Shown here: piece by piece, positions 1 to 55,395 of the stretch
How positions within the stretch are numbered: the first letter of the stretch is position 1
How the letters are laid out: the number at the start of each line of letters is the position of its first letter
Origin: Methanoculleus sp.
Lineage (GTDB): Archaea; Halobacteriota; Methanomicrobia; Methanomicrobiales; Methanoculleaceae
Length of the DNA: 55,395 bases
Reading direction: 5' to 3'
Assembly: GCA_030156625.1 (NCBI GenBank)
Contig: JASGMC010000002.1
Location: 1-55,395, forward strand
Notes under the pieces: model-generated
Database searches by the model: none
What the model was told of the DNA's origin: nothing
What the model saw: the letters and a program-made list of their open reading frames with translations, nothing else
Translations under genes and position numbers: made by a program

Positions 1-541
1 GCACCGCCAGCACCACACAGACCCCCACCTGAACCGCCACGTTGTCGTCGAGCGGGGAGAAGGCCTCGATGACGCCGGCGATGCCCGCCACGGCCGCGGC
101 CGCCCACCAGGGGATCAGGAAGGCCAGCGCGAGAGCGGCCGCCGCCGCCCCGGCAACCGTCCCCTCGAGCGACTTTTCCCCCCGGAGGATGTGCCGCCCA
201 AAGCGCAGCCCCACAAGGGTCGCGATGCTGTCGAGCACCCCGACCGTGACGAGGCCGACCGCGGTATACTCCCGGCCGAAGACCGCGAGGCAGAAGAGCG
301 CGCCGGCGGCGTAGGCGATGCCCCCCTTGAGCGGGATCTTCCCGGTGCGTTCCGACTCGTCCATCACCCGGGAGAGGACCGGGACGTCGTAGCCGCGGGT
401 GAAGGCGTCGCAGAGGAGGAACAGGACGACGAGTGCGGCGCTCACGAAGACGAATGCCCACCGGTCGTCCAGGCGGAGAATGATCGCGGCGCCGAGGAGC
501 CCCATGAGCAGGTGGACCGTCTGGCGGAACGTCTCGCCCAT
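1..541 (-). CDS. Dolichol kinase / phosphatidate cytidylyltransferase-like membrane protein, partial
   Basis: About 180 N-terminal residues are visible; the gene runs off the left edge. The protein is a chain of hydrophobic helices (LLMGLLGAAIIL, FVSAALVVLFLLC, GGIAYAAGALFCLAVF, and more). A polar segment (VLDSIATLVGLRFGRH, then KSLEGTVAG) resembles the nucleotide-binding signature of CTP-dependent polyprenol kinases and CDP-diacylglycerol synthases, where a D-x-x-A-x-x-x-G...KS-x-EGT pattern is usual. It would act in the membrane, phosphorylating a polyprenol or activating a lipid with CTP. The ATG at 541 was chosen; a GTG lies one codon upstream. Which family member it is cannot be settled without the C-terminus. 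Confidence 0.75.
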   Translation of the reverse strand, partial: MGETFRQTVHLLMGLLGAAIILRLDDRWAFVFVSAALVVLFLLCDAFTRGYDVPVLSRVMDESERTGKIPLKGGIAYAAGALFCLAVFGREYTAVGLVTVGVLDSIATLVGLRFGRHILRGEKSLEGTVAGAAAAALALAFLIPWWAAAAVAGIAGVIEAFSPLDDNVAVQVGVCVVLAV

Positions 542-656
542 CACACCCGAATAGCGGCCCCGGCAGATAAAGCATCGTGCGGGTTCCGGCCGGACGTCGC
601 CGAGCAGTCACCTTAAAGTAGTCTCCTTCCATCCAACATCCCTGAGGGAGAAGAAG

Positions 657-1424
657 ATGGCAGAGATACGAAAGTATGTCAACCCCCCCGCCGTCGAAGT
701 GATATGCGAGTTCCGGTTTCCCGAGGATATCCCCTGGGACATGACCTATCCGGGCATGCTTTATGGTCACCTGAAGGACGCCTACCCGAAGAGAGACCAG
801 CGCTACGTGCGCGAGGTGGTCATGCTCCTCGGGCCGGAGGGGCTTCGCGAGGAACTCCTGGTCGGCGAACGGTCGATCTTTCTTGCCGAGGACGAGGGCT
901 GCGCCGTCCAGGTCGGGCCCCGGCTGCTCTCGGTCAGTTGCCAGAAGCCGTACGTCCACTGGGAGGCCTTCTCGGAACGGATCCACGGTGCGTTCGAACG
1001 GTTCCGGGAGGTCATCAGCGCCGATGCCATCGGCACCATGAACCTGCGCTACGTCAACCTCATCGAGATCCCCGAAGCGGAAGTGACGCTCTCGGACTAC
1101 TTCGCCTTCTACCCCGTCCTCCCGCCGGAACTCCCGCGGGTGCCGGCGGGGTTCATCACCGGGTGCGAGTTCTCGTTCCACGACAACCGCGACAACTGCC
1201 GGGTAGAACTCACCGACGCCGTGCCGGAGTCGACGGGGCACAACGCATTCCTCTTAAACATCGACTACTTCCTGTCGGAGGAGAAGAGCATCCCTATCGA
1301 CGGGGTGGCCGACTGGCTGGAGATCGCCCACACCCACGTGCGGGACATATTTGAGGCCTGCATCAGGGACACTCTCCGCGACCTCTTCGCCATCCGGGAG
1401 GAGGCAGCGGCGGCGGCACGGTGA
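657..1424 (+). CDS. TIGR04255 family protein
   Basis: 255 aa, soluble. The start MAEIRKYVNPPAVEVICEF and the later NLRYVNLIEIPE resemble the sporadically distributed TIGR04255 family, in which a conserved P-(P/A)-V-x-E-V-x-x-x-F motif opens the protein and an R-Y-x-N-x-I motif follows near residue 130. No function is established for the family, which is often found in mobile or defence neighbourhoods. A purine-rich ribosome-binding stretch (GAGGGAGAAGA) lies about 5 nt upstream of the ATG. The proline-dehydrogenase-like gene starts 3 nt after its stop, so the two are probably cotranscribed. Family assignment is by motif memory only. Confidence 0.7.
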   Translation: MAEIRKYVNPPAVEVICEFRFPEDIPWDMTYPGMLYGHLKDAYPKRDQRYVREVVMLLGPEGLREELLVGERSIFLAEDEGCAVQVGPRLLSVSCQKPYVHWEAFSERIHGAFERFREVISADAIGTMNLRYVNLIEIPEAEVTLSDYFAFYPVLPPELPRVPAGFITGCEFSFHDNRDNCRVELTDAVPESTGHNAFLLNIDYFLSEEKSIPIDGVADWLEIAHTHVRDIFEACIRDTLRDLFAIREEAAAAAR

Positions 1425-1427
1425 GGA

Positions 1428-2243
1428 ATGATAGTGTCCGTGACTTCCGGCAGGGTTGAGCGCTGGGCGCTGCCCGACCTCGATGCGGCGGTCCGGCGGT
1501 GCAGGGTGCAGAACGCCCGGGGCATCCGGTGCATCATCGCCGCTCTCGGCGAATATGCCCGGAGCGAGCAGCAGGTCCGGGAGAACCTGGAGCGCTCTTC
1601 TGCCGCCATAGCCGCGATCGAGGAGCAGGGCCTGGACGCATCCCTCACCGTGAAGATGACCGCGCTTGGTGCGCTCATCGACCGCGATGCCGCCAGGGAT
1701 TCCCTGCTTCGGCTCTGTAGCGGGGCGCATGCACGCGGCATCGGGTTCGAGGTAGATATGGAGGGACGGGGACTCGTGGGGACGACGGTCGATGCCGCCG
1801 TCGCCTGCGCAAGGCAGGGGTTGCCGGTGACGCTCGCCCTCCAGACCTCCCTCGACCGCACCGCGGGCGACCTCGAACGCATCGTCCGCCACGGGGTCAG
1901 GCCCCGCCTGGTGAAAGGGGCCTACGGAGCGGATACAGATGACCCCGGCAAGATCCGGGAGCGCTTTCGCACACTTGCAGCAGGACTCCTCGACCGGGGC
2001 GTGCCGTTCTCGACCGGCACCCACGACCCGGACCTCGTCGCGTGGCTGGTGCAGGACGCGGGCGGGGCGGTCGAGTTCGGGTTCCTGATGGGGCTCGCGG
2101 ACGAGACGAAACTCCGGTTCGCGGGGGAGGGGCGGGCTGTCGCGGAGTACGTGCCCTTCGGGGAACAGGCGGCAATATATGTCGCCCGGCGCGAGGCCTA
2201 CCTCGCGGGGCTGGCGGCGGAGGAGAAGGCGCCGGTGCCGTAG
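1428..2243 (+). CDS. Proline dehydrogenase-like FAD enzyme
   Basis: 271 aa, a compact single-domain proline dehydrogenase of the beta/alpha-barrel type, which oxidises proline to pyrroline-5-carboxylate with FAD. Motifs in order: VKMTALG near residue 80, RLVKGAYG near 160 (substrate/FAD contact), STGTHDPDLVAWL near 190, YVPFGE near 240 and ARREAYL near 250, the last matching the Y-x-x-R-R substrate-carboxylate site. It is shorter than PutA domains but close to monofunctional archaeal and Thermus-type enzymes. No P5C dehydrogenase is adjacent, so the substrate may be another amino acid. It starts 3 nt after the TIGR04255 gene and precedes malQ by 32 nt. Confidence 0.8.
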   Translation: MIVSVTSGRVERWALPDLDAAVRRCRVQNARGIRCIIAALGEYARSEQQVRENLERSSAAIAAIEEQGLDASLTVKMTALGALIDRDAARDSLLRLCSGAHARGIGFEVDMEGRGLVGTTVDAAVACARQGLPVTLALQTSLDRTAGDLERIVRHGVRPRLVKGAYGADTDDPGKIRERFRTLAAGLLDRGVPFSTGTHDPDLVAWLVQDAGGAVEFGFLMGLADETKLRFAGEGRAVAEYVPFGEQAAIYVARREAYLAGLAAEEKAPVP

Positions 2244-2275
2244 CGCCGCACCCTCGCATCCATGGAGGTTATAGT

Positions 2276-3775
2276 ATGATCCAGACACGGGGAAGCGGCA
2301 TACTCCTGCATATCACGTCCCTGCCGTCGGCGTACGGCATCGGGGACTTCGGCCCGGCGGCTTACCGGTTCGTCGATGCGCTTGAGCGAGCCCGGCAGCA
2401 CTACTGGCAGATCCTGCCGCTCAACCCGACAGAGACCGCATACGCCCACTCACCCTACAGCAGCCCGTCGGCGTTTGCCATGAACACCCTCCTCATCAGC
2501 CCGGAGATGCTCGTCCGGGAGGGGTTCCTGAGGAAGAGCGACCTGGAGCCGGCACCCGACTTTCCGGAGGAGCGGGTGGCGTACGAGGCGGCTGCCTGGT
2601 ACCGGGAACGGTTATTCTCGGTTGTTTACGAACGGTTCCGCTACTCCGGGCCGGATCGTGGGTTTGAAACGTTCTGCGACGTGAACGGGTGGTGGCTCGA
2701 CGACCATGCGCTCTTCGTCGCGCTCAAAGACCGTTTCCACGGGCAGGCGTGGAACAGGTGGCCGGAGGAGGTCCGGACCCGGCAGCCGGAGGCTCTCAAA
2801 GAGATGCGCGAACTGCTCGACGACCGGGTGCGGAAAGAGACGTTCCTCCAGTACCTCGCTGCCCGGCAGTGGTCGGCCCTCCGCCGCTACTGCACCGACC
2901 GGGGCATCCAGATCATCGGTGACATCCCGATCTACGTCGCATACGACAGCGTCGATCTCTGGGCGAACCCCGGAATCTTCAAACTGGACGAAGACCTCCG
3001 CCCCACCGTGGTGGCGGGGGTGCCGCCCGATATGTTCAGCAGGACCGGGCAGCTCTGGGGGAACCCGGTCTACGACTGGCCCGCGCTCCAGGAACGGGGA
3101 TACGGCTGGTGGATGAGCCGGATCGCCCGGTCCGGCGAACTCTACGACCTCTTCCGGATCGACCACTTCCGGGCGTTCGCCGACTACTACGAAGTCCCGG
3201 CGGGCGACGCGACGGCCGAGCACGGCACATGGGTCGACGGGCCGGGAGCGGAGTTCTTCGAAGCGCTCTCCCGGCGGTTCCCCTGCTTCGCCATCGTCGC
3301 CGAGGACCTGGGGGCAAACACCCCCGCCGTCCAGGCCCTCCTCGACCGGTTCGCCTTCCCGGGGATGAAGATCCTGCTCTTCGCGTTCGGCGAGGGGATC
3401 GCAAGAACCCCCCATATCCCGCATAACTACGTCCATAACCTCATCTGCTACACGGGGACGCACGACAACAACACGGCGAGAGGGTGGTTTGAGGAGGAGG
3501 CGTCGGAGGAGGATAAGGAGCGGTTCTTTGCCTACGCCGGGCGGGAGGTGGCGGCGGACGAGGTTCACCGGGAGCTCGTCCGCCTGGCGATGACCTCGGT
3601 TGCCCGGGCGTGCATCATCCCCATGCAGGACCTTCTCGGCCTCGGCGCCGCGGCACGGATGAACTACCCCTCGACCACCACGGGGAACTGGGTGTGGCGC
3701 ATGACGCCCCGTGAGTTCGACGAGGCTCCGTTTGAGTGGCTCGCGAGGCTGACGGAACTCAGTGGGCGGGGGTGA
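2276..3775 (+). CDS. malQ: 4-alpha-glucanotransferase (amylomaltase)
   Basis: 499 aa, GH77. It transfers alpha-1,4-glucan segments between maltooligosaccharides and works in cytosolic glycogen metabolism. The N-terminus (SGILLHITSLPSAYGIGDFG) is the classic GH77 opening. The catalytic residues are visible: the nucleophile Asp in RIDHFRAF (about 296), the acid/base Glu in VAEDLG (about 341) and the transition-state Asp in GTHDNNT (about 396). The open frame extends upstream into the previous gene, but the ATG at 2276 has GGAGG at 2264-2268 and begins the conserved domain, so it is preferred. Length is normal for the family. Confidence 0.95.
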   Translation: MIQTRGSGILLHITSLPSAYGIGDFGPAAYRFVDALERARQHYWQILPLNPTETAYAHSPYSSPSAFAMNTLLISPEMLVREGFLRKSDLEPAPDFPEERVAYEAAAWYRERLFSVVYERFRYSGPDRGFETFCDVNGWWLDDHALFVALKDRFHGQAWNRWPEEVRTRQPEALKEMRELLDDRVRKETFLQYLAARQWSALRRYCTDRGIQIIGDIPIYVAYDSVDLWANPGIFKLDEDLRPTVVAGVPPDMFSRTGQLWGNPVYDWPALQERGYGWWMSRIARSGELYDLFRIDHFRAFADYYEVPAGDATAEHGTWVDGPGAEFFEALSRRFPCFAIVAEDLGANTPAVQALLDRFAFPGMKILLFAFGEGIARTPHIPHNYVHNLICYTGTHDNNTARGWFEEEASEEDKERFFAYAGREVAADEVHRELVRLAMTSVARACIIPMQDLLGLGAAARMNYPSTTTGNWVWRMTPREFDEAPFEWLARLTELSGRG

Positions 3776-3918
3776 GGCGGCGGGGTGATCCACGACTGTG
3801 CCAAGTGTACTTCGGAATCATTCGTCGAATTCTGCTGAGTAGTGACTCGCATCCATAAAAGACCAGATGGAGAATGGATGATGCCTGACAGATGATCCCC
3901 TCCGCAATCACCACCGGA

Positions 3919-4067
3919 CACGGATTCCCATTGAGTATCGCCACGGGGGGTGGGGACAAAGGGGAGTGCGAGCGCAGCGAGCATGAGAAACTCGAAGAGT
4001 TTCGAGGGGGGAGACCCCCCTCCCCTGCAACCCCTCCCCCAAACGCGATATCCCCTTGAAAACCGTG
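3919..4067 (+). repeat. Dispersed ~150-bp element, copy A
   Basis: The stretch from CACGGATTCC to the mirror-image AAAACCGTG is nearly identical to the reverse strand of 16982-17117 and related to 54255-54415. Its inner ends are imperfectly inverted (TATCGCC at 3936-3942, GCGATAT at 4045-4051). It contains a GAA-loop hairpin at 3985-4007, a second hairpin with a GCA loop and tandem G.A mismatches at 3967-3983, and a GGGGGGAGACCCCCC fold-back. It has no transposase and no credible gene. Several spurious reading frames cross it. It lies in the 425-bp gap between malQ and the 65-aa gene; nothing else is recognisable there. Confidence 0.85.
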
Positions 4068-4200
4068 CCAGATACAACCGAGGGGAATTGCAGGGTATGG
4101 TATGAAATGCGATACCCTCCCGCAAAGCCATCACCAGATCCGGAACCTCACAGAGTCGGGGTGTCCCGGCATCACCTGCCTATGAGGGCACCACCCCCGA

Positions 4201-4398
4201 TCAGTACCTGGCCGTCAGCACCTCGAGTTCCTCCCGGATGGTCCGCCGGACCATCTCCTCGATGGCATTGTAATCACGCTTCGCCTTCTCGTGCTTTGCG
4301 AGCATCTCTTCCATCTTCATGATCCCGAGGGAGAGGTTCTTCCCGTACTTGAGGGCGACCTCCAGCGCCTCCTCGTCGACCCGGACGACCCTGGACAT
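4201..4398 (-). CDS. 65-aa conserved-looking small protein
   Basis: 65 aa with the ATG at 4398 (MSRVVRVDEEALEVALKYGK). It is acidic and predicted all-helical; residues 30-60 are rich in Glu, Lys and Met with a heptad-like pattern (MKMEEMLAKHEKAKRDYN), suggesting a short coiled coil. The frame continues upstream for 23 codons, but a TATA-like AATTAAATT at 4421-4429 (reverse strand) sits about 27 nt before the chosen ATG, which would make the transcript leaderless and exclude the longer start. CTGTAACAA repeats flank that TATA box. The N-terminus is faintly like ribbon-helix-helix antitoxins, but I do not recognise the family. Confidence 0.6.
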   Translation of the reverse strand: MSRVVRVDEEALEVALKYGKNLSLGIMKMEEMLAKHEKAKRDYNAIEEMVRRTIREELEVLTARY

Positions 4399-4420
4399 AG
4401 GGTGATGTTTCCCGGGCAGG

Positions 4421-4509
4421 AATTTAATTGTTACAGATTTGTTACAGGCGGGCAAAAGTTGTTCCAAACCCGTAACAACAGCAGGAACAGCGTTACGATT
4501 GTGTTACAG
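4421..4509 (-). promoter_or_regulatory. TATA box with CTGTAACA iterons
   Basis: On the reverse strand, AATTAAATT (4421-4429) is preceded by CTGTAACAA at 4428-4436 and again at 4439-4447, exactly 11 bp apart. A third CTGTAACA is at 4502-4509, and related GTAAC cores lie at 4471-4476 (opposite orientation) and 4491-4497. One helical-turn spacing next to a TATA box is what a transcription-factor operator looks like. The controlled gene would be the 65-aa protein. gpmA ends at 4560 on the same strand, so the array is not simply coding. Confidence 0.55.
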
Positions 4510-4559
4510 GGAGAGAGATGAGAAGAGTTATCGGCGAAAGACCGGGGGGATAGCCCCGG

Positions 4560-5306
4560 CTACCCCGCACCCGCCTGCCGGGCCACGCCCTGTGCGGCCG
4601 CTGCGATCTCCTCCGGGTCGCCGAGGTAATAGTGCTCCACGGCCTTCAGGTCCCTGTCCAGCTTGTAGACGAGCGGGTAGCCGGTGGGGATGTTGAGGCC
4701 CGCGATCTCGTCGTCCGGAACATCGTCCAGGTGTTTGACCAGGGCCCGGAGGCTGTTGCCGTGGGCGGCGACCAGGACGGGTTTGCCCGCCGCAAGATCC
4801 CCGGCGATATGGCTCTCCCAGTAGGGGAGCACCCGCCCGAGCGTGTCGTGCAGGGACTCGGTCGCGGGAAGGCTCTCCGGGTCCAGGTCGGCGTAGCGGG
4901 GGTCGAACCGCGGGTGTCTCGGGTCGTCCCACGCGAGCGGCGGTGGCTGCACGCCGTATGCCCGGCGCCAGAGGTGCACCTGATCCGCGCCGTATTTCTC
5001 GGCGGTCTCCTTCTTGTTCAGACCCTGCAGGGCGCCGTAACTCTTCTCGTTCAGCCGCCACGACCGGTGCACCGGGATGTACATGAGATCGAGGTCGTCC
5101 ATGACCACCCAGAGCGTCCGGATGGCCCGCTTCAGGACGGAGGTGTAGGCGACGCCGAACGTATATCCGCCTTCCTTAAGGAGTTCCGCCGCCCGATGGG
5201 CTTCTTCCATACCGCGGGGCGAGAGGTCGACATCGGTCCAGCCCGTGAACCGGTTCTCCTTGTTCCAGAGGCTCTCGCCGTGCCTCAGCAGGATCAACGC
5301 TACCAT
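4560..5306 (-). CDS. gpmA: 2,3-bisphosphoglycerate-dependent phosphoglycerate mutase
   Basis: 248 aa, the normal length for the histidine-phosphatase-type cofactor-dependent mutase that interconverts 3- and 2-phosphoglycerate. Seen: [10 protein letters not shown] (Arg8-His9 catalytic pair), [17 protein letters not shown]-like [22 protein letters not shown] with the catalytic Glu, and [15 protein letters not shown] with the second catalytic His. The upstream extension of the frame is discarded because homology begins at [11 protein letters not shown] (ATG 5306). Most methanogens rely on the unrelated cofactor-independent ApgM, so a dPGM here is notable and may reflect transfer from bacteria. 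Confidence 0.95.
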
Positions 5307-5549
5307 TGCAATTCTACTCCCACATCCAGTATGATCCTCCTCCACGAATAAATGCCATGCACGTACCGGGGGGTAGTCCTGCAAGAGTGGCCGGAGGAGC
5401 CGCCCGTGCAGCCCCGGCGGGGACACGGGGCAACAGAAACCTCGATTCCCTCTAGAATCACCAGATTCGACGAACAGAGGATGGATGGGTTCGATTTTTT
5501 TCGTAGCCTACAATTCATTTATCTCTCATTCCCGCCCATATGCACCTGT

Positions 5550-7115
5550 ATGGCATCGAACAGAAGGAGGAACAGAAACTGCATCCTCGCGATGGCGTCA
5601 CTGCTCGTCATCGTTGTGGCGGCAGTCATCACCGCAGGATGTACGGCGGGTACGTCGACGCCCGGCGCGGTTGCCGGGCCCTCCTGGACTCTCGACTCGT
5701 ACCTCGCCGGGAACGGCACGCTTGTTCCGGTCCTGCCGGGAACGGAGATCTCCGCCCGGTTCGACGATGACGGAAAGGTCACCGGCTCCGCCGGGTGCAA
5801 CGGTTACGGTGGCGACTACAACCTCGACGGCACGACCCTCTCGATCTCCTCGCTTGCCCAGACGCAGAAACTCTGCACAGAGCCCGAAGGCATCATGGAG
5901 CAGGAAGCGGCGTTCATGGACCTCCTCGGCTCGGCGGCAGAATGCCGGATCGAGGATGACCGGCTGGAGATCATCGACGCTGCCGGCACGACGACGCTCG
6001 TCTTCGTGAAGGGACACGCGGCCGCGGCACTCGCCGCCGGGACGTCCTGGACGCTCGCGAGCCTCGCCGGGGAGGACGGCGCTCTGATACCGGTCCTTGA
6101 CGGCACAACCGTCACGGTGGCCTTCGACACCGACGGCAACGTCGGCGGGTCGGCCGGATGCAACCATTACAGCGCAGACTACACCGTGGACAGCGCGTCC
6201 CTCAGCATCGGGCCGGCCGTCAGGACCGAGATGTACTGCAGCGAACCGCCGGGCATCATGAAGCAGGAGGACCGCTACCTCGCGCTCCTCGCGAACGTCA
6301 CCTCCTACCGGGTGGAAGGAGGCGAACGGCTGGTCCTCGTGGACCGCGAGGGTGCCGACCTGCTGGTCTTTGAAGAGGTCGTCCGGACGCCCGACCTTCC
6401 GTTCGTCGGGACGGACTGGGTGCTCGAGTCCTACAGCACCGGTGGGGATGCAGTCTCTTCGCCCGTCAACGGTACGAAGATCACCGCGAATTTTGATGAC
6501 GGAAACGTCACCGGGAACGCCGGGTGCAACCACTACGGCGGCGAGTACAGCCTCGACGGCGCAAACCTCTCGATCTCCTCGCTCTACAGCACCCTGATGT
6601 ACTGCGAGACGCCGGGCGTCATGGAGCAGGAAGGGAGGTTCATGGGCCACCTCGCGAACGTCTCCTCCTACCGGGTGGAAGGCGATCGGCTGGTCCTCAC
6701 GGACGAGACGGGCACCGATCTCCTCTTCTTCGTGCAGGCTCAGGAGGTCCCGCCGGCACCGCTCACCGGGACGGAGTGGACGCTTGAGTCCTACAGCCCC
6801 GACGGGGAGACGGTCTCCTCGGTGATCATCGGGACCACGATCACGGCAGCCTTCGGCACTGACGGGAACGTCACCGGCAGCGCCGGATGCAACAGTTACG
6901 GGGCCGGCTACCGGGTCGACGGCGCGAAGATCACCATCGAGCCGCCCATCAGCACGAAGATGAACTGCAACAGGCCGGAAGGCATCATGGAGCAGGAGAA
7001 CAGGTACCTCAACCTGTTAACGTCGGTTGCAGGCTACCGCATCAACGGCGACCGGCTCGACCTCCTCGATAAGGCCGGAAAGACCCTGCTCTCTTTCAGC
7101 GCGGACCGGGCCTGA
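5550..7115 (+). CDS. Secreted lipoprotein with four META (HslJ-like) domains
   Basis: 521 aa. The N-terminus (about residues 1-31) is basic, then hydrophobic (LLVIVVAAVITAGC), with a lipobox-like AGC; the mature protein would be lipid-anchored outside the cell. Four tandem repeats of about 110 aa follow, each with W-T-L-x-S-Y, a GTxIxAxFDxDGxVTGSAGCN core, a Cys in the TxxxCxxPxGIMxQE segment and a closing DRLxLxDxxGxxLLxF strand. This is the META/HslJ fold, linked in bacteria to heat-inducible lipoproteins and protease inhibition. The paired Cys in each repeat could form a disulfide. The ATG at 5550 was chosen for its signal peptide. A paralogue follows. Confidence 0.85.
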   Translation: MASNRRRNRNCILAMASLLVIVVAAVITAGCTAGTSTPGAVAGPSWTLDSYLAGNGTLVPVLPGTEISARFDDDGKVTGSAGCNGYGGDYNLDGTTLSISSLAQTQKLCTEPEGIMEQEAAFMDLLGSAAECRIEDDRLEIIDAAGTTTLVFVKGHAAAALAAGTSWTLASLAGEDGALIPVLDGTTVTVAFDTDGNVGGSAGCNHYSADYTVDSASLSIGPAVRTEMYCSEPPGIMKQEDRYLALLANVTSYRVEGGERLVLVDREGADLLVFEEVVRTPDLPFVGTDWVLESYSTGGDAVSSPVNGTKITANFDDGNVTGNAGCNHYGGEYSLDGANLSISSLYSTLMYCETPGVMEQEGRFMGHLANVSSYRVEGDRLVLTDETGTDLLFFVQAQEVPPAPLTGTEWTLESYSPDGETVSSVIIGTTITAAFGTDGNVTGSAGCNSYGAGYRVDGAKITIEPPISTKMNCNRPEGIMEQENRYLNLLTSVAGYRINGDRLDLLDKAGKTLLSFSADRA

Positions 7116-7333
7116 TCTGTTCCCCGTTTCAGGCGGCCGAAGAGGCCGGTCACCGCCCGGTTTTCCATTTTACTGCACCCTGGGCCCAATATCTCCCGCC
7201 GGCGAAGGCTCGGGGCGACAGAGCCGGATCGACGCCGCTTGCATCCAGCCATCAGGGAGAGGGCGATCGAGAGAATTTCGGTGGAAATGGGTTGCTTTTT
7301 CTTCTTCCACCCCCTATTCTATCCTTGATAGAG

Positions 7334-8185
7334 ATGGGGAGAGACGGACACCACACACTCGCGAAGGCCGCATTCCTGATCATCGTGGCGGCATGCCTCT
7401 TCTCGGTCGGCTACTCCGGTGGGGCGGATACGCCTCCCGACAGCGCCAATAAGGTCGCCGAACCGCTTGCGGGGAGCGCATGGGATCTGATCGCGTTCCG
7501 TGCCGATAACGGTTCCATCGCCGCGCCTCTGCCGGGGGTGGAGCCGCTCATCGTCTTCGGCGAGAGCGGCACGCTCTCGGGGTCCGCCGGGTGCAACCTC
7601 TACTCCGCCCCCTACCGGATCAACGGCTCCACGATCAAGGTGGAGCCGATAGAAGGCACGGAGGCCCACCCTGCGGCAATGCAGGATCTCGTGCAGCAGG
7701 AGAGCAGGTACCGGGAACTCCTCGTTGCGGCTGCCTCCTACAAGGTCGAGGACGACCGGCTGGTGCTCTCCGGGCCGTCGGGTAAGGACCTGCTCGTCTT
7801 TGAGCGGTCGGACCAGCCCAAGAGCATGCCGCTGCTTTCGACCGAATGGCACCTCGCCCGCTACACCACCGGCGGCGGCAGCACCGTCGCGTCGCCGGTG
7901 CCCGGCACCGACATCACCCTGATATTCGACGACGACGGCACGCTCTCGGGGTCCGCCGGGTGCAATGCCTACTCGGCCCCGTACCGGGTCAACGAGACGG
8001 GCATTGGCGTGGAACGGATCATCGCGACGAAAGCCTCCTGCACCGAGCCCGCCGGCGTCATGGAACAGGAGCGTGCTTACCTCGACCTCCTCCGGTCGGC
8101 GGCGGGCTACCGGATCGTCGGGGATACGCTCGCGGTCATCGACGGCAACGGCAGGGCAATTCTGTTTTATACGGCGCAAGGCTGA
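7334..8185 (+). CDS. Secreted protein with two META (HslJ-like) domains
   Basis: 283 aa. A signal peptide-like start (AKAAFLIIVAACLFSVGYSGG) is followed by two META repeats: SAWDLIAFRADNG...GSAGCNLYSAPYRI and TEWHLARYTTGGG...GSAGCNAYSAPYRV. The second repeat has the full Cys pair (GCN and KASCTEPAGVMEQE); the first has lost the second Cys (TEAHPAAMQDLVQQE). At the expected lipobox position the sequence reads VGYSGG, with Tyr where the upstream paralogue has Cys, so it is probably released or membrane-anchored by the uncleaved helix. The ATG at 7334 was preferred over the frame start 14 codons earlier. It probably arose by duplication of the neighbouring gene. Confidence 0.8.
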   Translation: MGRDGHHTLAKAAFLIIVAACLFSVGYSGGADTPPDSANKVAEPLAGSAWDLIAFRADNGSIAAPLPGVEPLIVFGESGTLSGSAGCNLYSAPYRINGSTIKVEPIEGTEAHPAAMQDLVQQESRYRELLVAAASYKVEDDRLVLSGPSGKDLLVFERSDQPKSMPLLSTEWHLARYTTGGGSTVASPVPGTDITLIFDDDGTLSGSAGCNAYSAPYRVNETGIGVERIIATKASCTEPAGVMEQERAYLDLLRSAAGYRIVGDTLAVIDGNGRAILFYTAQG

Positions 8186-8228
8186 GAAGAGCCCGTCGGG
8201 ACACCCTTTTTTTGCGGGCTCAAAAGAA

Positions 8229-8645
8229 TTAGTTCGTTGGATACGACCGGCCCTCTGCCGGAAGCGAGCAGTGCATCTGGGCAAAGATCCACGCGTGGCC
8301 GGTTCCGCGGAGCACCGCGGTCAGCCGCCCGTTCAGGGTCTGCGGGACACCGTCGACGACGATGCGGCAGGTCATATCGGCCATCACCCAGGCGACCGTC
8401 CCCTCGGCGCCGATATGAATGTCAGAGAGATCCAGCCCGATGGTTTCCGCCTGCGCAAAGCCGCGCTCGAGGTGCTGGCGGCAGGCCTCCCTCCCGATCG
8501 CCTTCTCACCGGTGCCGGCGAATAAACCCCGGAAGTCGGGATCGATGAGCGCCATTATGCCGTCGACATCCTTCCTTGCCGTGGCCTCCGTCATCCGGTG
8601 GAGCACCGCCATGATCTGCTCCTGTGTCTGTTCGCTGACTCGCAT
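8229..8645 (-). CDS. NTF2-like / SnoaL-type (DUF4440-like) protein
   Basis: 138 aa, single cone-shaped NTF2-like fold inferred from MAVLHRMTEATARKDVDGIMALIDPDF at the start, the middle IGREACRQHLERGF, the strand VAWVMADMTCRI and the terminal GRLTAVLRGTGHAWIFAQMHCSLP. Such proteins bind small ligands or serve as dimerisation modules; a specific substrate cannot be named. It stands alone on the reverse strand, convergent with the META gene 43 bp away, with no cotranscribed partner. Confidence 0.75.
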   Translation of the reverse strand: MRVSEQTQEQIMAVLHRMTEATARKDVDGIMALIDPDFRGLFAGTGEKAIGREACRQHLERGFAQAETIGLDLSDIHIGAEGTVAWVMADMTCRIVVDGVPQTLNGRLTAVLRGTGHAWIFAQMHCSLPAEGRSYPTN

Positions 8646-8696
8646 GAGGAGTGATCATACCGGAAAAAGATATTCATTTCGAGCAGATGCAGCGGT

Positions 8697-10496
8697 TCAG
8701 GCCGAAAAGACGTCGTGTGCGTCTCCGTCCCCCGGATCCCTCCCGATCGTCCGGAGGTACGCGCGGAACCCCGGAGACCGTGCGGCCTCGATGAGGGCAG
8801 CGATGCCCTCATCCGCGGCAAGTTCCTCCCGGACCAGGAGATCGCACGACTCGTAGCCGATCGGCGTGAACCGGAGCCCCGCCTCCCGCGCCTCATGGGC
8901 AGGGCAGACCCGGACGTCCGCGGGTTCGGCGGGGCGATCCGTACCGATCCCCTCCCGGTCAAGCCACGAATCGAGGAGAAGCTGCGCAGCCGCGCTCTTC
9001 GGGCGGTTGGCGACCCGGAGCGACGTAAGGACCCCGGCATCGAGGGGATCGGCCGACGCGATCCCCACCTCCGTCCGGACAACCGGCACCCGGAAGAGGT
9101 CGACGTCCGGCAGGTACCGGAGCACCAGATCGCTCCATGCCGACGCGGTCTCAGGGAGAGCAACCGTTGCCGCGTGACAGGTGTTCGCCCGCAGGGCCAG
9201 CACCGCTCCGACCGTCGAGGCGTTGCAGCAGTGGAACTGGTAGCCGGCCTCCGCGAGATGGTTTCCAAGTTCGCAGAGGGCAGGATCGCGCCTCCCGACG
9301 CAGACAAGCGTCCGGGTGAGGGAGGCCTGCGGGACGGTGAGCCGGACGCGCACCTCCTCCCCCGCCTCGATTCCTTCGCGGACGGCCGGGATGTGGAGGT
9401 AGCCGTTCGCCCGGACGACCGCCATCTGGATGCCGCCGCCCCGGGGATGGGGTGTCGCCCAGCAGGTGCCGTTCACGCGTCCTACCGAGACCGGGACGAA
9501 CTCATCGAACCCGAGATCGGACGCCAGCCTCCTTGATAACCGGACATCCAGCTCCTCGCCCGGGAGCGGCGAAAGCCCCCACCACGAAAGAAGGTCCCCG
9601 GCAACCTCGCGGAGGACGGTCTGTGCGGCGACGGGATACCCCGGCATCCCGAGAACCGGCTTGCCGCCGACGTTCGCGAGCAGCACAGGTTTTCCCGGCC
9701 TGACCGCGATGCCGTGGAAGACGACCTCCCCGAGCTCCTCGACGACGTCCCGGGAGAAGTCGCGAGTGCCGGCCGACGAACCCGCCGAGATGATGACGAG
9801 ATCGTTCTCGGCGACCGCCGTCTCGACCGCCTCCCGGATCAGATCGGGTTCGTCGGGAACGATCCCGTAACGGCGGCAGGTCGCCCCGATCCCGGTAAGG
9901 TACGCCTCCGCCATGAGGGTATTCGTCTCGATCGTCTGGCCGGGCCCGGGCGCCGTACCGAGCGGGACGAGGTCGCTCCCCGTCGGGACGATGCCGACCC
10001 GGACCGACCGCACACGGATCTGGTCTATCCCGTAGGTCGCGAGCGCACCGATATCGAATGGCCTGACCCGATTGCCTTTCGGGAGGACGAGTTCCCCCGC
10101 CCGGACATCCTCGCCGGCACGGCGGATGTGCTGCCCGGGTGCGGCGGACTTCCGGATCCGGGGTATGCCGCCCTCGTCCCAGGTATCCTCGATCATGACG
10201 ACGGCGTCGAACGGCTGCGGGAGCACTTCGCCGGTGTTGATGCGGGCATACCCGGCAAGAGGCAGCGGCCGCTGGTCCTGCGCACCACGGGTCTCGCCGC
10301 TCTTCACCGCGTAACCGTCGAACTTCGCGATATCGGCCACGGGAACGGAATATCCCGCATACAGGGGTTCGGCCGTCACCCTGCCGACAGCCTCGCGTAG
10401 CGGCACGGTCTCGGCGCGACCCGGCGAGGGGAACTCCCGCCGCATGACCGCGAGCGCCTCGGAGAGCGGGGTCAGGTTCAGGTACCTGCGTGGCAT
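8697..10496 (-). CDS. moeA: Molybdopterin molybdenumtransferase MoeA fused to a PBP-like domain
   Basis: 599 aa. Residues 1 to about 400 are MoeA, which inserts molybdate (or tungstate) into adenylylated molybdopterin. Seen: AKFDGYAVKSGET near 60, VRVGIVPTGSDLVPLG, ETNTLM, AGSSAGTRDF, HGIAVRPGKPVLLA and VLGMPGYPVAA. Residues from about 400 are a periplasmic-binding-protein-like domain (LVCVGRRDPALCELGNHL to the end) of the kind often fused to archaeal MoeA, thought to sense molybdate or a ligand. The ATG at 10496 has GGAGG 8-12 nt upstream; the longer frame overlaps the next gene. It lies 16 nt downstream of the TrmO-FmdE gene, probably one operon, next to the molybdoenzyme genes fdhAB. Confidence 0.9.
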   Translation of the reverse strand: MPRRYLNLTPLSEALAVMRREFPSPGRAETVPLREAVGRVTAEPLYAGYSVPVADIAKFDGYAVKSGETRGAQDQRPLPLAGYARINTGEVLPQPFDAVVMIEDTWDEGGIPRIRKSAAPGQHIRRAGEDVRAGELVLPKGNRVRPFDIGALATYGIDQIRVRSVRVGIVPTGSDLVPLGTAPGPGQTIETNTLMAEAYLTGIGATCRRYGIVPDEPDLIREAVETAVAENDLVIISAGSSAGTRDFSRDVVEELGEVVFHGIAVRPGKPVLLANVGGKPVLGMPGYPVAAQTVLREVAGDLLSWWGLSPLPGEELDVRLSRRLASDLGFDEFVPVSVGRVNGTCWATPHPRGGGIQMAVVRANGYLHIPAVREGIEAGEEVRVRLTVPQASLTRTLVCVGRRDPALCELGNHLAEAGYQFHCCNASTVGAVLALRANTCHAATVALPETASAWSDLVLRYLPDVDLFRVPVVRTEVGIASADPLDAGVLTSLRVANRPKSAAAQLLLDSWLDREGIGTDRPAEPADVRVCPAHEAREAGLRFTPIGYESCDLLVREELAADEGIAALIEAARSPGFRAYLRTIGRDPGDGDAHDVFSA

Positions 10497-10512
10497 CTTC
10501 GTGCCTCCTGGA

Positions 10513-11337
10513 TCATCGTTTCTCTGCCTGTTGCGGCCGGGAGCGAACGGCGCAGTCAAAGAGCGACGCCTCGCCGGCCGCAAGGATTGCATCGACGCTC
10601 TCCGGCACGTCCCGGAGGATAAAGACCGCCTCCTTTCCGGGGCAGGAAAGAACGTACCGATCACCTGCCGAACACCCCAGCCGGCGGTTTCCCGGGCTCG
10701 CACCGGTGATCCCGATGAGTGCGTCGGCGATACAGGGGTCGGCACCGGGCGCGACCGATACCCGCGGGTGCCGCAGGTCGCGCTCGAGGATCTGCGTCGC
10801 CGCCTCCGCGACCCGCACCGCGACCGCCACGCCGGGGCAGAGTTTTCCGTGATAGTTCACGGCCTCGCGGATGAGGCCGGCCCGGTACTCGCCGGGGCCC
10901 ATCTTCCGGATCTTTTCCGTCCGGTCGTGGCCGGTCGCGGAGAAGACGCAATCCCATCCGGTCTGGTAGGGCTTGAGGTCGATCACCGGCGTCCCGTCGA
11001 TCAGGTCGACGTTCGCGAGCGCGAGACATCGCCCGTCCCGCACGCCGCGCAGCCGCACCACCGAGACGGAAAGGGGGTTCGGCCTCACCGGAGAGCGGAG
11101 GGAGAAGACGCCTTTCTCCGGGAGATCGCCCGAGACCTTCCGGGCCACCGCCTTCAGGACTTCCCGGTCCGCCTCGTGCATCCAGCAGACGAGGATCAGG
11201 TGCGAGTTCTCCTCGATACCAGAGAGGCCCCCGGCATACCGGGAAAAGATCTCGATCTCGGCGTCGACGCCCTGGACCGGCATATTGCTCCGGGAGCGAA
11301 TACTTGAATGCACGAGTCCAATAGGAGAGAGCTCCAT
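10513..11337 (-). CDS. TrmO (TsaA/YaeB)-FmdE fusion protein
   Basis: 274 aa with two recognisable halves. Residues 1 to about 135 match the TsaA/TrmO family, SAM-dependent tRNA-threonylcarbamoyl methyltransferases: LSPIGLVHSS, FSLRSPVRPNPLSVSVVRL and LIDGTPVIDLKPY. Residues about 150-255 match FmdE, a domain named after formylmethanofuran dehydrogenase operons: NYHGKLCPGVAVAVRVAEA then ADALIGITGASPGNRRL. The Cys in HGKLCPG, a likely metal ligand, is retained. The link between tRNA methylation and FmdE is unexplained; the pairing with moeA suggests molybdenum or pterin metabolism. The usual TrmO ATRSP reads SLRSP, so methyltransferase activity is uncertain. Confidence 0.85.
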   Translation of the reverse strand: MELSPIGLVHSSIRSRSNMPVQGVDAEIEIFSRYAGGLSGIEENSHLILVCWMHEADREVLKAVARKVSGDLPEKGVFSLRSPVRPNPLSVSVVRLRGVRDGRCLALANVDLIDGTPVIDLKPYQTGWDCVFSATGHDRTEKIRKMGPGEYRAGLIREAVNYHGKLCPGVAVAVRVAEAATQILERDLRHPRVSVAPGADPCIADALIGITGASPGNRRLGCSAGDRYVLSCPGKEAVFILRDVPESVDAILAAGEASLFDCAVRSRPQQAEKR

Positions 11338-11394
11338 GCGGTGCCTTCTATGTCGATAGGATTTATGCCTCCCCCGTAGGGGGAGGGGTTCTCC

Positions 11395-12054
11395 TCAGTA
11401 CGCCACCTTCTCGTAGTAGGACTGTGATCGGCAGTCGGCGCAGGCCCCGCTGACGAGCATGTGGTCCGGCACCATCTCGCCGCAGATGGAACAGATCGCG
11501 GACTTCCACGGCCATTTCTGGGGGACTTTCACCCGCACCCTCTCGGACGAGAGAAGATCGCGCCCCGCATCGATGATCTCGTCGATCAGCGCGATGCCCC
11601 GGGTTCTCGGGTCGAAGAGCGGGTCTTTGGTGTACCACAGGGCGAACGTCGGATACCGCTCGATCTTATCGCCGTCGACAAAGACCCGGATGCCGTTTAC
11701 GTACGGGGCTTCAGCCGGGCCGTTCATGGTAATGGCGAACTTCCCGATCGGGATCACCCGGAGGCGGTGGTTGCCGGTCGTACAGTGGGCGATCACCTGC
11801 AGGGCGTCGGGCAGACACTTCGTGGTCTCGCAGACGGCGTAGATCTTCTCACCCTCAGGAGGGTTCAGGAGTTCCAGGGCCTGATCCACCATGAAGACCC
11901 CGACCAGGAGCCCGGGGGCCGCGAAGGTATGAAACTCGATACATCTCCGGAAGTTGTCGATCAGTTCAGGAGTGGAGCCCTTGGACTTGAGCCGGGCCTC
12001 GATGTCATCCCAGGTGTGATTCAGTCTCGGTTGCACGGAAGAGTATATGGTCAA
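11395..12054 (-). CDS. FmdE-family protein with C-terminal zinc ribbon
   Basis: 219 aa. Residues about 35-125 fit the FmdE domain: EFHTFAAPGLLVGVFMVDQ, then ETTKCLPDALQVIAHCTTGNHRLRV. Residues 180-210 form a zinc ribbon (ICSICGEMVPDHMLVSGACADC). The usual H-G-H-x-C-P-G metal-site motif reads HTFAAPG, so the first Cys is missing while CLPDALQ and CTTG keep others. It is transcribed away from fdhA from a shared 300-bp intergenic region, which suggests co-regulation with formate dehydrogenase. A role in metal or cofactor handling is inference. 57 bp separate it from the TrmO-FmdE gene downstream, so the three may be one operon. Confidence 0.8.
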   Translation of the reverse strand: MTIYSSVQPRLNHTWDDIEARLKSKGSTPELIDNFRRCIEFHTFAAPGLLVGVFMVDQALELLNPPEGEKIYAVCETTKCLPDALQVIAHCTTGNHRLRVIPIGKFAITMNGPAEAPYVNGIRVFVDGDKIERYPTFALWYTKDPLFDPRTRGIALIDEIIDAGRDLLSSERVRVKVPQKWPWKSAICSICGEMVPDHMLVSGACADCRSQSYYEKVAY

Positions 12055-12095
12055 GGTTAGTTGTAAATATTTTGGCCAAGTAAAATAGATTTAAT

Positions 12096-12144
12096 TTACA
12101 CAATCAGGGCAAATGCGGCATATTACCGATTTTATGTTGTGTAA
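12096..12144. promoter_or_regulatory. Inverted repeat in the fmdE-like/fdhA intergenic region
   Basis: TTACACAA at 12096-12103 and TTGTGTAA at 12137-12144 form a perfect 8-bp inverted pair 33 bp apart in the AT-rich divergent promoter region (12055-12354). Each half could be an operator site. No known regulator is recognised. Confidence 0.4.
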
Positions 12145-12248
12145 TCGCATAAGAGCAGACACCATGGCGATTAATCGGCATGCGCGGGATGTGGATTTAT
12201 AAAGATCAATTATACCACATAAAATAACGGCGGTTGTTAAAATGATAT

Positions 12249-12264
12249 GTTTAAATTTATATAC
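12249..12264 (+). promoter_or_regulatory. TATA box of fdhA
   Basis: GTTTAAATTTATATAC is the strongest TATA-like stretch in the intergenic region. Initiation about 25 bp downstream would give a leader of roughly 70 nt before the fdhA ATG, which carries GGGAGA about 8 nt upstream. Confidence 0.55.
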
Positions 12265-12354
12265 TACCGAGTCGAGTAAAACTATTGTGAGCATGTCCGC
12301 CCTTCCTGACATGCTTGGCAACCGACGTTGAATGCAACCATCGGGAGAATGTGA

Positions 12355-14421
12355 ATGACAGAAACCAATGGAAAGTTACGCTACGTTCCAACGACCTGTC
12401 CGTACTGCGGCGTAGGGTGCGGGCTCAACCTCGTGGTGAACGACGGCAAGCTTGTAGGAGTGGAACCTCTGAAGAGGAGCCCGGTGAACGAAGGAAAACT
12501 CTGCCCCAAGGGAGCCACCTGCTGGGAGTTCGTGCAGAGCCCCGACCGGCTGACAAAGCCCCTCATCAAGAAGAACGGCAAGTTCGAGGAAGCGTCCTGG
12601 GACGAAGCGTATGACCTCATCGCTTCGAAGTTCAAGGAGACTTACGAGAAGTACGGACCGAAGTCCCTCGGGTTCCAGGTCTCATGCCGGACCCCGAACG
12701 AGGAATGCTACATCATGCAGAAACTCGCACGGGTAGCCTTCAAGACCAACAACATCGACAACTGCGCGCGTATCTGCCACGGCCCGTCCGTTGCGGGGCT
12801 CTCGCTCTCGTTCGGCTCCGGTGCCGCAACGAACCCCTTCGAGGACGTCCTGAACGCCGACGTCATCTTCCTGATCGGGTCGAACCCCATCGAGGCGCAC
12901 CCGCTCGCCGGGCGCCGGCTTGTCCAGGCCAAGAAGGCAGGCAAGACTATCGTCGTCTGCGACCCGCGCTACACGCCCACGGCGCGCCTTGCCGACGAGT
13001 ACGTCCGCTACAACCCCTCGACGAACATCGCCCTGATCAACTCGATCATGTACTGGATCATCCAGCAGGACCTCCATGACAAAGAGTTCATCGAGAAGCG
13101 GACGACGGGATTCGAGGACCTGAAGAAGACCGTGGAGAACTACGCGGACGTCGAGTCGATCACCGGCGTTCCCACCGCGAGGGTCAAGGAGATCGCCCGG
13201 ATTTACGGCAGCGCAAAGAGCGCGGTGGTCATCTACTGCCTCGGCATCACGGAGCTCACCACCGGTACGGACAACGTCCGGTCGCTCGGGAACCTCTCGA
13301 TGCTCACGGGCAACGTGGGCAGGCCGGGAACCGGCGTCAACCCGCTCCGCGGCCAGAACAACGTCCAGGGCGCCTGCGACATGGGTGCGTATCCGAACGT
13401 CTTCTCCGGCTACCAGAAGTGCGAGGACGACACCATCCGCAAGCGCATGGAGGAACTCTGGGGCGTCACCGGGCTTGAAAGCGAGTACGGCGTGACCCTG
13501 ACGGAGCAGATCACCCAGTGCGGCGACCCGATCAAGGCGATGTACATCTTCGCGCTGAACCCGGTCGTCTCCTACCCCGACTCGAACCACGTCATGCGGT
13601 CGCTTGAGAAACTGGACTTCCTGGTCGTGCAGGACATCTTCATGACCGAGACGGCGAAATACGCCGACGTAATCCTGCCCGGAGCATCCTTTGCCGAGAA
13701 GGACGGGACGTTCACCAGCGGCGAGCGGCGCATCAACCGTGTCTGCAAGGCCGTAGAGCCCCCGGGCGATGCAAAGGAAGACTGGCAGATCTTCGTGGAT
13801 CTCGCCCACAAGCTCGGGCTCAAGGGATTCGACTTCAACTCACCGGAGGATATCTGGAACGACGTGCGGCGGGTCACCCCGTCGATGGCCGGCATCAGCT
13901 ACGCAAGGATGGAGAAGCCGGAGTCGGTACACTGGCCCTGCCCCGCTGAGGACCATCCGGGAACCCCGATCCTGCACCGCGAGAAGTTCTCGTCCGCCGA
14001 CGGCCTCGGCCACTTCTTCGGTCTCGAGCACCGGCCGCCCGCGGAGGTCGCCGACGCCGAGTATCCGTTCACCCTGATGACCGGACGTCTGCTCTTCCAC
14101 TACCACACCCGGACCCAGACCGACCGGGCGAAGCTCCTCCACCACGAGGTGCCCGCAGGGTTCGTCCAGATCAACACCGATGATGCGGCACGGCTGAATA
14201 TCCGGAACGGGGAGAAGATCAAACTCACCAGCAGGCGCGGCGAGGTCGAGACCCTCGCGAAGGTGACCGATGAGGTCGCGCCCGGCGTGCTGATGATGAC
14301 GATGCACTTCGGAGATGCGGCTGCGAACATGCTGACGAACACCGCGCTCGACCCGCTCTCCAAGATGCCGGAGTTGAAGCACAGTGCTGTGAAGGTCGAG
14401 AAGATCACGGGGGTGCAGTAA
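12355..14421 (+). CDS. fdhA: Formate dehydrogenase alpha subunit (Mo/W-bis-MGD)
   Basis: 688 aa, the catalytic subunit oxidising formate to CO2 in the cytoplasm. The N-terminal [4Fe-4S] motif is C15-x2-C18-x3-C22 with Cys50. The residue that binds the metal is Cys141 in NCARICHGPSVAG, where many formate dehydrogenases have selenocysteine. MGD-binding segments follow (FLIGSNPIEAHPLAGRRL, CDPRYTPTARLAD, LRGQNNVQGACDMG) and a C-terminal molydopterin-dinucleotide domain (TGRLLFHYHTRTQTDRA). The preceding ATG-CAA mini-frame is not a gene. fdhB starts on the very next base. Sulfuration by FdhD, encoded downstream, is needed for activity in this family. Confidence 0.97.
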   Translation: MTETNGKLRYVPTTCPYCGVGCGLNLVVNDGKLVGVEPLKRSPVNEGKLCPKGATCWEFVQSPDRLTKPLIKKNGKFEEASWDEAYDLIASKFKETYEKYGPKSLGFQVSCRTPNEECYIMQKLARVAFKTNNIDNCARICHGPSVAGLSLSFGSGAATNPFEDVLNADVIFLIGSNPIEAHPLAGRRLVQAKKAGKTIVVCDPRYTPTARLADEYVRYNPSTNIALINSIMYWIIQQDLHDKEFIEKRTTGFEDLKKTVENYADVESITGVPTARVKEIARIYGSAKSAVVIYCLGITELTTGTDNVRSLGNLSMLTGNVGRPGTGVNPLRGQNNVQGACDMGAYPNVFSGYQKCEDDTIRKRMEELWGVTGLESEYGVTLTEQITQCGDPIKAMYIFALNPVVSYPDSNHVMRSLEKLDFLVVQDIFMTETAKYADVILPGASFAEKDGTFTSGERRINRVCKAVEPPGDAKEDWQIFVDLAHKLGLKGFDFNSPEDIWNDVRRVTPSMAGISYARMEKPESVHWPCPAEDHPGTPILHREKFSSADGLGHFFGLEHRPPAEVADAEYPFTLMTGRLLFHYHTRTQTDRAKLLHHEVPAGFVQINTDDAARLNIRNGEKIKLTSRRGEVETLAKVTDEVAPGVLMMTMHFGDAAANMLTNTALDPLSKMPELKHSAVKVEKITGVQ

Positions 14422-15660
14422 ATGGCAGCAAAGGGAGATATGGTATACGCCTGGACGACGAGCCCCGATATCGCCAAGGTGGCGGAATGCGGCGGCGCGG
14501 TGACCGGGCTTCTCAAGTATGCCCTTGAGAACAAGATCGTCGACGCCGTGCTGGCGGTCAAAAAGGGCGTGGACCTCTACGATGCGGTCCCCACGATCAT
14601 CACCGACCCCGCCGAGATCGGACAGACGGCAGGCTCGCTCCACTGCGGAACGCTCCTGCTCTCGAAACTGGTCAAGAAGTACCTCGATGGCGCCGGGGAT
14701 ATGCGCATCGGGGTGACGGTGAAGGGTTGCGACGCGATGGGCCTCTATGAGCTCGCGAAGCGCAACCAGGTCAACCTGGACAACCTCCTCATGATCGGCG
14801 TCAACTGCGGCGGGTCCGTCAGTCCGGTGACCGCCCGGAAGATGATCGCCGGGAAGTTCGGGGTCGACCCCGACTCGGTCGTCAAGGAAGAGATCGACAA
14901 GGGCCAGTTCATCATCATGACCGAGGACGGCCAGCACAAGGGCATCTCGATGGACGAACTCGAGGACGAAGGCTTCGGCCGCCGCAGCAACTGCCGCCGG
15001 TGCAAGATGAAAGTCCCGCGCCAGGCGGACCTCGCCTGCGGCAACTGGGGCGTCATCGGCGATAAGGCCGGCAAGGCCACCTTCGTCGAGGTCTGCTCCG
15101 AGAAGGGTGCGAACCTCCTCGATGCGGCCGTGAAGGCCGGGGCAGTCGCCACCGAACCCGCGAACCCGAAGGGTATCGAGATCCGCGGCAAGGTCGAGAA
15201 CGCGATGCTGAAACTCGGCGACAAGTGGCGGGCGCGCTACTTCGAGGGGCTCGGCGAGGGGAAGGAACGCCTGGAGAAGATCATGGAGGACACGTCCCGG
15301 TGCATCAAGTGCTACGCCTGCATCGAGAACTGCCCGATCTGCTACTGCGTCGACTGCAGCACGAAGAAGACCTACCTGGTGCCGCCGGGCGAGCTTCCTG
15401 TGCCGTTCATGTTCCACCTGATCAGGTTCGCGCACATCTCCGACTCCTGTGTCAACTGCGGCCAGTGCGAGGAGAACTGTCCGATGGAGATCGCGAACTC
15501 GCTCTACATGCACTCCCTGCAGACGGATATGGAGAGGATGTTCGGCCACACCCCGGGCGTGAACATGGACCTCCCGATCCTCGCGCTCGTCGAGGAGAAG
15601 GCGGAGCGGGAGCGGCTCTCCGCGACCGGCAGCGACCAGATCTTCAACGTGTTCGAGTAA
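14422..15660 (+). CDS. fdhB: Formate dehydrogenase beta subunit (F420-reducing)
   Basis: 412 aa, FrhB/FdhB family: it binds FAD and passes electrons from FdhA to coenzyme F420, and in methanogens can also feed heterodisulfide reductase. The FrhB-like core runs from residue 1 to about 280 (VAECGGAVTGLLKYAL, CGTLLLSKLVKKYL, GVNCGGSVSPVTARKM, NCRRCKMKVPRQADLACGNWG). Two ferredoxin-type [4Fe-4S] clusters follow: CIKCYACIENCPICYC and CVNCGQCEENCPMEIAN. The ATG directly follows the fdhA stop (TAAATG), so translation is probably coupled. Confidence 0.97.
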   Translation: MAAKGDMVYAWTTSPDIAKVAECGGAVTGLLKYALENKIVDAVLAVKKGVDLYDAVPTIITDPAEIGQTAGSLHCGTLLLSKLVKKYLDGAGDMRIGVTVKGCDAMGLYELAKRNQVNLDNLLMIGVNCGGSVSPVTARKMIAGKFGVDPDSVVKEEIDKGQFIIMTEDGQHKGISMDELEDEGFGRRSNCRRCKMKVPRQADLACGNWGVIGDKAGKATFVEVCSEKGANLLDAAVKAGAVATEPANPKGIEIRGKVENAMLKLGDKWRARYFEGLGEGKERLEKIMEDTSRCIKCYACIENCPICYCVDCSTKKTYLVPPGELPVPFMFHLIRFAHISDSCVNCGQCEENCPMEIANSLYMHSLQTDMERMFGHTPGVNMDLPILALVEEKAERERLSATGSDQIFNVFE

Positions 15661-15668
15661 ACGACGCG

Positions 15669-15720
15669 TGCCCCGAAGGGGCAGGCGAAGTTCGAGAAAA
15701 TTGCGCAGCAATTTTCGAGG
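15669..15720 (+). repeat. Two tandem C-GNA-G hairpins
   Basis: TGCCCC-GAA-GGGGCA (15669-15683) and AAAATTGC-GCA-GCAATTTT (15697-15715). The second is bracketed by CGAG on both sides, which can pair with itself through tandem G.A mismatches. Both belong to the hairpin family also seen at 3967-4007, 53907-54061 and 54317-54339. Confidence 0.75.
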
Positions 15721-15759
15721 GCGATGCTCCGTCAGAACCGGAGTCCGAGCACAACGTTG

Positions 15760-15783
15760 CGCCCGGCCGGAAACGGCCGGGCG
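15760..15783 (+). terminator. Stable hairpin with GAAA loop downstream of fdhB
   Basis: CGCCCGGCCG and CGGCCGGGCG form a perfect 10-bp GC stem around GAAA, 100 nt after the fdhB stop. No T-run follows immediately, so transcript stabilisation or 3'-end protection is as likely as termination. Confidence 0.5.
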
Positions 15784-15873
15784 TGTAACGACCACTGAAC
15801 AACCATCTTGAGTTCCAGAAAAAAAACCTCACTTGCGCCCGTGCCGGGGCGCAAAAGTGTGTGCCTGGCAATA

Positions 15874-15916
15874 CCCGGCGGCGGGAGAGCCCCCAAACCT
15901 CTCTTCCGCTGCCGGG
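15874..15916 (+). other. Long RNA-like hairpin between fdhB and fdhD
   Basis: 15874-15889 pairs with 15901-15916 over 16 bp including two G-U pairs, with an 11-nt loop. G-U pairs fold only in RNA. It lies about 180 nt before fdhD. Another stem (TTGCGCC...GGCGCAA, around 15832-15854) precedes it. The remaining bases of the 434-bp gap hold no reading frame I would defend. Possible roles are a processed small RNA, a leader element for fdhD, or an fdhB 3' stabiliser. Confidence 0.45.
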
Positions 15917-16094
15917 CAGCCGTAAAAGTCCTTTCTGTGCTTCCATTCAACGTTTTTACATGGAGTTCGTCCGGCAGTGTGTATGAGCAGAAGACAGGGG
16001 GCGGCCACCGGTATGGTATAGTCCTCTCCCGTGCATGATCTCTACAGAGGATCGATCCCGCCGCAGGCGTGCGGCATACGCGAAGTGAGGAATT

Positions 16095-16826
16095 ATGTTC
16101 AAGAAAATTTCCTGTACCTGCATTGGCGGCGGGCAGGCCGTCCGTGATGCCGCCGAAGAGGCGCCGGTGGCGGTCTTCGTCAACGGCCGGCACCTGACGA
16201 CCGTTGCCTTGAGCCCCGGCGGATTCCGGGACTTCATCACCGGCTACCTCTACACCGAGGACCTCATCCGGAGCCCCGGCGAGATAGAGTCGGTCAGGAT
16301 CGAGGAGAACCGGATAAGCGTCCTCACGAAGAACCCGTTCCGGAGGGGGAGCGTAAAAAAGACCATTCTTTCCGGTTGCGGGGGGGCCGTCTCTTACATC
16401 GACACGCAGAAACTGCCCATAATCGACTCCGACCTCGCGGTTACCGTCCCGGATATCGAGGCCGCCGTCGCCGCTCTCCCCGCGCCCGGCCCGCTCGATG
16501 CGGTCGCTCTTGCCGAAGGAGGCCGCATCGTCGCCTGCGCAGAAGACCTCGACCGGCATAACGCTCTCGACCGGGTGATCGGCCGGGGATTGCAAAACAA
16601 CCTTGACTTCTCCCGGACGGTTGCCGTCGGCACCGGCCCGATCACCTCCGAGATGGTCCGGAAGTGTCTTTCGGCAAACATCCCGGCGCTGGTCTCCACC
16701 GGGTCCCCGACCGCACTTGCCGTCGAGATCGCGGAGGAGACCGGGCTCTGCATCGTCGGGTCCGCGGGGACGCCGGAGATGGCGATCTATACGCACGAAA
16801 AACGGATAGCGGGGATGGGGACGTAG
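16095..16826 (+). CDS. fdhD: Formate dehydrogenase accessory sulfurtransferase
   Basis: 243 aa, FdhD. It carries sulfur from a cysteine desulfurase to the molybdenum cofactor of formate dehydrogenase. Signature segments are GFRDFITGYLYTEDLI, the loop ILSGCGGAVS, ALAEGGRIVACAEDLDRHNA, and LVSTGSPTALAVEIAEETG. E. coli FdhD has a C-x-x-C loop; here the loop has one Cys (SGCGG), as in many archaeal members. The ATG at 16095 is preceded by GAAGTGAGGA. A TATA-like GGTATAGTCC lies near 16013. It follows fdhAB on the same strand but has its own likely promoter. Confidence 0.93.
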   Translation: MFKKISCTCIGGGQAVRDAAEEAPVAVFVNGRHLTTVALSPGGFRDFITGYLYTEDLIRSPGEIESVRIEENRISVLTKNPFRRGSVKKTILSGCGGAVSYIDTQKLPIIDSDLAVTVPDIEAAVAALPAPGPLDAVALAEGGRIVACAEDLDRHNALDRVIGRGLQNNLDFSRTVAVGTGPITSEMVRKCLSANIPALVSTGSPTALAVEIAEETGLCIVGSAGTPEMAIYTHEKRIAGMGT

Positions 16827-16981
16827 GCCAGGATGAGCGGGCGCTCCTGGGGACAAAAATGAATTGCAAAGGGTTATCGGGGGGCGACCTGCTGCAACCT
16901 TGCTTTTGATCGCGGCAGGAGAGGGGGTTCCATTTGGCCTACCCTTTGTGCTCGAATTTCGCTTGGCCACACATGCCCTTG

Positions 16982-17117
16982 CACGGATTTCGAGGGGATA
17001 TCGCGTTAGGGGAGGGGGGTCTCCCCCCTCGAAACTCTTCGAGTTTCTCATGCTCGCTGCGCTCGCACTCCCCTTTGTCCCCACCCCCCATGGCGATATT
17101 CCCACGGTCCACTGTAC
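16982..17117 (-). repeat. Dispersed ~150-bp element, copy B
   Basis: Reverse-strand copy of the element at 3919-4067, nearly identical across the centre, including the GAA-loop hairpin (17027-17049) and the G.A-mismatch hairpin. One end (GCACGGATTTCGAGGGGATA) matches an end of copy A; the other (CCATGGCGATATTCCCACGG) matches an end of copy C. The 446-bp gap between fdhD and the fused desulfurase gene contains nothing else I can name. Confidence 0.85.
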
Positions 17118-17272
17118 CAGGCTTTTCCCTCACTCAGACCGCACCGTTTGTCGTAACTGAGATGGCGGCACCCAAACTCCGGGCGTTCCGTCTGTTGCAT
17201 CCTGCGGACAGTCGCATACTTGCATCTTACGATGCTCGGACTCCGGTTCTAACCGGCCATCACAATTGCCAC

Positions 17273-19912
17273 TCACCGGCCCCGGCTGATCTCGTCGACG
17301 GCCGCAACGAGGAGGTCGATCTCCTGCTCGGTCGTGAAGGCCGCCATGCTCGCCCGCACCGTTCCCTCGGGAAGGTTCAGGTGCTCCATGAGCGGCTGGC
17401 AGCAGTGGTGCCCCGACCGCACCAGGATATCCGCATCCTCGTCGAGCATCTGCGCGGCCTCCTGCGGGTGGATGCCGTCGATGGTGAACGAGACGACCCC
17501 GATCCGGGCTCCCGGCTTTTTTCCGGCGTAGACCGTGACCCCGTCGATCCCGGAGAGCCCCTCGATCAGCCGGCCGGTCAGGCGCTCCTCGTGCCGGTGG
17601 ACCCGGTCCATCCCGATCGCCGAGAGGTAGTCCACGGCAACCCCGAGCGCGATACCGCCGCCGACGTTCGGCGTCCCGGCCTCGTATCGCTGGTAGCCCT
17701 CCGCCGGATCGTATCCCTCCGCCGTCACGTTCGCGACCATGCCGCCGCCGACGTTCGGCGGCTCGAAGAGGAGATCACGCATCCAGAGGACGCCGGTCCC
17801 GGTCGGGCCGAACATCTTGTGCCCCGCAAAGCAGAGGAAGTCGCAGCCGAGATCCGCGACGTCGACCGGCATGTGCGGCAGCGACTGGGCTCCGTCCACC
17901 AAGAGGAGCGCCCCGTGCGCCCGGCAGAGCCGGGCGATCTCGGGGACCGGCGTCGTCACGCCGAGGACGTTCGAGGCGTGGGTGACGGCGACGAGCCGTA
18001 CGCCGCCCCCGGCCAGGGTCTCCTCAAGCGCCGCAAGGTCGAGCGAGTAGTCGGCGTCGATCCCGATCACGTCGAGCGCGACGCCCTGCTTCGCAAGCGC
18101 ACGCCAGGGGAGGAGGTTTGAGTGGTGCTCGAGGAGGGTGGTCGCCACGCGGTCCCCTGGCTTCCAGGAGAGCCCCTGCGCGACCATGTTGATCGCGTCG
18201 GTGGCGTTCTTTGTAAAGACCGTCACCCCCGCCTCCCCGGCGATGAACCGGGCCACCTTCTCGTGGGCGTGCCAGTAGCGCTGTGTCGCGATCCGGGTCA
18301 GGCGGTGGACGCCCCGGCCGACGTTGGCCCGGTAACGGTGCTCGAACTCGACGAGCGCCTCCACCACCGGCTCCGGCGAGAAACTCGTCGCTGCGTTGTC
18401 CAGGTAGATGATGTCGCCGAGGATCGGGAAGTCCTTGCGGATCTCGTCCGGGGTAAACTCAATCTCCGCCGGCGGTGCCGGCTCACGGGAATCCATACTC
18501 TTCATATTTGCCACCTTTACCGCCTCTCTGACCGGGGCCGCCTTCAGGGTAAAGTCCTCGTTGAAGGGGATGCCCCGTTCCCTGCAGACCTCGCGCATCT
18601 TCGGGGGCAGCGCCCGCCACCGCCAGAGTCCCCACCGGTGGTAGGCGTCCGGCAACCCATTCTTCTCCGCCCAACGGATAAGGAATTCGTCCCACCGGTC
18701 CGTCAATTCGGGGTGCATCTCCCGGAGCCCCTCGTACTCGCTCTCGAGCACCGCCGGGCAGAGATAACAGCCTATCCGCTCGAGCCCCTTCTCGTAGAGC
18801 GGGTTCATGGGGGCCTTCTGCCACCAGAGGTAGAGGAAGACCTCGAGCGCCCGCCAGTTCCGGATCGGTGAGATGTTCAGCTGCAGGGGATTTGCCGGGT
18901 TCTGGCTCGTCTCGTCGAGGTCGGCACGGTTCCAGGACTCGTACCAGCGGTTCCCCTGGATGGTGACGCAGGGGCCGGTGTCGGCAAGGTAGATCTTCAG
19001 AGGATGGAGTTTCAGGAGTTTGCAGCACCAGCGGTGGTCCTTCCCCGGCGGCCCCGTCTTCTCGACCGCCTGGAAGAAGTCGCCGCCCTTCCGGATGATC
19101 TCGACGCCCTCTGACGCCACGAACGCCACGGTCTCGGGAAGCTCGATACCGGTATCGATGAAGAACGCCTTCTCCACCCCCGCCTTCCGGGCGAGGTGGA
19201 GGACGGCGGTGCTGTCCTTGCCGCCGGAGAACGAGACGTTCACGCACGGCCGGTCGCTCATGTGCTTTTTTATGGTGCGGATGGCGTTGCGTTCGAGGTT
19301 CTTTAAGTGGTAGCGGTTCTTCTCGATCACCGTATCCCAGTCCGGGTCGGGCCGGGTGCGGGGCTCGACGGAGACGAGTTCCTTCACCCGGACCTGCCCG
19401 TCTTTGACGACGCCGGTGCCGTATCGGTTTTTGTAGGATACGATGACCGTCCCGTCGGGCACGGGGGTCGCCAGGGGGAAACGTTTCCCGCCGATACGGC
19501 CCTTATGGGATCTCACGGCGGGCTCGGCCTCGAGGTCGACGATTCCCCGGGTTGCATGCGGCAGGATATACGGGAGCGCCTCGGGCGCGATATCGAGGCT
19601 GAACTTCCGGGTGACGGGATCGAACGAGAGCCAGCCGAACCGGTCGCCGTACACGATCACGAGGTCGGCACGGTCGACGCCGCCGGTCTTGTTCAGGAGC
19701 ACGACCCGGGGCAGGGGGACGTCGCCGAACCGCTCGCTAAGAAGGCGCCGGATGAGGGCCATGTCAGCGGCGAGTGCCGGGCGGACGTCGTGCGGCTGCA
19801 GGAGCTCGATCTCCCTGACTCTCGTCTTGCAGGCGCAGGTCCGCCCGATGAGGGGGACGTTGCACCGGTCGCACCAGTAGAGGAATTTTTTAACTGCCGG
19901 TTCGCGTATCAC
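17273..19912 (-). CDS. PAPS-reductase-like protein fused to a SufS-type cysteine desulfurase
   Basis: 879 aa in one uninterrupted frame. The N-terminal zinc ribbon (WCDRCNVPLIGRTCACK, residues 13-30) is followed by a PUA-like region, then a phosphoadenosine-phosphosulfate-reductase-like domain with the PP-loop SFSGGKDSTAVLHL near 230, HRWCCKLLKLHPL near 300 and GCYLCPAVLESEYEGL near 400. From about residue 473 a class V aminotransferase begins: IYLDNAATSFSPEPV, TLLEHHSNLLPWR, VDGAQSLPH, the PLP Lys in FAGHKMFGPTG and the persulfide Cys in VRSGHHCCQPLM, as in group II desulfurases. The two parts are normally separate genes. Convergent with fdhD; a sulfur-supply role for FdhD or Fe-S assembly is inference. 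Confidence 0.9.
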   Translation of the reverse strand: MIREPAVKKFLYWCDRCNVPLIGRTCACKTRVREIELLQPHDVRPALAADMALIRRLLSERFGDVPLPRVVLLNKTGGVDRADLVIVYGDRFGWLSFDPVTRKFSLDIAPEALPYILPHATRGIVDLEAEPAVRSHKGRIGGKRFPLATPVPDGTVIVSYKNRYGTGVVKDGQVRVKELVSVEPRTRPDPDWDTVIEKNRYHLKNLERNAIRTIKKHMSDRPCVNVSFSGGKDSTAVLHLARKAGVEKAFFIDTGIELPETVAFVASEGVEIIRKGGDFFQAVEKTGPPGKDHRWCCKLLKLHPLKIYLADTGPCVTIQGNRWYESWNRADLDETSQNPANPLQLNISPIRNWRALEVFLYLWWQKAPMNPLYEKGLERIGCYLCPAVLESEYEGLREMHPELTDRWDEFLIRWAEKNGLPDAYHRWGLWRWRALPPKMREVCRERGIPFNEDFTLKAAPVREAVKVANMKSMDSREPAPPAEIEFTPDEIRKDFPILGDIIYLDNAATSFSPEPVVEALVEFEHRYRANVGRGVHRLTRIATQRYWHAHEKVARFIAGEAGVTVFTKNATDAINMVAQGLSWKPGDRVATTLLEHHSNLLPWRALAKQGVALDVIGIDADYSLDLAALEETLAGGGVRLVAVTHASNVLGVTTPVPEIARLCRAHGALLLVDGAQSLPHMPVDVADLGCDFLCFAGHKMFGPTGTGVLWMRDLLFEPPNVGGGMVANVTAEGYDPAEGYQRYEAGTPNVGGGIALGVAVDYLSAIGMDRVHRHEERLTGRLIEGLSGIDGVTVYAGKKPGARIGVVSFTIDGIHPQEAAQMLDEDADILVRSGHHCCQPLMEHLNLPEGTVRASMAAFTTEQEIDLLVAAVDEISRGR

Positions 19913-19969
19913 TTGAAGAATGGTTGGCGGCTGCAGGCATTAAGTCGACCGACAGAGGGGCTCATCCTC

Positions 19970-20449
19970 TCACGATCGCCTCACCAGCAGGCCGAGACCG
20001 GCGCCGAGGACGACCAGCAGGACCGCCGCAGCCGCGAGGAAGACGGTACCGGCATGCCGCTGCAGATGAACGCCGGGGTAATCCAGGCCCGGTTCCGTGA
20101 CGTCGATCGGGACGCGGGCGTCGGCGCCGGAGACCGGGTCGATGACGACGAGCAGGAGCCTCCCTGCCGGCAGCTCCGAGGATGCGATCACCCCGCGGAA
20201 ATGCCGGGTGCTGCCGTCGGGCCCCTTGCGTTCGTCCACCGGGATCGTGTATCCCGCGACGAGCGAGCCGGAAGCGACGCTGTAGATACGCGCATCAACG
20301 CTCTCCGGGGGGCGATAGAAACTCGCGTCCCGGGTCCAGACGGCGGAGACGGCAAGGTCTTCGTTTCCGGAGAGGGTGTCGTTCGAGACCGAGACAGAAA
20401 GATCGGGGAGCAGCGGGGGTGTCGCGCCCGAAACGGCGGCCCCGCTCAC
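19970..20449 (-). CDS. Small protein with C-terminal membrane anchor
   Basis: 159 aa if the GTG at 20449 is the start; that GTG overlaps the nitroreductase stop by 4 bases (GTGA), a typical coupled start. The first 125 residues are beta-rich and polar (LPDLSVSVSNDTLSGNEDLA...VWTRDASFYRPPESVDARIYS), suggesting an Ig-like fold, and the last 28 are a transmembrane helix followed by RRS (VFLAAAAVLLVVLGAGLGLL). There is no clear signal peptide, so the topology is unclear, and a missing N-terminal exporter region is possible. I do not recognise the family. Confidence 0.6.
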   Translation of the reverse strand: MSGAAVSGATPPLLPDLSVSVSNDTLSGNEDLAVSAVWTRDASFYRPPESVDARIYSVASGSLVAGYTIPVDERKGPDGSTRHFRGVIASSELPAGRLLLVVIDPVSGADARVPIDVTEPGLDYPGVHLQRHAGTVFLAAAAVLLVVLGAGLGLLVRRS

Positions 20450-20988
20450 CAGCGCTCGTAGCGCACCAGTTCCGATACCTCCTTGCGCCGCTTTTCCTGC
20501 GGGCGGTCGGCGGGATACCCGAGGGGGGTGAACGCGACCGGCTCGGCGTCCCCGGGGATGCCCAGCACTTCGCGCGCCGCGCCGATATCGAAGGCGGCGA
20601 CCCAGTGGGTCCCGAGACCCAGGCTCGTGGCCGCGAGCGTCAGGTGGTCGATGGCGATTGCCACGTCCACGTCGCTGTAGTTCTTCCCGTCGGAGCGGGT
20701 CCATGCCTCAGACGGGACGGTGCAGGCGCAGACGAGGAGAGGTGCCTCCAGAAAGAACGATTTCGCGTAGATGCGGCCGAGTTCTTCCTCCTTCCCTGCG
20801 GTATGGATGACGATGAGCCGGAAGGGCTGCCGGTTCGCCGCCGTCGGCGCCAGGCGGGCGGCATCGAGCACCGCACCGAGTTTCTCGTCCTCGACGGGGT
20901 CTTTTTTAAACGACTGGACGCTGTAGCGGTTCCGCGCGAGGTCGAGGAAACCTTCGAAGGTCTTCATGGAAAGTTCCGGGGTGGCCAT
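20446..20988 (-). CDS. Nitroreductase family flavoprotein
   Basis: 180 aa, FMN-dependent nitroreductase fold. Typical features: RNRYSVQSFKKDPVEDEKL at the start (the R-x-S-x-R-x-F-like phosphate contact), AARLAPTAANRQPFRLIVI near residue 45, AIAIDHLTLAATSLGLGTHWVAAF near 115 and FTPLGYPAD near 160. The substrate is unknown; members reduce nitroaromatics, quinones or flavins. A TATA-like ATATATAG lies about 25 bp upstream of the ATG on the reverse strand, so the mRNA may have almost no leader. It is translationally coupled to the downstream 159-aa gene. Confidence 0.88.
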   Translation of the reverse strand: MATPELSMKTFEGFLDLARNRYSVQSFKKDPVEDEKLGAVLDAARLAPTAANRQPFRLIVIHTAGKEEELGRIYAKSFFLEAPLLVCACTVPSEAWTRSDGKNYSDVDVAIAIDHLTLAATSLGLGTHWVAAFDIGAAREVLGIPGDAEPVAFTPLGYPADRPQEKRRKEVSELVRYERW

Positions 20989-21081
20989 GGTGCCCGCATC
21001 GTATCACCCTCTATATATGGTTGACCTCCGGAGCGGCGACCAGCGCAAGATATTTATTCGCATAACGACGAACAATCTTCG

Positions 21082-21393
21082 ATGCCATCCCGCTGTGTAA
21101 ACAACCTCGGTGGAAAAGTGCTTCTCCTGAACGCAATGCCGGAAGAAGTAAACGACTACGTCCGAAAGCACTGCAAAGAGTACTATGAGATGCCGCCCGA
21201 CTTTGTGTTCAAAGACATCCGGGTACTCCTGAAGTCTCCCATGCTCGTCGGGCTCCAGGTCAGGAGAAGAAGGATCCTGCTGCCGTTCACGAAGCGCTGC
21301 GCCGGCCCCGGAACCATGCTCTACGAGGTCGCGGCAAAGAAGGCCGACCTCGACTTCATCCGCAACAATCTCCCAAAGGTATCGGAGGATTGA
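21082..21393 (+). CDS. Uncharacterised 103-aa protein
   Basis: 103 aa, basic and soluble. Notable are two Cys (residues 5 and about 31), EYYEMPPDFVFKDIRV and a basic strand VGLQVRRRRILLPFTKRC. TATA-like GATATTTAT lies about 27 bp before the ATG, placing the transcription start at or next to the start codon (leaderless). Its base composition and codon use match neighbouring genes, so I consider it real. I do not recognise the family. Divergent from the nitroreductase gene. Confidence 0.65.
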   Translation: MPSRCVNNLGGKVLLLNAMPEEVNDYVRKHCKEYYEMPPDFVFKDIRVLLKSPMLVGLQVRRRRILLPFTKRCAGPGTMLYEVAAKKADLDFIRNNLPKVSED

Positions 21394-21567
21394 AAGGGGG
21401 GATACGAGGACGGCCATAACTGGATCCGCGACAGTTTCTCCAGCGGGTAGGGCGGTTCGCCACGCTGTCGGGCTCCCGTCCCCCGTTTCACAGTATCCCA
21501 CCGCCCGACAGCGTGGCGTGACCGATCGCTATATAGTGCCTGACTGAAAAACGCTATATTGATTATT

Positions 21568-22198
21568 GTGGGCATTAAGGAGTGGGTGGTCCCCCAGGAT
21601 AAGGTTTTTTTTTGATCTCTTCGACAGGATGGCCCAAACGGTCGTTTCCGCAGCCGATCTGCTCGTCGAGTTCGTCGAGAACTTCGAGAACGTGAAGGAG
21701 CAGTGCCACCGGATGAAGCAGATCGAGCACAAGGGAGACGAGATCACACACGAGATCCACGAGCAGCTGAACCTGACGTTCATCACGCCGCTCGAGCCGG
21801 AAGAGATCTCCCGCCTCGCGTCGGCGCTCGACGACATCCTCGACTACATCGACGGCACTGCACAGCAGATGTACAGTTACGGTATCACCGAGACCGACGA
21901 TCAGATGATCGAGCTCGCAAAACTGATCCGGCTGAGCGTCATCGAGATCGAGAAGGCCGTAAACGGCATCAGGTCGATCAAAAATCCCGGCCTGATCGAG
22001 GAACGGTGCATCGAGGTGAACCGCCTGGAGAACGTCGCGGACAATGTCCTCGGCCACGCCATCATGGACCTCTTCAAGACGGAAGATGCGATCACCATCA
22101 TCAAACTCAAGGATATCTACGAAAACCTTGAGATGGCGACCGATAAGTGCGAGGACGTCGCAAACGTCTTAAGCGACATAGCCATCAGACACTCCTGA
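21568..22198 (+). CDS. DUF47 (PhoU-like) phosphate transport regulator, apparent frameshift
   Basis: About 210 aa, all-helical DUF47 family, which pairs with PiT phosphate transporters. The family N-terminus is encoded from the GTG at 21568 (GIKEWVVPQDKVFF), but the T9 run at 21605-21613 puts a TGA directly after VFF; one T fewer would join it to DLFDRMAQTVVSAADLLVEF. The later sequence (HKGDEITHEIHEQLNLTFITPLEPEEI, DDILDYIDG, INRLENVAD-like EVNRLENVADNV) is intact. An alternative TTG at 21566 reads through in the second frame but gives an N-terminus unlike the family. Either a sequencing indel, a real disrupted start, or slippage. Next gene is 5 nt away. Confidence 0.85.
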
Positions 22199-22203
22199 CC
22201 GCT

Positions 22204-23388
22204 ATGGACCCGATCATCATCCTCGGCATTCTTCTCGCCCTCCTCTTTAATTTTGCAAACGGCCTGAACGATGCCGCAAACTCGATCGCCACCATCATCG
22301 CGACCAAGGCCTTAACGCCCCTGCAGGCGGTCCTCCTCGCAGGGGTCTTCAACCTCCTCGGTCCTCTTCTCTTCACCACGGCAATTGCGGCAACCATCGG
22401 GAGGGGGATCGTCGACCCTTCATTCCTTACACCGACACTGATTCTCATGGCCATGGCCGGCGCGGTGCTCTGGGTCCTCGCGACCTCATTCCTCGGGATC
22501 CCGGTATCGAGCAGCCACGCCCTGATCGGGGGGCTCCTCGGTGCCGGCATTGCAGCCGCCGGAACGGGGGCGGTACTCTGGCCGTCGCTTGCGCTCATCG
22601 GGCAAACAGTCATCTACGGGCTCGCGGGCGCAATCCTCGGTGCGATTGTCACGGGTGTGCTTGCGCATCGGAGGGGCAAGTTCAGGCCGTGGAACCTCGT
22701 CCTCGGCGGGCTCATCGGGGTGACGGTGGCCATCCCGCTCGCCATTGCAACCGGGTTTCTGAAGATCGGCGGGATTCTGGCGGTCCTGATATTCATCGTC
22801 ATCTCCCCAACGCTCGGCCTCATCTCCGCTTTTGCCCTCGGCACCCTCGTCGCCCGCATCTTCCGTGACTATCCCCCGCGGCGCTTATCCCGCCTCTTTA
22901 AGAACCTCCAGATCTTTTCGGGATCGTTTCAGGCTATCGGCCACGGCAGCAACGATGCCCAGAACGCGATGGGCATCATCACCGCCATGCTCCTTGCCGG
23001 CGGGCTGATCTCTGAGTTCTCCGTGCCGCTCTGGGTCATCCTCGCATCTTCGCTTGCCATATCGCTCGGAACGCTCCTCGGGGGATGGCGGGTCATCGAT
23101 AAGATGGCAAACCGGATCACCAGGATCCGCCCCTACCAGGGATTTGCCGCATCGACCGCCGCGGGGAGCGTCCTCTCCCTGATGACCGCCTTCGGCGTCC
23201 CGGTCTCGACTACCCACGCGACAACCGGCGCGATCATGGGTGTCGGCGCAACGCGCGGCTACTCGGCGGTCAAGTGGGGAGTGGTCCGCGAGATCCTGAT
23301 CGCGTGGGTCCTGACCATCCCGGCGGCGGCGGTCGTGGCCGGAGGGTGTTATCTCGCCGCGCGGGCCCTGGTCGGTGGGGGTTTTTGA
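22204..23388 (+). CDS. pit: Inorganic phosphate transporter, PiT family
   Basis: 394 aa, with about ten hydrophobic helices. The two signature repeats of the family are present: FNFANGLNDAANSIATIIATKAL at the N-terminal end and IGHGSNDAQNAMGIITA in the second half, each containing the G-x-N-D-x-x-N motif that binds phosphate and the coupling cation. VSSSHALIGGLLG and VSTTHATTGAIMG are the paired internal repeats. It couples phosphate uptake to H+ or Na+. The frame is open upstream into the DUF47 gene, but the ATG at 22204, 5 nt after the DUF47 stop, begins the conserved sequence. Confidence 0.95.
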   Translation: MDPIIILGILLALLFNFANGLNDAANSIATIIATKALTPLQAVLLAGVFNLLGPLLFTTAIAATIGRGIVDPSFLTPTLILMAMAGAVLWVLATSFLGIPVSSSHALIGGLLGAGIAAAGTGAVLWPSLALIGQTVIYGLAGAILGAIVTGVLAHRRGKFRPWNLVLGGLIGVTVAIPLAIATGFLKIGGILAVLIFIVISPTLGLISAFALGTLVARIFRDYPPRRLSRLFKNLQIFSGSFQAIGHGSNDAQNAMGIITAMLLAGGLISEFSVPLWVILASSLAISLGTLLGGWRVIDKMANRITRIRPYQGFAASTAAGSVLSLMTAFGVPVSTTHATTGAIMGVGATRGYSAVKWGVVREILIAWVLTIPAAAVVAGGCYLAARALVGGGF

Positions 23389-23561
23389 GAAGGGCGGACG
23401 TGGCAGGGGTTCTCCACGCGCAGGGGGATACACAGGATGGCCCCCCCTGCCATCACGAAACCCTCCTTCTCCCACCCGGATATTTCGTGGCAGGCCTGAT
23501 CAGAATTATCCGGGATCTGGTAGAGAGCAGGTTGAGCATCCCGGCACAAAGAGGCATTCCT

Positions 23562-24278
23562 TCAGCGCTGAAGGCTCATCGGGCTTGAAGGTCGCGGCTC
23601 TCCCGAGTTCCCGGGAGGCATCTCTCCTGTTTTGAGCATAATTTTTCCGCTGAACTGTAGCGTTACAACTCTGCTCTGCTTCTGCTGCTGTACGTGAACC
23701 AGTTCTTTGGATGCAAGTTTCGCGCAAACACGTGATGCTGTACTCTCGGATATCTGCAATCTCCTGGCAATTTCTGAAATCGAGGTTGGATTGTGTGCGG
23801 CGACATCGGCCAGTATCTGGAGCGCCCTCTCATCGATCGAAAAGGGGAGGCGCGGAGGTTTGTATATTGCAGTTTCTCTTTCTATATCCGAGAAGATTGC
23901 ACATTGATGAATATGTGGAGCGAGTATGAGTGTGGCGGTGGTGAGAGCAACGAGAACCTCTCGTGGGCCGCCAGAGAGGTTGACTATTAGGCTCCCATCC
24001 GGATGGAATGGAGGCGTTGATTTACGAATTTCATCAAGAAGCGCTAGAATCATGGTTTCAATATTACGGTTATCAACTCGCAGAACGTCTACACTAATAT
24101 CGCCGCTGATCTTCTGGCTCATCTCCCTGACGGCGTCGATGGCTCGGTCTGCCCTGGCATCTTTCCCGAACTCCGGTCTGATCAGGCAGATCCGGTCTCC
24201 CCGCTCAATCCCGCACCTGACAATCAGGGAGATGATATGAGAGGTGTCGAACCCGAGTGGCGAGAGATACGTTTTCAT
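23562..24278 (-). CDS. csa3: Csa3-type CRISPR regulator (CARF + winged HTH)
   Basis: 238 aa. The N-terminal CARF-like Rossmann domain (KTYLSPLGFDTSHIISLIVRCGI, then GDRICLIRP and SLIVNLSGGPREVLVALTTATLIL) is followed by a winged helix-turn-helix (ALQILADVAAHNPTSISEIARRLQISESTASRVCAKLASKEL). Csa3 proteins regulate cas and adaptation genes, and CARF domains can bind cyclic oligoadenylate. The ATG at 24278 was chosen because a TATA box (24302-24310, reverse) sits about 27 bp ahead, giving a leaderless transcript; the frame itself continues 41 codons further upstream. Divergent from cas6; the 131-bp gap carries candidate operators. Confidence 0.85.
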   Translation of the reverse strand: MKTYLSPLGFDTSHIISLIVRCGIERGDRICLIRPEFGKDARADRAIDAVREMSQKISGDISVDVLRVDNRNIETMILALLDEIRKSTPPFHPDGSLIVNLSGGPREVLVALTTATLILAPHIHQCAIFSDIERETAIYKPPRLPFSIDERALQILADVAAHNPTSISEIARRLQISESTASRVCAKLASKELVHVQQQKQSRVVTLQFSGKIMLKTGEMPPGNSGEPRPSSPMSLQR

Positions 24279-24301
24279 TAACTGAGTAATACTTCCCTGC
24301 C

Positions 24302-24386
24302 GGTATATATGCACTTTGACACAAATCGACCGCGCGAATTGCACTTTTTTGCAAAAATCGCTTCGAAAAACGCCAAAAGTTTTATC
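24302..24386. promoter_or_regulatory. Divergent csa3/cas6 promoter with paired 30-bp-spaced motifs
   Basis: A reverse-strand TATA box (GGTATATAT, 24302-24310) serves csa3 and a forward one (AAAGTTTTATC, 24376-24386) serves cas6; each lies about 27 bp before its ATG. Between them TGCACTTT occurs at 24310-24317 and 24340-24347, exactly 30 bp apart and each followed within 5-6 bases by a CAAA(AA)TCG segment. This fits an operator for a regulator such as Csa3 that binds two sites on one DNA face. Confidence 0.5.
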
Positions 24387-24409
24387 AGACCCCGCGCGCA
24401 TGCTAAATT

Positions 24410-25261
24410 ATGCGCCAGATACTCATCAAGGTGCGACCGAAGGATGCGTTCGAGGTTCCACATAGCGATGGGTATCAGGTATACTCCGCCCTGCTTGCGC
24501 TCATTAAATCTGTAAATCCAGAGGTCAGCGAGAGATTACATGGCTCTTCGGTGCGCACAATGTCGATCGGAGGTCTCAATGGAAATTTTGAGAAAAGTAA
24601 CAAGAACGGCTTCAAACGCCTTGCGCCGGATAAGTTATACACGATACGGATCGGAGTCATCGATTCGCATGAGGAGGAATTTTTCCAGAATCTTGTATAC
24701 CCCATACTCCTCGAAAGGCGGAATATTGTACTTGATAGAGGGGAGTTATGTGTCGAACATGTAGAAGACAGGCAAGTGTCACATACAGACCTGTTTCGTA
24801 AGGTTGCCGAATACGCAGGCTCAACCCTGGAGATCAATTTTCTAACTCCGACATGTATCCAGTACAAGAACAGTAAAGTCACTGAAATGTTCCCGCAGCG
24901 AATTGCAGTATTCCATTCCATACTCTCAAAGTGGAATCAGGTGTGCCCTGACGGTTATAGGATGGATATAAATCGCGACGAATTTGGTCGGTACTTGATA
25001 GAGAAACCGGATGTTCAATCATATACCACATACAGCGTTCTTGTGAACACGGTTTTTGACAGAGTGAATGGCCATGCCCGCCCTATCTTCAAACAGGGAT
25101 TTGTTGGACGCTGTGGATATTCATTCACCCCGGATACACCAAAATCTTTCCGGAATGCTGTCACGATTCTTGCACTGTTTTCGGAGTTCAGTGGGGTTGG
25201 ATCCAGCGTCACCCGGGGATGCGGCCAGGTGAGCGTAAGTTTAGAGGAGAAGGAAACATGA
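24410..25261 (+). CDS. cas6: Cas6 CRISPR RNA endonuclease (type I-D associated)
   Basis: 283 aa. It cuts within the repeats of pre-crRNA to leave the 8-nt handle ATTGAAAC that ends each repeat here. The fold is two RAMP domains: MRQILIKVRPKDAF, a helix with SALLALIKSVNPEV, TYSVLVNTVFDRVNG in the C-terminal half, and a Gly-rich end (SGVGSSVTRGCGQVSVSL). A catalytic His is not obvious by eye; His residues at about 17, 44, 83 and 116 are candidates. A TATA box near 24381 places transcription start at the ATG. Its last bases overlap the cas10d start (ATGA). Confidence 0.88.
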   Translation: MRQILIKVRPKDAFEVPHSDGYQVYSALLALIKSVNPEVSERLHGSSVRTMSIGGLNGNFEKSNKNGFKRLAPDKLYTIRIGVIDSHEEEFFQNLVYPILLERRNIVLDRGELCVEHVEDRQVSHTDLFRKVAEYAGSTLEINFLTPTCIQYKNSKVTEMFPQRIAVFHSILSKWNQVCPDGYRMDINRDEFGRYLIEKPDVQSYTTYSVLVNTVFDRVNGHARPIFKQGFVGRCGYSFTPDTPKSFRNAVTILALFSEFSGVGSSVTRGCGQVSVSLEEKET

Positions 25262-28200
25262 TGGTAAAGTCACCAGAGAGCATTATCCCACCAGATGTAT
25301 TGCGTGAATATCTCCGCCCGGAGACAGGGGACGCAATCCCTGATCCATATCAGGTTCTTATCGATTATTATGAGATTATTGACCCGGCCCTCCGGGGCTC
25401 CAGCGTTGCATACCTCCCTGCAAAGAGTACGGAGATGGGGAAAGTTGACCAGACGATGCTCAACCATATCCGAAATGGTGTCTGGGCTCTCATTGAACTC
25501 AACGTCGGACTAACTGCCCTCGGCTCTGCTAATGCTCTCTCTGAGCGGGAACTGAAAGAAGTGATCGCCCTTTTCTCGGTTCACGATCTCCACAAGATTC
25601 ATGGAAAAGATTGGAAAGAGCAGTTTGACATTTCGCAGGAAGAAGTCCTCGAGTATGCTGAGGCATTCGGAGCAACGAAATTCGCCCCCGGCCTCACCGG
25701 ACATGACTTCCAGTCAGTCGCCGTCGCGCTGCACAAGACGATTGGATTCCATGCAAATCTCTCAGTAAAGTTTAATCTCTATCGCCCCTGGCTGACGATC
25801 GCCGATACGCTTGCAAGTATAGAGCAGCCACAGGCAACGCCATCGATGCAGCAACAACTGGACCGGATCGACCTCTCGGTCGACTTTTACTATCACACGT
25901 TCCAGGAGGCAACCGGTATCCTCACCAACCTCGTCCATACGGGGATTGCCGGGTGGGCCTCAGAGAAAGGGCTCCACCCCCTCCTCATATTTGAGAAAGG
26001 AGTTCTTTACCTTGGGGAGGCGGGCAAACAGTTCGAGTTGAACGCGGAGGAGGATAACAAAGAGATCTATCGGGCGTTCAGGGCGGCGCTTAACTCCTCT
26101 CATCCTACATTCTCCGATACGCTTGAGTTGCAGAAGAGTCTCGAAACGCAAGGAAGCAAAGGCTTATACAGTATCGGGAATGTCTTCTTCTTCTATTCAG
26201 GAGTAGAGAAGGTTGCTAAAGCCTTCGCAGCTGCGGCTGTATTGAGAGAGAGTGAAAATACCGCAACCATTGAGGTAGACTGCGCTGGTGGCGTGCTCAG
26301 GGCTGGAAACACAGAACCAGATATGCAGTATCCTCCGGCGCAGACGGTAAGTATTCCCCGGGAGTGTATCACCGGCATCACCGTCGACGGGCAGACGGTG
26401 GATACGGGCGATGTCTTGATCCGCTGTCGCTCAGAAGAGCGGAAACGAAAGAAATTCACACTGATCCCGGAATCCGTAGAGATCGATGGGCAGGGAGTTT
26501 CCGGGAAGGTTGTCATTAACGGGACCGGTCTGATGACCAGCCAGATCGGGTACCGGGCGCACATCATAGAAGATTTCGGGATCGACATCGGGTGGGATTC
26601 AGAGATCATATCCTACTCCCGTGCAATCTCGGGGCTCCGGATGCAACTCATCGAACCCCTCATCAAGATCGGTGCGCTGGAATCGGATGATCCTGTCCTC
26701 GAAACCTGCCGGATGTTTGGTGTCGATGCGGATCTCTCCGAGCGCCTATCCGGATATGCGCAAGCTCATCGTACAGATGACCATCACCGCGTTGGCGGGT
26801 TCTGGAATTACTCGTATGTTATTGCCCGGGATCTTCTCGATCGCGATATGGACGGGATTCGGTTTGCCAACATTCAATCATCCAGCGAGAAGATCCGGTA
26901 TCTTGAGGATTGCATCACGCGCTATCTCCAGGGGATCCCTCCTGAGAAGATCCAGGAACTTGAGTCTCAACTGCTCTACCCCTACCAGGAGAAGATGCTC
27001 GTCTGGATATCTGAGAACCTCGATTTCAACGGTTCGATGTTCTACGGCACATTTGAAAACAAGGCTGACAAGTTCCAGGCATACTGCAATGGTGGAGGCA
27101 TCTGTCGCCTCTCCAACGACACCCCCTATGAAAAAGAGAGGATCCCATTATCCATTGGGGTGGGTATGCTTGGTCATTCCTTCTCCAACCGTTTGCCTGT
27201 AGGTGTAAGTGAGCCTACACTGTATGTTTCGGTCCCTATCGCGATCGAGATGGGATTGCGGTATATTGGCCATGGTATCAAAGGGGGGGAGAGCCGGATT
27301 TATTTCCGGCTCATTCCCGACCACTTCTATACGCCGATTCTATCCCACCTGTTCTCGCAGTTTTTGAGTGTATTTAACGGAGACTGCCAGACAAACGTCC
27401 GGGCGCTTGCTCTTGATATCCTCTCCTGGGACACTCCACAGTATGAACTACTGGTTCGTGACCTTATCTCGGAGTCCGGGCGGAAGAATGTCCTGCGGTA
27501 CGCTGGCTATGGTTACAAGAGTCTCCACACAACCTATGACGTCGTCTTTAACAAGGTGAGGGATAACGACACCGAATACTGGTTTTTCGGAGCATATCTC
27601 GGGCTAATCCTCGCTGCCGCGACCGGATGCAGGGTGGTCGTCGGCGAGAACCCGATCTGCATGAGTCCTGGTGATGAGTTCTCAGAGATAGTGAAACTCG
27701 ATGCACCGCACGCCGCTGTGAAGCGGATCTTCGGTGACGTCATCCCGCTTACTGAATTGAGCAGTGTGATCGATCTTGCATCGCTCGTAATCGTACTCGG
27801 TTACGAGAATGTAATGGAGGATAAGAGGTTCCCGAAACATCTGCAAACGCTTAAAAACAAGATGTTTCCCGGGAGTTCTCTCCTAAAAGATGTTTTGAGA
27901 AGGTATGAAAATGAATCGAGAACAGGGGCATTTGTCAACCGTGCCCGGGGGTACCGCAATGAGAATGGAGAGATTATCTACGACGACAATCCAGGGCTCG
28001 TCGCCCTGGCGTTACGGCTTGACCGTATTGGAGGTGATATAATGGCAGTTGAGACTATTCATGAACTTGCTGAACTCGGCCTGACGGTTGCTATCCCCAA
28101 GGGATATGAACCGCACCGGGTCGAGAAACTCTTCCGTGAGTCAGTGAAGGCAGTCCTCGCGAAACGTGACGGTTCGTTTGCACGAGAAGACTACGTTGAT

Positions 28201-28485
28201 GCAGTATCTGGGCGGTTGCTCAAGATGATGCGCCGTGCTGGTAATGATCAGTTCAGCCTTACCCCGGGGCTCTATGAATTTGATCAAACCCATCAATTTG
28301 CAGGGGCTTTTGTAGACCACGTCTTCTACGGGCTCTTCGACGGCAACCCAGGGAAGCTGAAGCGCGCTGCAAACGATATCAGCGACGGTTATTATTCTGC
28401 CACTCTTGAACTCCGGGATGATGCTTACCAAAGGGAGAGGGCAGCGATTGAGGCTAAGAGGCAAGAGAAGAAAGAGAAACTCTAA
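25258..28485 (+). CDS. cas10d: Cas10d large subunit of type I-D Cascade, with HD nuclease
   Basis: 1075 aa (also called Csc3). The N-terminal HD nuclease replaces the HD part of Cas3: LNHIRNGVW with His70 and ALFSVHDLHKIHG with His109-Asp110. The long middle is Cas10-like with a palm region (PVGVSEPTLYVSVPIAIEMG, EYWFFGAYLGLILAAATGCRVVVGENP), but there is no GGDD cyclase motif, as expected for Cas10d. The C-terminus is helical and highly charged. The ATG at 25258 overlaps the cas6 stop by 4 bases; a second ATG follows immediately. Together with Csc2, Csc1 and cas6 it forms the interference complex. Confidence 0.93.
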   Translation: MMVKSPESIIPPDVLREYLRPETGDAIPDPYQVLIDYYEIIDPALRGSSVAYLPAKSTEMGKVDQTMLNHIRNGVWALIELNVGLTALGSANALSERELKEVIALFSVHDLHKIHGKDWKEQFDISQEEVLEYAEAFGATKFAPGLTGHDFQSVAVALHKTIGFHANLSVKFNLYRPWLTIADTLASIEQPQATPSMQQQLDRIDLSVDFYYHTFQEATGILTNLVHTGIAGWASEKGLHPLLIFEKGVLYLGEAGKQFELNAEEDNKEIYRAFRAALNSSHPTFSDTLELQKSLETQGSKGLYSIGNVFFFYSGVEKVAKAFAAAAVLRESENTATIEVDCAGGVLRAGNTEPDMQYPPAQTVSIPRECITGITVDGQTVDTGDVLIRCRSEERKRKKFTLIPESVEIDGQGVSGKVVINGTGLMTSQIGYRAHIIEDFGIDIGWDSEIISYSRAISGLRMQLIEPLIKIGALESDDPVLETCRMFGVDADLSERLSGYAQAHRTDDHHRVGGFWNYSYVIARDLLDRDMDGIRFANIQSSSEKIRYLEDCITRYLQGIPPEKIQELESQLLYPYQEKMLVWISENLDFNGSMFYGTFENKADKFQAYCNGGGICRLSNDTPYEKERIPLSIGVGMLGHSFSNRLPVGVSEPTLYVSVPIAIEMGLRYIGHGIKGGESRIYFRLIPDHFYTPILSHLFSQFLSVFNGDCQTNVRALALDILSWDTPQYELLVRDLISESGRKNVLRYAGYGYKSLHTTYDVVFNKVRDNDTEYWFFGAYLGLILAAATGCRVVVGENPICMSPGDEFSEIVKLDAPHAAVKRIFGDVIPLTELSSVIDLASLVIVLGYENVMEDKRFPKHLQTLKNKMFPGSSLLKDVLRRYENESRTGAFVNRARGYRNENGEIIYDDNPGLVALALRLDRIGGDIMAVETIHELAELGLTVAIPKGYEPHRVEKLFRESVKAVLAKRDGSFAREDYVDAVSGRLLKMMRRAGNDQFSLTPGLYEFDQTHQFAGAFVDHVFYGLFDGNPGKLKRAANDISDGYYSATLELRDDAYQRERAAIEAKRQEKKEKL

Positions 28486-28499
28486 GGAGGTTTAGCATT

Positions 28500-29516
28500 A
28501 TGGCTGAAAAAATTGATGGGTTTAAGGAAAAGATTGGTGGCTACACGCTGGAAAAACCGGAGAGAAAGCCACAACAGAATTACGTAAGTGTCCTGATCTT
28601 ACGCGAGCTACAGAGCGCTGCCAGGTTCACCACCGATGGAACCGAAGCAAACTCTGCCGTCATCAGGGTTGGGGATATTGAGGAGACCGTCGGCAAACTT
28701 TTTGGACGGAAACAGGTTGCTAGCGACCGGAGAGTTGCGAAAGCGCTTCAGAGAACCCTTATCCAGGACAAGATGAACGCGGCAGTGAAGAAAGGTACGT
28801 GGGATGGCTGCTCGATGGTGGTCAACAGCATGTGCCAGCGGTGTCCGGAGTGTGCCCTCTTTGGCAGTGCAGCATCGGATGAGGGGATCAGCATTACGTC
28901 ACGTGTGATGTATGACGAAGCGTATACGATCCGCTCCATCGGCACGATTGTAGAGGAGTACTTCCAGAACGCACCCGGGGACGATTATGCGAAAGGAGCC
29001 ACATCTGCTATCAGGGAGCCGGATTTCTTCAAGGAAGGCACACTATTCCCCTGTGTGGTGACTCTCAAAGATGTCACGCCTGAAGAGGTCCTCATCTTCC
29101 TCAACATCACCGATCGGAACGTCCGATACGGTGCGACCGGAACACGGTTCGGAAGGACCCGGAACCACATTCTCGGCGTATACGCAAGCCACCGCGAAGG
29201 CCCGTCGAGCCTTGAGGTCACCCGTGGGATTGCAGTTGCCCTTGCGAACGCGGCAGATGCAAGCGATGAGGAATCATCAGATCCGGCAGAACACCTCAAG
29301 GAAGTCATGACTGCAGACACCCTCTCCGTCGAATCGGTAACCAGAGCCGCCATTCAGGTCTACGAAGAGCTTGCTGACAAGCAGCGGATTGCGTACGTAA
29401 AATCTGACGCAGATGAGGTAGGTGCCATTCTTGAAGAGATGAAGGACGATGCGGTTGTTAAAGCCATCCTTGAGGCGCAGGTAGATAAAATTGCAGATTA
29501 TGTTTCCGCGGATTGA
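28500..29516 (+). CDS. csc2: Csc2 (Cas7d), backbone of type I-D Cascade
   Basis: 338 aa, Cas7-family RAMP that polymerises along the crRNA spacer. Family hallmarks are LILRELQSAARFTTDG near residue 32, the Cys-rich MCQRCPECALFGSAAS near 111 (probable zinc site), ITSRVMYDEAYTIRSIG near 130 and TGTRFGRTRNHILGVY near 215. A strong Shine-Dalgarno sequence (TAAGGAGGT, 28482-28490 region) lies ahead of the ATG, consistent with the need for many copies of this subunit. It is the only gene in the operon with such a site and a gap rather than an overlap upstream. Confidence 0.93.
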   Translation: MAEKIDGFKEKIGGYTLEKPERKPQQNYVSVLILRELQSAARFTTDGTEANSAVIRVGDIEETVGKLFGRKQVASDRRVAKALQRTLIQDKMNAAVKKGTWDGCSMVVNSMCQRCPECALFGSAASDEGISITSRVMYDEAYTIRSIGTIVEEYFQNAPGDDYAKGATSAIREPDFFKEGTLFPCVVTLKDVTPEEVLIFLNITDRNVRYGATGTRFGRTRNHILGVYASHREGPSSLEVTRGIAVALANAADASDEESSDPAEHLKEVMTADTLSVESVTRAAIQVYEELADKQRIAYVKSDADEVGAILEEMKDDAVVKAILEAQVDKIADYVSAD

Positions 29517-29527
29517 TGGAGGCATCG

Positions 29528-30277
29528 ATGTCTCAGGTATCGAGTTCCCCAAATGATGGCGCAGGTACTCGTGCCTTTGAGGGCGTCCTCGAACTCATGA
29601 GCGAGTTATTCTTTGCTTCGCTCGAACCCGGCAACAACTACGTGACACGGCCGATCATCCTGAATACCGCCCTCTACTATGCACTTGGGTACGCACAGGG
29701 TAACTATGTCAACAAGCCGGTAAACAAGCGATCAAAAAAGCAGCAACCGGCGTACATCGAGGAGACTAACGGTATCGTCGACACCATATACGTGAGCCCT
29801 GCCCGCCCGATAGGAGACATACGCTACACAAGCGAAAACTCAAACGCCCGCAGCAATGAGTATATCCAGTATAACCGGCTGAAAGAACAGAAGAACTCTC
29901 CAACTGGGAAGATTGGAACCAGGAAGCAGATCCAGCCAGGAGCCCGGTTCCGATTCTTCGTGCTCACGTTCGATGGGAGTGAGCCTGATATGCCCCCATA
30001 TATCCGTGTCGGGAAGAAGCGGTCAAAGGCACTCGTCACATGGAGGGAAGTCCCGGTCAGCATGACTGATGGAGAGTTCTTGATGAACCACCCTGTCCTT
30101 GTCGATGACCTTGCAGAGATGCCTGTCGGGGATCTCTCTTTTCAGCGCATGCAACCGTTCGATGTTATTGAACGCGGGAGGTTTATCGAACCGCACCTGG
30201 TGCTTGACTGCGGAGCTCCCGCAGGCAGGTTTGCGCTCCCGGCGAGCATCCGGTTCCTTCGGAGGTACCGGGCGTGA
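29528..30277 (+). CDS. csc1: Csc1 (Cas5d), type I-D Cascade
   Basis: 249 aa, Cas5-family RAMP that holds the crRNA 5' handle. Recognisable are FEGVLELMSELFFASLEPG at the start, RPIILNTALYYALGYAQGNYVNKP near 45, TIYVSPARPIGDIRYTSEN near 90 and the basic IGTRKQIQPGARFRFFVL near 130. The frame opens at TTG 29513 and ATG 29516 within the csc2 stop, but the ATG at 29528 has GGAGG 6-10 nt ahead and is preferred. Its stop overlaps the GTG of cas3'. Confidence 0.9.
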   Translation: MSQVSSSPNDGAGTRAFEGVLELMSELFFASLEPGNNYVTRPIILNTALYYALGYAQGNYVNKPVNKRSKKQQPAYIEETNGIVDTIYVSPARPIGDIRYTSENSNARSNEYIQYNRLKEQKNSPTGKIGTRKQIQPGARFRFFVLTFDGSEPDMPPYIRVGKKRSKALVTWREVPVSMTDGEFLMNHPVLVDDLAEMPVGDLSFQRMQPFDVIERGRFIEPHLVLDCGAPAGRFALPASIRFLRRYRA

Positions 30278-32340
30278 TAGTAGAGGGGCTCTCGATACCT
30301 CGCTATGATGCTGAACCACTCCTCGACTCTTTTCTTCCGTACGGGCACCAGGTTGTTGCTCGCGAGACAATTCGGAACCATGATGAGTTTTTCCTGTTTG
30401 TAACAGCCCCAACCGGGTCTGGAAAAACCGACTCGTGGGCAATACCAGCACTTTCCGGCAACCTGGGCGTTGTTATGGCGCTCTACCCGACAAACGCGCT
30501 CGCAGAAGACCAGTTCAGGACGCTATCCTCCCTTCGCGACCACCTGGGGTCTCAGACACGGGTCGAGTTTGTAACCTCAAAGACCCTCGGCATCATGCGC
30601 GATAAGGCCGGTACCAGAATGACCAGGGGGGATGCCCTAGAAGATCTGCTCCGTTCGATGTACCGGGCAGGCAGCGGCATCGTCGTGACTAACCCTGATA
30701 TCTTCATCTATGCCATCAAGAACTACTATTACAACAAGTACCTCTCTTCTGCACTGAAGAGTTTTGTTGCCACCATAGTTTTTGACGAGTTCCACCTCTA
30801 CGATCTTCGACAGCGAGACCTGATTCTCTTCATTCTGCATGACCTGTTGCTATCAGGTTCCGCCGGCATGCGGAAGTTCATCTTCCTGTCTGCAACGCCT
30901 GAACCCTCTCTGTTGGAGAAGGTCAGGGATGTGGTCGGGGTCCAACCCATCGTGGCAGACGTTTTCTGTGACCGGCCTGTGGTCGACGAGCGGCTCGTTT
31001 TGCCAGAGGTTGATATTGATTTCCGGCACGGCAAGAGGTTCCGGACAGGGGAATCTATTATAGCACATCTGGACGACTTCCTTGAGTTTTGTGAGGGGTT
31101 CAGGACTGCTATCATCCTGGATAGTGCTATCGAAGTGGAGCTGGTCAGCGAAACCCTGTGGAACCAGACAGATCTCAGAATCTGCGAGGTAAGCGGATTT
31201 CGAAAAGATCCGATCGGGGAGACATTCGACATTCTCGTCGGAAACAAAGCAGTAGAGGTCGGGATCGACTTTAAAGGGGGTACTGCCATCCAGCGCCTGG
31301 TTTTTTCGGGTAATACCGTGAGCGAGTTCCTGCAACGCTTCGGAAGGCTGCGAAACCCTCAGCCTGATGTCAGGTATAAGGCCCTCTGTTATGCCCCTGC
31401 TGGCGTGGTGCAACACTTCTCCAGATATAAGCGGATGTCGCGGCAGGAGTTGGAAGATGGTCTGCGAAGGACCATGCAGGATCCCCGCGTTTTTGAGAAC
31501 TTCAGGTGGAGATACGGCTACCTCGAGGCATGGGAGTATATATATCGGAACGCGAAGGGCATCGGTGCCCGTGAGGCACGAGCTATAAAGTATCAGCGCG
31601 CTTTCCCACCATTGCAGGGAGGGGTGCCGGAGGACGTACGATCTAATTATCTAAACCAGGGGCTTGGCCTGATTTATCTTCATTACCTAAAAGAGGGTGG
31701 TGTGAAGCCTCAGATGATTAAGGATCATCTTCCGAAGCTTGAACAAATGAGCGATGCGCACCTCGATATCATTGAAGAACTAGGGAATTTCCGCGGCAGC
31801 GAGTTATCATTTGCCTATTATCAGGTCCGAACGGGTAATATCGGGACATATAACCTCTTCTTCCTTCTCCGGTGGGCGGACCTGGAACTTATTGACCGGC
31901 GGACATTTCTGCGGCGGATCCCCGGTGAGAAGGTGAGGGAGGCAAAAGAGATCCTTGATAGGGCGGTCGGGTGTGCGATCATCCATGGAATGAACGATCG
32001 CCCGCGAAGAGTCTCGCTTGATGGAGCACGGCTCCCCCGGATGGATGAGGCAGAGGCGTCACGAACACCCGGGAAGGCGTTCGGGATCCGTCCAGTCGTA
32101 AGAAGCCAAGATCAAGGTGAGCGCCCCCTTAACCTCGTGGATGTATCAAGGGAGATTGGGAAACGGGGTCTCTTCTGCAGGTACCTGTCTCATTCAGGTT
32201 TTACTTCAAAGCGCCTCTATGATCTCGATGATTACACGTTTTTGATGAATTTCAAGGATGGGAGCCTCGCCCTTGGTATTGATGCCCTGTATGTGGACTG
32301 CGCCGTATACGATCTCTATCAGCGGAGAGGGAACCAATGA
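30274..32340 (+). CDS. cas3: Cas3' helicase of type I-D (no HD domain)
   Basis: 688 aa, SF2 helicase that unwinds target DNA for degradation by the Cas10d nuclease. Walker A is APTGSGKT (45-52), the DEAD-type box is DEFH (171-174), motif III is SAT (205-207) and motif VI reads LQRFGRLRNPQ. No HD domain is present, which is diagnostic of type I-D, where the HD moved to Cas10d. Starts with GTG overlapping the csc1 stop (GTGA), and its stop overlaps the cas4 start (ATGA), so the whole block is translationally linked. Confidence 0.93.
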   Translation: MIVEGLSIPRYDAEPLLDSFLPYGHQVVARETIRNHDEFFLFVTAPTGSGKTDSWAIPALSGNLGVVMALYPTNALAEDQFRTLSSLRDHLGSQTRVEFVTSKTLGIMRDKAGTRMTRGDALEDLLRSMYRAGSGIVVTNPDIFIYAIKNYYYNKYLSSALKSFVATIVFDEFHLYDLRQRDLILFILHDLLLSGSAGMRKFIFLSATPEPSLLEKVRDVVGVQPIVADVFCDRPVVDERLVLPEVDIDFRHGKRFRTGESIIAHLDDFLEFCEGFRTAIILDSAIEVELVSETLWNQTDLRICEVSGFRKDPIGETFDILVGNKAVEVGIDFKGGTAIQRLVFSGNTVSEFLQRFGRLRNPQPDVRYKALCYAPAGVVQHFSRYKRMSRQELEDGLRRTMQDPRVFENFRWRYGYLEAWEYIYRNAKGIGAREARAIKYQRAFPPLQGGVPEDVRSNYLNQGLGLIYLHYLKEGGVKPQMIKDHLPKLEQMSDAHLDIIEELGNFRGSELSFAYYQVRTGNIGTYNLFFLLRWADLELIDRRTFLRRIPGEKVREAKEILDRAVGCAIIHGMNDRPRRVSLDGARLPRMDEAEASRTPGKAFGIRPVVRSQDQGERPLNLVDVSREIGKRGLFCRYLSHSGFTSKRLYDLDDYTFLMNFKDGSLALGIDALYVDCAVYDLYQRRGNQ

Positions 32341-32888
32341 TTGCAGATCTCGTCAACATCTCCGATCTCAATCAGTACCTCTACTGTCCCCGGAGGCTGT
32401 ATTATCTCATGTTTTTCAAGACGCAGGAGATCAACGTTCACCTCGCGGACGGCAGGGGGATGCACGCCCGCCAGGGACGCCGGGGAGGATGGTATAGAGA
32501 AGTTTACCTGAGGTCTGAGCGCCTCGGGCTGCACGGCAGGATTGACCTGATCGACATGCAGGATAAGGCGGCGCCGGTCGAGCGCAAACGGGGGAACGCA
32601 TACTTTGAAAATGACCTCGTCCAGCTTGCGGCATACGCAATGCTCTTGGAAGAGCACCTTGATGAACCGGTAGCTTTTGGATACCTGTACCTCTATGGGA
32701 CAAATGAGCGCCATTCAATCGAGATCACAGAACGGCTCCGTCAAAAAGTTACAGATACAGTTGCGGATATCAGTGCAATGCAAATTGATAAAATCCCGAC
32801 GTTTTGCGAAAATCCACGCAAGTGTGGGAAGTGCAGCGTGGTCGGATATTGTATGCCTTATGAGGCGAGAGTTCTGGAGGAGGTTTAA
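32337..32888 (+). CDS. cas4: Cas4 nuclease
   Basis: 183 aa, RecB-type exonuclease that trims and orients prespacers by PAM. The Fe-S cluster Cys are one at the start (YLYCPRRLYY, about residue 18) and three at the end (CENPRKCGKCSVVGYC). Nuclease motifs are GRIDLI, VERKRG (the E-x-K) and QLAAYAMLLEE (Q-x3-Y). ATGA overlap with cas3' and 0-nt spacing to cas1. Confidence 0.92.
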   Translation: MIADLVNISDLNQYLYCPRRLYYLMFFKTQEINVHLADGRGMHARQGRRGGWYREVYLRSERLGLHGRIDLIDMQDKAAPVERKRGNAYFENDLVQLAAYAMLLEEHLDEPVAFGYLYLYGTNERHSIEITERLRQKVTDTVADISAMQIDKIPTFCENPRKCGKCSVVGYCMPYEARVLEEV

Positions 32889-33923
32889 TTGAAGGCAGTG
32901 GCCAGCGATAATGCGGATAAATTCCGGGAGGTGAAGGCGGCAGAGGGACTGTTCGATGATGAAGTGATTTACGTATCAGCGCAGGGTAACCGCATCGGGA
33001 TTGATGGAGGACGGATTGTCGTTACCACAGCGGATAAGCAGGAAACAGTGAGTTCTTTTCCAGTGGAGAAGGTGCGCACGGTCAATGTGTTTGGAAACAT
33101 ATCTGTATCCACTCCATTCCTTGCGAGTTGTGGGAAGACAGGAATGTCGGTGAACTACTTCACGTGGTACGGGAAGTACGTGGGGAGCTTCGTCCCGGAA
33201 CAGAATACGATTGCCGAGATCAGGCGCCGCCAGGCGTCGCTTGGTGGTGAGGAGACATTGGGGATTGCACGGGCGATCGTCGGTGCCAAGATCCGGAACT
33301 CGCGTACGCTGCTTTCCCGGAAAAAGGTGCGTCCCCCTGAACGACTGAAGATCCTCGAAGCGAATGTACATTCCGCTGGCGATATGAACCAACTCCGCGG
33401 AATAGAGGGCGAGGCAGCTGCTCTGTATTTTGGATGTCTTGACGAATGCCTCATTGAGGGATGGACGTTTGAGAAGAGAACGCGAAGGCCTCCACAGGAC
33501 CATATTAACTCGCTCCTGTCGCTGACGTATGCCATGATGCAGAACGAGGTGACGAGCGCTCTCCGACAGTACAACCTGGACCCATTCCTCGGCATAATGC
33601 ACACCGATCGGCATGGCAGGCCAGCGCTGACCCTTGATCTCATGGAGGAGTTCCGACCGATCTTCTGCGATGCTTTTGCTATCCGGTTGGTTAATCAACG
33701 CATCCTTGACCATGACGACTTTACAGCTGAAAACCGCCTGAAAGAGCATGCGCTCAAGAAGTATCTCTCTCAGTTCGACAGCTACATGAAAGAGACATTT
33801 ATGCACCCAAAATTCAAGTACACCGTAACGCGGCGGCGTGCAGTGGTTATGCAGGCGATCCTGCTCCGGAAAGCGATTGTCGGAGAGATGAAGCGGTATC
33901 ATCCGCTCGTATATATAAGGTGA
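32889..33923 (+). CDS. cas1: Cas1 integrase
   Basis: 344 aa. With Cas2 it inserts new spacers at the leader end of the array. The metal-binding residues are visible: Glu173 in LRGIEGEAAALYF, His238 in GIMHTDRHGRPAL and Glu253/Glu254 in LDLMEEFRP. The N-terminal beta-domain (IYVSAQGNRIGIDGGRIVVT) is normal. The TTG at 32889 is preceded by GGAGGAGGTTT at an ideal distance, so it is chosen over the in-frame GTG three codons later. The stop overlaps the cas2 region. Confidence 0.95.
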   Translation: MKAVASDNADKFREVKAAEGLFDDEVIYVSAQGNRIGIDGGRIVVTTADKQETVSSFPVEKVRTVNVFGNISVSTPFLASCGKTGMSVNYFTWYGKYVGSFVPEQNTIAEIRRRQASLGGEETLGIARAIVGAKIRNSRTLLSRKKVRPPERLKILEANVHSAGDMNQLRGIEGEAAALYFGCLDECLIEGWTFEKRTRRPPQDHINSLLSLTYAMMQNEVTSALRQYNLDPFLGIMHTDRHGRPALTLDLMEEFRPIFCDAFAIRLVNQRILDHDDFTAENRLKEHALKKYLSQFDSYMKETFMHPKFKYTVTRRRAVVMQAILLRKAIVGEMKRYHPLVYIR

Positions 33924-33928
33924 CTGCG

Positions 33929-34195
33929 ATGAGGATCGTTGTGACATACGACATCGCAAAGGATAAGGTGCGAAGAAAGGTGTTCAGGATCCTTGAGAGT
34001 TATGGGGCCTGGAAACAATATAGTGTGTTCGAACTAGAAATCTCCGACGTTCAGCATGTCCAGATGCGGGAGAAGATACGAAGTGTGATTGAAGAGCAGG
34101 ATCGTGTTCGATTCTATGAGCTGTGTGAACGGTGCATGAAAAAAGTCACTGAGATAGGGGAACCGTCCCCGGAGGTTATGTCGAACGTAGTATGA
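33929..34195 (+). CDS. cas2: Cas2
   Basis: 88 aa, ferredoxin-like Cas2, scaffold of the Cas1-Cas2 integrase. MRIVVTYDIAKDKVRRKVFRIL gives the first strand with the conserved Asp (YDI), followed by YGAWKQYSVFELEI. A GTG at 33920 in the same frame overlaps the cas1 stop and would add three residues; the ATG at 33929 matches the usual Cas2 start. It is the last cas gene, 167 bp before the first repeat. Confidence 0.93.
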   Translation: MRIVVTYDIAKDKVRRKVFRILESYGAWKQYSVFELEISDVQHVQMREKIRSVIEEQDRVRFYELCERCMKKVTEIGEPSPEVMSNVV

Positions 34196-34362
34196 TGTAC
34201 CCGGGGCAAAAAGACAATACAAAGGAAACGCGCACTCTTAATTGGTGGGTGCCGATCATGGAGATTGATAACTCATGGGTACGGGGAGGGGCCATGAACT
34301 CGTCGCTCCGATCCAAGCCAGAGGTGCCGGTACCACGCCGAATTGCCCAAAAATGGGGGGCT
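34196..34362 (+). promoter_or_regulatory. CRISPR leader
   Basis: 167 bp between the cas2 stop and repeat 1, on the side of the array nearest cas1-cas2. Repeats end in ATTGAAAC on this strand, so transcription and integration should start here. It includes an A-rich stretch (CAAAAAGACAATACAAAGGA) and AATTGG. No clear TATA box stands out. Confidence 0.6.
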
Positions 34363-37300
34363 GTCACAGCGCATCAGAAAACCCGATAGGGATTGAAACG
34401 AGGAGAACATACGGATCGGCATTGCAGCAGATTCTCCGTCACAGCGCATCAGAAAACCCGATAGGGATTGAAACTAATCCCCTTCAGGGTCATGGTGGCT
34501 CCTGGTATGTCACAGCGCATCAGAAAACCCGATAGGGATTGAAACATCATACTCGAGGCCGCGCCAGATGACCGTTTCCGTCACAGCGCATCAGAAAACC
34601 CGATAGGGATTGAAACATAAACGACGCCCCGCTCCTCGAGATCCCGTGGGCGTCACAGCGCATCAGAAAACCCGATAGGGATTGAAACGTTGTTCTTGTC
34701 GGGGTAGTCGCTCCGGACCTCCCGTCACAGCGCATCAGAAAACCCGATAGGGATTGAAACAGGACTCCAAGAGCCCGCGGTTCAGCCCGGTCTACGGGTC
34801 ACAGCGCATCAGAAAACCCGATAGGGATTGAAACCTCTACGACTACGATCAGACCCGGGACCTCGTCCCGGTCACAGCGCATCAGAAAACCCGATAGGGA
34901 TTGAAACCCGGGGTGGACGTCGATCGTGACGTTCGGGGCGGTGTCACAGCGCATCAGAAAACCCGATAGGGATTGAAACTTACCGACGATCGCCTGATCG
35001 CTCTCGACGATATCGGTCACAGCGCATCAGAAAACCCGATAGGGATTGAAACCCCGGCGGGCAAGACCACAGAGTCCCGCCTCCTTTCCGAGTCACAGCG
35101 CATCAGAAAACCCGATAGGGATTGAAACTTCGGCGTCCGGCCATCAGAGGACCTGGGATACCTCGTCACAGCGCATCAGAAAACCCGATAGGGATTGAAA
35201 CCCGGCGCTCGGAAGTTATGAGGACTGGCGCCGCGTCGTCACAGCGCATCAGAAAACCCGATAGGGATTGAAACACATCTCCGAGTGGTTCCTCGTATGT
35301 TTATGATGGTCACAGCGCATCAGAAAACCCGATAGGGATTGAAACAGCTCTACAAGTTCTTGAGTCAGAACCGCGACTTCGGTCACAGCGCATCAGAAAA
35401 CCCGATAGGGATTGAAACCGATCTCCTTATGACTCCTCCGATCGTTTTCGTCGTGTCACAGCGCATCAGAAAACCCGATAGGGATTGAAACGGCGGGGAA
35501 GCGGGTCGCGGTGATCCTGCTGGCCCCGCGTCACAGCGCATCAGAAAACCCGATAGGGATTGAAACTCGGGAGCCCGCGGCCTTGAGTGCCCGGACTACG
35601 ATGTCACAGCGCATCAGAAAACCCGATAGGGATTGAAACTAGGGCTCCGTTTCCGCGCCCCACGATACTGTGCCGTCACAGCGCATCAGAAAACCCGATA
35701 GGGATTGAAACGGCCGACCGATGGCTCGACCGCACCCGGCGCAAGGCCGTCACAGCGCATCAGAAAACCCGATAGGGATTGAAACCAGGTGATCCGGGCG
35801 CTCTTCTCCTCTCCGAGTGAGTCACAGCGCATCAGAAAACCCGATAGGGATTGAAACCCGCCGAAGACGTGCTCGCAGGCGTGCGGCGGGGAGTCACAGC
35901 GCATCAGAAAACCCGATAGGGATTGAAACAACTCAAAAACGCAGATATACGGTAATCGGAAGGTCACAGCGCATCAGAAAACCCGATAGGGATTGAAACA
36001 GCCGGATCGATGCCCGGGCGGCAGACGGCGACGCGTCACAGCGCATCAGAAAACCCGATAGGGATTGAAACTTCGACGCCCGCGCCGTGCTGCCCGCCCG
36101 CGAGTATCGGTCACAGCGCATCAGAAAACCCGATAGGGATTGAAACTTTACGAGGTGCGCGTAGGCGGCGAGCATCTGCGACGGTCACAGCGCATCAGAA
36201 AACCCGATAGGGATTGAAACAAAACCCATGACTGCAACCATGATGGCCGGCACCTACGTCACAGCGCATCAGAAAACCCGATAGGGATTGAAACAGGGTG
36301 AGGGGGGCCATTACTGCACCTCCAGTGTCGTCACAGCGCATCAGAAAACCCGATAGGGATTGAAACTGATCGTGGCCGGGATCTCCATGGGGGTTTCGGT
36401 GGGTCACAGCGCATCAGAAAACCCGATAGGGATTGAAACCGGAACCCCGCCCACTCTGCGGCGAGGTCGAGCCCGCGTCACAGCGCATCAGAAAACCCGA
36501 TAGGGATTGAAACATGGCAGATATGGAGCCGGGCGGTGGAATCTGCCGCGTCACAGCGCATCAGAAAACCCGATAGGGATTGAAACCCCGCTGGAGCAGG
36601 TCGCCCCTGACTGGAAACCCCCCGTCACAGCGCATCAGAAAACCCGATAGGGATTGAAACCGCTTTCCGGGCGTCGAACGATCCGATCACGGTAAGTCAC
36701 AGCGCATCAGAAAACCCGATAGGGATTGAAACAGCAGCCATGACCCGCCTGATCCGCATCGAACTCTGCGACGTCACAGCGCATCAGAAAACCCGATAGG
36801 GATTGAAACTCGGCACGGGGCGGGAAGAAGACATCATCGCGTCGAAGTCACAGCGCATCAGAAAACCCGATAGGGATTGAAACTTCCGCCGAAACCGAGA
36901 GGACGCCCTGGCCGTGCTCCGGTCACAGCGCATCAGAAAACCCGATAGGGATTGAAACCCGCAGTCAGCTCTTCCAACTCTTCGGCGTAGTCCTCGTCAC
37001 AGCGCATCAGAAAACCCGATAGGGATTGAAACCAGGGGAACTCCTGCGTCGCCGGTGGCGGGGTCGGGTCACAGCGCATCAGAAAACCCGATAGGGATTG
37101 AAACCGGCACCAGATGCGCCACGATATCGTGCAGCGGACAGTCACAGCGCATCAGAAAACCCGATAGGGATTGAAACCGAGAAAGAGGAGTTTGACCGCT
37201 GGATGTCGTGCGAGTCACAGCGCATCAGAAAACCCGATAGGGATTGAAACAACTCGTTCGATACCGCGGAGAGGTCCAGCGAGTTGTCACAGCGCATCAG

Positions 37301-40300
37301 AAAACCCGATAGGGATTGAAACAAGAATAACCGGGCGGTCGGCGGAGCATCGTCGATCGTCACAGCGCATCAGAAAACCCGATAGGGATTGAAACCTGGT
37401 TTATCCCGGAATTATTCTCGGGAGTTGAAAAGGTCACAGCGCATCAGAAAACCCGATAGGGATTGAAACTGCTCGGCGACGTTGTGCGAGGCGATCACCG
37501 GGATGGTCACAGCGCATCAGAAAACCCGATAGGGATTGAAACAGGAGGCAGGCGCATGACCAACCCCTACATCCCTGCGTCACAGCGCATCAGAAAACCC
37601 GATAGGGATTGAAACGCGACGGTGTCGACGGTGCGGAGCACGCGGTTCAAGTCACAGCGCATCAGAAAACCCGATAGGGATTGAAACGCGACGCAGCACG
37701 CGGCCGGATCATCGCCCGCAAGGTCACAGCGCATCAGAAAACCCGATAGGGATTGAAACCGGTACTGGGTGCACCTCCGGTGGAAGACGGATGAGTCACA
37801 GCGCATCAGAAAACCCGATAGGGATTGAAACACCGGGCCAGGATCTCCCTGGCTTCCGTCGGCGTCGTCACAGCGCATCAGAAAACCCGATAGGGATTGA
37901 AACCTCAAGAACGTCCCGCTCGGGGACCTCATCCCTTATGTCACAGCGCATCAGAAAACCCGATAGGGATTGAAACTTTGTGAAGAGCGGGCGCGGCCGG
38001 TACTACTATATCGTCACAGCGCATCAGAAAACCCGATAGGGATTGAAACCCGACGGACGGGTATTGTATCCGGTACATCCCGGACGGTCACAGCGCATCA
38101 GAAAACCCGATAGGGATTGAAACGCAAAATCCGTCTTCGCACCGATCGTCTTGATCTCGTCACAGCGCATCAGAAAACCCGATAGGGATTGAAACCAGGG
38201 ACCTTCGCGGGCTCCGGGGTCCCGACATCCGTCACAGCGCATCAGAAAACCCGATAGGGATTGAAACTCAGCGCGCCGTTTATGGTGCGCCACTTGACCA
38301 GGAAGTCACAGCGCATCAGAAAACCCGATAGGGATTGAAACACGTCGATCTTCGAGGCGTCTGCCGGCAGGTCCAGGGTCACAGCGCATCAGAAAACCCG
38401 ATAGGGATTGAAACTGTATATTGCGAAATTAATCGTGATTATCCTACTAGGTCACAGCGCATCAGAAAACCCGATAGGGATTGAAACTTTGTTACACAAA
38501 AGAAAGGGTTTAATAAACTGTAAGTCACAGCGCATCAGAAAACCCGATAGGGATTGAAACGTTGGGTCGAGCGGATCGCAGGGCTTCTGGACGGCGTCAC
38601 AGCGCATCAGAAAACCCGATAGGGATTGAAACTCCCCGCCGACGTGGGTGGTCGACGTCGATGCGGCCGTCACAGCGCATCAGAAAACCCGATAGGGATT
38701 GAAACCAGTCCCGGGCGCACATGTCCCGGACGAGTTGGATGTCACAGCGCATCAGAAAACCCGATAGGGATTGAAACAACTCCTTGCGGGATTGTGGCGG
38801 GATTCCACGAGATGTCACAGCGCATCAGAAAACCCGATAGGGATTGAAACCTCTTCCGGCTCCGGCGGCACCCGCACCATCGATTACGTCACAGCGCATC
38901 AGAAAACCCGATAGGGATTGAAACCGAATCCAAACGATGCTGGAGTTATGGAGATCGTCCAGTCACAGCGCATCAGAAAACCCGATAGGGATTGAAACCC
39001 CCTATGAGCGGCAAGCCCCGGAACCTGATAGACAAGTCACAGCGCATCAGAAAACCCGATAGGGATTGAAACTCAACCGTCGCCCGCTCCCCAGCCTGGA
39101 TCGCCACGTCACAGCGCATCAGAAAACCCGATAGGGATTGAAACTGGATATACCTCGCTCATTCATAACGGCATCTAACAGTCACAGCGCATCAGAAAAC
39201 CCGATAGGGATTGAAACGTGATGACATGATTGTTAGATATCCCCGAGTAACACAAGTCACAGCGCATCAGAAAACCCGATAGGGATTGAAACGTGTCGAG
39301 GGTCTCCCCGGTCGCCTCATCTACAATGGTCACAGCGCATCAGAAAACCCGATAGGGATTGAAACCGAGAGAGGGGGGGGGACCAGGTCACCCGGGTCAA
39401 GTCACAGCGCATCAGAAAACCCGATAGGGATTGAAACAATAACTCCCCGAGTAGGGAACGTATTTCTGCCATCTCGTCACAGCGCATCAGAAAACCCGAT
39501 AGGGATTGAAACCGAACCGTGGAGTATCATCGGAAACATTCCATTTGTCACAGCGCATCAGAAAACCCGATAGGGATTGAAACTCTCGGCAAGGAGTATG
39601 TCGACTGCCCCCGGACGAAGTCACAGCGCATCAGAAAACCCGATAGGGATTGAAACGTAGTAGTCTCGTTGTTAAGAGGTGCATGATGACGTTAGTCACA
39701 GCGCATCAGAAAACCCGATAGGGATTGAAACGGGCGGTGCTTGGCGTCGTTATCGGACTCATCCCGGTCTGTCACAGCGCATCAGAAAACCCGATAGGGA
39801 TTGAAACTGGAAATAAGGCACCTTGTTCCGTCGTCACGTTTAAAGTCACAGCGCATCAGAAAACCCGATAGGGATTGAAACTAGGAGTATGCCGTGTAGT
39901 AGGCGTACAGCTCGTCGGTCACAGCGCATCAGAAAACCCGATAGGGATTGAAACATGATGGATGATTGGTAGCCATATTTTCCCGGGGCGGCGTCACAGC
40001 GCATCAGAAAACCCGATAGGGATTGAAACACGCGAATAACGTAAGTCACGTAATTTTTCGAATACCGTCACAGCGCATCAGAAAACCCGATAGGGATTGA
40101 AACGAGTGTTTCGGAAAGTGGTGGGGCGAGCAGCAGGGGTCACAGCGCATCAGAAAACCCGATAGGGATTGAAACCTCTCCGATAGCGACACATCAGACG
40201 CCAGCGGCAGTCACAGCGCATCAGAAAACCCGATAGGGATTGAAACAACCCGTCCTACGCCGGGCTGGTTTTTCCGTTTCCGTCACAGCGCATCAGAAAA

Positions 40301-42004
40301 CCCGATAGGGATTGAAACTTGCCCGGGTCGGAGCACGACCTTGTGCTCTGCGGAGGTCACAGCGCATCAGAAAACCCGATAGGGATTGAAACGGTAAACG
40401 ATAGGAGGATCGGCCGCCGCTCATGCGTCACAGCGCATCAGAAAACCCGATAGGGATTGAAACATATAGATTCGAATTCCAACTATATAGAGGCTATTGT
40501 TGTCACAGCGCATCAGAAAACCCGATAGGGATTGAAACTGATCTCGCGGAGAATATCGAGATCATCGAATTCGAAGTCACAGCGCATCAGAAAACCCGAT
40601 AGGGATTGAAACCTGATCGTTTTCTCCATATGAGCGATCCGATCTTCACCGTCACAGCGCATCAGAAAACCCGATAGGGATTGAAACATAGTATGAGGAT
40701 CCGACTTATTGACATTGACAGCGTCACAGCGCATCAGAAAACCCGATAGGGATTGAAACTAGGTCAATGCCCCACCTCCGGCCGGTCGCGGATGTGTCAC
40801 AGCGCATCAGAAAACCCGATAGGGATTGAAACCATTGAACCGAGAACCCGACCACGCCGACGCAGGGTCACAGCGCATCAGAAAACCCGATAGGGATTGA
40901 AACTACGGTAATGTCGTAGTACTGCCGGAGCCCTATGTGTCACAGCGCATCAGAAAACCCGATAGGGATTGAAACCGGTATCCGGTTCACAAACATGATG
41001 ATGCTCCTGGTCACAGCGCATCAGAAAACCCGATAGGGATTGAAACTCATTATCGTGCGCTCCATCAGACACCGTAAAAATGTCACAGCGCATCAGAAAA
41101 CCCGATAGGGATTGAAACACCTACCGATTTGAACGGAGGAGATTACGTTGAGTCGCGTCACAGCGCATCAGAAAACCCGATAGGGATTGAAACATCATCA
41201 GGCGCGGGGTCTCGTCGCCGTCATCGCGGTCACAGCGCATCAGAAAACCCGATAGGGATTGAAACCCGGCACGGGCAGTCTGGTTCGCGAACGGGAACAA
41301 TGTCACAGCGCATCAGAAAACCCGATAGGGATTGAAACGGTGGATTGGTGCAGCGCCCGGACCACCTGCGCTTTGTAGTCACAGCGCATCAGAAAACCCG
41401 ATAGGGATTGAAACACGACGAGTGATCGCCGGGCCAACATCCCCGCTTCAGTCACAGCGCATCAGAAAACCCGATAGGGATTGAAACGAGCGAGTGGTCG
41501 CTCTCCATCGGGTCCGCGCTCGAGTCACAGCGCATCAGAAAACCCGATAGGGATTGAAACCCGGCGGAACTCCCGCAGCGGCTCCCGAACAGACCCCGTC
41601 ACAGCGCATCAGAAAACCCGATAGGGATTGAAACGAGGGGTTCGCGTTGAACCCGCCGTCCAGGAAGTCGGGTCACAGCGCATCAGAAAACCCGATAGGG
41701 ATTGAAACGAGGGATCATTCCAGGCAATCCCAGCAGCCATCAGGCGGTCACAGCGCATCAGAAAACCCGATAGGGATTGAAACTTATTGTAGTGGGTGCA
41801 ATCAAGGAACATACTCTTGTCACAGCGCATCAGAAAACCCGATAGGGATTGAAACTCGGTTAACGTCATTTATTAAACCGAAGTTAGGCGGGAGTCACAG
41901 CGCATCAGAAAACCCGATAGGGATTGAAACGGGAGCAGGAGCGTCCCGATCTCCACCCCGAGTTCCGGTCACAGCGCATCAGAAAACCCGATAGGGATTG
42001 AAAC
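34363..42004 (+). CRISPR. Type I-D CRISPR array, 105 repeats and 104 spacers
   Basis: By reading each unit I count 105 copies of a 37-nt repeat that begins GTCACAGCGCATC and ends GATAGGGATTGAAAC. Spacers are 33-40 nt, mostly 35-37. Every repeat I read appears identical, including the last one at 41968-42004, with no decayed terminal repeat. The ATTGAAAC end is the standard 5' handle after Cas6 cutting, so crRNAs are made from the + strand. Many short frames on the reverse strand contain FQSLSGFLMRCD; they are translations of the repeat, not genes. Spacers are mostly GC-rich; AT-rich ones are commoner from about 38400 onwards. No cas gene follows; 89 bp of trailer separate the array from nth. 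Confidence 0.98.
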
Positions 42005-42093
42005 ATGGCCACTATCCGGCGCATGGGAAAATCCATCACCAACCGAAAACAGCGGGAGGTACCCGGCAACCATCCCCCTGACGGTCGGCCCCC

Positions 42094-42750
42094 TCATTTC
42101 TCCCCGCCCCGCAGCTCCCGGTAATACCGGCAGAGGTCCGCGACGAGGCACTCCTCGTGCTTCGGGTTCTGTGCCGTGCAGACGGCGCGCCCGTGGCGGA
42201 TGAGGAGGTAGTTGATGTCCCGCCAGGCCTCCTCCGGGAAGAGGGCGACGAGGTCGCGCTCGATGATCTCGGGGTTCGTGCTCTCGGTGAACCCCAGCCT
42301 CTTCGAGACCCGGCGGACATGGGTGTCGACCGCGATGCCGACGTTGATGTCGAACGCGTGGGAGAGGACGATGTTCGCGGTCTTCCTCCCCACCCCGGGG
42401 AGCGTTTGCAGTTCCTCCATCGTCCGCGGGACCTCGCCGCCGAAGTCGGCGACGAGCTTCCTCGCCGTCCCGACGATGTAGCGGGCCTTGGCGTGGTGAA
42501 AGCCGATGGTTCTGATGAACGGCTCCACCTCCTCGGGCTCCGCGCGGGCCAGCGCCTCCGGCGTCGGGTAGCGGGCGAAGAGGGCGTCGCGGACGGCGTT
42601 GACGGCGCGGTCGGTCGTCTGCGCGGAGAGGATGGTGAGGATCAGCGCTTCATACGGGTTAGAGAAGTCGATAAAGTGACGCCTGTCGTCGACGACGGGA
42701 TACTCCGCAAGAAGACGGCGGTAGACCTCGCAGGCGATCTTACGGTTCAT
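42094..42750 (-). CDS. nth: Endonuclease III (DNA glycosylase/AP lyase)
   Basis: 218 aa. It removes oxidised pyrimidines in base-excision repair. Seen: ILSAQTTDRAVN, the helix-hairpin-helix LPGVGRKTANIVLSHAF with the catalytic Lys, and the catalytic Asp in VDTHVRRVSKRLGF. The [4Fe-4S] loop normally reads C-x6-C-x2-C-x5-C; here it is C-TAQNPK-H-EE-C-LVADL-C, with His (codon CAC) in place of the second Cys. The ATG at 42750 lies only 6 nt after the 3' end of tRNA-Pro on the same strand; the frame's apparent extension upstream is tRNA sequence. Confidence 0.93.
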   Translation of the reverse strand: MNRKIACEVYRRLLAEYPVVDDRRHFIDFSNPYEALILTILSAQTTDRAVNAVRDALFARYPTPEALARAEPEEVEPFIRTIGFHHAKARYIVGTARKLVADFGGEVPRTMEELQTLPGVGRKTANIVLSHAFDINVGIAVDTHVRRVSKRLGFTESTNPEIIERDLVALFPEEAWRDINYLLIRHGRAVCTAQNPKHEECLVADLCRYYRELRGGEK

Positions 42751-42756
42751 AACTGA

Positions 42757-42831
42757 TGGGGCAGGGCAGATTCGAACTGCCGTCAAAGCGTCCCAAACGC
42801 TCTAGGATGGACCAGGCTACCCTACTGCCCC
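42757..42831 (-). tRNA. tRNA-Pro (anticodon TGG)
   Basis: Reverse strand, 75 nt. The acceptor stem is GGGGCAG/CTGCCCC with discriminator A. The anticodon arm is GAGCG-TTTGGGA-CGCTT, placing TGG at positions 34-36. The T arm has GGCAG-TTCGAAT-CTGCC. CCA is not encoded. nth begins 6 nt downstream. Confidence 0.95.
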
Positions 42832-42886
42832 TGTACCTGCATACGTTGGGAATCCAGGCAAAAATAGTTGCCGATGAGGGAGGGGT

Positions 42887-43591
42887 TCAGGACGGCAGGG
42901 GATTCAAACCCGCTTTGCAGACGACGGTGCCGACGAACGCACCCCCCACGATCGCCCGGTAGAGGTTCTCCGGGTCGCGGCCGTCAAGCACCAGAAGCGG
43001 GATGCCGGACCGTTCGATCACCTTTCCGGCCACGATGTCGAGCACGGTGTTCGCGCCCGCATCCATCCTCGCCCCGGTGATGATATCGAGGAGTTCCTGC
43101 GGGGTGAGGCGCTCGTGCTTCACCGCGCCGGCATCCTTCTTCGGGTCGGCGCTGTAGATCCCGTTGACCGACGTGGCGTTGATGAGAAGGTCGGCACCGA
43201 CGCTCTCGGCGAGAACCGCAGATACCGCATCGGTCGTCTGCGCCGGGGTGATGCCGCCCATGACGACGATCTTTCCGGTCTGTGCGAACTCCTGCGCCTC
43301 CGTGTAACTCTCCGCAACGCGCGGATAGACTGCATCCCCGAGTCCGGCGATGAGAAGACGCGCGTTCAGCCGTGTCACCATGATACCGAGCTCATCCGCC
43401 GCCGCCTCCCCGACGCCGAGATCGCGGGCGACCCCGATATACCGGCGTGCCTCCCCGCCGCCGCCGACGACGACGAAAATCCGGCACTTCCCGGCTATCT
43501 TTTTCAGAACAGACACATATCGAGCGATATTGTTCGATTCAAGCGAAGGAACCAGAACCGAGCCGCCCAGAGAAATTACGATCTTCTTCAT
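42887..43591 (-). CDS. pyrH: Uridylate kinase (archaeal type)
   Basis: 234 aa, amino-acid-kinase fold that phosphorylates UMP in pyrimidine synthesis. Motifs: MKKIVISLGGSVLVP (glycine-rich start), FVVVGGGGEARRYI near residue 40, TRLNARLL near 75, GKIVVMGGITPAQTTDAVSAVLAE near 110, and INATSVNGIYSADPKKD near 140 (substrate/metal binding). Length is normal for the archaeal family. The ATG at 43591 follows GGGTGGG and gives the conserved start; the ATG 9 bases earlier is less likely. Confidence 0.93.
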   Translation of the reverse strand: MKKIVISLGGSVLVPSLESNNIARYVSVLKKIAGKCRIFVVVGGGGEARRYIGVARDLGVGEAAADELGIMVTRLNARLLIAGLGDAVYPRVAESYTEAQEFAQTGKIVVMGGITPAQTTDAVSAVLAESVGADLLINATSVNGIYSADPKKDAGAVKHERLTPQELLDIITGARMDAGANTVLDIVAGKVIERSGIPLLVLDGRDPENLYRAIVGGAFVGTVVCKAGLNPLPS

Positions 43592-43638
43592 CCCACCCAA
43601 TTATTATCCCCAATATCACTCATATACCTGTTGTGAAG

Positions 43639-43788
43639 ATGCTGCACTGCCCTGCATGCAACTCTACGGATGTCTGGGCGGTTACCGGAGGATATACCGG
43701 CTGTGTCTACCGGTGCAAGCGTTGCGGCTACCGCGGAGCGCTGGTCGTCGAGTACGATGAAGAAGACGGGAAACGGAGTGAGCGGTAG
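43639..43788 (+). CDS. Small zinc-ribbon protein
   Basis: 49 aa (51 from the GTG at 43633). Two C-x2-C pairs, HCPACNSTDVW and YRCKRCGYRGALV, form a zinc ribbon of the kind found in transcription and ribosome-associated mini-proteins. It ends in an acidic, basic tail (EYDEEDGKRSER). Divergent from pyrH across about 45 bp with CATATACC as a possible promoter. It ends 52 bp before amrS. Confidence 0.7.
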   Translation: MLHCPACNSTDVWAVTGGYTGCVYRCKRCGYRGALVVEYDEEDGKRSER

Positions 43789-43840
43789 CGCATCCGCACC
43801 ACAATCATAAATATCATGGTCCCCCTCACCCGGTGATCAT

Positions 43841-44854
43841 ATGCACGAGGCGCGACTCTACCAGAAACTGGAGGACAACACCGTCCGCTGCTCGCTCTGC
43901 GCTCACCGGTGCACCATCAAAGAAGGCAGACAGGGTGTCTGCGGCGTCCGCATCAACCGCGGCGGCACGCTGTATGCCGCCACATTCGGCAAGGTCATCG
44001 CCGAAGCGGTCGATCCCATCGAGAAGAAGCCGCTCTTCCATTTCCTGCCCGGAACGCTCTCCTATTCGCTCGGGACCATCGGATGCAACTTCCACTGCGA
44101 GCACTGCCAGAACTGGCACATCTCCCAGCAGACGCTGGAGATGGAGTCGCTCAGGGACATCAGCCCGGAGCAGGGTGTAGAACGGGCGATTCAGTCCGGT
44201 TCCGCAAGCATCGCCTGGACGTATAACGAGCCCGCCATCTGGCACGAGTACCCGCTTGCAATGGGGACGCTGGCGCGCGAAAAAGGTCTCGGGACCGTCT
44301 ACGTCACGAACGGCTACATCACCGAAGAGGGACTCAACGAGCTCGCGGGAATGCTCAACGCCTTCCGCGTCGACATCAAATCGTTCTCCGACACCTTTTA
44401 CCGGAAGGTCTGCGGGGGACGGCTGCAGCCGGTCCTCGACGCGACGGCGCTTGCAAAGGAGCTCGGGATGCACATCGAGACGGTCACGCTGGTCATCCCG
44501 GGGCAGAACGACTCGCTGGAAGAGATGGAGGCGCTCATCCGGTGGGTGCTCGAGAACCTCGGCCCCGACACCCCGATGCACTTCACCCGGTTCCACCCCG
44601 AATACCGGATGCGGGAGACGAGGCCGACCGGGATCAGGACTCTGGAGAAGATCTACGAACGGGCAAAAGAACTCGGGATCCACTACCCGTATCTCGGCAA
44701 CGTCGGAGGCCACCCCTACGAGAACACCTACTGTCCCGCCTGCGGCAGCCCCGTCATCGAACGGTCGGGCTACGCCGTCAGGATAACGGGGCTTGACGAC
44801 CATACCTGCACGGAATGCGGCGGGCGCATCGAGTATGTCTCGGAGATCAGGTGA
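43841..44854 (+). CDS. amrS: AmmeMemoRadiSam system radical SAM enzyme
   Basis: 337 aa. The first 25 residues hold a Cys-rich segment (CSLCAHRCTIKEGRQGVCGVR) typical of AmrS. The radical SAM cluster motif is CNFHCEHC near residue 86, followed by QNWHISQ. NEPAIW, YVTNGYIT and VDIKSFSDTFYRKVCGG are family hallmarks. A second Cys-pair zinc region is at the end (CPACGSPVIERSG, CTECGGRI). Partners named AmmeMemo are not visible here, so the substrate is unknown. GGTGAT lies ahead of the ATG. The next gene overlaps its 3' end. Confidence 0.9.
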   Translation: MHEARLYQKLEDNTVRCSLCAHRCTIKEGRQGVCGVRINRGGTLYAATFGKVIAEAVDPIEKKPLFHFLPGTLSYSLGTIGCNFHCEHCQNWHISQQTLEMESLRDISPEQGVERAIQSGSASIAWTYNEPAIWHEYPLAMGTLAREKGLGTVYVTNGYITEEGLNELAGMLNAFRVDIKSFSDTFYRKVCGGRLQPVLDATALAKELGMHIETVTLVIPGQNDSLEEMEALIRWVLENLGPDTPMHFTRFHPEYRMRETRPTGIRTLEKIYERAKELGIHYPYLGNVGGHPYENTYCPACGSPVIERSGYAVRITGLDDHTCTECGGRIEYVSEIR

Positions 44855-45329
44855 ACGCCAAAGGTTCCTGACCGACAGGATGCTCGGGACGCTCACCCGC
44901 TACCTCCGGTTCATGGGCTACGACACCATGAGCGCAAACAGCCTCTCCCCGGGGAGCAGCCGGGAAGACACGCTCCTCCTCGAGATCGCCGCTCAGGACG
45001 GCCGGTTTCTGTTGACCCGGGACCGCGAACTCGCACGGCGGGGCGGTGAGCAGGCGATCTACATCGCGTCCGAAGAGATCATGGCCCAGATCCGGCAGGT
45101 TGCCGACCTCGGGCTCATCGAGCCCGAGATCCGGATGAGCCGCTGTTCGCTCTGCAACACGCGCCTCCGGCCGGCTACCGCACGGGAGATCCGGGAGACA
45201 CATTACGCTCCGCGGTCGAGACGAGGGAAGGAGTTCTCGTGGTGCCCCGCGTGCAGGAAACTCTACTGGATGGGTTCGCACAGCACCAGCCTTGAGCGGC
45301 GCCTCAAAGAGATGCGCTCCTCCCCCTGA
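44835..45329 (+). CDS. Mut7-C (DUF82) PIN-like RNase domain protein with zinc ribbon
   Basis: 164 aa. Mut7-C domain: RFLTDRMLGTLTRYLRFMGYDT at the start, LLEIAAQDGRFLLTRDRELARRGG in the middle with likely acidic metal ligands (Asp in LTDRML and in LTRDREL). The C-terminal zinc ribbon is RCSLCNTRLRP and SWCPACRKLYW. The family is predicted to be an RNase related to PIN toxins but is usually stand-alone. The only sensible start, ATG 44835, lies 20 nt inside amrS in another frame; no ATG, GTG or TTG occurs between there and the conserved region. Confidence 0.8.
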   Translation: MSRRSGERQRFLTDRMLGTLTRYLRFMGYDTMSANSLSPGSSREDTLLLEIAAQDGRFLLTRDRELARRGGEQAIYIASEEIMAQIRQVADLGLIEPEIRMSRCSLCNTRLRPATAREIRETHYAPRSRRGKEFSWCPACRKLYWMGSHSTSLERRLKEMRSSP

Positions 45330-45384
45330 CCGGCCGCCTGCCGTATCCCCTCCGCAGAATTACGGAAAAACTCCTTTTCAGACA

Positions 45385-45416
45385 TTTCCTGGAGAATCCA
45401 GGAAAGGTATATCTAC
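45385..45416 (+). promoter_or_regulatory. Palindrome abutting a TATA box upstream of the glycosyltransferase
   Basis: TTTCCTGG-AGAAT-CCAGGAAA (45385-45405), perfect 8-bp arms, is followed directly by GGTATATCTAC, a TATA-like box. A site in this position would block or recruit TBP/TFB. The predicted start near 45435 leaves a leader of about 100 nt containing a 10-bp hairpin (45441-45450 with 45475-45484). Nothing else is seen in 45330-45537. Confidence 0.5.
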
Positions 45417-45537
45417 TTTCAGGGGATATGAAGCGCGACGGCTGCAGGCCGGTCGATCCGATCCTTTTCGTCCGGGCCTGCAGCGGGACTTCGTGCATGA
45501 ACCGGCGGAGCCGGGGCAATCTGTCAGGGAGAACAAT

Positions 45538-46692
45538 ATGGAAAGTCTGAAGATAGCATTTTTCTGCTGGGAATCGCTGTACGCGGAGCGGGTCGGCGGG
45601 CTCGCAAATGCGGCGACAAACCTCGCCGAGACGCTGGCACGGCACCACGAGGTGCACTTTTTCACCCGGGGAGAGGGGAGAGACGCCGAGGTCAACGGCG
45701 TCCGGTATCACTACTGCCGGCCGACGGGACAGGACATCGTCCGGTACTGCTCCGATATGAGCAGGGGGATGCTCGACCGCTTCAGCGAGTTCGATGCACC
45801 GTCGTTCGACCTCCTGCACTTCCACGACTGGCACGTGGTCGACGCGCTTCGCCAGCTCCGGGAGCGGGAGACCATCTTCACCTACCATTCGACGGAGTTC
45901 GGGAGGAACGGGAACACCTTCAGCACCGGATGGCCTTTTGTGGAGATCTCGAAGATCGAGCGTTACGGCGCATCGATTGCCAAACGCGTAACAGCGGTCT
46001 CCTCGACCCTCCGGCGGGAGGCCATGAGCCTCTACGACATCCCGGACTGGAAGATCGACGTCGTCCATAACGGCATCGTGCCCGCCCATTACCAGGCGGA
46101 CGTCGATCCGGAGGCGGTGAAACGGCGTTACGGCTTTGACCCGGACTCTCCGCTGATACTCTTTGTCGGGCGGCTCGCATGGCAGAAGGGGCCCGACATG
46201 CTGGTGGATGCAGCCCCCAACCTCCTCAGGGAGCACCCCGACGGCCAGTTCGCCTTCATCGGCGACGGGCAGATGCGCCCGGATCTTGAGACCAGAGCCC
46301 GGTCGCTTCCCGTCCGTTTCCTCGGGCGGCTGGCCGATACGGACTACGTCTCGCTCCTCAATGCAAGCGACATCGTCGCCATACCGAGCAGGAACGAGCC
46401 GTTCGGGCTTGTGCTCCTCGAAGCGTGGAGCGCCGGCCGGTGCGTGGTCGCTTCCGACGTCGGCGGGCTATCGGAGAACATCAAGCACGGGACCGACGGG
46501 GTCAAGGTGCAGCCGCACCCGGACTCGATTGCCGAAGGGCTCTCCCGGGTGGCGGATTCCCCCGAAAGGTCGCTTTCCATGGGGCAGGAGGGGCTTGACA
46601 AGGTGAAGGAGGAGTTCCCGTGGAGCCGCGTTGCGGAGCGGATGGAAGGCGTGTACCGGAAACTCGCGAACCACAACACAATCCTCTCCTGA
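45538..46692 (+). CDS. GT4-family glycosyltransferase
   Basis: 384 aa, GT-B fold. N-terminal domain: KIAFFCWESLYAERVGGLANAA (donor/acceptor loop), LLHFHDWHVVDAL, and TYHSTEFGR. C-terminal domain: LILFVGRLAWQKGPDMLVDA and the nucleotide-sugar motif SRNEPFGLVLLEAWSAGRCVVASDVGG with its E-x7-E pair. The opening is like glycogen-synthase-type enzymes. The substrate cannot be named; the neighbouring GalT-like gene suggests nucleotide-sugar or glycogen metabolism. The long open frame upstream is rejected: the ATG at 45538 has AGGGAG ahead and starts the fold. Confidence 0.88.
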   Translation: MESLKIAFFCWESLYAERVGGLANAATNLAETLARHHEVHFFTRGEGRDAEVNGVRYHYCRPTGQDIVRYCSDMSRGMLDRFSEFDAPSFDLLHFHDWHVVDALRQLRERETIFTYHSTEFGRNGNTFSTGWPFVEISKIERYGASIAKRVTAVSSTLRREAMSLYDIPDWKIDVVHNGIVPAHYQADVDPEAVKRRYGFDPDSPLILFVGRLAWQKGPDMLVDAAPNLLREHPDGQFAFIGDGQMRPDLETRARSLPVRFLGRLADTDYVSLLNASDIVAIPSRNEPFGLVLLEAWSAGRCVVASDVGGLSENIKHGTDGVKVQPHPDSIAEGLSRVADSPERSLSMGQEGLDKVKEEFPWSRVAERMEGVYRKLANHNTILS

Positions 46693-46701
46693 CCGCCCGT
46701 T

Positions 46702-47754
46702 TCACGGCAGCATGACGGCTGCAAGATGCTCCATCAGGCGGAACGGGTCCGACGAGACCACGGGTGTCCCTGCGTAGAGTTCCATCCCCCCGATATCCGA
46801 GGTCCGGGAATGGAGGTCGCCCCGGTCCACCACCCACGCGGCGTAATAACCCTCTTCCCCGAGCGGAGGCATATACACCGCCGCGTTATAACTCTGCACC
46901 CCGATGTTCCGGTAGCACTCGAGCACCTTTGCGAGTGCCCCCGCGAGATCGTGCGGCGACTCCGTGACGATCGCGACTTCGTGCTCTTTTCTCGGGGTGA
47001 GGTGCGCCATGACCCGGGCGTTTTTGTAGACGAGCCCGAGGCCGATGACGGTGTGGGCTAAAAAGAGGTCGTCGTAGTATTCGCTCCCGTAACGGCACCG
47101 GTACTCCTCTCTGGCCCTCTCGATCCGTTCCGGAGCGGCATAGGGCCGGTGGCTGAGCAGTACCTGGGCATGGTTGTGCACGACGCTCGCCCCCGCACGC
47201 CAGAGGAAGTTCCAGATGAGGAAGGGGTAGACCGCCCGGGGGTCTGTCTGGTGCGCATCCTGGCACCAGCGGATGGCCACGCTGATCATATCGGCGATCT
47301 GCGGCTCAGCGGTGATGTACGGGTTGGTATCCTTCGCAATGATGATGGCGTGGAGGTAGTCGTACTTGGCGATGTTGCTTGCCGTGATCCAGTAATCGCC
47401 GTCGATCCTCCCGAACGTGTCGGCCGGCGTCTCCTCGAGGGGGTTTGAGAACGGCCCCTCCCCGGCAAGCGCCTTAAGGTCCCGAGTCTCCTCGGCGCGG
47501 GGCGTCAGCACCGGACGACGTGCCCTGACCGAATTGAAGAGCGTGCTCTCGCCCGTATGGTTATTGGTCACCCTGACGATCTGCTGCGTCTCGATATCGC
47601 CGTACTTCTCACGCACCCAATCTTCCATCGCGTCGGGGAAGACCAGGTGCCCGGGTTCGACATACCACGAGTATAACCGGGAGACGAGTTCCTCCATATC
47701 CGGCGCGAGTTCCTTCACGATGCCCGGCAGCCGGGTGATATCCAGCCTGACCAT
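46702..47754 (-). CDS. GalT-like HIT-superfamily nucleotidyltransferase
   Basis: 350 aa from the ATG at 47754 (364 from 47796). The nucleophile motif is VVHNHAQVLLSHRP (H-x-H-x-Q), as in galactose-1-phosphate uridylyltransferase and ADP/ATP phosphorylases. NHTGESTLFNSVRARRPVLTPRAEETRDL near residue 75 resembles the GalT family start of the first half-domain. Substrate unclear. The 42 bases between the two ATGs have third positions unlike the GC-rich rest of the gene, and 47754 has GAGGA ahead, so the shorter form is preferred. Convergent with the glycosyltransferase gene 9 bp away. Confidence 0.8.
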   Translation of the reverse strand: MVRLDITRLPGIVKELAPDMEELVSRLYSWYVEPGHLVFPDAMEDWVREKYGDIETQQIVRVTNNHTGESTLFNSVRARRPVLTPRAEETRDLKALAGEGPFSNPLEETPADTFGRIDGDYWITASNIAKYDYLHAIIIAKDTNPYITAEPQIADMISVAIRWCQDAHQTDPRAVYPFLIWNFLWRAGASVVHNHAQVLLSHRPYAAPERIERAREEYRCRYGSEYYDDLFLAHTVIGLGLVYKNARVMAHLTPRKEHEVAIVTESPHDLAGALAKVLECYRNIGVQSYNAAVYMPPLGEEGYYAAWVVDRGDLHSRTSDIGGMELYAGTPVVSSDPFRLMEHLAAVMLP

Positions 47755-47971
47755 AGGGTCCTCGTATACCGGTCCTGCACCGATAAAGATTCGCATCTGC
47801 CGGGTCCGGCTGGGAGAAGCCTCAAACAGGGTGGATTATTCGCGTTTGTGACCGCGGCGCGCCTCAGGGCATGAAATGGAAGATTTATTGGTTACGAATA
47901 GAGAATATAATCTGAATAAGCAGAGATCCGGCCAAACAGCACTCCGGACATGCGTTCTATGGATAAGGGAC

Positions 47972-50900
47972 ATGGCATTCTTTGATAAACTCCGGATGAA
48001 TATCGAAGGGTTATGGCAGACGAAGGACTATCCCGGCCTGATCGATGCTCTGGACGGTGAAGAGCCCGCCAGCCGCGCCGATGCCGCCCGAACGCTCTCT
48101 GCTCTCGGGGTCTCCGCCGTCCCGGAGATCCTCGGCGCTCTGGAGAATGCCGGTCCCGCATCGCGGCTCCGGATGTCGGAAGCCCTTGCTTCTGCCGGCG
48201 TTTCATCCGTCCCCCTGCTCCTCGCCCTGATCGGCCGGGCAAGCCCTGCCCTGCAGGCATCCATGGCCCGTGCAATCGCGGGGACGGACGGATCGATCTT
48301 TGATGCGCTGCTCTCCGCATTGCACCACGAGCAGCCGGCGGTCCGGAGTGCCGCCGTGATTGCTCTCCGGGGCATGGGCAGGAAGGCGATCCCGCCCCTC
48401 GTCGAAGCGCTCCGCGACAGGGACCGTTCGGTCAGGAGAGAGGCTGCCGGCGCGCTCGCCGCGCTGCACTGGGCGCCCGACGACCTGAAGGAGAAGGTGT
48501 GGTTCTACTACCTCCTGGAAGACTGGGCGGAACTTGCAAGACTCCAGGGGGCAGCCGTCCCGGCCCTCCTCAAGGCCCTTGACAACAAGGAGCCACGGAT
48601 TCGGGGCGAGTCGGCGCGAACGCTCGGGAAGATTCGTGACGCACGGGCTATCCCGGCACTCATCAGGGCGGTGGAGGACCCGCAGGCGGACGTCCGCGTA
48701 CGTGCCGCCGAGGCGCTGGGGGAGCTGGGCAGCGACCGGGCGAAACCAGCGCTGGTCGGAGCGCTCAACGACCCCTGCCACCCGGTGCGGATGGAGGCGG
48801 CCTGGGCGCTCGACCGGCTGGACTGGATTCCGCAGAACGACCTCGAGAGAGCGGGGTACCTGATCGCAAAGGAGCAGTGGACCGAACTTGTCCGGATGGG
48901 GAGACCGGCCATCCCGGCGCTCATCCGGGCCCTGGAGGTCGAGTATTCGGGCGTCCGCACCGGTGCGAGCGAAGCGTTGCGGCAACTGGGGCAGCCCGCA
49001 CTCGACGCCCTGCACGCGGCAGTACGATCGGAGAGCCCTGTGATCCGCGAACAGGCGGAGATCGCACTGGAGTACATCAGGTCGCGACACGAGGAGAACT
49101 CCCGGGTGAGGCCGGTGCAGGCGCCCTCTTCCGATTACGACCGGGAACTCAGAGAGGGGCTTGCCGCCCGGAAACGGATCGTGGGGCGCTTCGGGCCGAC
49201 AGCCAGAACGGGCAACGAGCCCCCCCGTCGCGAACCTCCGCCACCGGCACGGACGGAGACGGATCAACCCGCCACCGGCGCCGGAGCCGCCGTGCCGAAA
49301 CCCCCCGCCCGGCAGGAGGCCGATACCGGTGACCTCGAGGATCTCCTGGAGGGGGACGGAAAGGCCGAAGAAACATGGACCTGGGCAAAGAGTCCTCCCG
49401 CACCGAAGACACCGGTTTCGCTGGACCAGCTCGTTCCGGTCCGCGACGACGGGGAGGCAGCCGATGATGAGAACCCTGCAAAAGAGGACGTTCCTGCTCC
49501 CGCAAAGCCGGACAGAATGGTCCTGCCGGAGCCGGATACCCCCGCCGCACCTCCGGAACCCCCGATGCAGGCCCCTGAGAAGGCAGCACTCGAGCGGTAC
49601 CTTAACGCCCTGCAAAGCGACGACGAGGAGATCCGGGCTGCGGCGGTTGCCGCGTTACGGAGCATGGGGAGTCCGGCGGTCGAGTTCCTCATCATGGCGC
49701 TCGCCGACCCGCACGACGGCGTCCGTATCGCCGCTGCCGAGGGGATCGGCGAGATCGGGGACGCCAGCGGCGTCGATGCGCTGATCCTGCTCACCAACGA
49801 TGCCGGACAGGATGTCCGCAGTGCCGCTGCCGCCGCGCTCGGACGGGCCGGCGATGCGCGTGCGATCGGTCCGCTCATCCGCCTGTTCGGCGACGCGTAT
49901 AGCGGCGTCCGGTCGGTTGCAGCCGCGGCCGTTGCGGCGTTCGGCCCTGATGCGCTTGAACCGCTGGAAGCGGCACTGGACGACCCGGTGCCGGTAGTCA
50001 GGTTGACGGCTGCGAGGGCGCTCGGGCTCGTCGGGAACCCCCGGTCGATACCGCTCCTCATCAGGCATCTCGAGGACCCTGCCCGGGAGGTCGGCGTGGT
50101 TGCCGCCCGGACCCTCGGGGGATTCGGGAACCCCGCAGTCGAACCGCTCGCGGCAGTGCTGCGGGAGGGAGGGAAAGAAGGGCGCCTCACGGCAATCGAT
50201 GCGCTCGGAGGGATTGAGCGGGGGAAGGCGGACGAGGCACTGGCGTATGCCCTGAGCGACGAGGACCGGGAGGTCCGGGAAAAAGCGGCTGCCACGCTCA
50301 TGAGACGGCGCGCAGCGAACATGTGGCAGGGCACCTTCGGCAAAAAAGCCCCCGAGGAAGACGTCTCCACAAAGAGTTCCGCCGGGCAGGCGGACCGGGA
50401 GGAGATCGATACGCTCATCACCGCGCTCAATGACAGGTCGGTGGAGGTGCAGGCGTCTGCTGCCACCCGGCTCATCGCGATGGGGCGGCCTGCCGCCGAA
50501 GGGCTGCTCAGGGTGCTCAAGGACGAGGACCCGGAGATGCAGGTCGCCGCCGCCGGGGTCCTCGGCGAGATGCAGGAGGCGGCGGTCGAACCGCTCATGG
50601 ATGCCCTGAACGACACCGACCGATTCGTCCGGCTCGCCGCCGCCCGAAACCTGGGCAATATCGGAGACGAACGGGCTATCGACGCCCTGAGCGAATCGCT
50701 GCGCAGGGAACCCGACAGCGCCGTCCGGGCAGCCGTTGCAGAGGCGCTGGGGTATATGGGGAGCAGCCGGGTGATAGAGCCCCTGGCCCTGGCACTGCGG
50801 GACAGGGACGAGGCGGTGCAGATTGCCGCCGCCCGGTCGCTCGGATATATCGAGGATCTCCGTGCCATCGAGCCGTTGATCCTGGCGCTCGGCGACGTGG

Positions 50901-51412
50901 ACGACCGGGTCCGGTATGCCGCGCTCGAGGCCCTGAAGGACCCCGGGGACACCACACGGCGCCACCTGATCGGCGCGCTCCGCTCCGGGGACGCAGCGTT
51001 CCGTGCGGGGGTCGCGGAAGCGCTGGAAGCGGGCGGCTGGAAGCCGGAAACCGGTGAAGAACAGACCCTCTATCTTATGGCCCTGGACCGGTGGGCGGAG
51101 GTGGAGCAGGTCGGCGCCGATGCCCTGCCGGTACTTGCAGAGGCGCTCTCCGACCCGTCGATCGAGGTGCGGACAAATGCCGTCAGGGCGATAGCCCGGA
51201 TAGGAGGCAGGGGAGCCGTCGCCCCCCTCATCCGGGCGTTCCAGGACGATGCACTCGTGGTCAGAAAGCGGGCCGAACGCGCCCTGGTCGGTATGGGCGA
51301 TGCGGTGATTCTCGAACTCAACCTGGCGATCGGCATGGTGCGGCCGGAGGCCCGGGAGGGGCTGCAGCGGATCATCCACGAGATCCGCGCGAAAGGAGAG
51401 AGGACGGCCTAG
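47972..51412 (+). CDS. Large HEAT-repeat (PBS-lyase-like) protein
   Basis: 1146 aa, cytosolic, built almost entirely of about 30-residue HEAT-like repeats (for example RSAAVIALRGMGRKAIPPLV; RAAEALGELGSDRAKPALVG; RLAAARNLGNIGDERAIDAL). The repeats fall in two solenoids, about residues 20-370 and 538-1146, joined by a Pro/Glu/Asp-rich linker of some 165 residues. Two diagnostic segments in the N-terminal half, LKEKVWFYYLLEDWAEL and LERAGYLIAKEQWTEL, are repeated near the C-terminus as EEQTLYLMALDRWAEV. It is a protein-binding scaffold; partners unknown. Start ATG 47972 has AAGGGA ahead. The stop overlaps the convergent flavoprotein gene by 4 bp. Confidence 0.85.
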   Translation: MAFFDKLRMNIEGLWQTKDYPGLIDALDGEEPASRADAARTLSALGVSAVPEILGALENAGPASRLRMSEALASAGVSSVPLLLALIGRASPALQASMARAIAGTDGSIFDALLSALHHEQPAVRSAAVIALRGMGRKAIPPLVEALRDRDRSVRREAAGALAALHWAPDDLKEKVWFYYLLEDWAELARLQGAAVPALLKALDNKEPRIRGESARTLGKIRDARAIPALIRAVEDPQADVRVRAAEALGELGSDRAKPALVGALNDPCHPVRMEAAWALDRLDWIPQNDLERAGYLIAKEQWTELVRMGRPAIPALIRALEVEYSGVRTGASEALRQLGQPALDALHAAVRSESPVIREQAEIALEYIRSRHEENSRVRPVQAPSSDYDRELREGLAARKRIVGRFGPTARTGNEPPRREPPPPARTETDQPATGAGAAVPKPPARQEADTGDLEDLLEGDGKAEETWTWAKSPPAPKTPVSLDQLVPVRDDGEAADDENPAKEDVPAPAKPDRMVLPEPDTPAAPPEPPMQAPEKAALERYLNALQSDDEEIRAAAVAALRSMGSPAVEFLIMALADPHDGVRIAAAEGIGEIGDASGVDALILLTNDAGQDVRSAAAAALGRAGDARAIGPLIRLFGDAYSGVRSVAAAAVAAFGPDALEPLEAALDDPVPVVRLTAARALGLVGNPRSIPLLIRHLEDPAREVGVVAARTLGGFGNPAVEPLAAVLREGGKEGRLTAIDALGGIERGKADEALAYALSDEDREVREKAAATLMRRRAANMWQGTFGKKAPEEDVSTKSSAGQADREEIDTLITALNDRSVEVQASAATRLIAMGRPAAEGLLRVLKDEDPEMQVAAAGVLGEMQEAAVEPLMDALNDTDRFVRLAAARNLGNIGDERAIDALSESLRREPDSAVRAAVAEALGYMGSSRVIEPLALALRDRDEAVQIAAARSLGYIEDLRAIEPLILALGDVDDRVRYAALEALKDPGDTTRRHLIGALRSGDAAFRAGVAEALEAGGWKPETGEEQTLYLMALDRWAEVEQVGADALPVLAEALSDPSIEVRTNAVRAIARIGGRGAVAPLIRAFQDDALVVRKRAERALVGMGDAVILELNLAIGMVRPEAREGLQRIIHEIRAKGERTA

Positions 51413-52077
51413 GGCATCCGCCCGGCCGCCTTCCAGTAGTCGTATTCGTGGTGCCAGCGGTCTTTGTTCGCCGTGATCAGGGCCCGCATCCGCTCAAGCA
51501 TCGCGGCGTGGAACTCCTCCTGCTCCGGGTATGTCTCTTTGTTCTCGATGGCTTTTGCGAGCTTCCTGCCGAGTTCGTAGGCTCTCCCTTCCGCAGGCAC
51601 GATCGTCTCCGGGTCTCCCCCGAGGACGATGCCGACGCCGCCCACGGTGTTCGCACCCAGGGTCCGGAGAACCCCGTTGAGGTAGGCCACGACCTCATCC
51701 GCTCCGGACCCGCCCGCCGTGGAGACGGCGCACCCGTACTTCCCGATGAACATCTGGCAGTGGATGGCGTCCGCCATGCGGTCGAGCATGGTCTTTATCT
51801 GGGCGGTGACCGAGTCGATGTAGTTGGGCGACCCGAGGACGATCCCGTCGCTTTCAAGCATCTTCTGGTACAACCCGGCAAAGTCGTCTTTCTTGACGCA
51901 CTCTCCACGTTCGCAGCAGACCAGGCACCCGTTACAGTACTCGATCTGGATCTTGCAGACATCCACGAGTTCTACATCGGCCCCGGCACTCCCCGCCCCG
52001 TCGAGGACGGCCTGAACAAGCCGGAGCGTCTGGCTCCTTGAGGCGCGGGGGCTTCCGTTAATCCCAAGTACTTTCAT
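51409..52077 (-). CDS. Iron-sulfur flavoprotein (Isf-like flavodoxin)
   Basis: 222 aa. N-terminal flavodoxin/FMN-reductase fold: KVLGINGSPRASRSQTLRLVQ (phosphate loop), SDGIVLGSPNYIDSV near 80, and AVSTAGGSGADEVV near 120. A compact cluster motif, C-NG-C-LV-C-CERGE-C (residues about 48-60), is the signature of methanogen Isf, which binds one [4Fe-4S] and FMN and has been linked to O2/H2O2 detoxification. Its four-Cys spacing (C-x2-C-x2-C-x5-C) is within the family range. It could hand electrons to or from ferredoxin. Confidence 0.87.
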   Translation of the reverse strand: MKVLGINGSPRASRSQTLRLVQAVLDGAGSAGADVELVDVCKIQIEYCNGCLVCCERGECVKKDDFAGLYQKMLESDGIVLGSPNYIDSVTAQIKTMLDRMADAIHCQMFIGKYGCAVSTAGGSGADEVVAYLNGVLRTLGANTVGGVGIVLGGDPETIVPAEGRAYELGRKLAKAIENKETYPEQEEFHAAMLERMRALITANKDRWHHEYDYWKAAGRMP

Positions 52078-52135
52078 ATTTCTTCCTCGTTTGTAATGTT
52101 CAGGAGTCCGTATCCGGATACGCTCACCCGCAGCC

Positions 52136-52597
52136 TTACGGGATGTCGTGCGTGACGGCGATCTCGGCGTGATACTGCCGGCCGCAGTCGCCGGGGAACG
52201 GATCGATGGTGAATATCTTCGTTTCGCCCGCCTGGAACCGGGGAGCGAAAACGGTCTCGGTCGCCCGGATCATATTGCTTTCGTCGTCGACCAGCATGAA
52301 CCGGATGACGACGTTTCTTGCGGGCGCATCGCCGGTGTTGGTCACGGTTCCGGTCACAATCCAGTAACAGGAGCCGTCGGTGCGCAAATGCTTCTCCGGT
52401 GCGGTAACGCTGGCAGAGAACGACGGCTGCGGCCCGGCAGGCGAGTAGGTGGTGTGAGCAGCCGGTGTCACCTCCGGCGTCGGGGTGGGCGTTTCCGACA
52501 CCCCGGAGGTTCCCGTGCAGCCTGCCGTGGCAACAGCGCCGACGAGGCAGCCGAGGAGCAGAAGGAGCACAAGGCTCTTTCCAGAGACATCCTGCAT
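52136..52597 (-). CDS. Secreted lipoprotein, FxLYD-like
   Basis: 153 aa. Signal peptide LVLLLLLGCLVGAVATAGC with a lipobox-like AGC at about residue 26, then a Thr/Pro-rich spacer (TPTPTPEVTPAA) typical of archaeal surface proteins, then a beta-rich domain (WIVTGTVTNTGDAPARNVVIRF...FAPRFQAGETKIFTI) that fits the FxLYD or NEW3-like interaction folds. No enzymatic motif. About 59 bp before the flavoprotein gene, same strand. Confidence 0.75.
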   Translation of the reverse strand: MQDVSGKSLVLLLLLGCLVGAVATAGCTGTSGVSETPTPTPEVTPAAHTTYSPAGPQPSFSASVTAPEKHLRTDGSCYWIVTGTVTNTGDAPARNVVIRFMLVDDESNMIRATETVFAPRFQAGETKIFTIDPFPGDCGRQYHAEIAVTHDIP

Positions 52598-52753
52598 GAT
52601 GGTTCATCGACCGGAGAGGTATATAACGGATACGCAAGCGCATCCGGCAGGTACGACGAGCCTCCGACTGCCGACCCGCCGCCCGGGCAGGACCCGGGGA
52701 ACGATTTATATGCTCTCCGGATAAGGAGCCAGCCGAAACCGGGAGGAGTGCCG

Positions 52754-53242
52754 ATGAGCAGGGAGAGCGTAGAAACCGTCGGGACCGTGGAGGTCTTCAA
52801 CGCCGTAACGGGAGAGAGGGAAGAGGTCGAGAGGGTCGTCAAATCCGACGAGGAGTGGCGGCGCCAGCTGACGCCGGAACAGTTCTCCGTTGCCCGGAAG
52901 GCAGGCACGGAGCCGGCCTTCACCGGGAAGTACTGGGACTGCAAGGAGGACGGCCTGTACGTCTGCGTCTGTTGCGGCAACCACCTCTTCTCCTCGAAGA
53001 CGAAGTTTGAGTCGGGGACCGGCTGGCCGAGTTTCTGGGAACCGGTCTCCGACCAGAACATCAGGACGGATCTCGACAACCGGTTCCTCATGAGCCGGAT
53101 TGAGGTGCTCTGCAGGCGGTGCGACGCCCACCTGGGCCACGTCTTCGACGACGGGCCGCCGCCGACCCACAAGCGCTACTGCCTGAACTCGGCGTCGCTC
53201 CGGTTCGTGCGGCAGAAGGATCTCCCCGGGCGGCACGAATAA
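52754..53242 (+). CDS. msrB: Peptide-methionine (R)-S-oxide reductase
   Basis: 162 aa. MsrB repairs R-methionine sulfoxide. Catalytic Cys in RYCLNSASLRF (near residue 143); zinc Cys pairs CVCCG near 75 and CRRCDAH near 120; FESGTGWPSFWEP and LGHVFDDGPPPTHKRYC are family-defining. The frame opens far upstream, but the ATG at 52754 has GGGAGGAG at 52741-52748. An N-terminal 35-residue extension precedes the domain. Confidence 0.95.
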   Translation: MSRESVETVGTVEVFNAVTGEREEVERVVKSDEEWRRQLTPEQFSVARKAGTEPAFTGKYWDCKEDGLYVCVCCGNHLFSSKTKFESGTGWPSFWEPVSDQNIRTDLDNRFLMSRIEVLCRRCDAHLGHVFDDGPPPTHKRYCLNSASLRFVRQKDLPGRHE

Positions 53243-53272
53243 TTATCCTTTTGCGGCGCCGACCTCTGATCA

Positions 53273-54019
53273 GTGACCGACCATTCATCCGCCTGGGACG
53301 AGGACTACCGGAGGCGGGGAAACCTCTGGGGCGGAGCGCCGGCGCCGCTCCCGGACCTCCCCGCCGATGCCGCCGTCCTCGAGATCGGCTGCGGGAACGG
53401 CAAGACCCTCGGGGCACTCGTCCGGCGGTTCCCGTGCGTGACCGCGGTCGACATCTCTCCCCGTGCCGTCGCCCTTGCCCGGCGGCACCCGACAACGGCG
53501 GCGGCCTCTCTCGCCGTTGCCGACGCCCGGCGCCTGCCGTTTCGAGATGCGGCGTTCGATGCGATCATCCTGGTCCACATCCTCGGCCACCTGCCCCTCC
53601 CGGACCGGAAGGCCGTGGCATCCGAGGTCTTCCGGGTGCTCAGGCCGGAAGGGACGGCTTTCTTTCGTGGGTTCTCCGTCGAGGATATGCGTGCCGGGAA
53701 GGGAACGGAGACGGAGCCGCAGACCTTCCGGAGGGGCGAGGGCATCGTCACCCACTACTTCACCGAGGCCGAGACTGCGGAACTCTTCGCACCGCTCGTC
53801 CCGGTCTCGGTCCGGACGCACCGCTGGCGGATGCGGGTCAGGGGCAGGGACCTCCCCCGGGCCGAGGTGGAGGGGGTTTTTCGGATGCGACGGGCCGAAG
53901 TGCGATGTTCCGGAGGAACGGAGCGTGAGAAACCCGAAGGGTTTCGAGGGCCGGAGTTTGAGAAAACGCGAAGCGTTTTCGAGGGGCGACGCTCCGGAGT
54001 GCGACCGAAGGGAGCTTGA
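53273..54019 (+). CDS. Class I SAM-dependent methyltransferase with repeat-derived tail
   Basis: 248 aa, GTG start. Rossmann motif I is VLEIGCGNGKTLGAL near residue 36, then TAVDISPRAVALARR, ADARRLPFRDAAFDAIILVHILGHL and LRPEGTAFF. Substrate unknown. The last 40-45 residues (from FRMRRAEVRC) are read through the C-GNA-G hairpin cluster at 53907-53984 and are not conserved-looking, so the native C-terminus has probably been replaced or extended by the inserted repeats. Confidence 0.8.
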   Translation: MTDHSSAWDEDYRRRGNLWGGAPAPLPDLPADAAVLEIGCGNGKTLGALVRRFPCVTAVDISPRAVALARRHPTTAAASLAVADARRLPFRDAAFDAIILVHILGHLPLPDRKAVASEVFRVLRPEGTAFFRGFSVEDMRAGKGTETEPQTFRRGEGIVTHYFTEAETAELFAPLVPVSVRTHRWRMRVRGRDLPRAEVEGVFRMRRAEVRCSGGTEREKPEGFRGPEFEKTRSVFEGRRSGVRPKGA

Positions 54020-54061
54020 GCACCGGAGGTGCGAAAAGCGGAGTTCAAGCACCGCAGGTGC
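53907..54061 (+). repeat. Cluster of C-GNA-G hairpins
   Basis: In order: GTTCC-GGA-GGAAC (53907-53919); AAACCC-GAA-GGGTTT (53930-53944); AAAACGC-GAA-GCGTTTT (53962-53979); GCACC-GGA-GGTGC (54020-54032); GCACC-GCA-GGTGC (54049-54061). Most are flanked by GA on the left and GA on the right that can form tandem G.A mismatches (CGAT/GGAG, TGAG/CGAG, TTGA/GAAA). Stem letters differ while pairing is kept. Confidence 0.8.
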
Positions 54062-54254
54062 GAGGGAGGGATAGGGATAGTGAGCCTGGGACGGCTGAAT
54101 TCTGCTCGCCGGGTTTGCATAATGTGAACCTTCGGTGCTTGAACATCGGCTCTTTGGATTGTCGTTCTTCGGAGCGTCGCTCTTCGACCCAATAGAGCGT
54201 CGCCATTGGGAAGGTACAGAGGTAAATAGGGCCCGCTTTTCTTCTACAGTCCCA

Positions 54255-54415
54255 GTACAGTGGACCGTGGGAATATCGCGTCTGGGGGAGAGCGACTGGC
54301 CGTAGGGCAGGAACTCGAGAAGAACGAAGTTCTTCGAGGGGTTTCAGGGGAGGGGGGAGACCCCCCTCCCCTGTCCCCACCCCCATGGCGATATCCACTG
54401 GAAAGCCGTGTACTG
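54255..54415 (+). repeat. Dispersed ~150-bp element, copy C
   Basis: Ends run GTACAGTGGACCGTGGGAAT and, on the other side, GCGATATCCACTGGAAAGCC followed by GTGTACTGT. It shares the GGGGAGGGGGGAGACCCCCC core and the CGAG-flanked GAA hairpin (54317-54339, arms AAGAAC/GTTCTT) with copies A and B, but part of the core is rearranged. The surrounding 54020-54848 holds hairpins, this element and no gene I would defend. Confidence 0.75.
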
Positions 54416-54689
54416 TTTGTACGACTAAAGTGAAGGGAGTATGAGTAATAAAAATCCACGTGAACTATAATTTGAGTACTGAAGGTGCAAGTTGCGCGCC
54501 CTACTGGAAATCCGTGCTCGATGGTTGCAGTTGACGAAAACCCGGATTCCAATTCCACCCGGCACAAACAACACCCCATTATTCCAGCACGTTCGCACGG
54601 AGCACAAACGCCGCAACGCCCGCGGGCCGGCAACCCCGGCGGCGGCGCACTGCGACCGGCCCCGCCCTCCGGGGGCCGGAACCGGGGAC

Positions 54690-54704
54690 AAACATATCTT
54701 TTTA
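54690..54704 (+). promoter_or_regulatory. TATA box upstream of hypC
   Basis: AAACATATCTTTTTA is the only clear TATA-like stretch between copy C and hypC. It implies a leader of about 130 nt with GGAGAG near 54830 as a ribosome site. Confidence 0.4.
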
Positions 54705-54848
54705 CGCATCCAGACCGAGTACTAATACCAGAATATGAGGGCCCGGGGGAACACGACGGCCGGAACGGCTCTTCCCCGGTTCCTCCGTGCAGCATGGTCA
54801 ACCTTTTTTGACATTCGGACAAAACAACAGGAGAGAGGAAGAGAAGTC

Positions 54849-55073
54849 ATGTGTATTGCAATGCCCGCTGAGGTGCTCGAGATAAAGGAGGGCAACATCG
54901 GCGTCGTCGATTTCGGGGACCTGCAGCAGGAGGTCCGGCTCGACCTCGTGGACGTGAAAGTTGGAGAGTTCGTGCTCGTCCACGTCGGGTTCGCCATCCA
55001 GCGCCTCAGCAGAGAGGAGGGGCTTGAGACCCGGGAGGTCTTCAGGCAGGTCTACGCTGCGATGGAGGAGTAA
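54849..55073 (+). CDS. hypC: Hydrogenase maturation chaperone HypC
   Basis: 74 aa. The first residues MCIAMPAEVLEI include the catalytic Cys2 and the C-x-x-x-P signature that binds the Fe(CN)2CO precursor and the hydrogenase large subunit. GDLQQEVRLDLV and GEFVLVHVGFAIQRL are typical. The ATG at 54849 was chosen over an upstream frame start. The final base of its stop is shared with the hypA ATG (TAATG), so the two are coupled. Confidence 0.93.
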   Translation: MCIAMPAEVLEIKEGNIGVVDFGDLQQEVRLDLVDVKVGEFVLVHVGFAIQRLSREEGLETREVFRQVYAAMEE

Positions 55074-55395
55074 TGCACGAGTACAGCATCGCCTACGACA
55101 TCTACACGACCGCCCGCCGGGCTGCGATCGAGAACGACGCAAAAGAGGTGAAGGGCATCTGTGTGGACGTCGGCAAGATGGCGATGGTGAACCCCGAGCA
55201 GGTGGAGTTCCTCTTCAACGTCATCATCGAGGACGACCCGCTCTTTCCGGAAACCCGGCTCTCGTGCCGGGACATCGAGACGCGCACCCGTTGCTCCTGC
55301 GGCTACGAGGGGGACGAACGGTTTGTCTGTCCCCGGTGCGGAAAACTCCCGGAAATCGTAGCGGGAATGGAGATCGTAGTCACCAATATCGAGAT
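55073..55395 (+). CDS. hypA: Hydrogenase nickel-insertion protein HypA, partial
   Basis: About 107 codons to the right edge. MHEYSIAYDIY carries the Ni-binding Met1-His2-Glu3 segment; the zinc site is visible as CSCGYEGDERFVCPRC. It starts within the hypC stop (TAATG) and would insert nickel into [NiFe] hydrogenases. The C-terminus lies beyond the window. Confidence 0.93.
   Translation, partial: MHEYSIAYDIYTTARRAAIENDAKEVKGICVDVGKMAMVNPEQVEFLFNVIIEDDPLFPETRLSCRDIETRTRCSCGYEGDERFVCPRCGKLPEIVAGMEIVVTNIE

What the first reader, a model, noticed from the sequence alone, without database searches (positions are those of the whole stretch)
3967..54339. A family of covarying hairpins with C-GNA-G loops and tandem G.A flanks
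At least ten hairpins at 3967-4007, 15669-15715, 17027-17049 (reverse), 53907-54061 and 54317-54339 all close with C-G around GAA, GCA or GGA. Their stems have different letters but perfect pairing (AAACTC, AAAATTGC, AAACCC, AAAACGC, AAGAAC, GCACC, TGCCCC arms), and most are bracketed by GA/GA able to form tandem sheared G.A pairs. d(GNA) triloops and tandem G.A are known to make unusually stable DNA hairpins. The pattern implies selection on shape, at DNA or RNA level, beyond ordinary terminators.
Basis: partly seen in the sequence, partly recalled or inferred. Interest (0 to 1): 0.8.

Follow-up and report, generated by a model that had tools for sequence, protein, structure and literature searches.

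The report
Tiny nested mobile double-hairpin DNA elements
The hairpins are copies of a roughly 45-letter DNA element, most likely mobile, found in many copies in the methane-making archaeon Methanoculleus; its shape is kept while its letters change, copies lie inside other copies, and no enzyme that moves it was found.

Summary
The hairpins are real and far above chance, but they are not independent C-GNA-G hairpins. They are parts of a dispersed two-hairpin unit of about 45 bp: NNCGA-[hairpin A]-GAGNNYGA-[hairpin B]-GA. Stem letters vary with compensation (15 of 16 pairs show double changes; 95.6% of cells paired against 72.5% shuffled). 25 of 35 same-genus genomes searched have 32 or more copies (capped counts); related units occur in some other Methanomicrobiales. 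Units are over-represented between convergent genes. M. marisnigri JR1 and M. sediminis S3Fa differ in presence of whole units and in array length; one difference lies in single-copy sequence. Flanks show short direct repeats, typically GAAG or CGAAG, on one strand only (CGAAG 31, CTTCG 0 of 139), and 7 of 139 units sit inside another hairpin's loop. The window array 53886-54064 reads as two nested pairs. Part of the C-GNA-G / GA...GA pattern is thus target and junction sequence. No Rfam family matches. Y1 transposase is absent from 20 of 21 copy-rich genomes tested and RVT_1 from 23 of 25, so the moving enzyme is unknown. Closest kinds: mitochondrial double-hairpin elements, cyanobacterial SDRs (recalled), REPINs. 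New variant of a known kind.

The parts
3919..4067 (+). MITE-like host element, imperfect terminal inverted repeats CACGG...TATCGC / GCGATA...CCGTG, holding a unit
   Evidence: pattern scan; sequence
3964..4011 (+). two-hairpin unit; hairpin A is short (GC-GCA-GC), hairpin B 3987-4003 GAAACTC-GAA-GAGTTTC
   Evidence: covariance model R1, 44.1 bits
15657..15724 (+). two-hairpin unit directly after the stop codon (15658-15660) of the FdhB-like gene; hairpins 15669-15683 and 15696-15716
   Evidence: model R1 23.8 bits; hairpins; orthologous site compared
17023..17070 (-). two-hairpin unit, same type as 3964-4011; hairpin B 17031-17047
   Evidence: model R1 44.1 bits
53886..53983 (+). unit U1 (host): TGCGA 53886-53890, hairpin A arms 53891-53896 and 53948-53953 (5 of 6 pairs), hairpin B 53962-53980
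   Evidence: sequence; boundaries read by eye from the consensus
53901..53945 (+). unit U2 lying in the loop of U1 hairpin A; flanks CGAAG on the left, CGAGG on the right
   Evidence: model R1 73.3 bits at 53898-53953; flanks
53985..54064 (+). unit U3 (host): hairpin A arms CGCT 53990-53993 / AGCG 54037-54040, hairpin B 54049-54061
   Evidence: sequence; boundaries read by eye from the consensus
54000..54032 (+). unit U4 lying in the loop of U3 hairpin A (short hairpin A CC-GAA-GG, hairpin B GCACC-GGA-GGTGC)
   Evidence: model R1 32.0 bits at 53997-54040
54288..54343 (+). two-hairpin unit inside a MITE-like host (about 54250-54420); hairpin B 54319-54335
   Evidence: model R1 52.7 bits
14422..15660 (+). 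F420 hydrogenase/dehydrogenase beta-subunit gene (FdhB/FrhB) bordering the unit
   Evidence: Pfam PF04432 and PF04422
53273..54019 (+). methyltransferase ORF whose predicted C-terminal end runs into the array
   Evidence: Pfam PF13649/PF08241, residues 35-131; ORF list

Best explanation
The hairpins are copies of a non-autonomous mobile element of Methanoculleus, about 40-55 bp long, made of two hairpins. Shown: the two-hairpin architecture with compensatory stem changes; high copy number; mostly intergenic dispersion; presence/absence and array-length differences between two close species; orientation-specific flanking by GAAG/CGAAG-type sites with short direct repeats; copies lying inside the hairpin loops of other copies. 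Inferred: an enzyme encoded elsewhere recognises the folded element by shape (GNA-capped hairpins with tandem G.A steps at the base, on single-stranded or cruciform DNA), joins it in one orientation at GA-rich sites with a staggered cut of about 3-5 bp, and so often lands in the C-GNA-G loops of existing copies. Recognition by shape frees the stem letters to drift as long as pairing holds. Tandem arrays then grow and shrink by unequal exchange or slippage.
For: Raw unit scan 10/9/18 in samples of three genomes against 0/0/1 in reversed sequence; a few of the raw units look like chance and arrays are counted in two phases. Model R1: 203 matches at E<=0.01 in 1.98 Mb of four genomes. Covariation on A3 (best 150 of the 203, 127 distinct rows, fitted to the model): 95.6% of cells paired against 72.5% shuffled, 393 double-change cells against 125, slid controls 35-53% paired; the pair beyond the G.A step of hairpin A changes between GC (74) and AU (35). 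Copy number: of 35 same-genus genomes, own included, 25 have 32 or more hits at E<=0.1, 1 has 13 and 9 have 1-7. M. sediminis C1 against 780 kb of M. marisnigri (38 blocks covering 477 of 565 kb of C1): 4 unit-sized presence/absence differences (45, 43, 51, 46 bp) and 3 array-length changes, among other indels. The one at G046 272208 has both 60-bp flanks matching only itself and its M. marisnigri ortholog in the sequences held, where they are contiguous. Flank repeats: identical 5-mers in 33 of 139 units against 9.0 shuffled; 18 of 95 against 5.7 without arrays; 9 of 74 against 2.4 also without CGCGAAG contexts. Orientation: left CGAAG 31, CTTCG 0 of 139. Nesting with 4 or more further pairs: 7 of 139 against about 0.4 shuffled. 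Orthologous site after the fdhB-like gene in 21 relatives, by eye: near-whole units in 8, parts in 6, none in 5, one unclear, one masked, with different stems and nestings.
Against: No enzyme was identified. Gain or loss is not fixed for any of the four unit-sized differences. For two (G046 289800, G020 696868) similar composites occur elsewhere, and three of the four lie in repeats, so gene conversion or recombination could explain them. 106 of 139 units show no identical 5-mers, and repeat length varies: the two inserts in hairpin A right arms (G020 332875, G046 289800) fit 3 bp better than 5. The unit filter required GA after hairpin B and CGA before hairpin A, which biases the flanks. The 7 nested cases fall into few hairpin types, so independent events are fewer. 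U1 and U3 in the window are read by eye. 30 of 105 scanned units fell in predicted genes.
Confidence: 0.77

Rival explanations
1. REP/REPIN-type element moved by a Y1 HUH (IS200/IS605-like, RAYT) transposase, whose hairpin and tetranucleotide recognition would resemble this one. (A rival about the enzyme; it overlaps with the best explanation.)
For: Hairpins next to a conserved GGAG-like tag, doublets, intergenic location and clustering resemble REPs and REPINs (passages of PMC3733652, and PMC3116915).
Against: PF01797 is absent from 20 of 21 copy-rich genomes tested, including M. marisnigri and M. sediminis (present in G010), and present in 5 of 7 copy-poor ones tested. Units are direct A-B pairs, not inverted doublets, and direct repeats occur at junctions. 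A diverged Y1 enzyme, or one lost after spreading, is not excluded.
Confidence: 0.1
2. Host-functional RNA or DNA structure (3' end stabiliser, terminator, nucleoid site) kept by selection on shape.
For: Units favour convergent gene pairs: 19 of 170 convergent intergenic regions hold one, 18 of 615 same-direction and 6 of 281 divergent (three genome samples, two of them close relatives). Pairing is strongly conserved.
Against: No orientation bias in same-direction gene pairs (14 with, 13 against). 1-7 copies only in 9 of 35 same-genus genomes. Content of orthologous sites differs between close species. Avoidance of promoters would explain the location equally well.
Confidence: 0.1
3. No transposition: units amplify and spread only by recombination, gene conversion and slippage among repeats (including MITE-like hosts).
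For: Three array-length changes; composites of MITE or unit plus unit are dispersed; many units lie in repeats.
Against: The difference at G046 272208 lies in sequence that is single-copy in the sequences held; it could still be a loss in M. marisnigri. Oriented flanks and junction repeats; nested copies in more than one hairpin type.
Confidence: 0.12
4. Spread by reverse transcription of a small RNA, as suggested for Allomyces double-hairpin elements and cyanobacterial SDRs (recalled). (A rival about the enzyme; it overlaps with the best explanation.)
For: Single-strand shape conservation fits; an RNA intermediate was suggested for Allomyces (PMC2800124 passages).
Against: PF00078 reverse transcriptase is absent from 23 of 25 copy-rich genomes (present in G012 and G048).
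Confidence: 0.06

Closest known systems
Double-hairpin elements (DHE) and repetitive hairpin elements of fungal and sponge mitochondria
   Same: Short hairpins, single or double, dispersed, with different frequencies in close species, tandem forms (PMC2800124 passages; stem variability and nesting of DHEs are recalled)
   Different: Mitochondrial; Allomyces elements said to lack flanking duplications. Here archaeal chromosome, oriented GAAG/CGAAG sites and short repeats
SDR elements of Nostoc (Elhai 2008, recalled; the paper is not held)
   Same: Compensatory changes, nesting in own copies, location in minitransposons and short tandem repeats (all recalled)
   Different: 21-27 nt and cyanobacterial (recalled); here about 45 bp with two hairpins, CGAAG-type target, Methanomicrobiales
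REP / REPIN elements and RAYT transposases
   Same: Short extragenic palindromes, doublets, clusters, insertion into or beside existing copies, inferred mobility (PMC3116915 passages)
   Different: Two inverted, conserved REP sequences and a Y1 transposase partner. Here stems vary, units are direct A-B, and Y1 is absent from most carriers tested
CGTC-tagged palindromic repeats (PMC3733652)
   Same: REP-like, no dedicated transposase known (passages)
   Different: Found in five bacterial phyla, CGTC tag, stems of 8-9 bp; that tag is not a constant feature here
Yeast mitochondrial GC clusters such as GC42 (PMC4478555)
   Same: 42-nt palindromic mobile element with putative short target duplication, merger and shuffling (passages)
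   Different: Mitochondrial, AG target; relation not tested

Membership tests
REP/REPIN (RAYT-moved) | Y1 tyrosine transposase (RAYT) in the genome | tested here: not met
   PF01797 absent in 20 of 21 copy-rich genomes tested
REP/REPIN (RAYT-moved) | Inverted doublets of one conserved palindrome | tested here: not met
   Units are direct A-B pairs with variable stems
Double-hairpin elements | Two adjacent hairpins, short, dispersed, variable stems with pairing kept | tested here: met
Double-hairpin elements | Presence/absence between close species | tested here: met
   4 unit-sized differences over 477 kb of M. sediminis C1; gain or loss unresolved
Double-hairpin elements | Common descent with mitochondrial elements | not tested
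   elements this short carry too little sequence
MITE | Terminal inverted repeats of a DDE transposon | tested here: not met
   By eye from the tallies the unit ends, NNCGA... and ...GGTG(C), are not inverted repeats. The larger host at 3919-4067 does look like a MITE
Retro-element | Reverse transcriptase (RVT_1) available in carriers | tested here: not met
   PF00078 absent in 23 of 25 copy-rich genomes
Known structured RNA | Match to an Rfam 15 family | tested here: not met
   window, gathering: only tRNA and CRISPR repeats; 53850-54400 at E<=5: 29 matches, all far below their gathering scores
Cas1-integrated DNA (spacer or casposon) | Cas1 with complete active site available in all carriers | tested here: inconclusive
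   Cas1 in 19 of 19 genomes tested; the only Cas1 match of M. marisnigri and a counterpart in M. sediminis lack the first glutamate in a 3-protein alignment (residue roles recalled and). Others not checked

The most novel reading that the evidence does not exclude
The units are moved by a dedicated, undescribed integrase that reads DNA shape, neither a Y1 HUH transposase nor a reverse-transcriptase system, and that uses GNA-capped hairpin loops as targets. The Cas1 paralogue of M. marisnigri and its relatives, probably the Methanomicrobiales-only 'Cas1-solo group 1' of unknown function, is one candidate: it would place 40-50 bp hairpin DNA into CGNAG sites.
Probability: 0.22. Interest if true: 0.85.

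Novelty: new variant of a known kind. Interest (0 to 1): 0.62.

Why it matters
It would be an archaeal counterpart of the double-hairpin and SDR elements, in methanogens with type-strain genomes (M. marisnigri JR1, M. sediminis S3Fa), with many copies, close species pairs and naturally nested copies that order insertions in time. Because Y1 transposase and RVT_1 reverse transcriptase are missing from most carriers tested, it makes the question of how elements of about 45 bp move directly testable. I found no description of it: the searches listed none that names such units, and the passages seen of the M. marisnigri genome paper and of the RepRanger survey do not mention them. Those are listings and passages only, and most subscription papers are not in that library.

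Tried and rejected
Ordinary terminators: rejected as the main reading; by eye the flanks show no consistent T run, units occur in both orientations and inside other units. The terminator scanner was not run. Kink-turn (L7Ae) reading of the tandem G.A steps: considered by eye only, the 3-nt bulge with a paired C-stem is not apparent. CGTC REP class: tag not constant. Rfam: no match. Viral carriage: one exact pattern found nothing in viral contigs. CRISPR adaptation as source: M. marisnigri is reported with 0 CRISPR repeats (PMC3035220 table) yet is rich in units. DDE_Tnp_1 as necessary enzyme: absent in copy-rich G005 and G048, present in the other 17 of 19 tested. Polarising the differences with other held sequences did not settle gain against loss, except that the 36-bp unit remnant in a coding ORF (G020 390896) is also in G003, so its absence in M. 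sediminis is probably a loss. Synteny of G000, G003 and G020 samples: by the strict scanner 3 of 165 neighbour pairs hold units in one genome only, but in one of the three (G003 gene 318) the other genome does hold weaker units. Matches outside Methanomicrobiales (5 genomes with one match each) look like chance; I looked at two of them, L288 and L291. One of 100 named pattern hits lies in a 'Lokiarchaeota' bin (L215), probably a binning error; not tested. DNA folding of 53881-54066: z -2.9 against shuffles; its minimum-energy fold does not show the nested reading cleanly.
Full report
Observation. C-GNA-G triloop hairpins of 6 bp or more number 8 in the masked window against a shuffled mean of 0.68, and in intergenic DNA of stretches of two relatives 19 and 46 against 0.73 and 0.83. 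The GA/GA brackets are also enriched (44 against 13.7 expected).

Source. The window is contig C1 of a 2.16 Mb, 82% complete genome in 130 contigs. G046 contig C1 has the length of M. sediminis S3Fa contig 1 (565,325 bp) and G020 that of M. marisnigri JR1 (2,478,101 bp, PMC3035220 table).

Anatomy. A chain scan found that the hairpins come in ordered pairs: NNCGA-[hairpin A, starts C ends G]-GAG-NNY-GA-[hairpin B, starts G ends C]-GA. Reversed sequence gives 0, 0 and 1 units against 10, 9 and 18; the raw 18 counts one array in both phases and a few raw units look like chance. A covariance model from 11 units (A1) finds 203 copies at E<=0.01 in 1.98 Mb from four genomes. On the 127 distinct rows of the best 150 of these (A3), 95.6% of pair cells are standard pairs against 72.5% after shuffling, with 393 double changes against 125; slid structures fall to 35-53%. 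A3 is fitted to the model, so counts lean towards the structure. The pair outside the G.A step of hairpin A changes between G-C (74) and A-U (35), so the helix continues across a tandem G.A step; hairpin B shows a weaker version (77.8% paired outside the step).

Spread. Over whole genomes, with 93 candidates scored in each, 25 of 35 same-genus genomes (own included) have 32 or more matches at E<=0.1, one has 13 and nine have 1-7; of two genomes of other genera of the family, G051 has 91 and G052 has 2; three of the 24 genomes of the order outside the family have 12-33 and the rest 0-4. In 294 genomes of the phylum, 26 match at E<=1e-4, 21 of them within the order; the other 5 have one match each. 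Copies outside the genus that I printed keep the plan more or less, several with a shorter hairpin A.

Place. In 600 kb of G003, 34 of 37 model hits lie wholly between genes predicted by my own simple caller. In three genome samples (two of them close relatives, so not independent) 19 of 170 convergent intergenic regions hold a unit against 18 of 615 same-direction and 6 of 281 divergent ones; orientation in same-direction regions is 14 with and 13 against. In that of 105 scanned units fell in predicted genes, 23 of them in G020; some may be spurious ORFs called over arrays, which I did not check.

Movement. The region after the window's fdhB-like gene was compared in 21 relatives with the ortholog (86-98% protein identity): by eye 8 have near-whole units, 6 have parts, 5 have none (L106, L107, L109, L110, L115), L114 is unclear and L098 is masked; number, stems and nesting differ. 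M. sediminis C1 was aligned to 780 kb of M. marisnigri (38 blocks covering 477 of its 565 kb). Four unit-sized presence/absence differences have clean flanks (G020 332875, 45 bp; G046 272208, 43 bp; G046 289800, 51 bp; G020 696868, 46 bp), and three array lengths differ, besides other indels. At G046 272208 both 60-bp flanks match only that site and its ortholog in M. marisnigri, where they are contiguous, while the 43 bp resemble units elsewhere. Against this: the other three sites lie in repeats, and composites like those at G046 289800 and G020 696868 occur elsewhere, so gene conversion is possible there; gain or loss is not decided for any of the four.

Target. In 139 distinct units the five bases before NNCGA and the five starting at the last C of hairpin B are identical in 33, against 9.0 for shuffled partners; excluding arrays 18 of 95 against 5.7; excluding also CGCGAAG repeat contexts 9 of 74 against 2.4. 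The left site is CGAAG 31 times and CTTCG never, so the relation to the site is orientation-specific. Seven of 139 units sit with four or more further pairs around them, i.e. inside another hairpin's loop, against about 0.4 in shuffles; they fall into few hairpin types. Repeat length is not constant; GAAG (4 bp) and CGAAG (5 bp) cannot be told apart when the unit itself ends in C, and the two inserts in hairpin A right arms (G020 332875, G046 289800) fit 3 bp.

Window array. By the same reading, 53886-54064 is two nested pairs: U2 (53901-53945) inside the loop of U1 hairpin A, and U4 (54000-54032) inside U3 hairpin A (arms of U1 5 of 6 paired, of U3 4 bp). This is my reading by eye, not a separate statistical test, and the minimum-energy DNA fold of the stretch does not show it cleanly.

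Enzyme. The Y1 transposase family PF01797 is absent from 20 of 21 copy-rich genomes tested (present in G010) and present in 5 of 7 copy-poor ones tested. RVT_1 is absent from 23 of 25 copy-rich genomes. DDE_Tnp_1 is absent from two copy-rich genomes and present in 17 of 19 tested. Cas1 is in 19 of 19 tested, copy-rich and copy-poor alike, including M. marisnigri, which is reported without CRISPR repeats. The Cas1 of M. marisnigri and its M. sediminis counterpart align to the window's CRISPR Cas1 with the histidine and the later acidic residues kept but the first glutamate replaced (which residues are catalytic follows and recall). A casposon paper states that Cas1-solo group 1 is found only in Methanomicrobiales and lacks the full active site (PMC4046053 passages). 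That these proteins are group 1 is my inference, and the missing residue speaks against a simple integrase role. Other transposase families were not tested.

Known kinds. The closest are double-hairpin elements, cyanobacterial SDRs (recalled), REPINs, CGTC repeats and yeast GC clusters (passages). The thing works like a double-hairpin element; common descent cannot be tested at this length. It fails the enzyme and geometry tests of REPINs.

Noticed in passing
34363-42004, minus strand (with Cas1 at 32889-33923 +): A large CRISPR array: 105 repeats matching Rfam CRISPR-DR60, next to a Cas1 gene.
   Followed up: no
3919-4067, and similar ends about 16950-17120 (-) and 54250-54420: A MITE-like element of about 150 bp with imperfect ends CACGG...TATCGC that hosts units; only the first copy fits my pattern in the window.
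   Followed up: partly
53273-54019: A methyltransferase ORF runs into the hairpin array, so its last residues would be encoded by units and its stop lies in unit U4.
   Followed up: partly
L128 around 10896 (G020 390896) and L090 18676-18721: A 36-bp in-frame unit remnant inside a 636-aa ORF (looks like a molybdopterin-biosynthesis type protein, recalled) in two species, missing in M. sediminis.
   Followed up: partly
L165 7158-8366, L175 10398-11573: A Cas1 paralogue with the first catalytic glutamate replaced, in M. marisnigri and M. sediminis.
   Followed up: partly
left and right flanks in L133, L153, L173, L178: Units often lie in degenerate tandem repeats of the type CGCGAAGNN, which recalls the tandem heptamers around SDR elements (recalled).
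   Followed up: no
L061 1212-1463, L120 2438-3431, L124 7425-7700: Satellite-like arrays of whole units in M. marisnigri, periods about 49, 94 and 46 bp.
   Followed up: no
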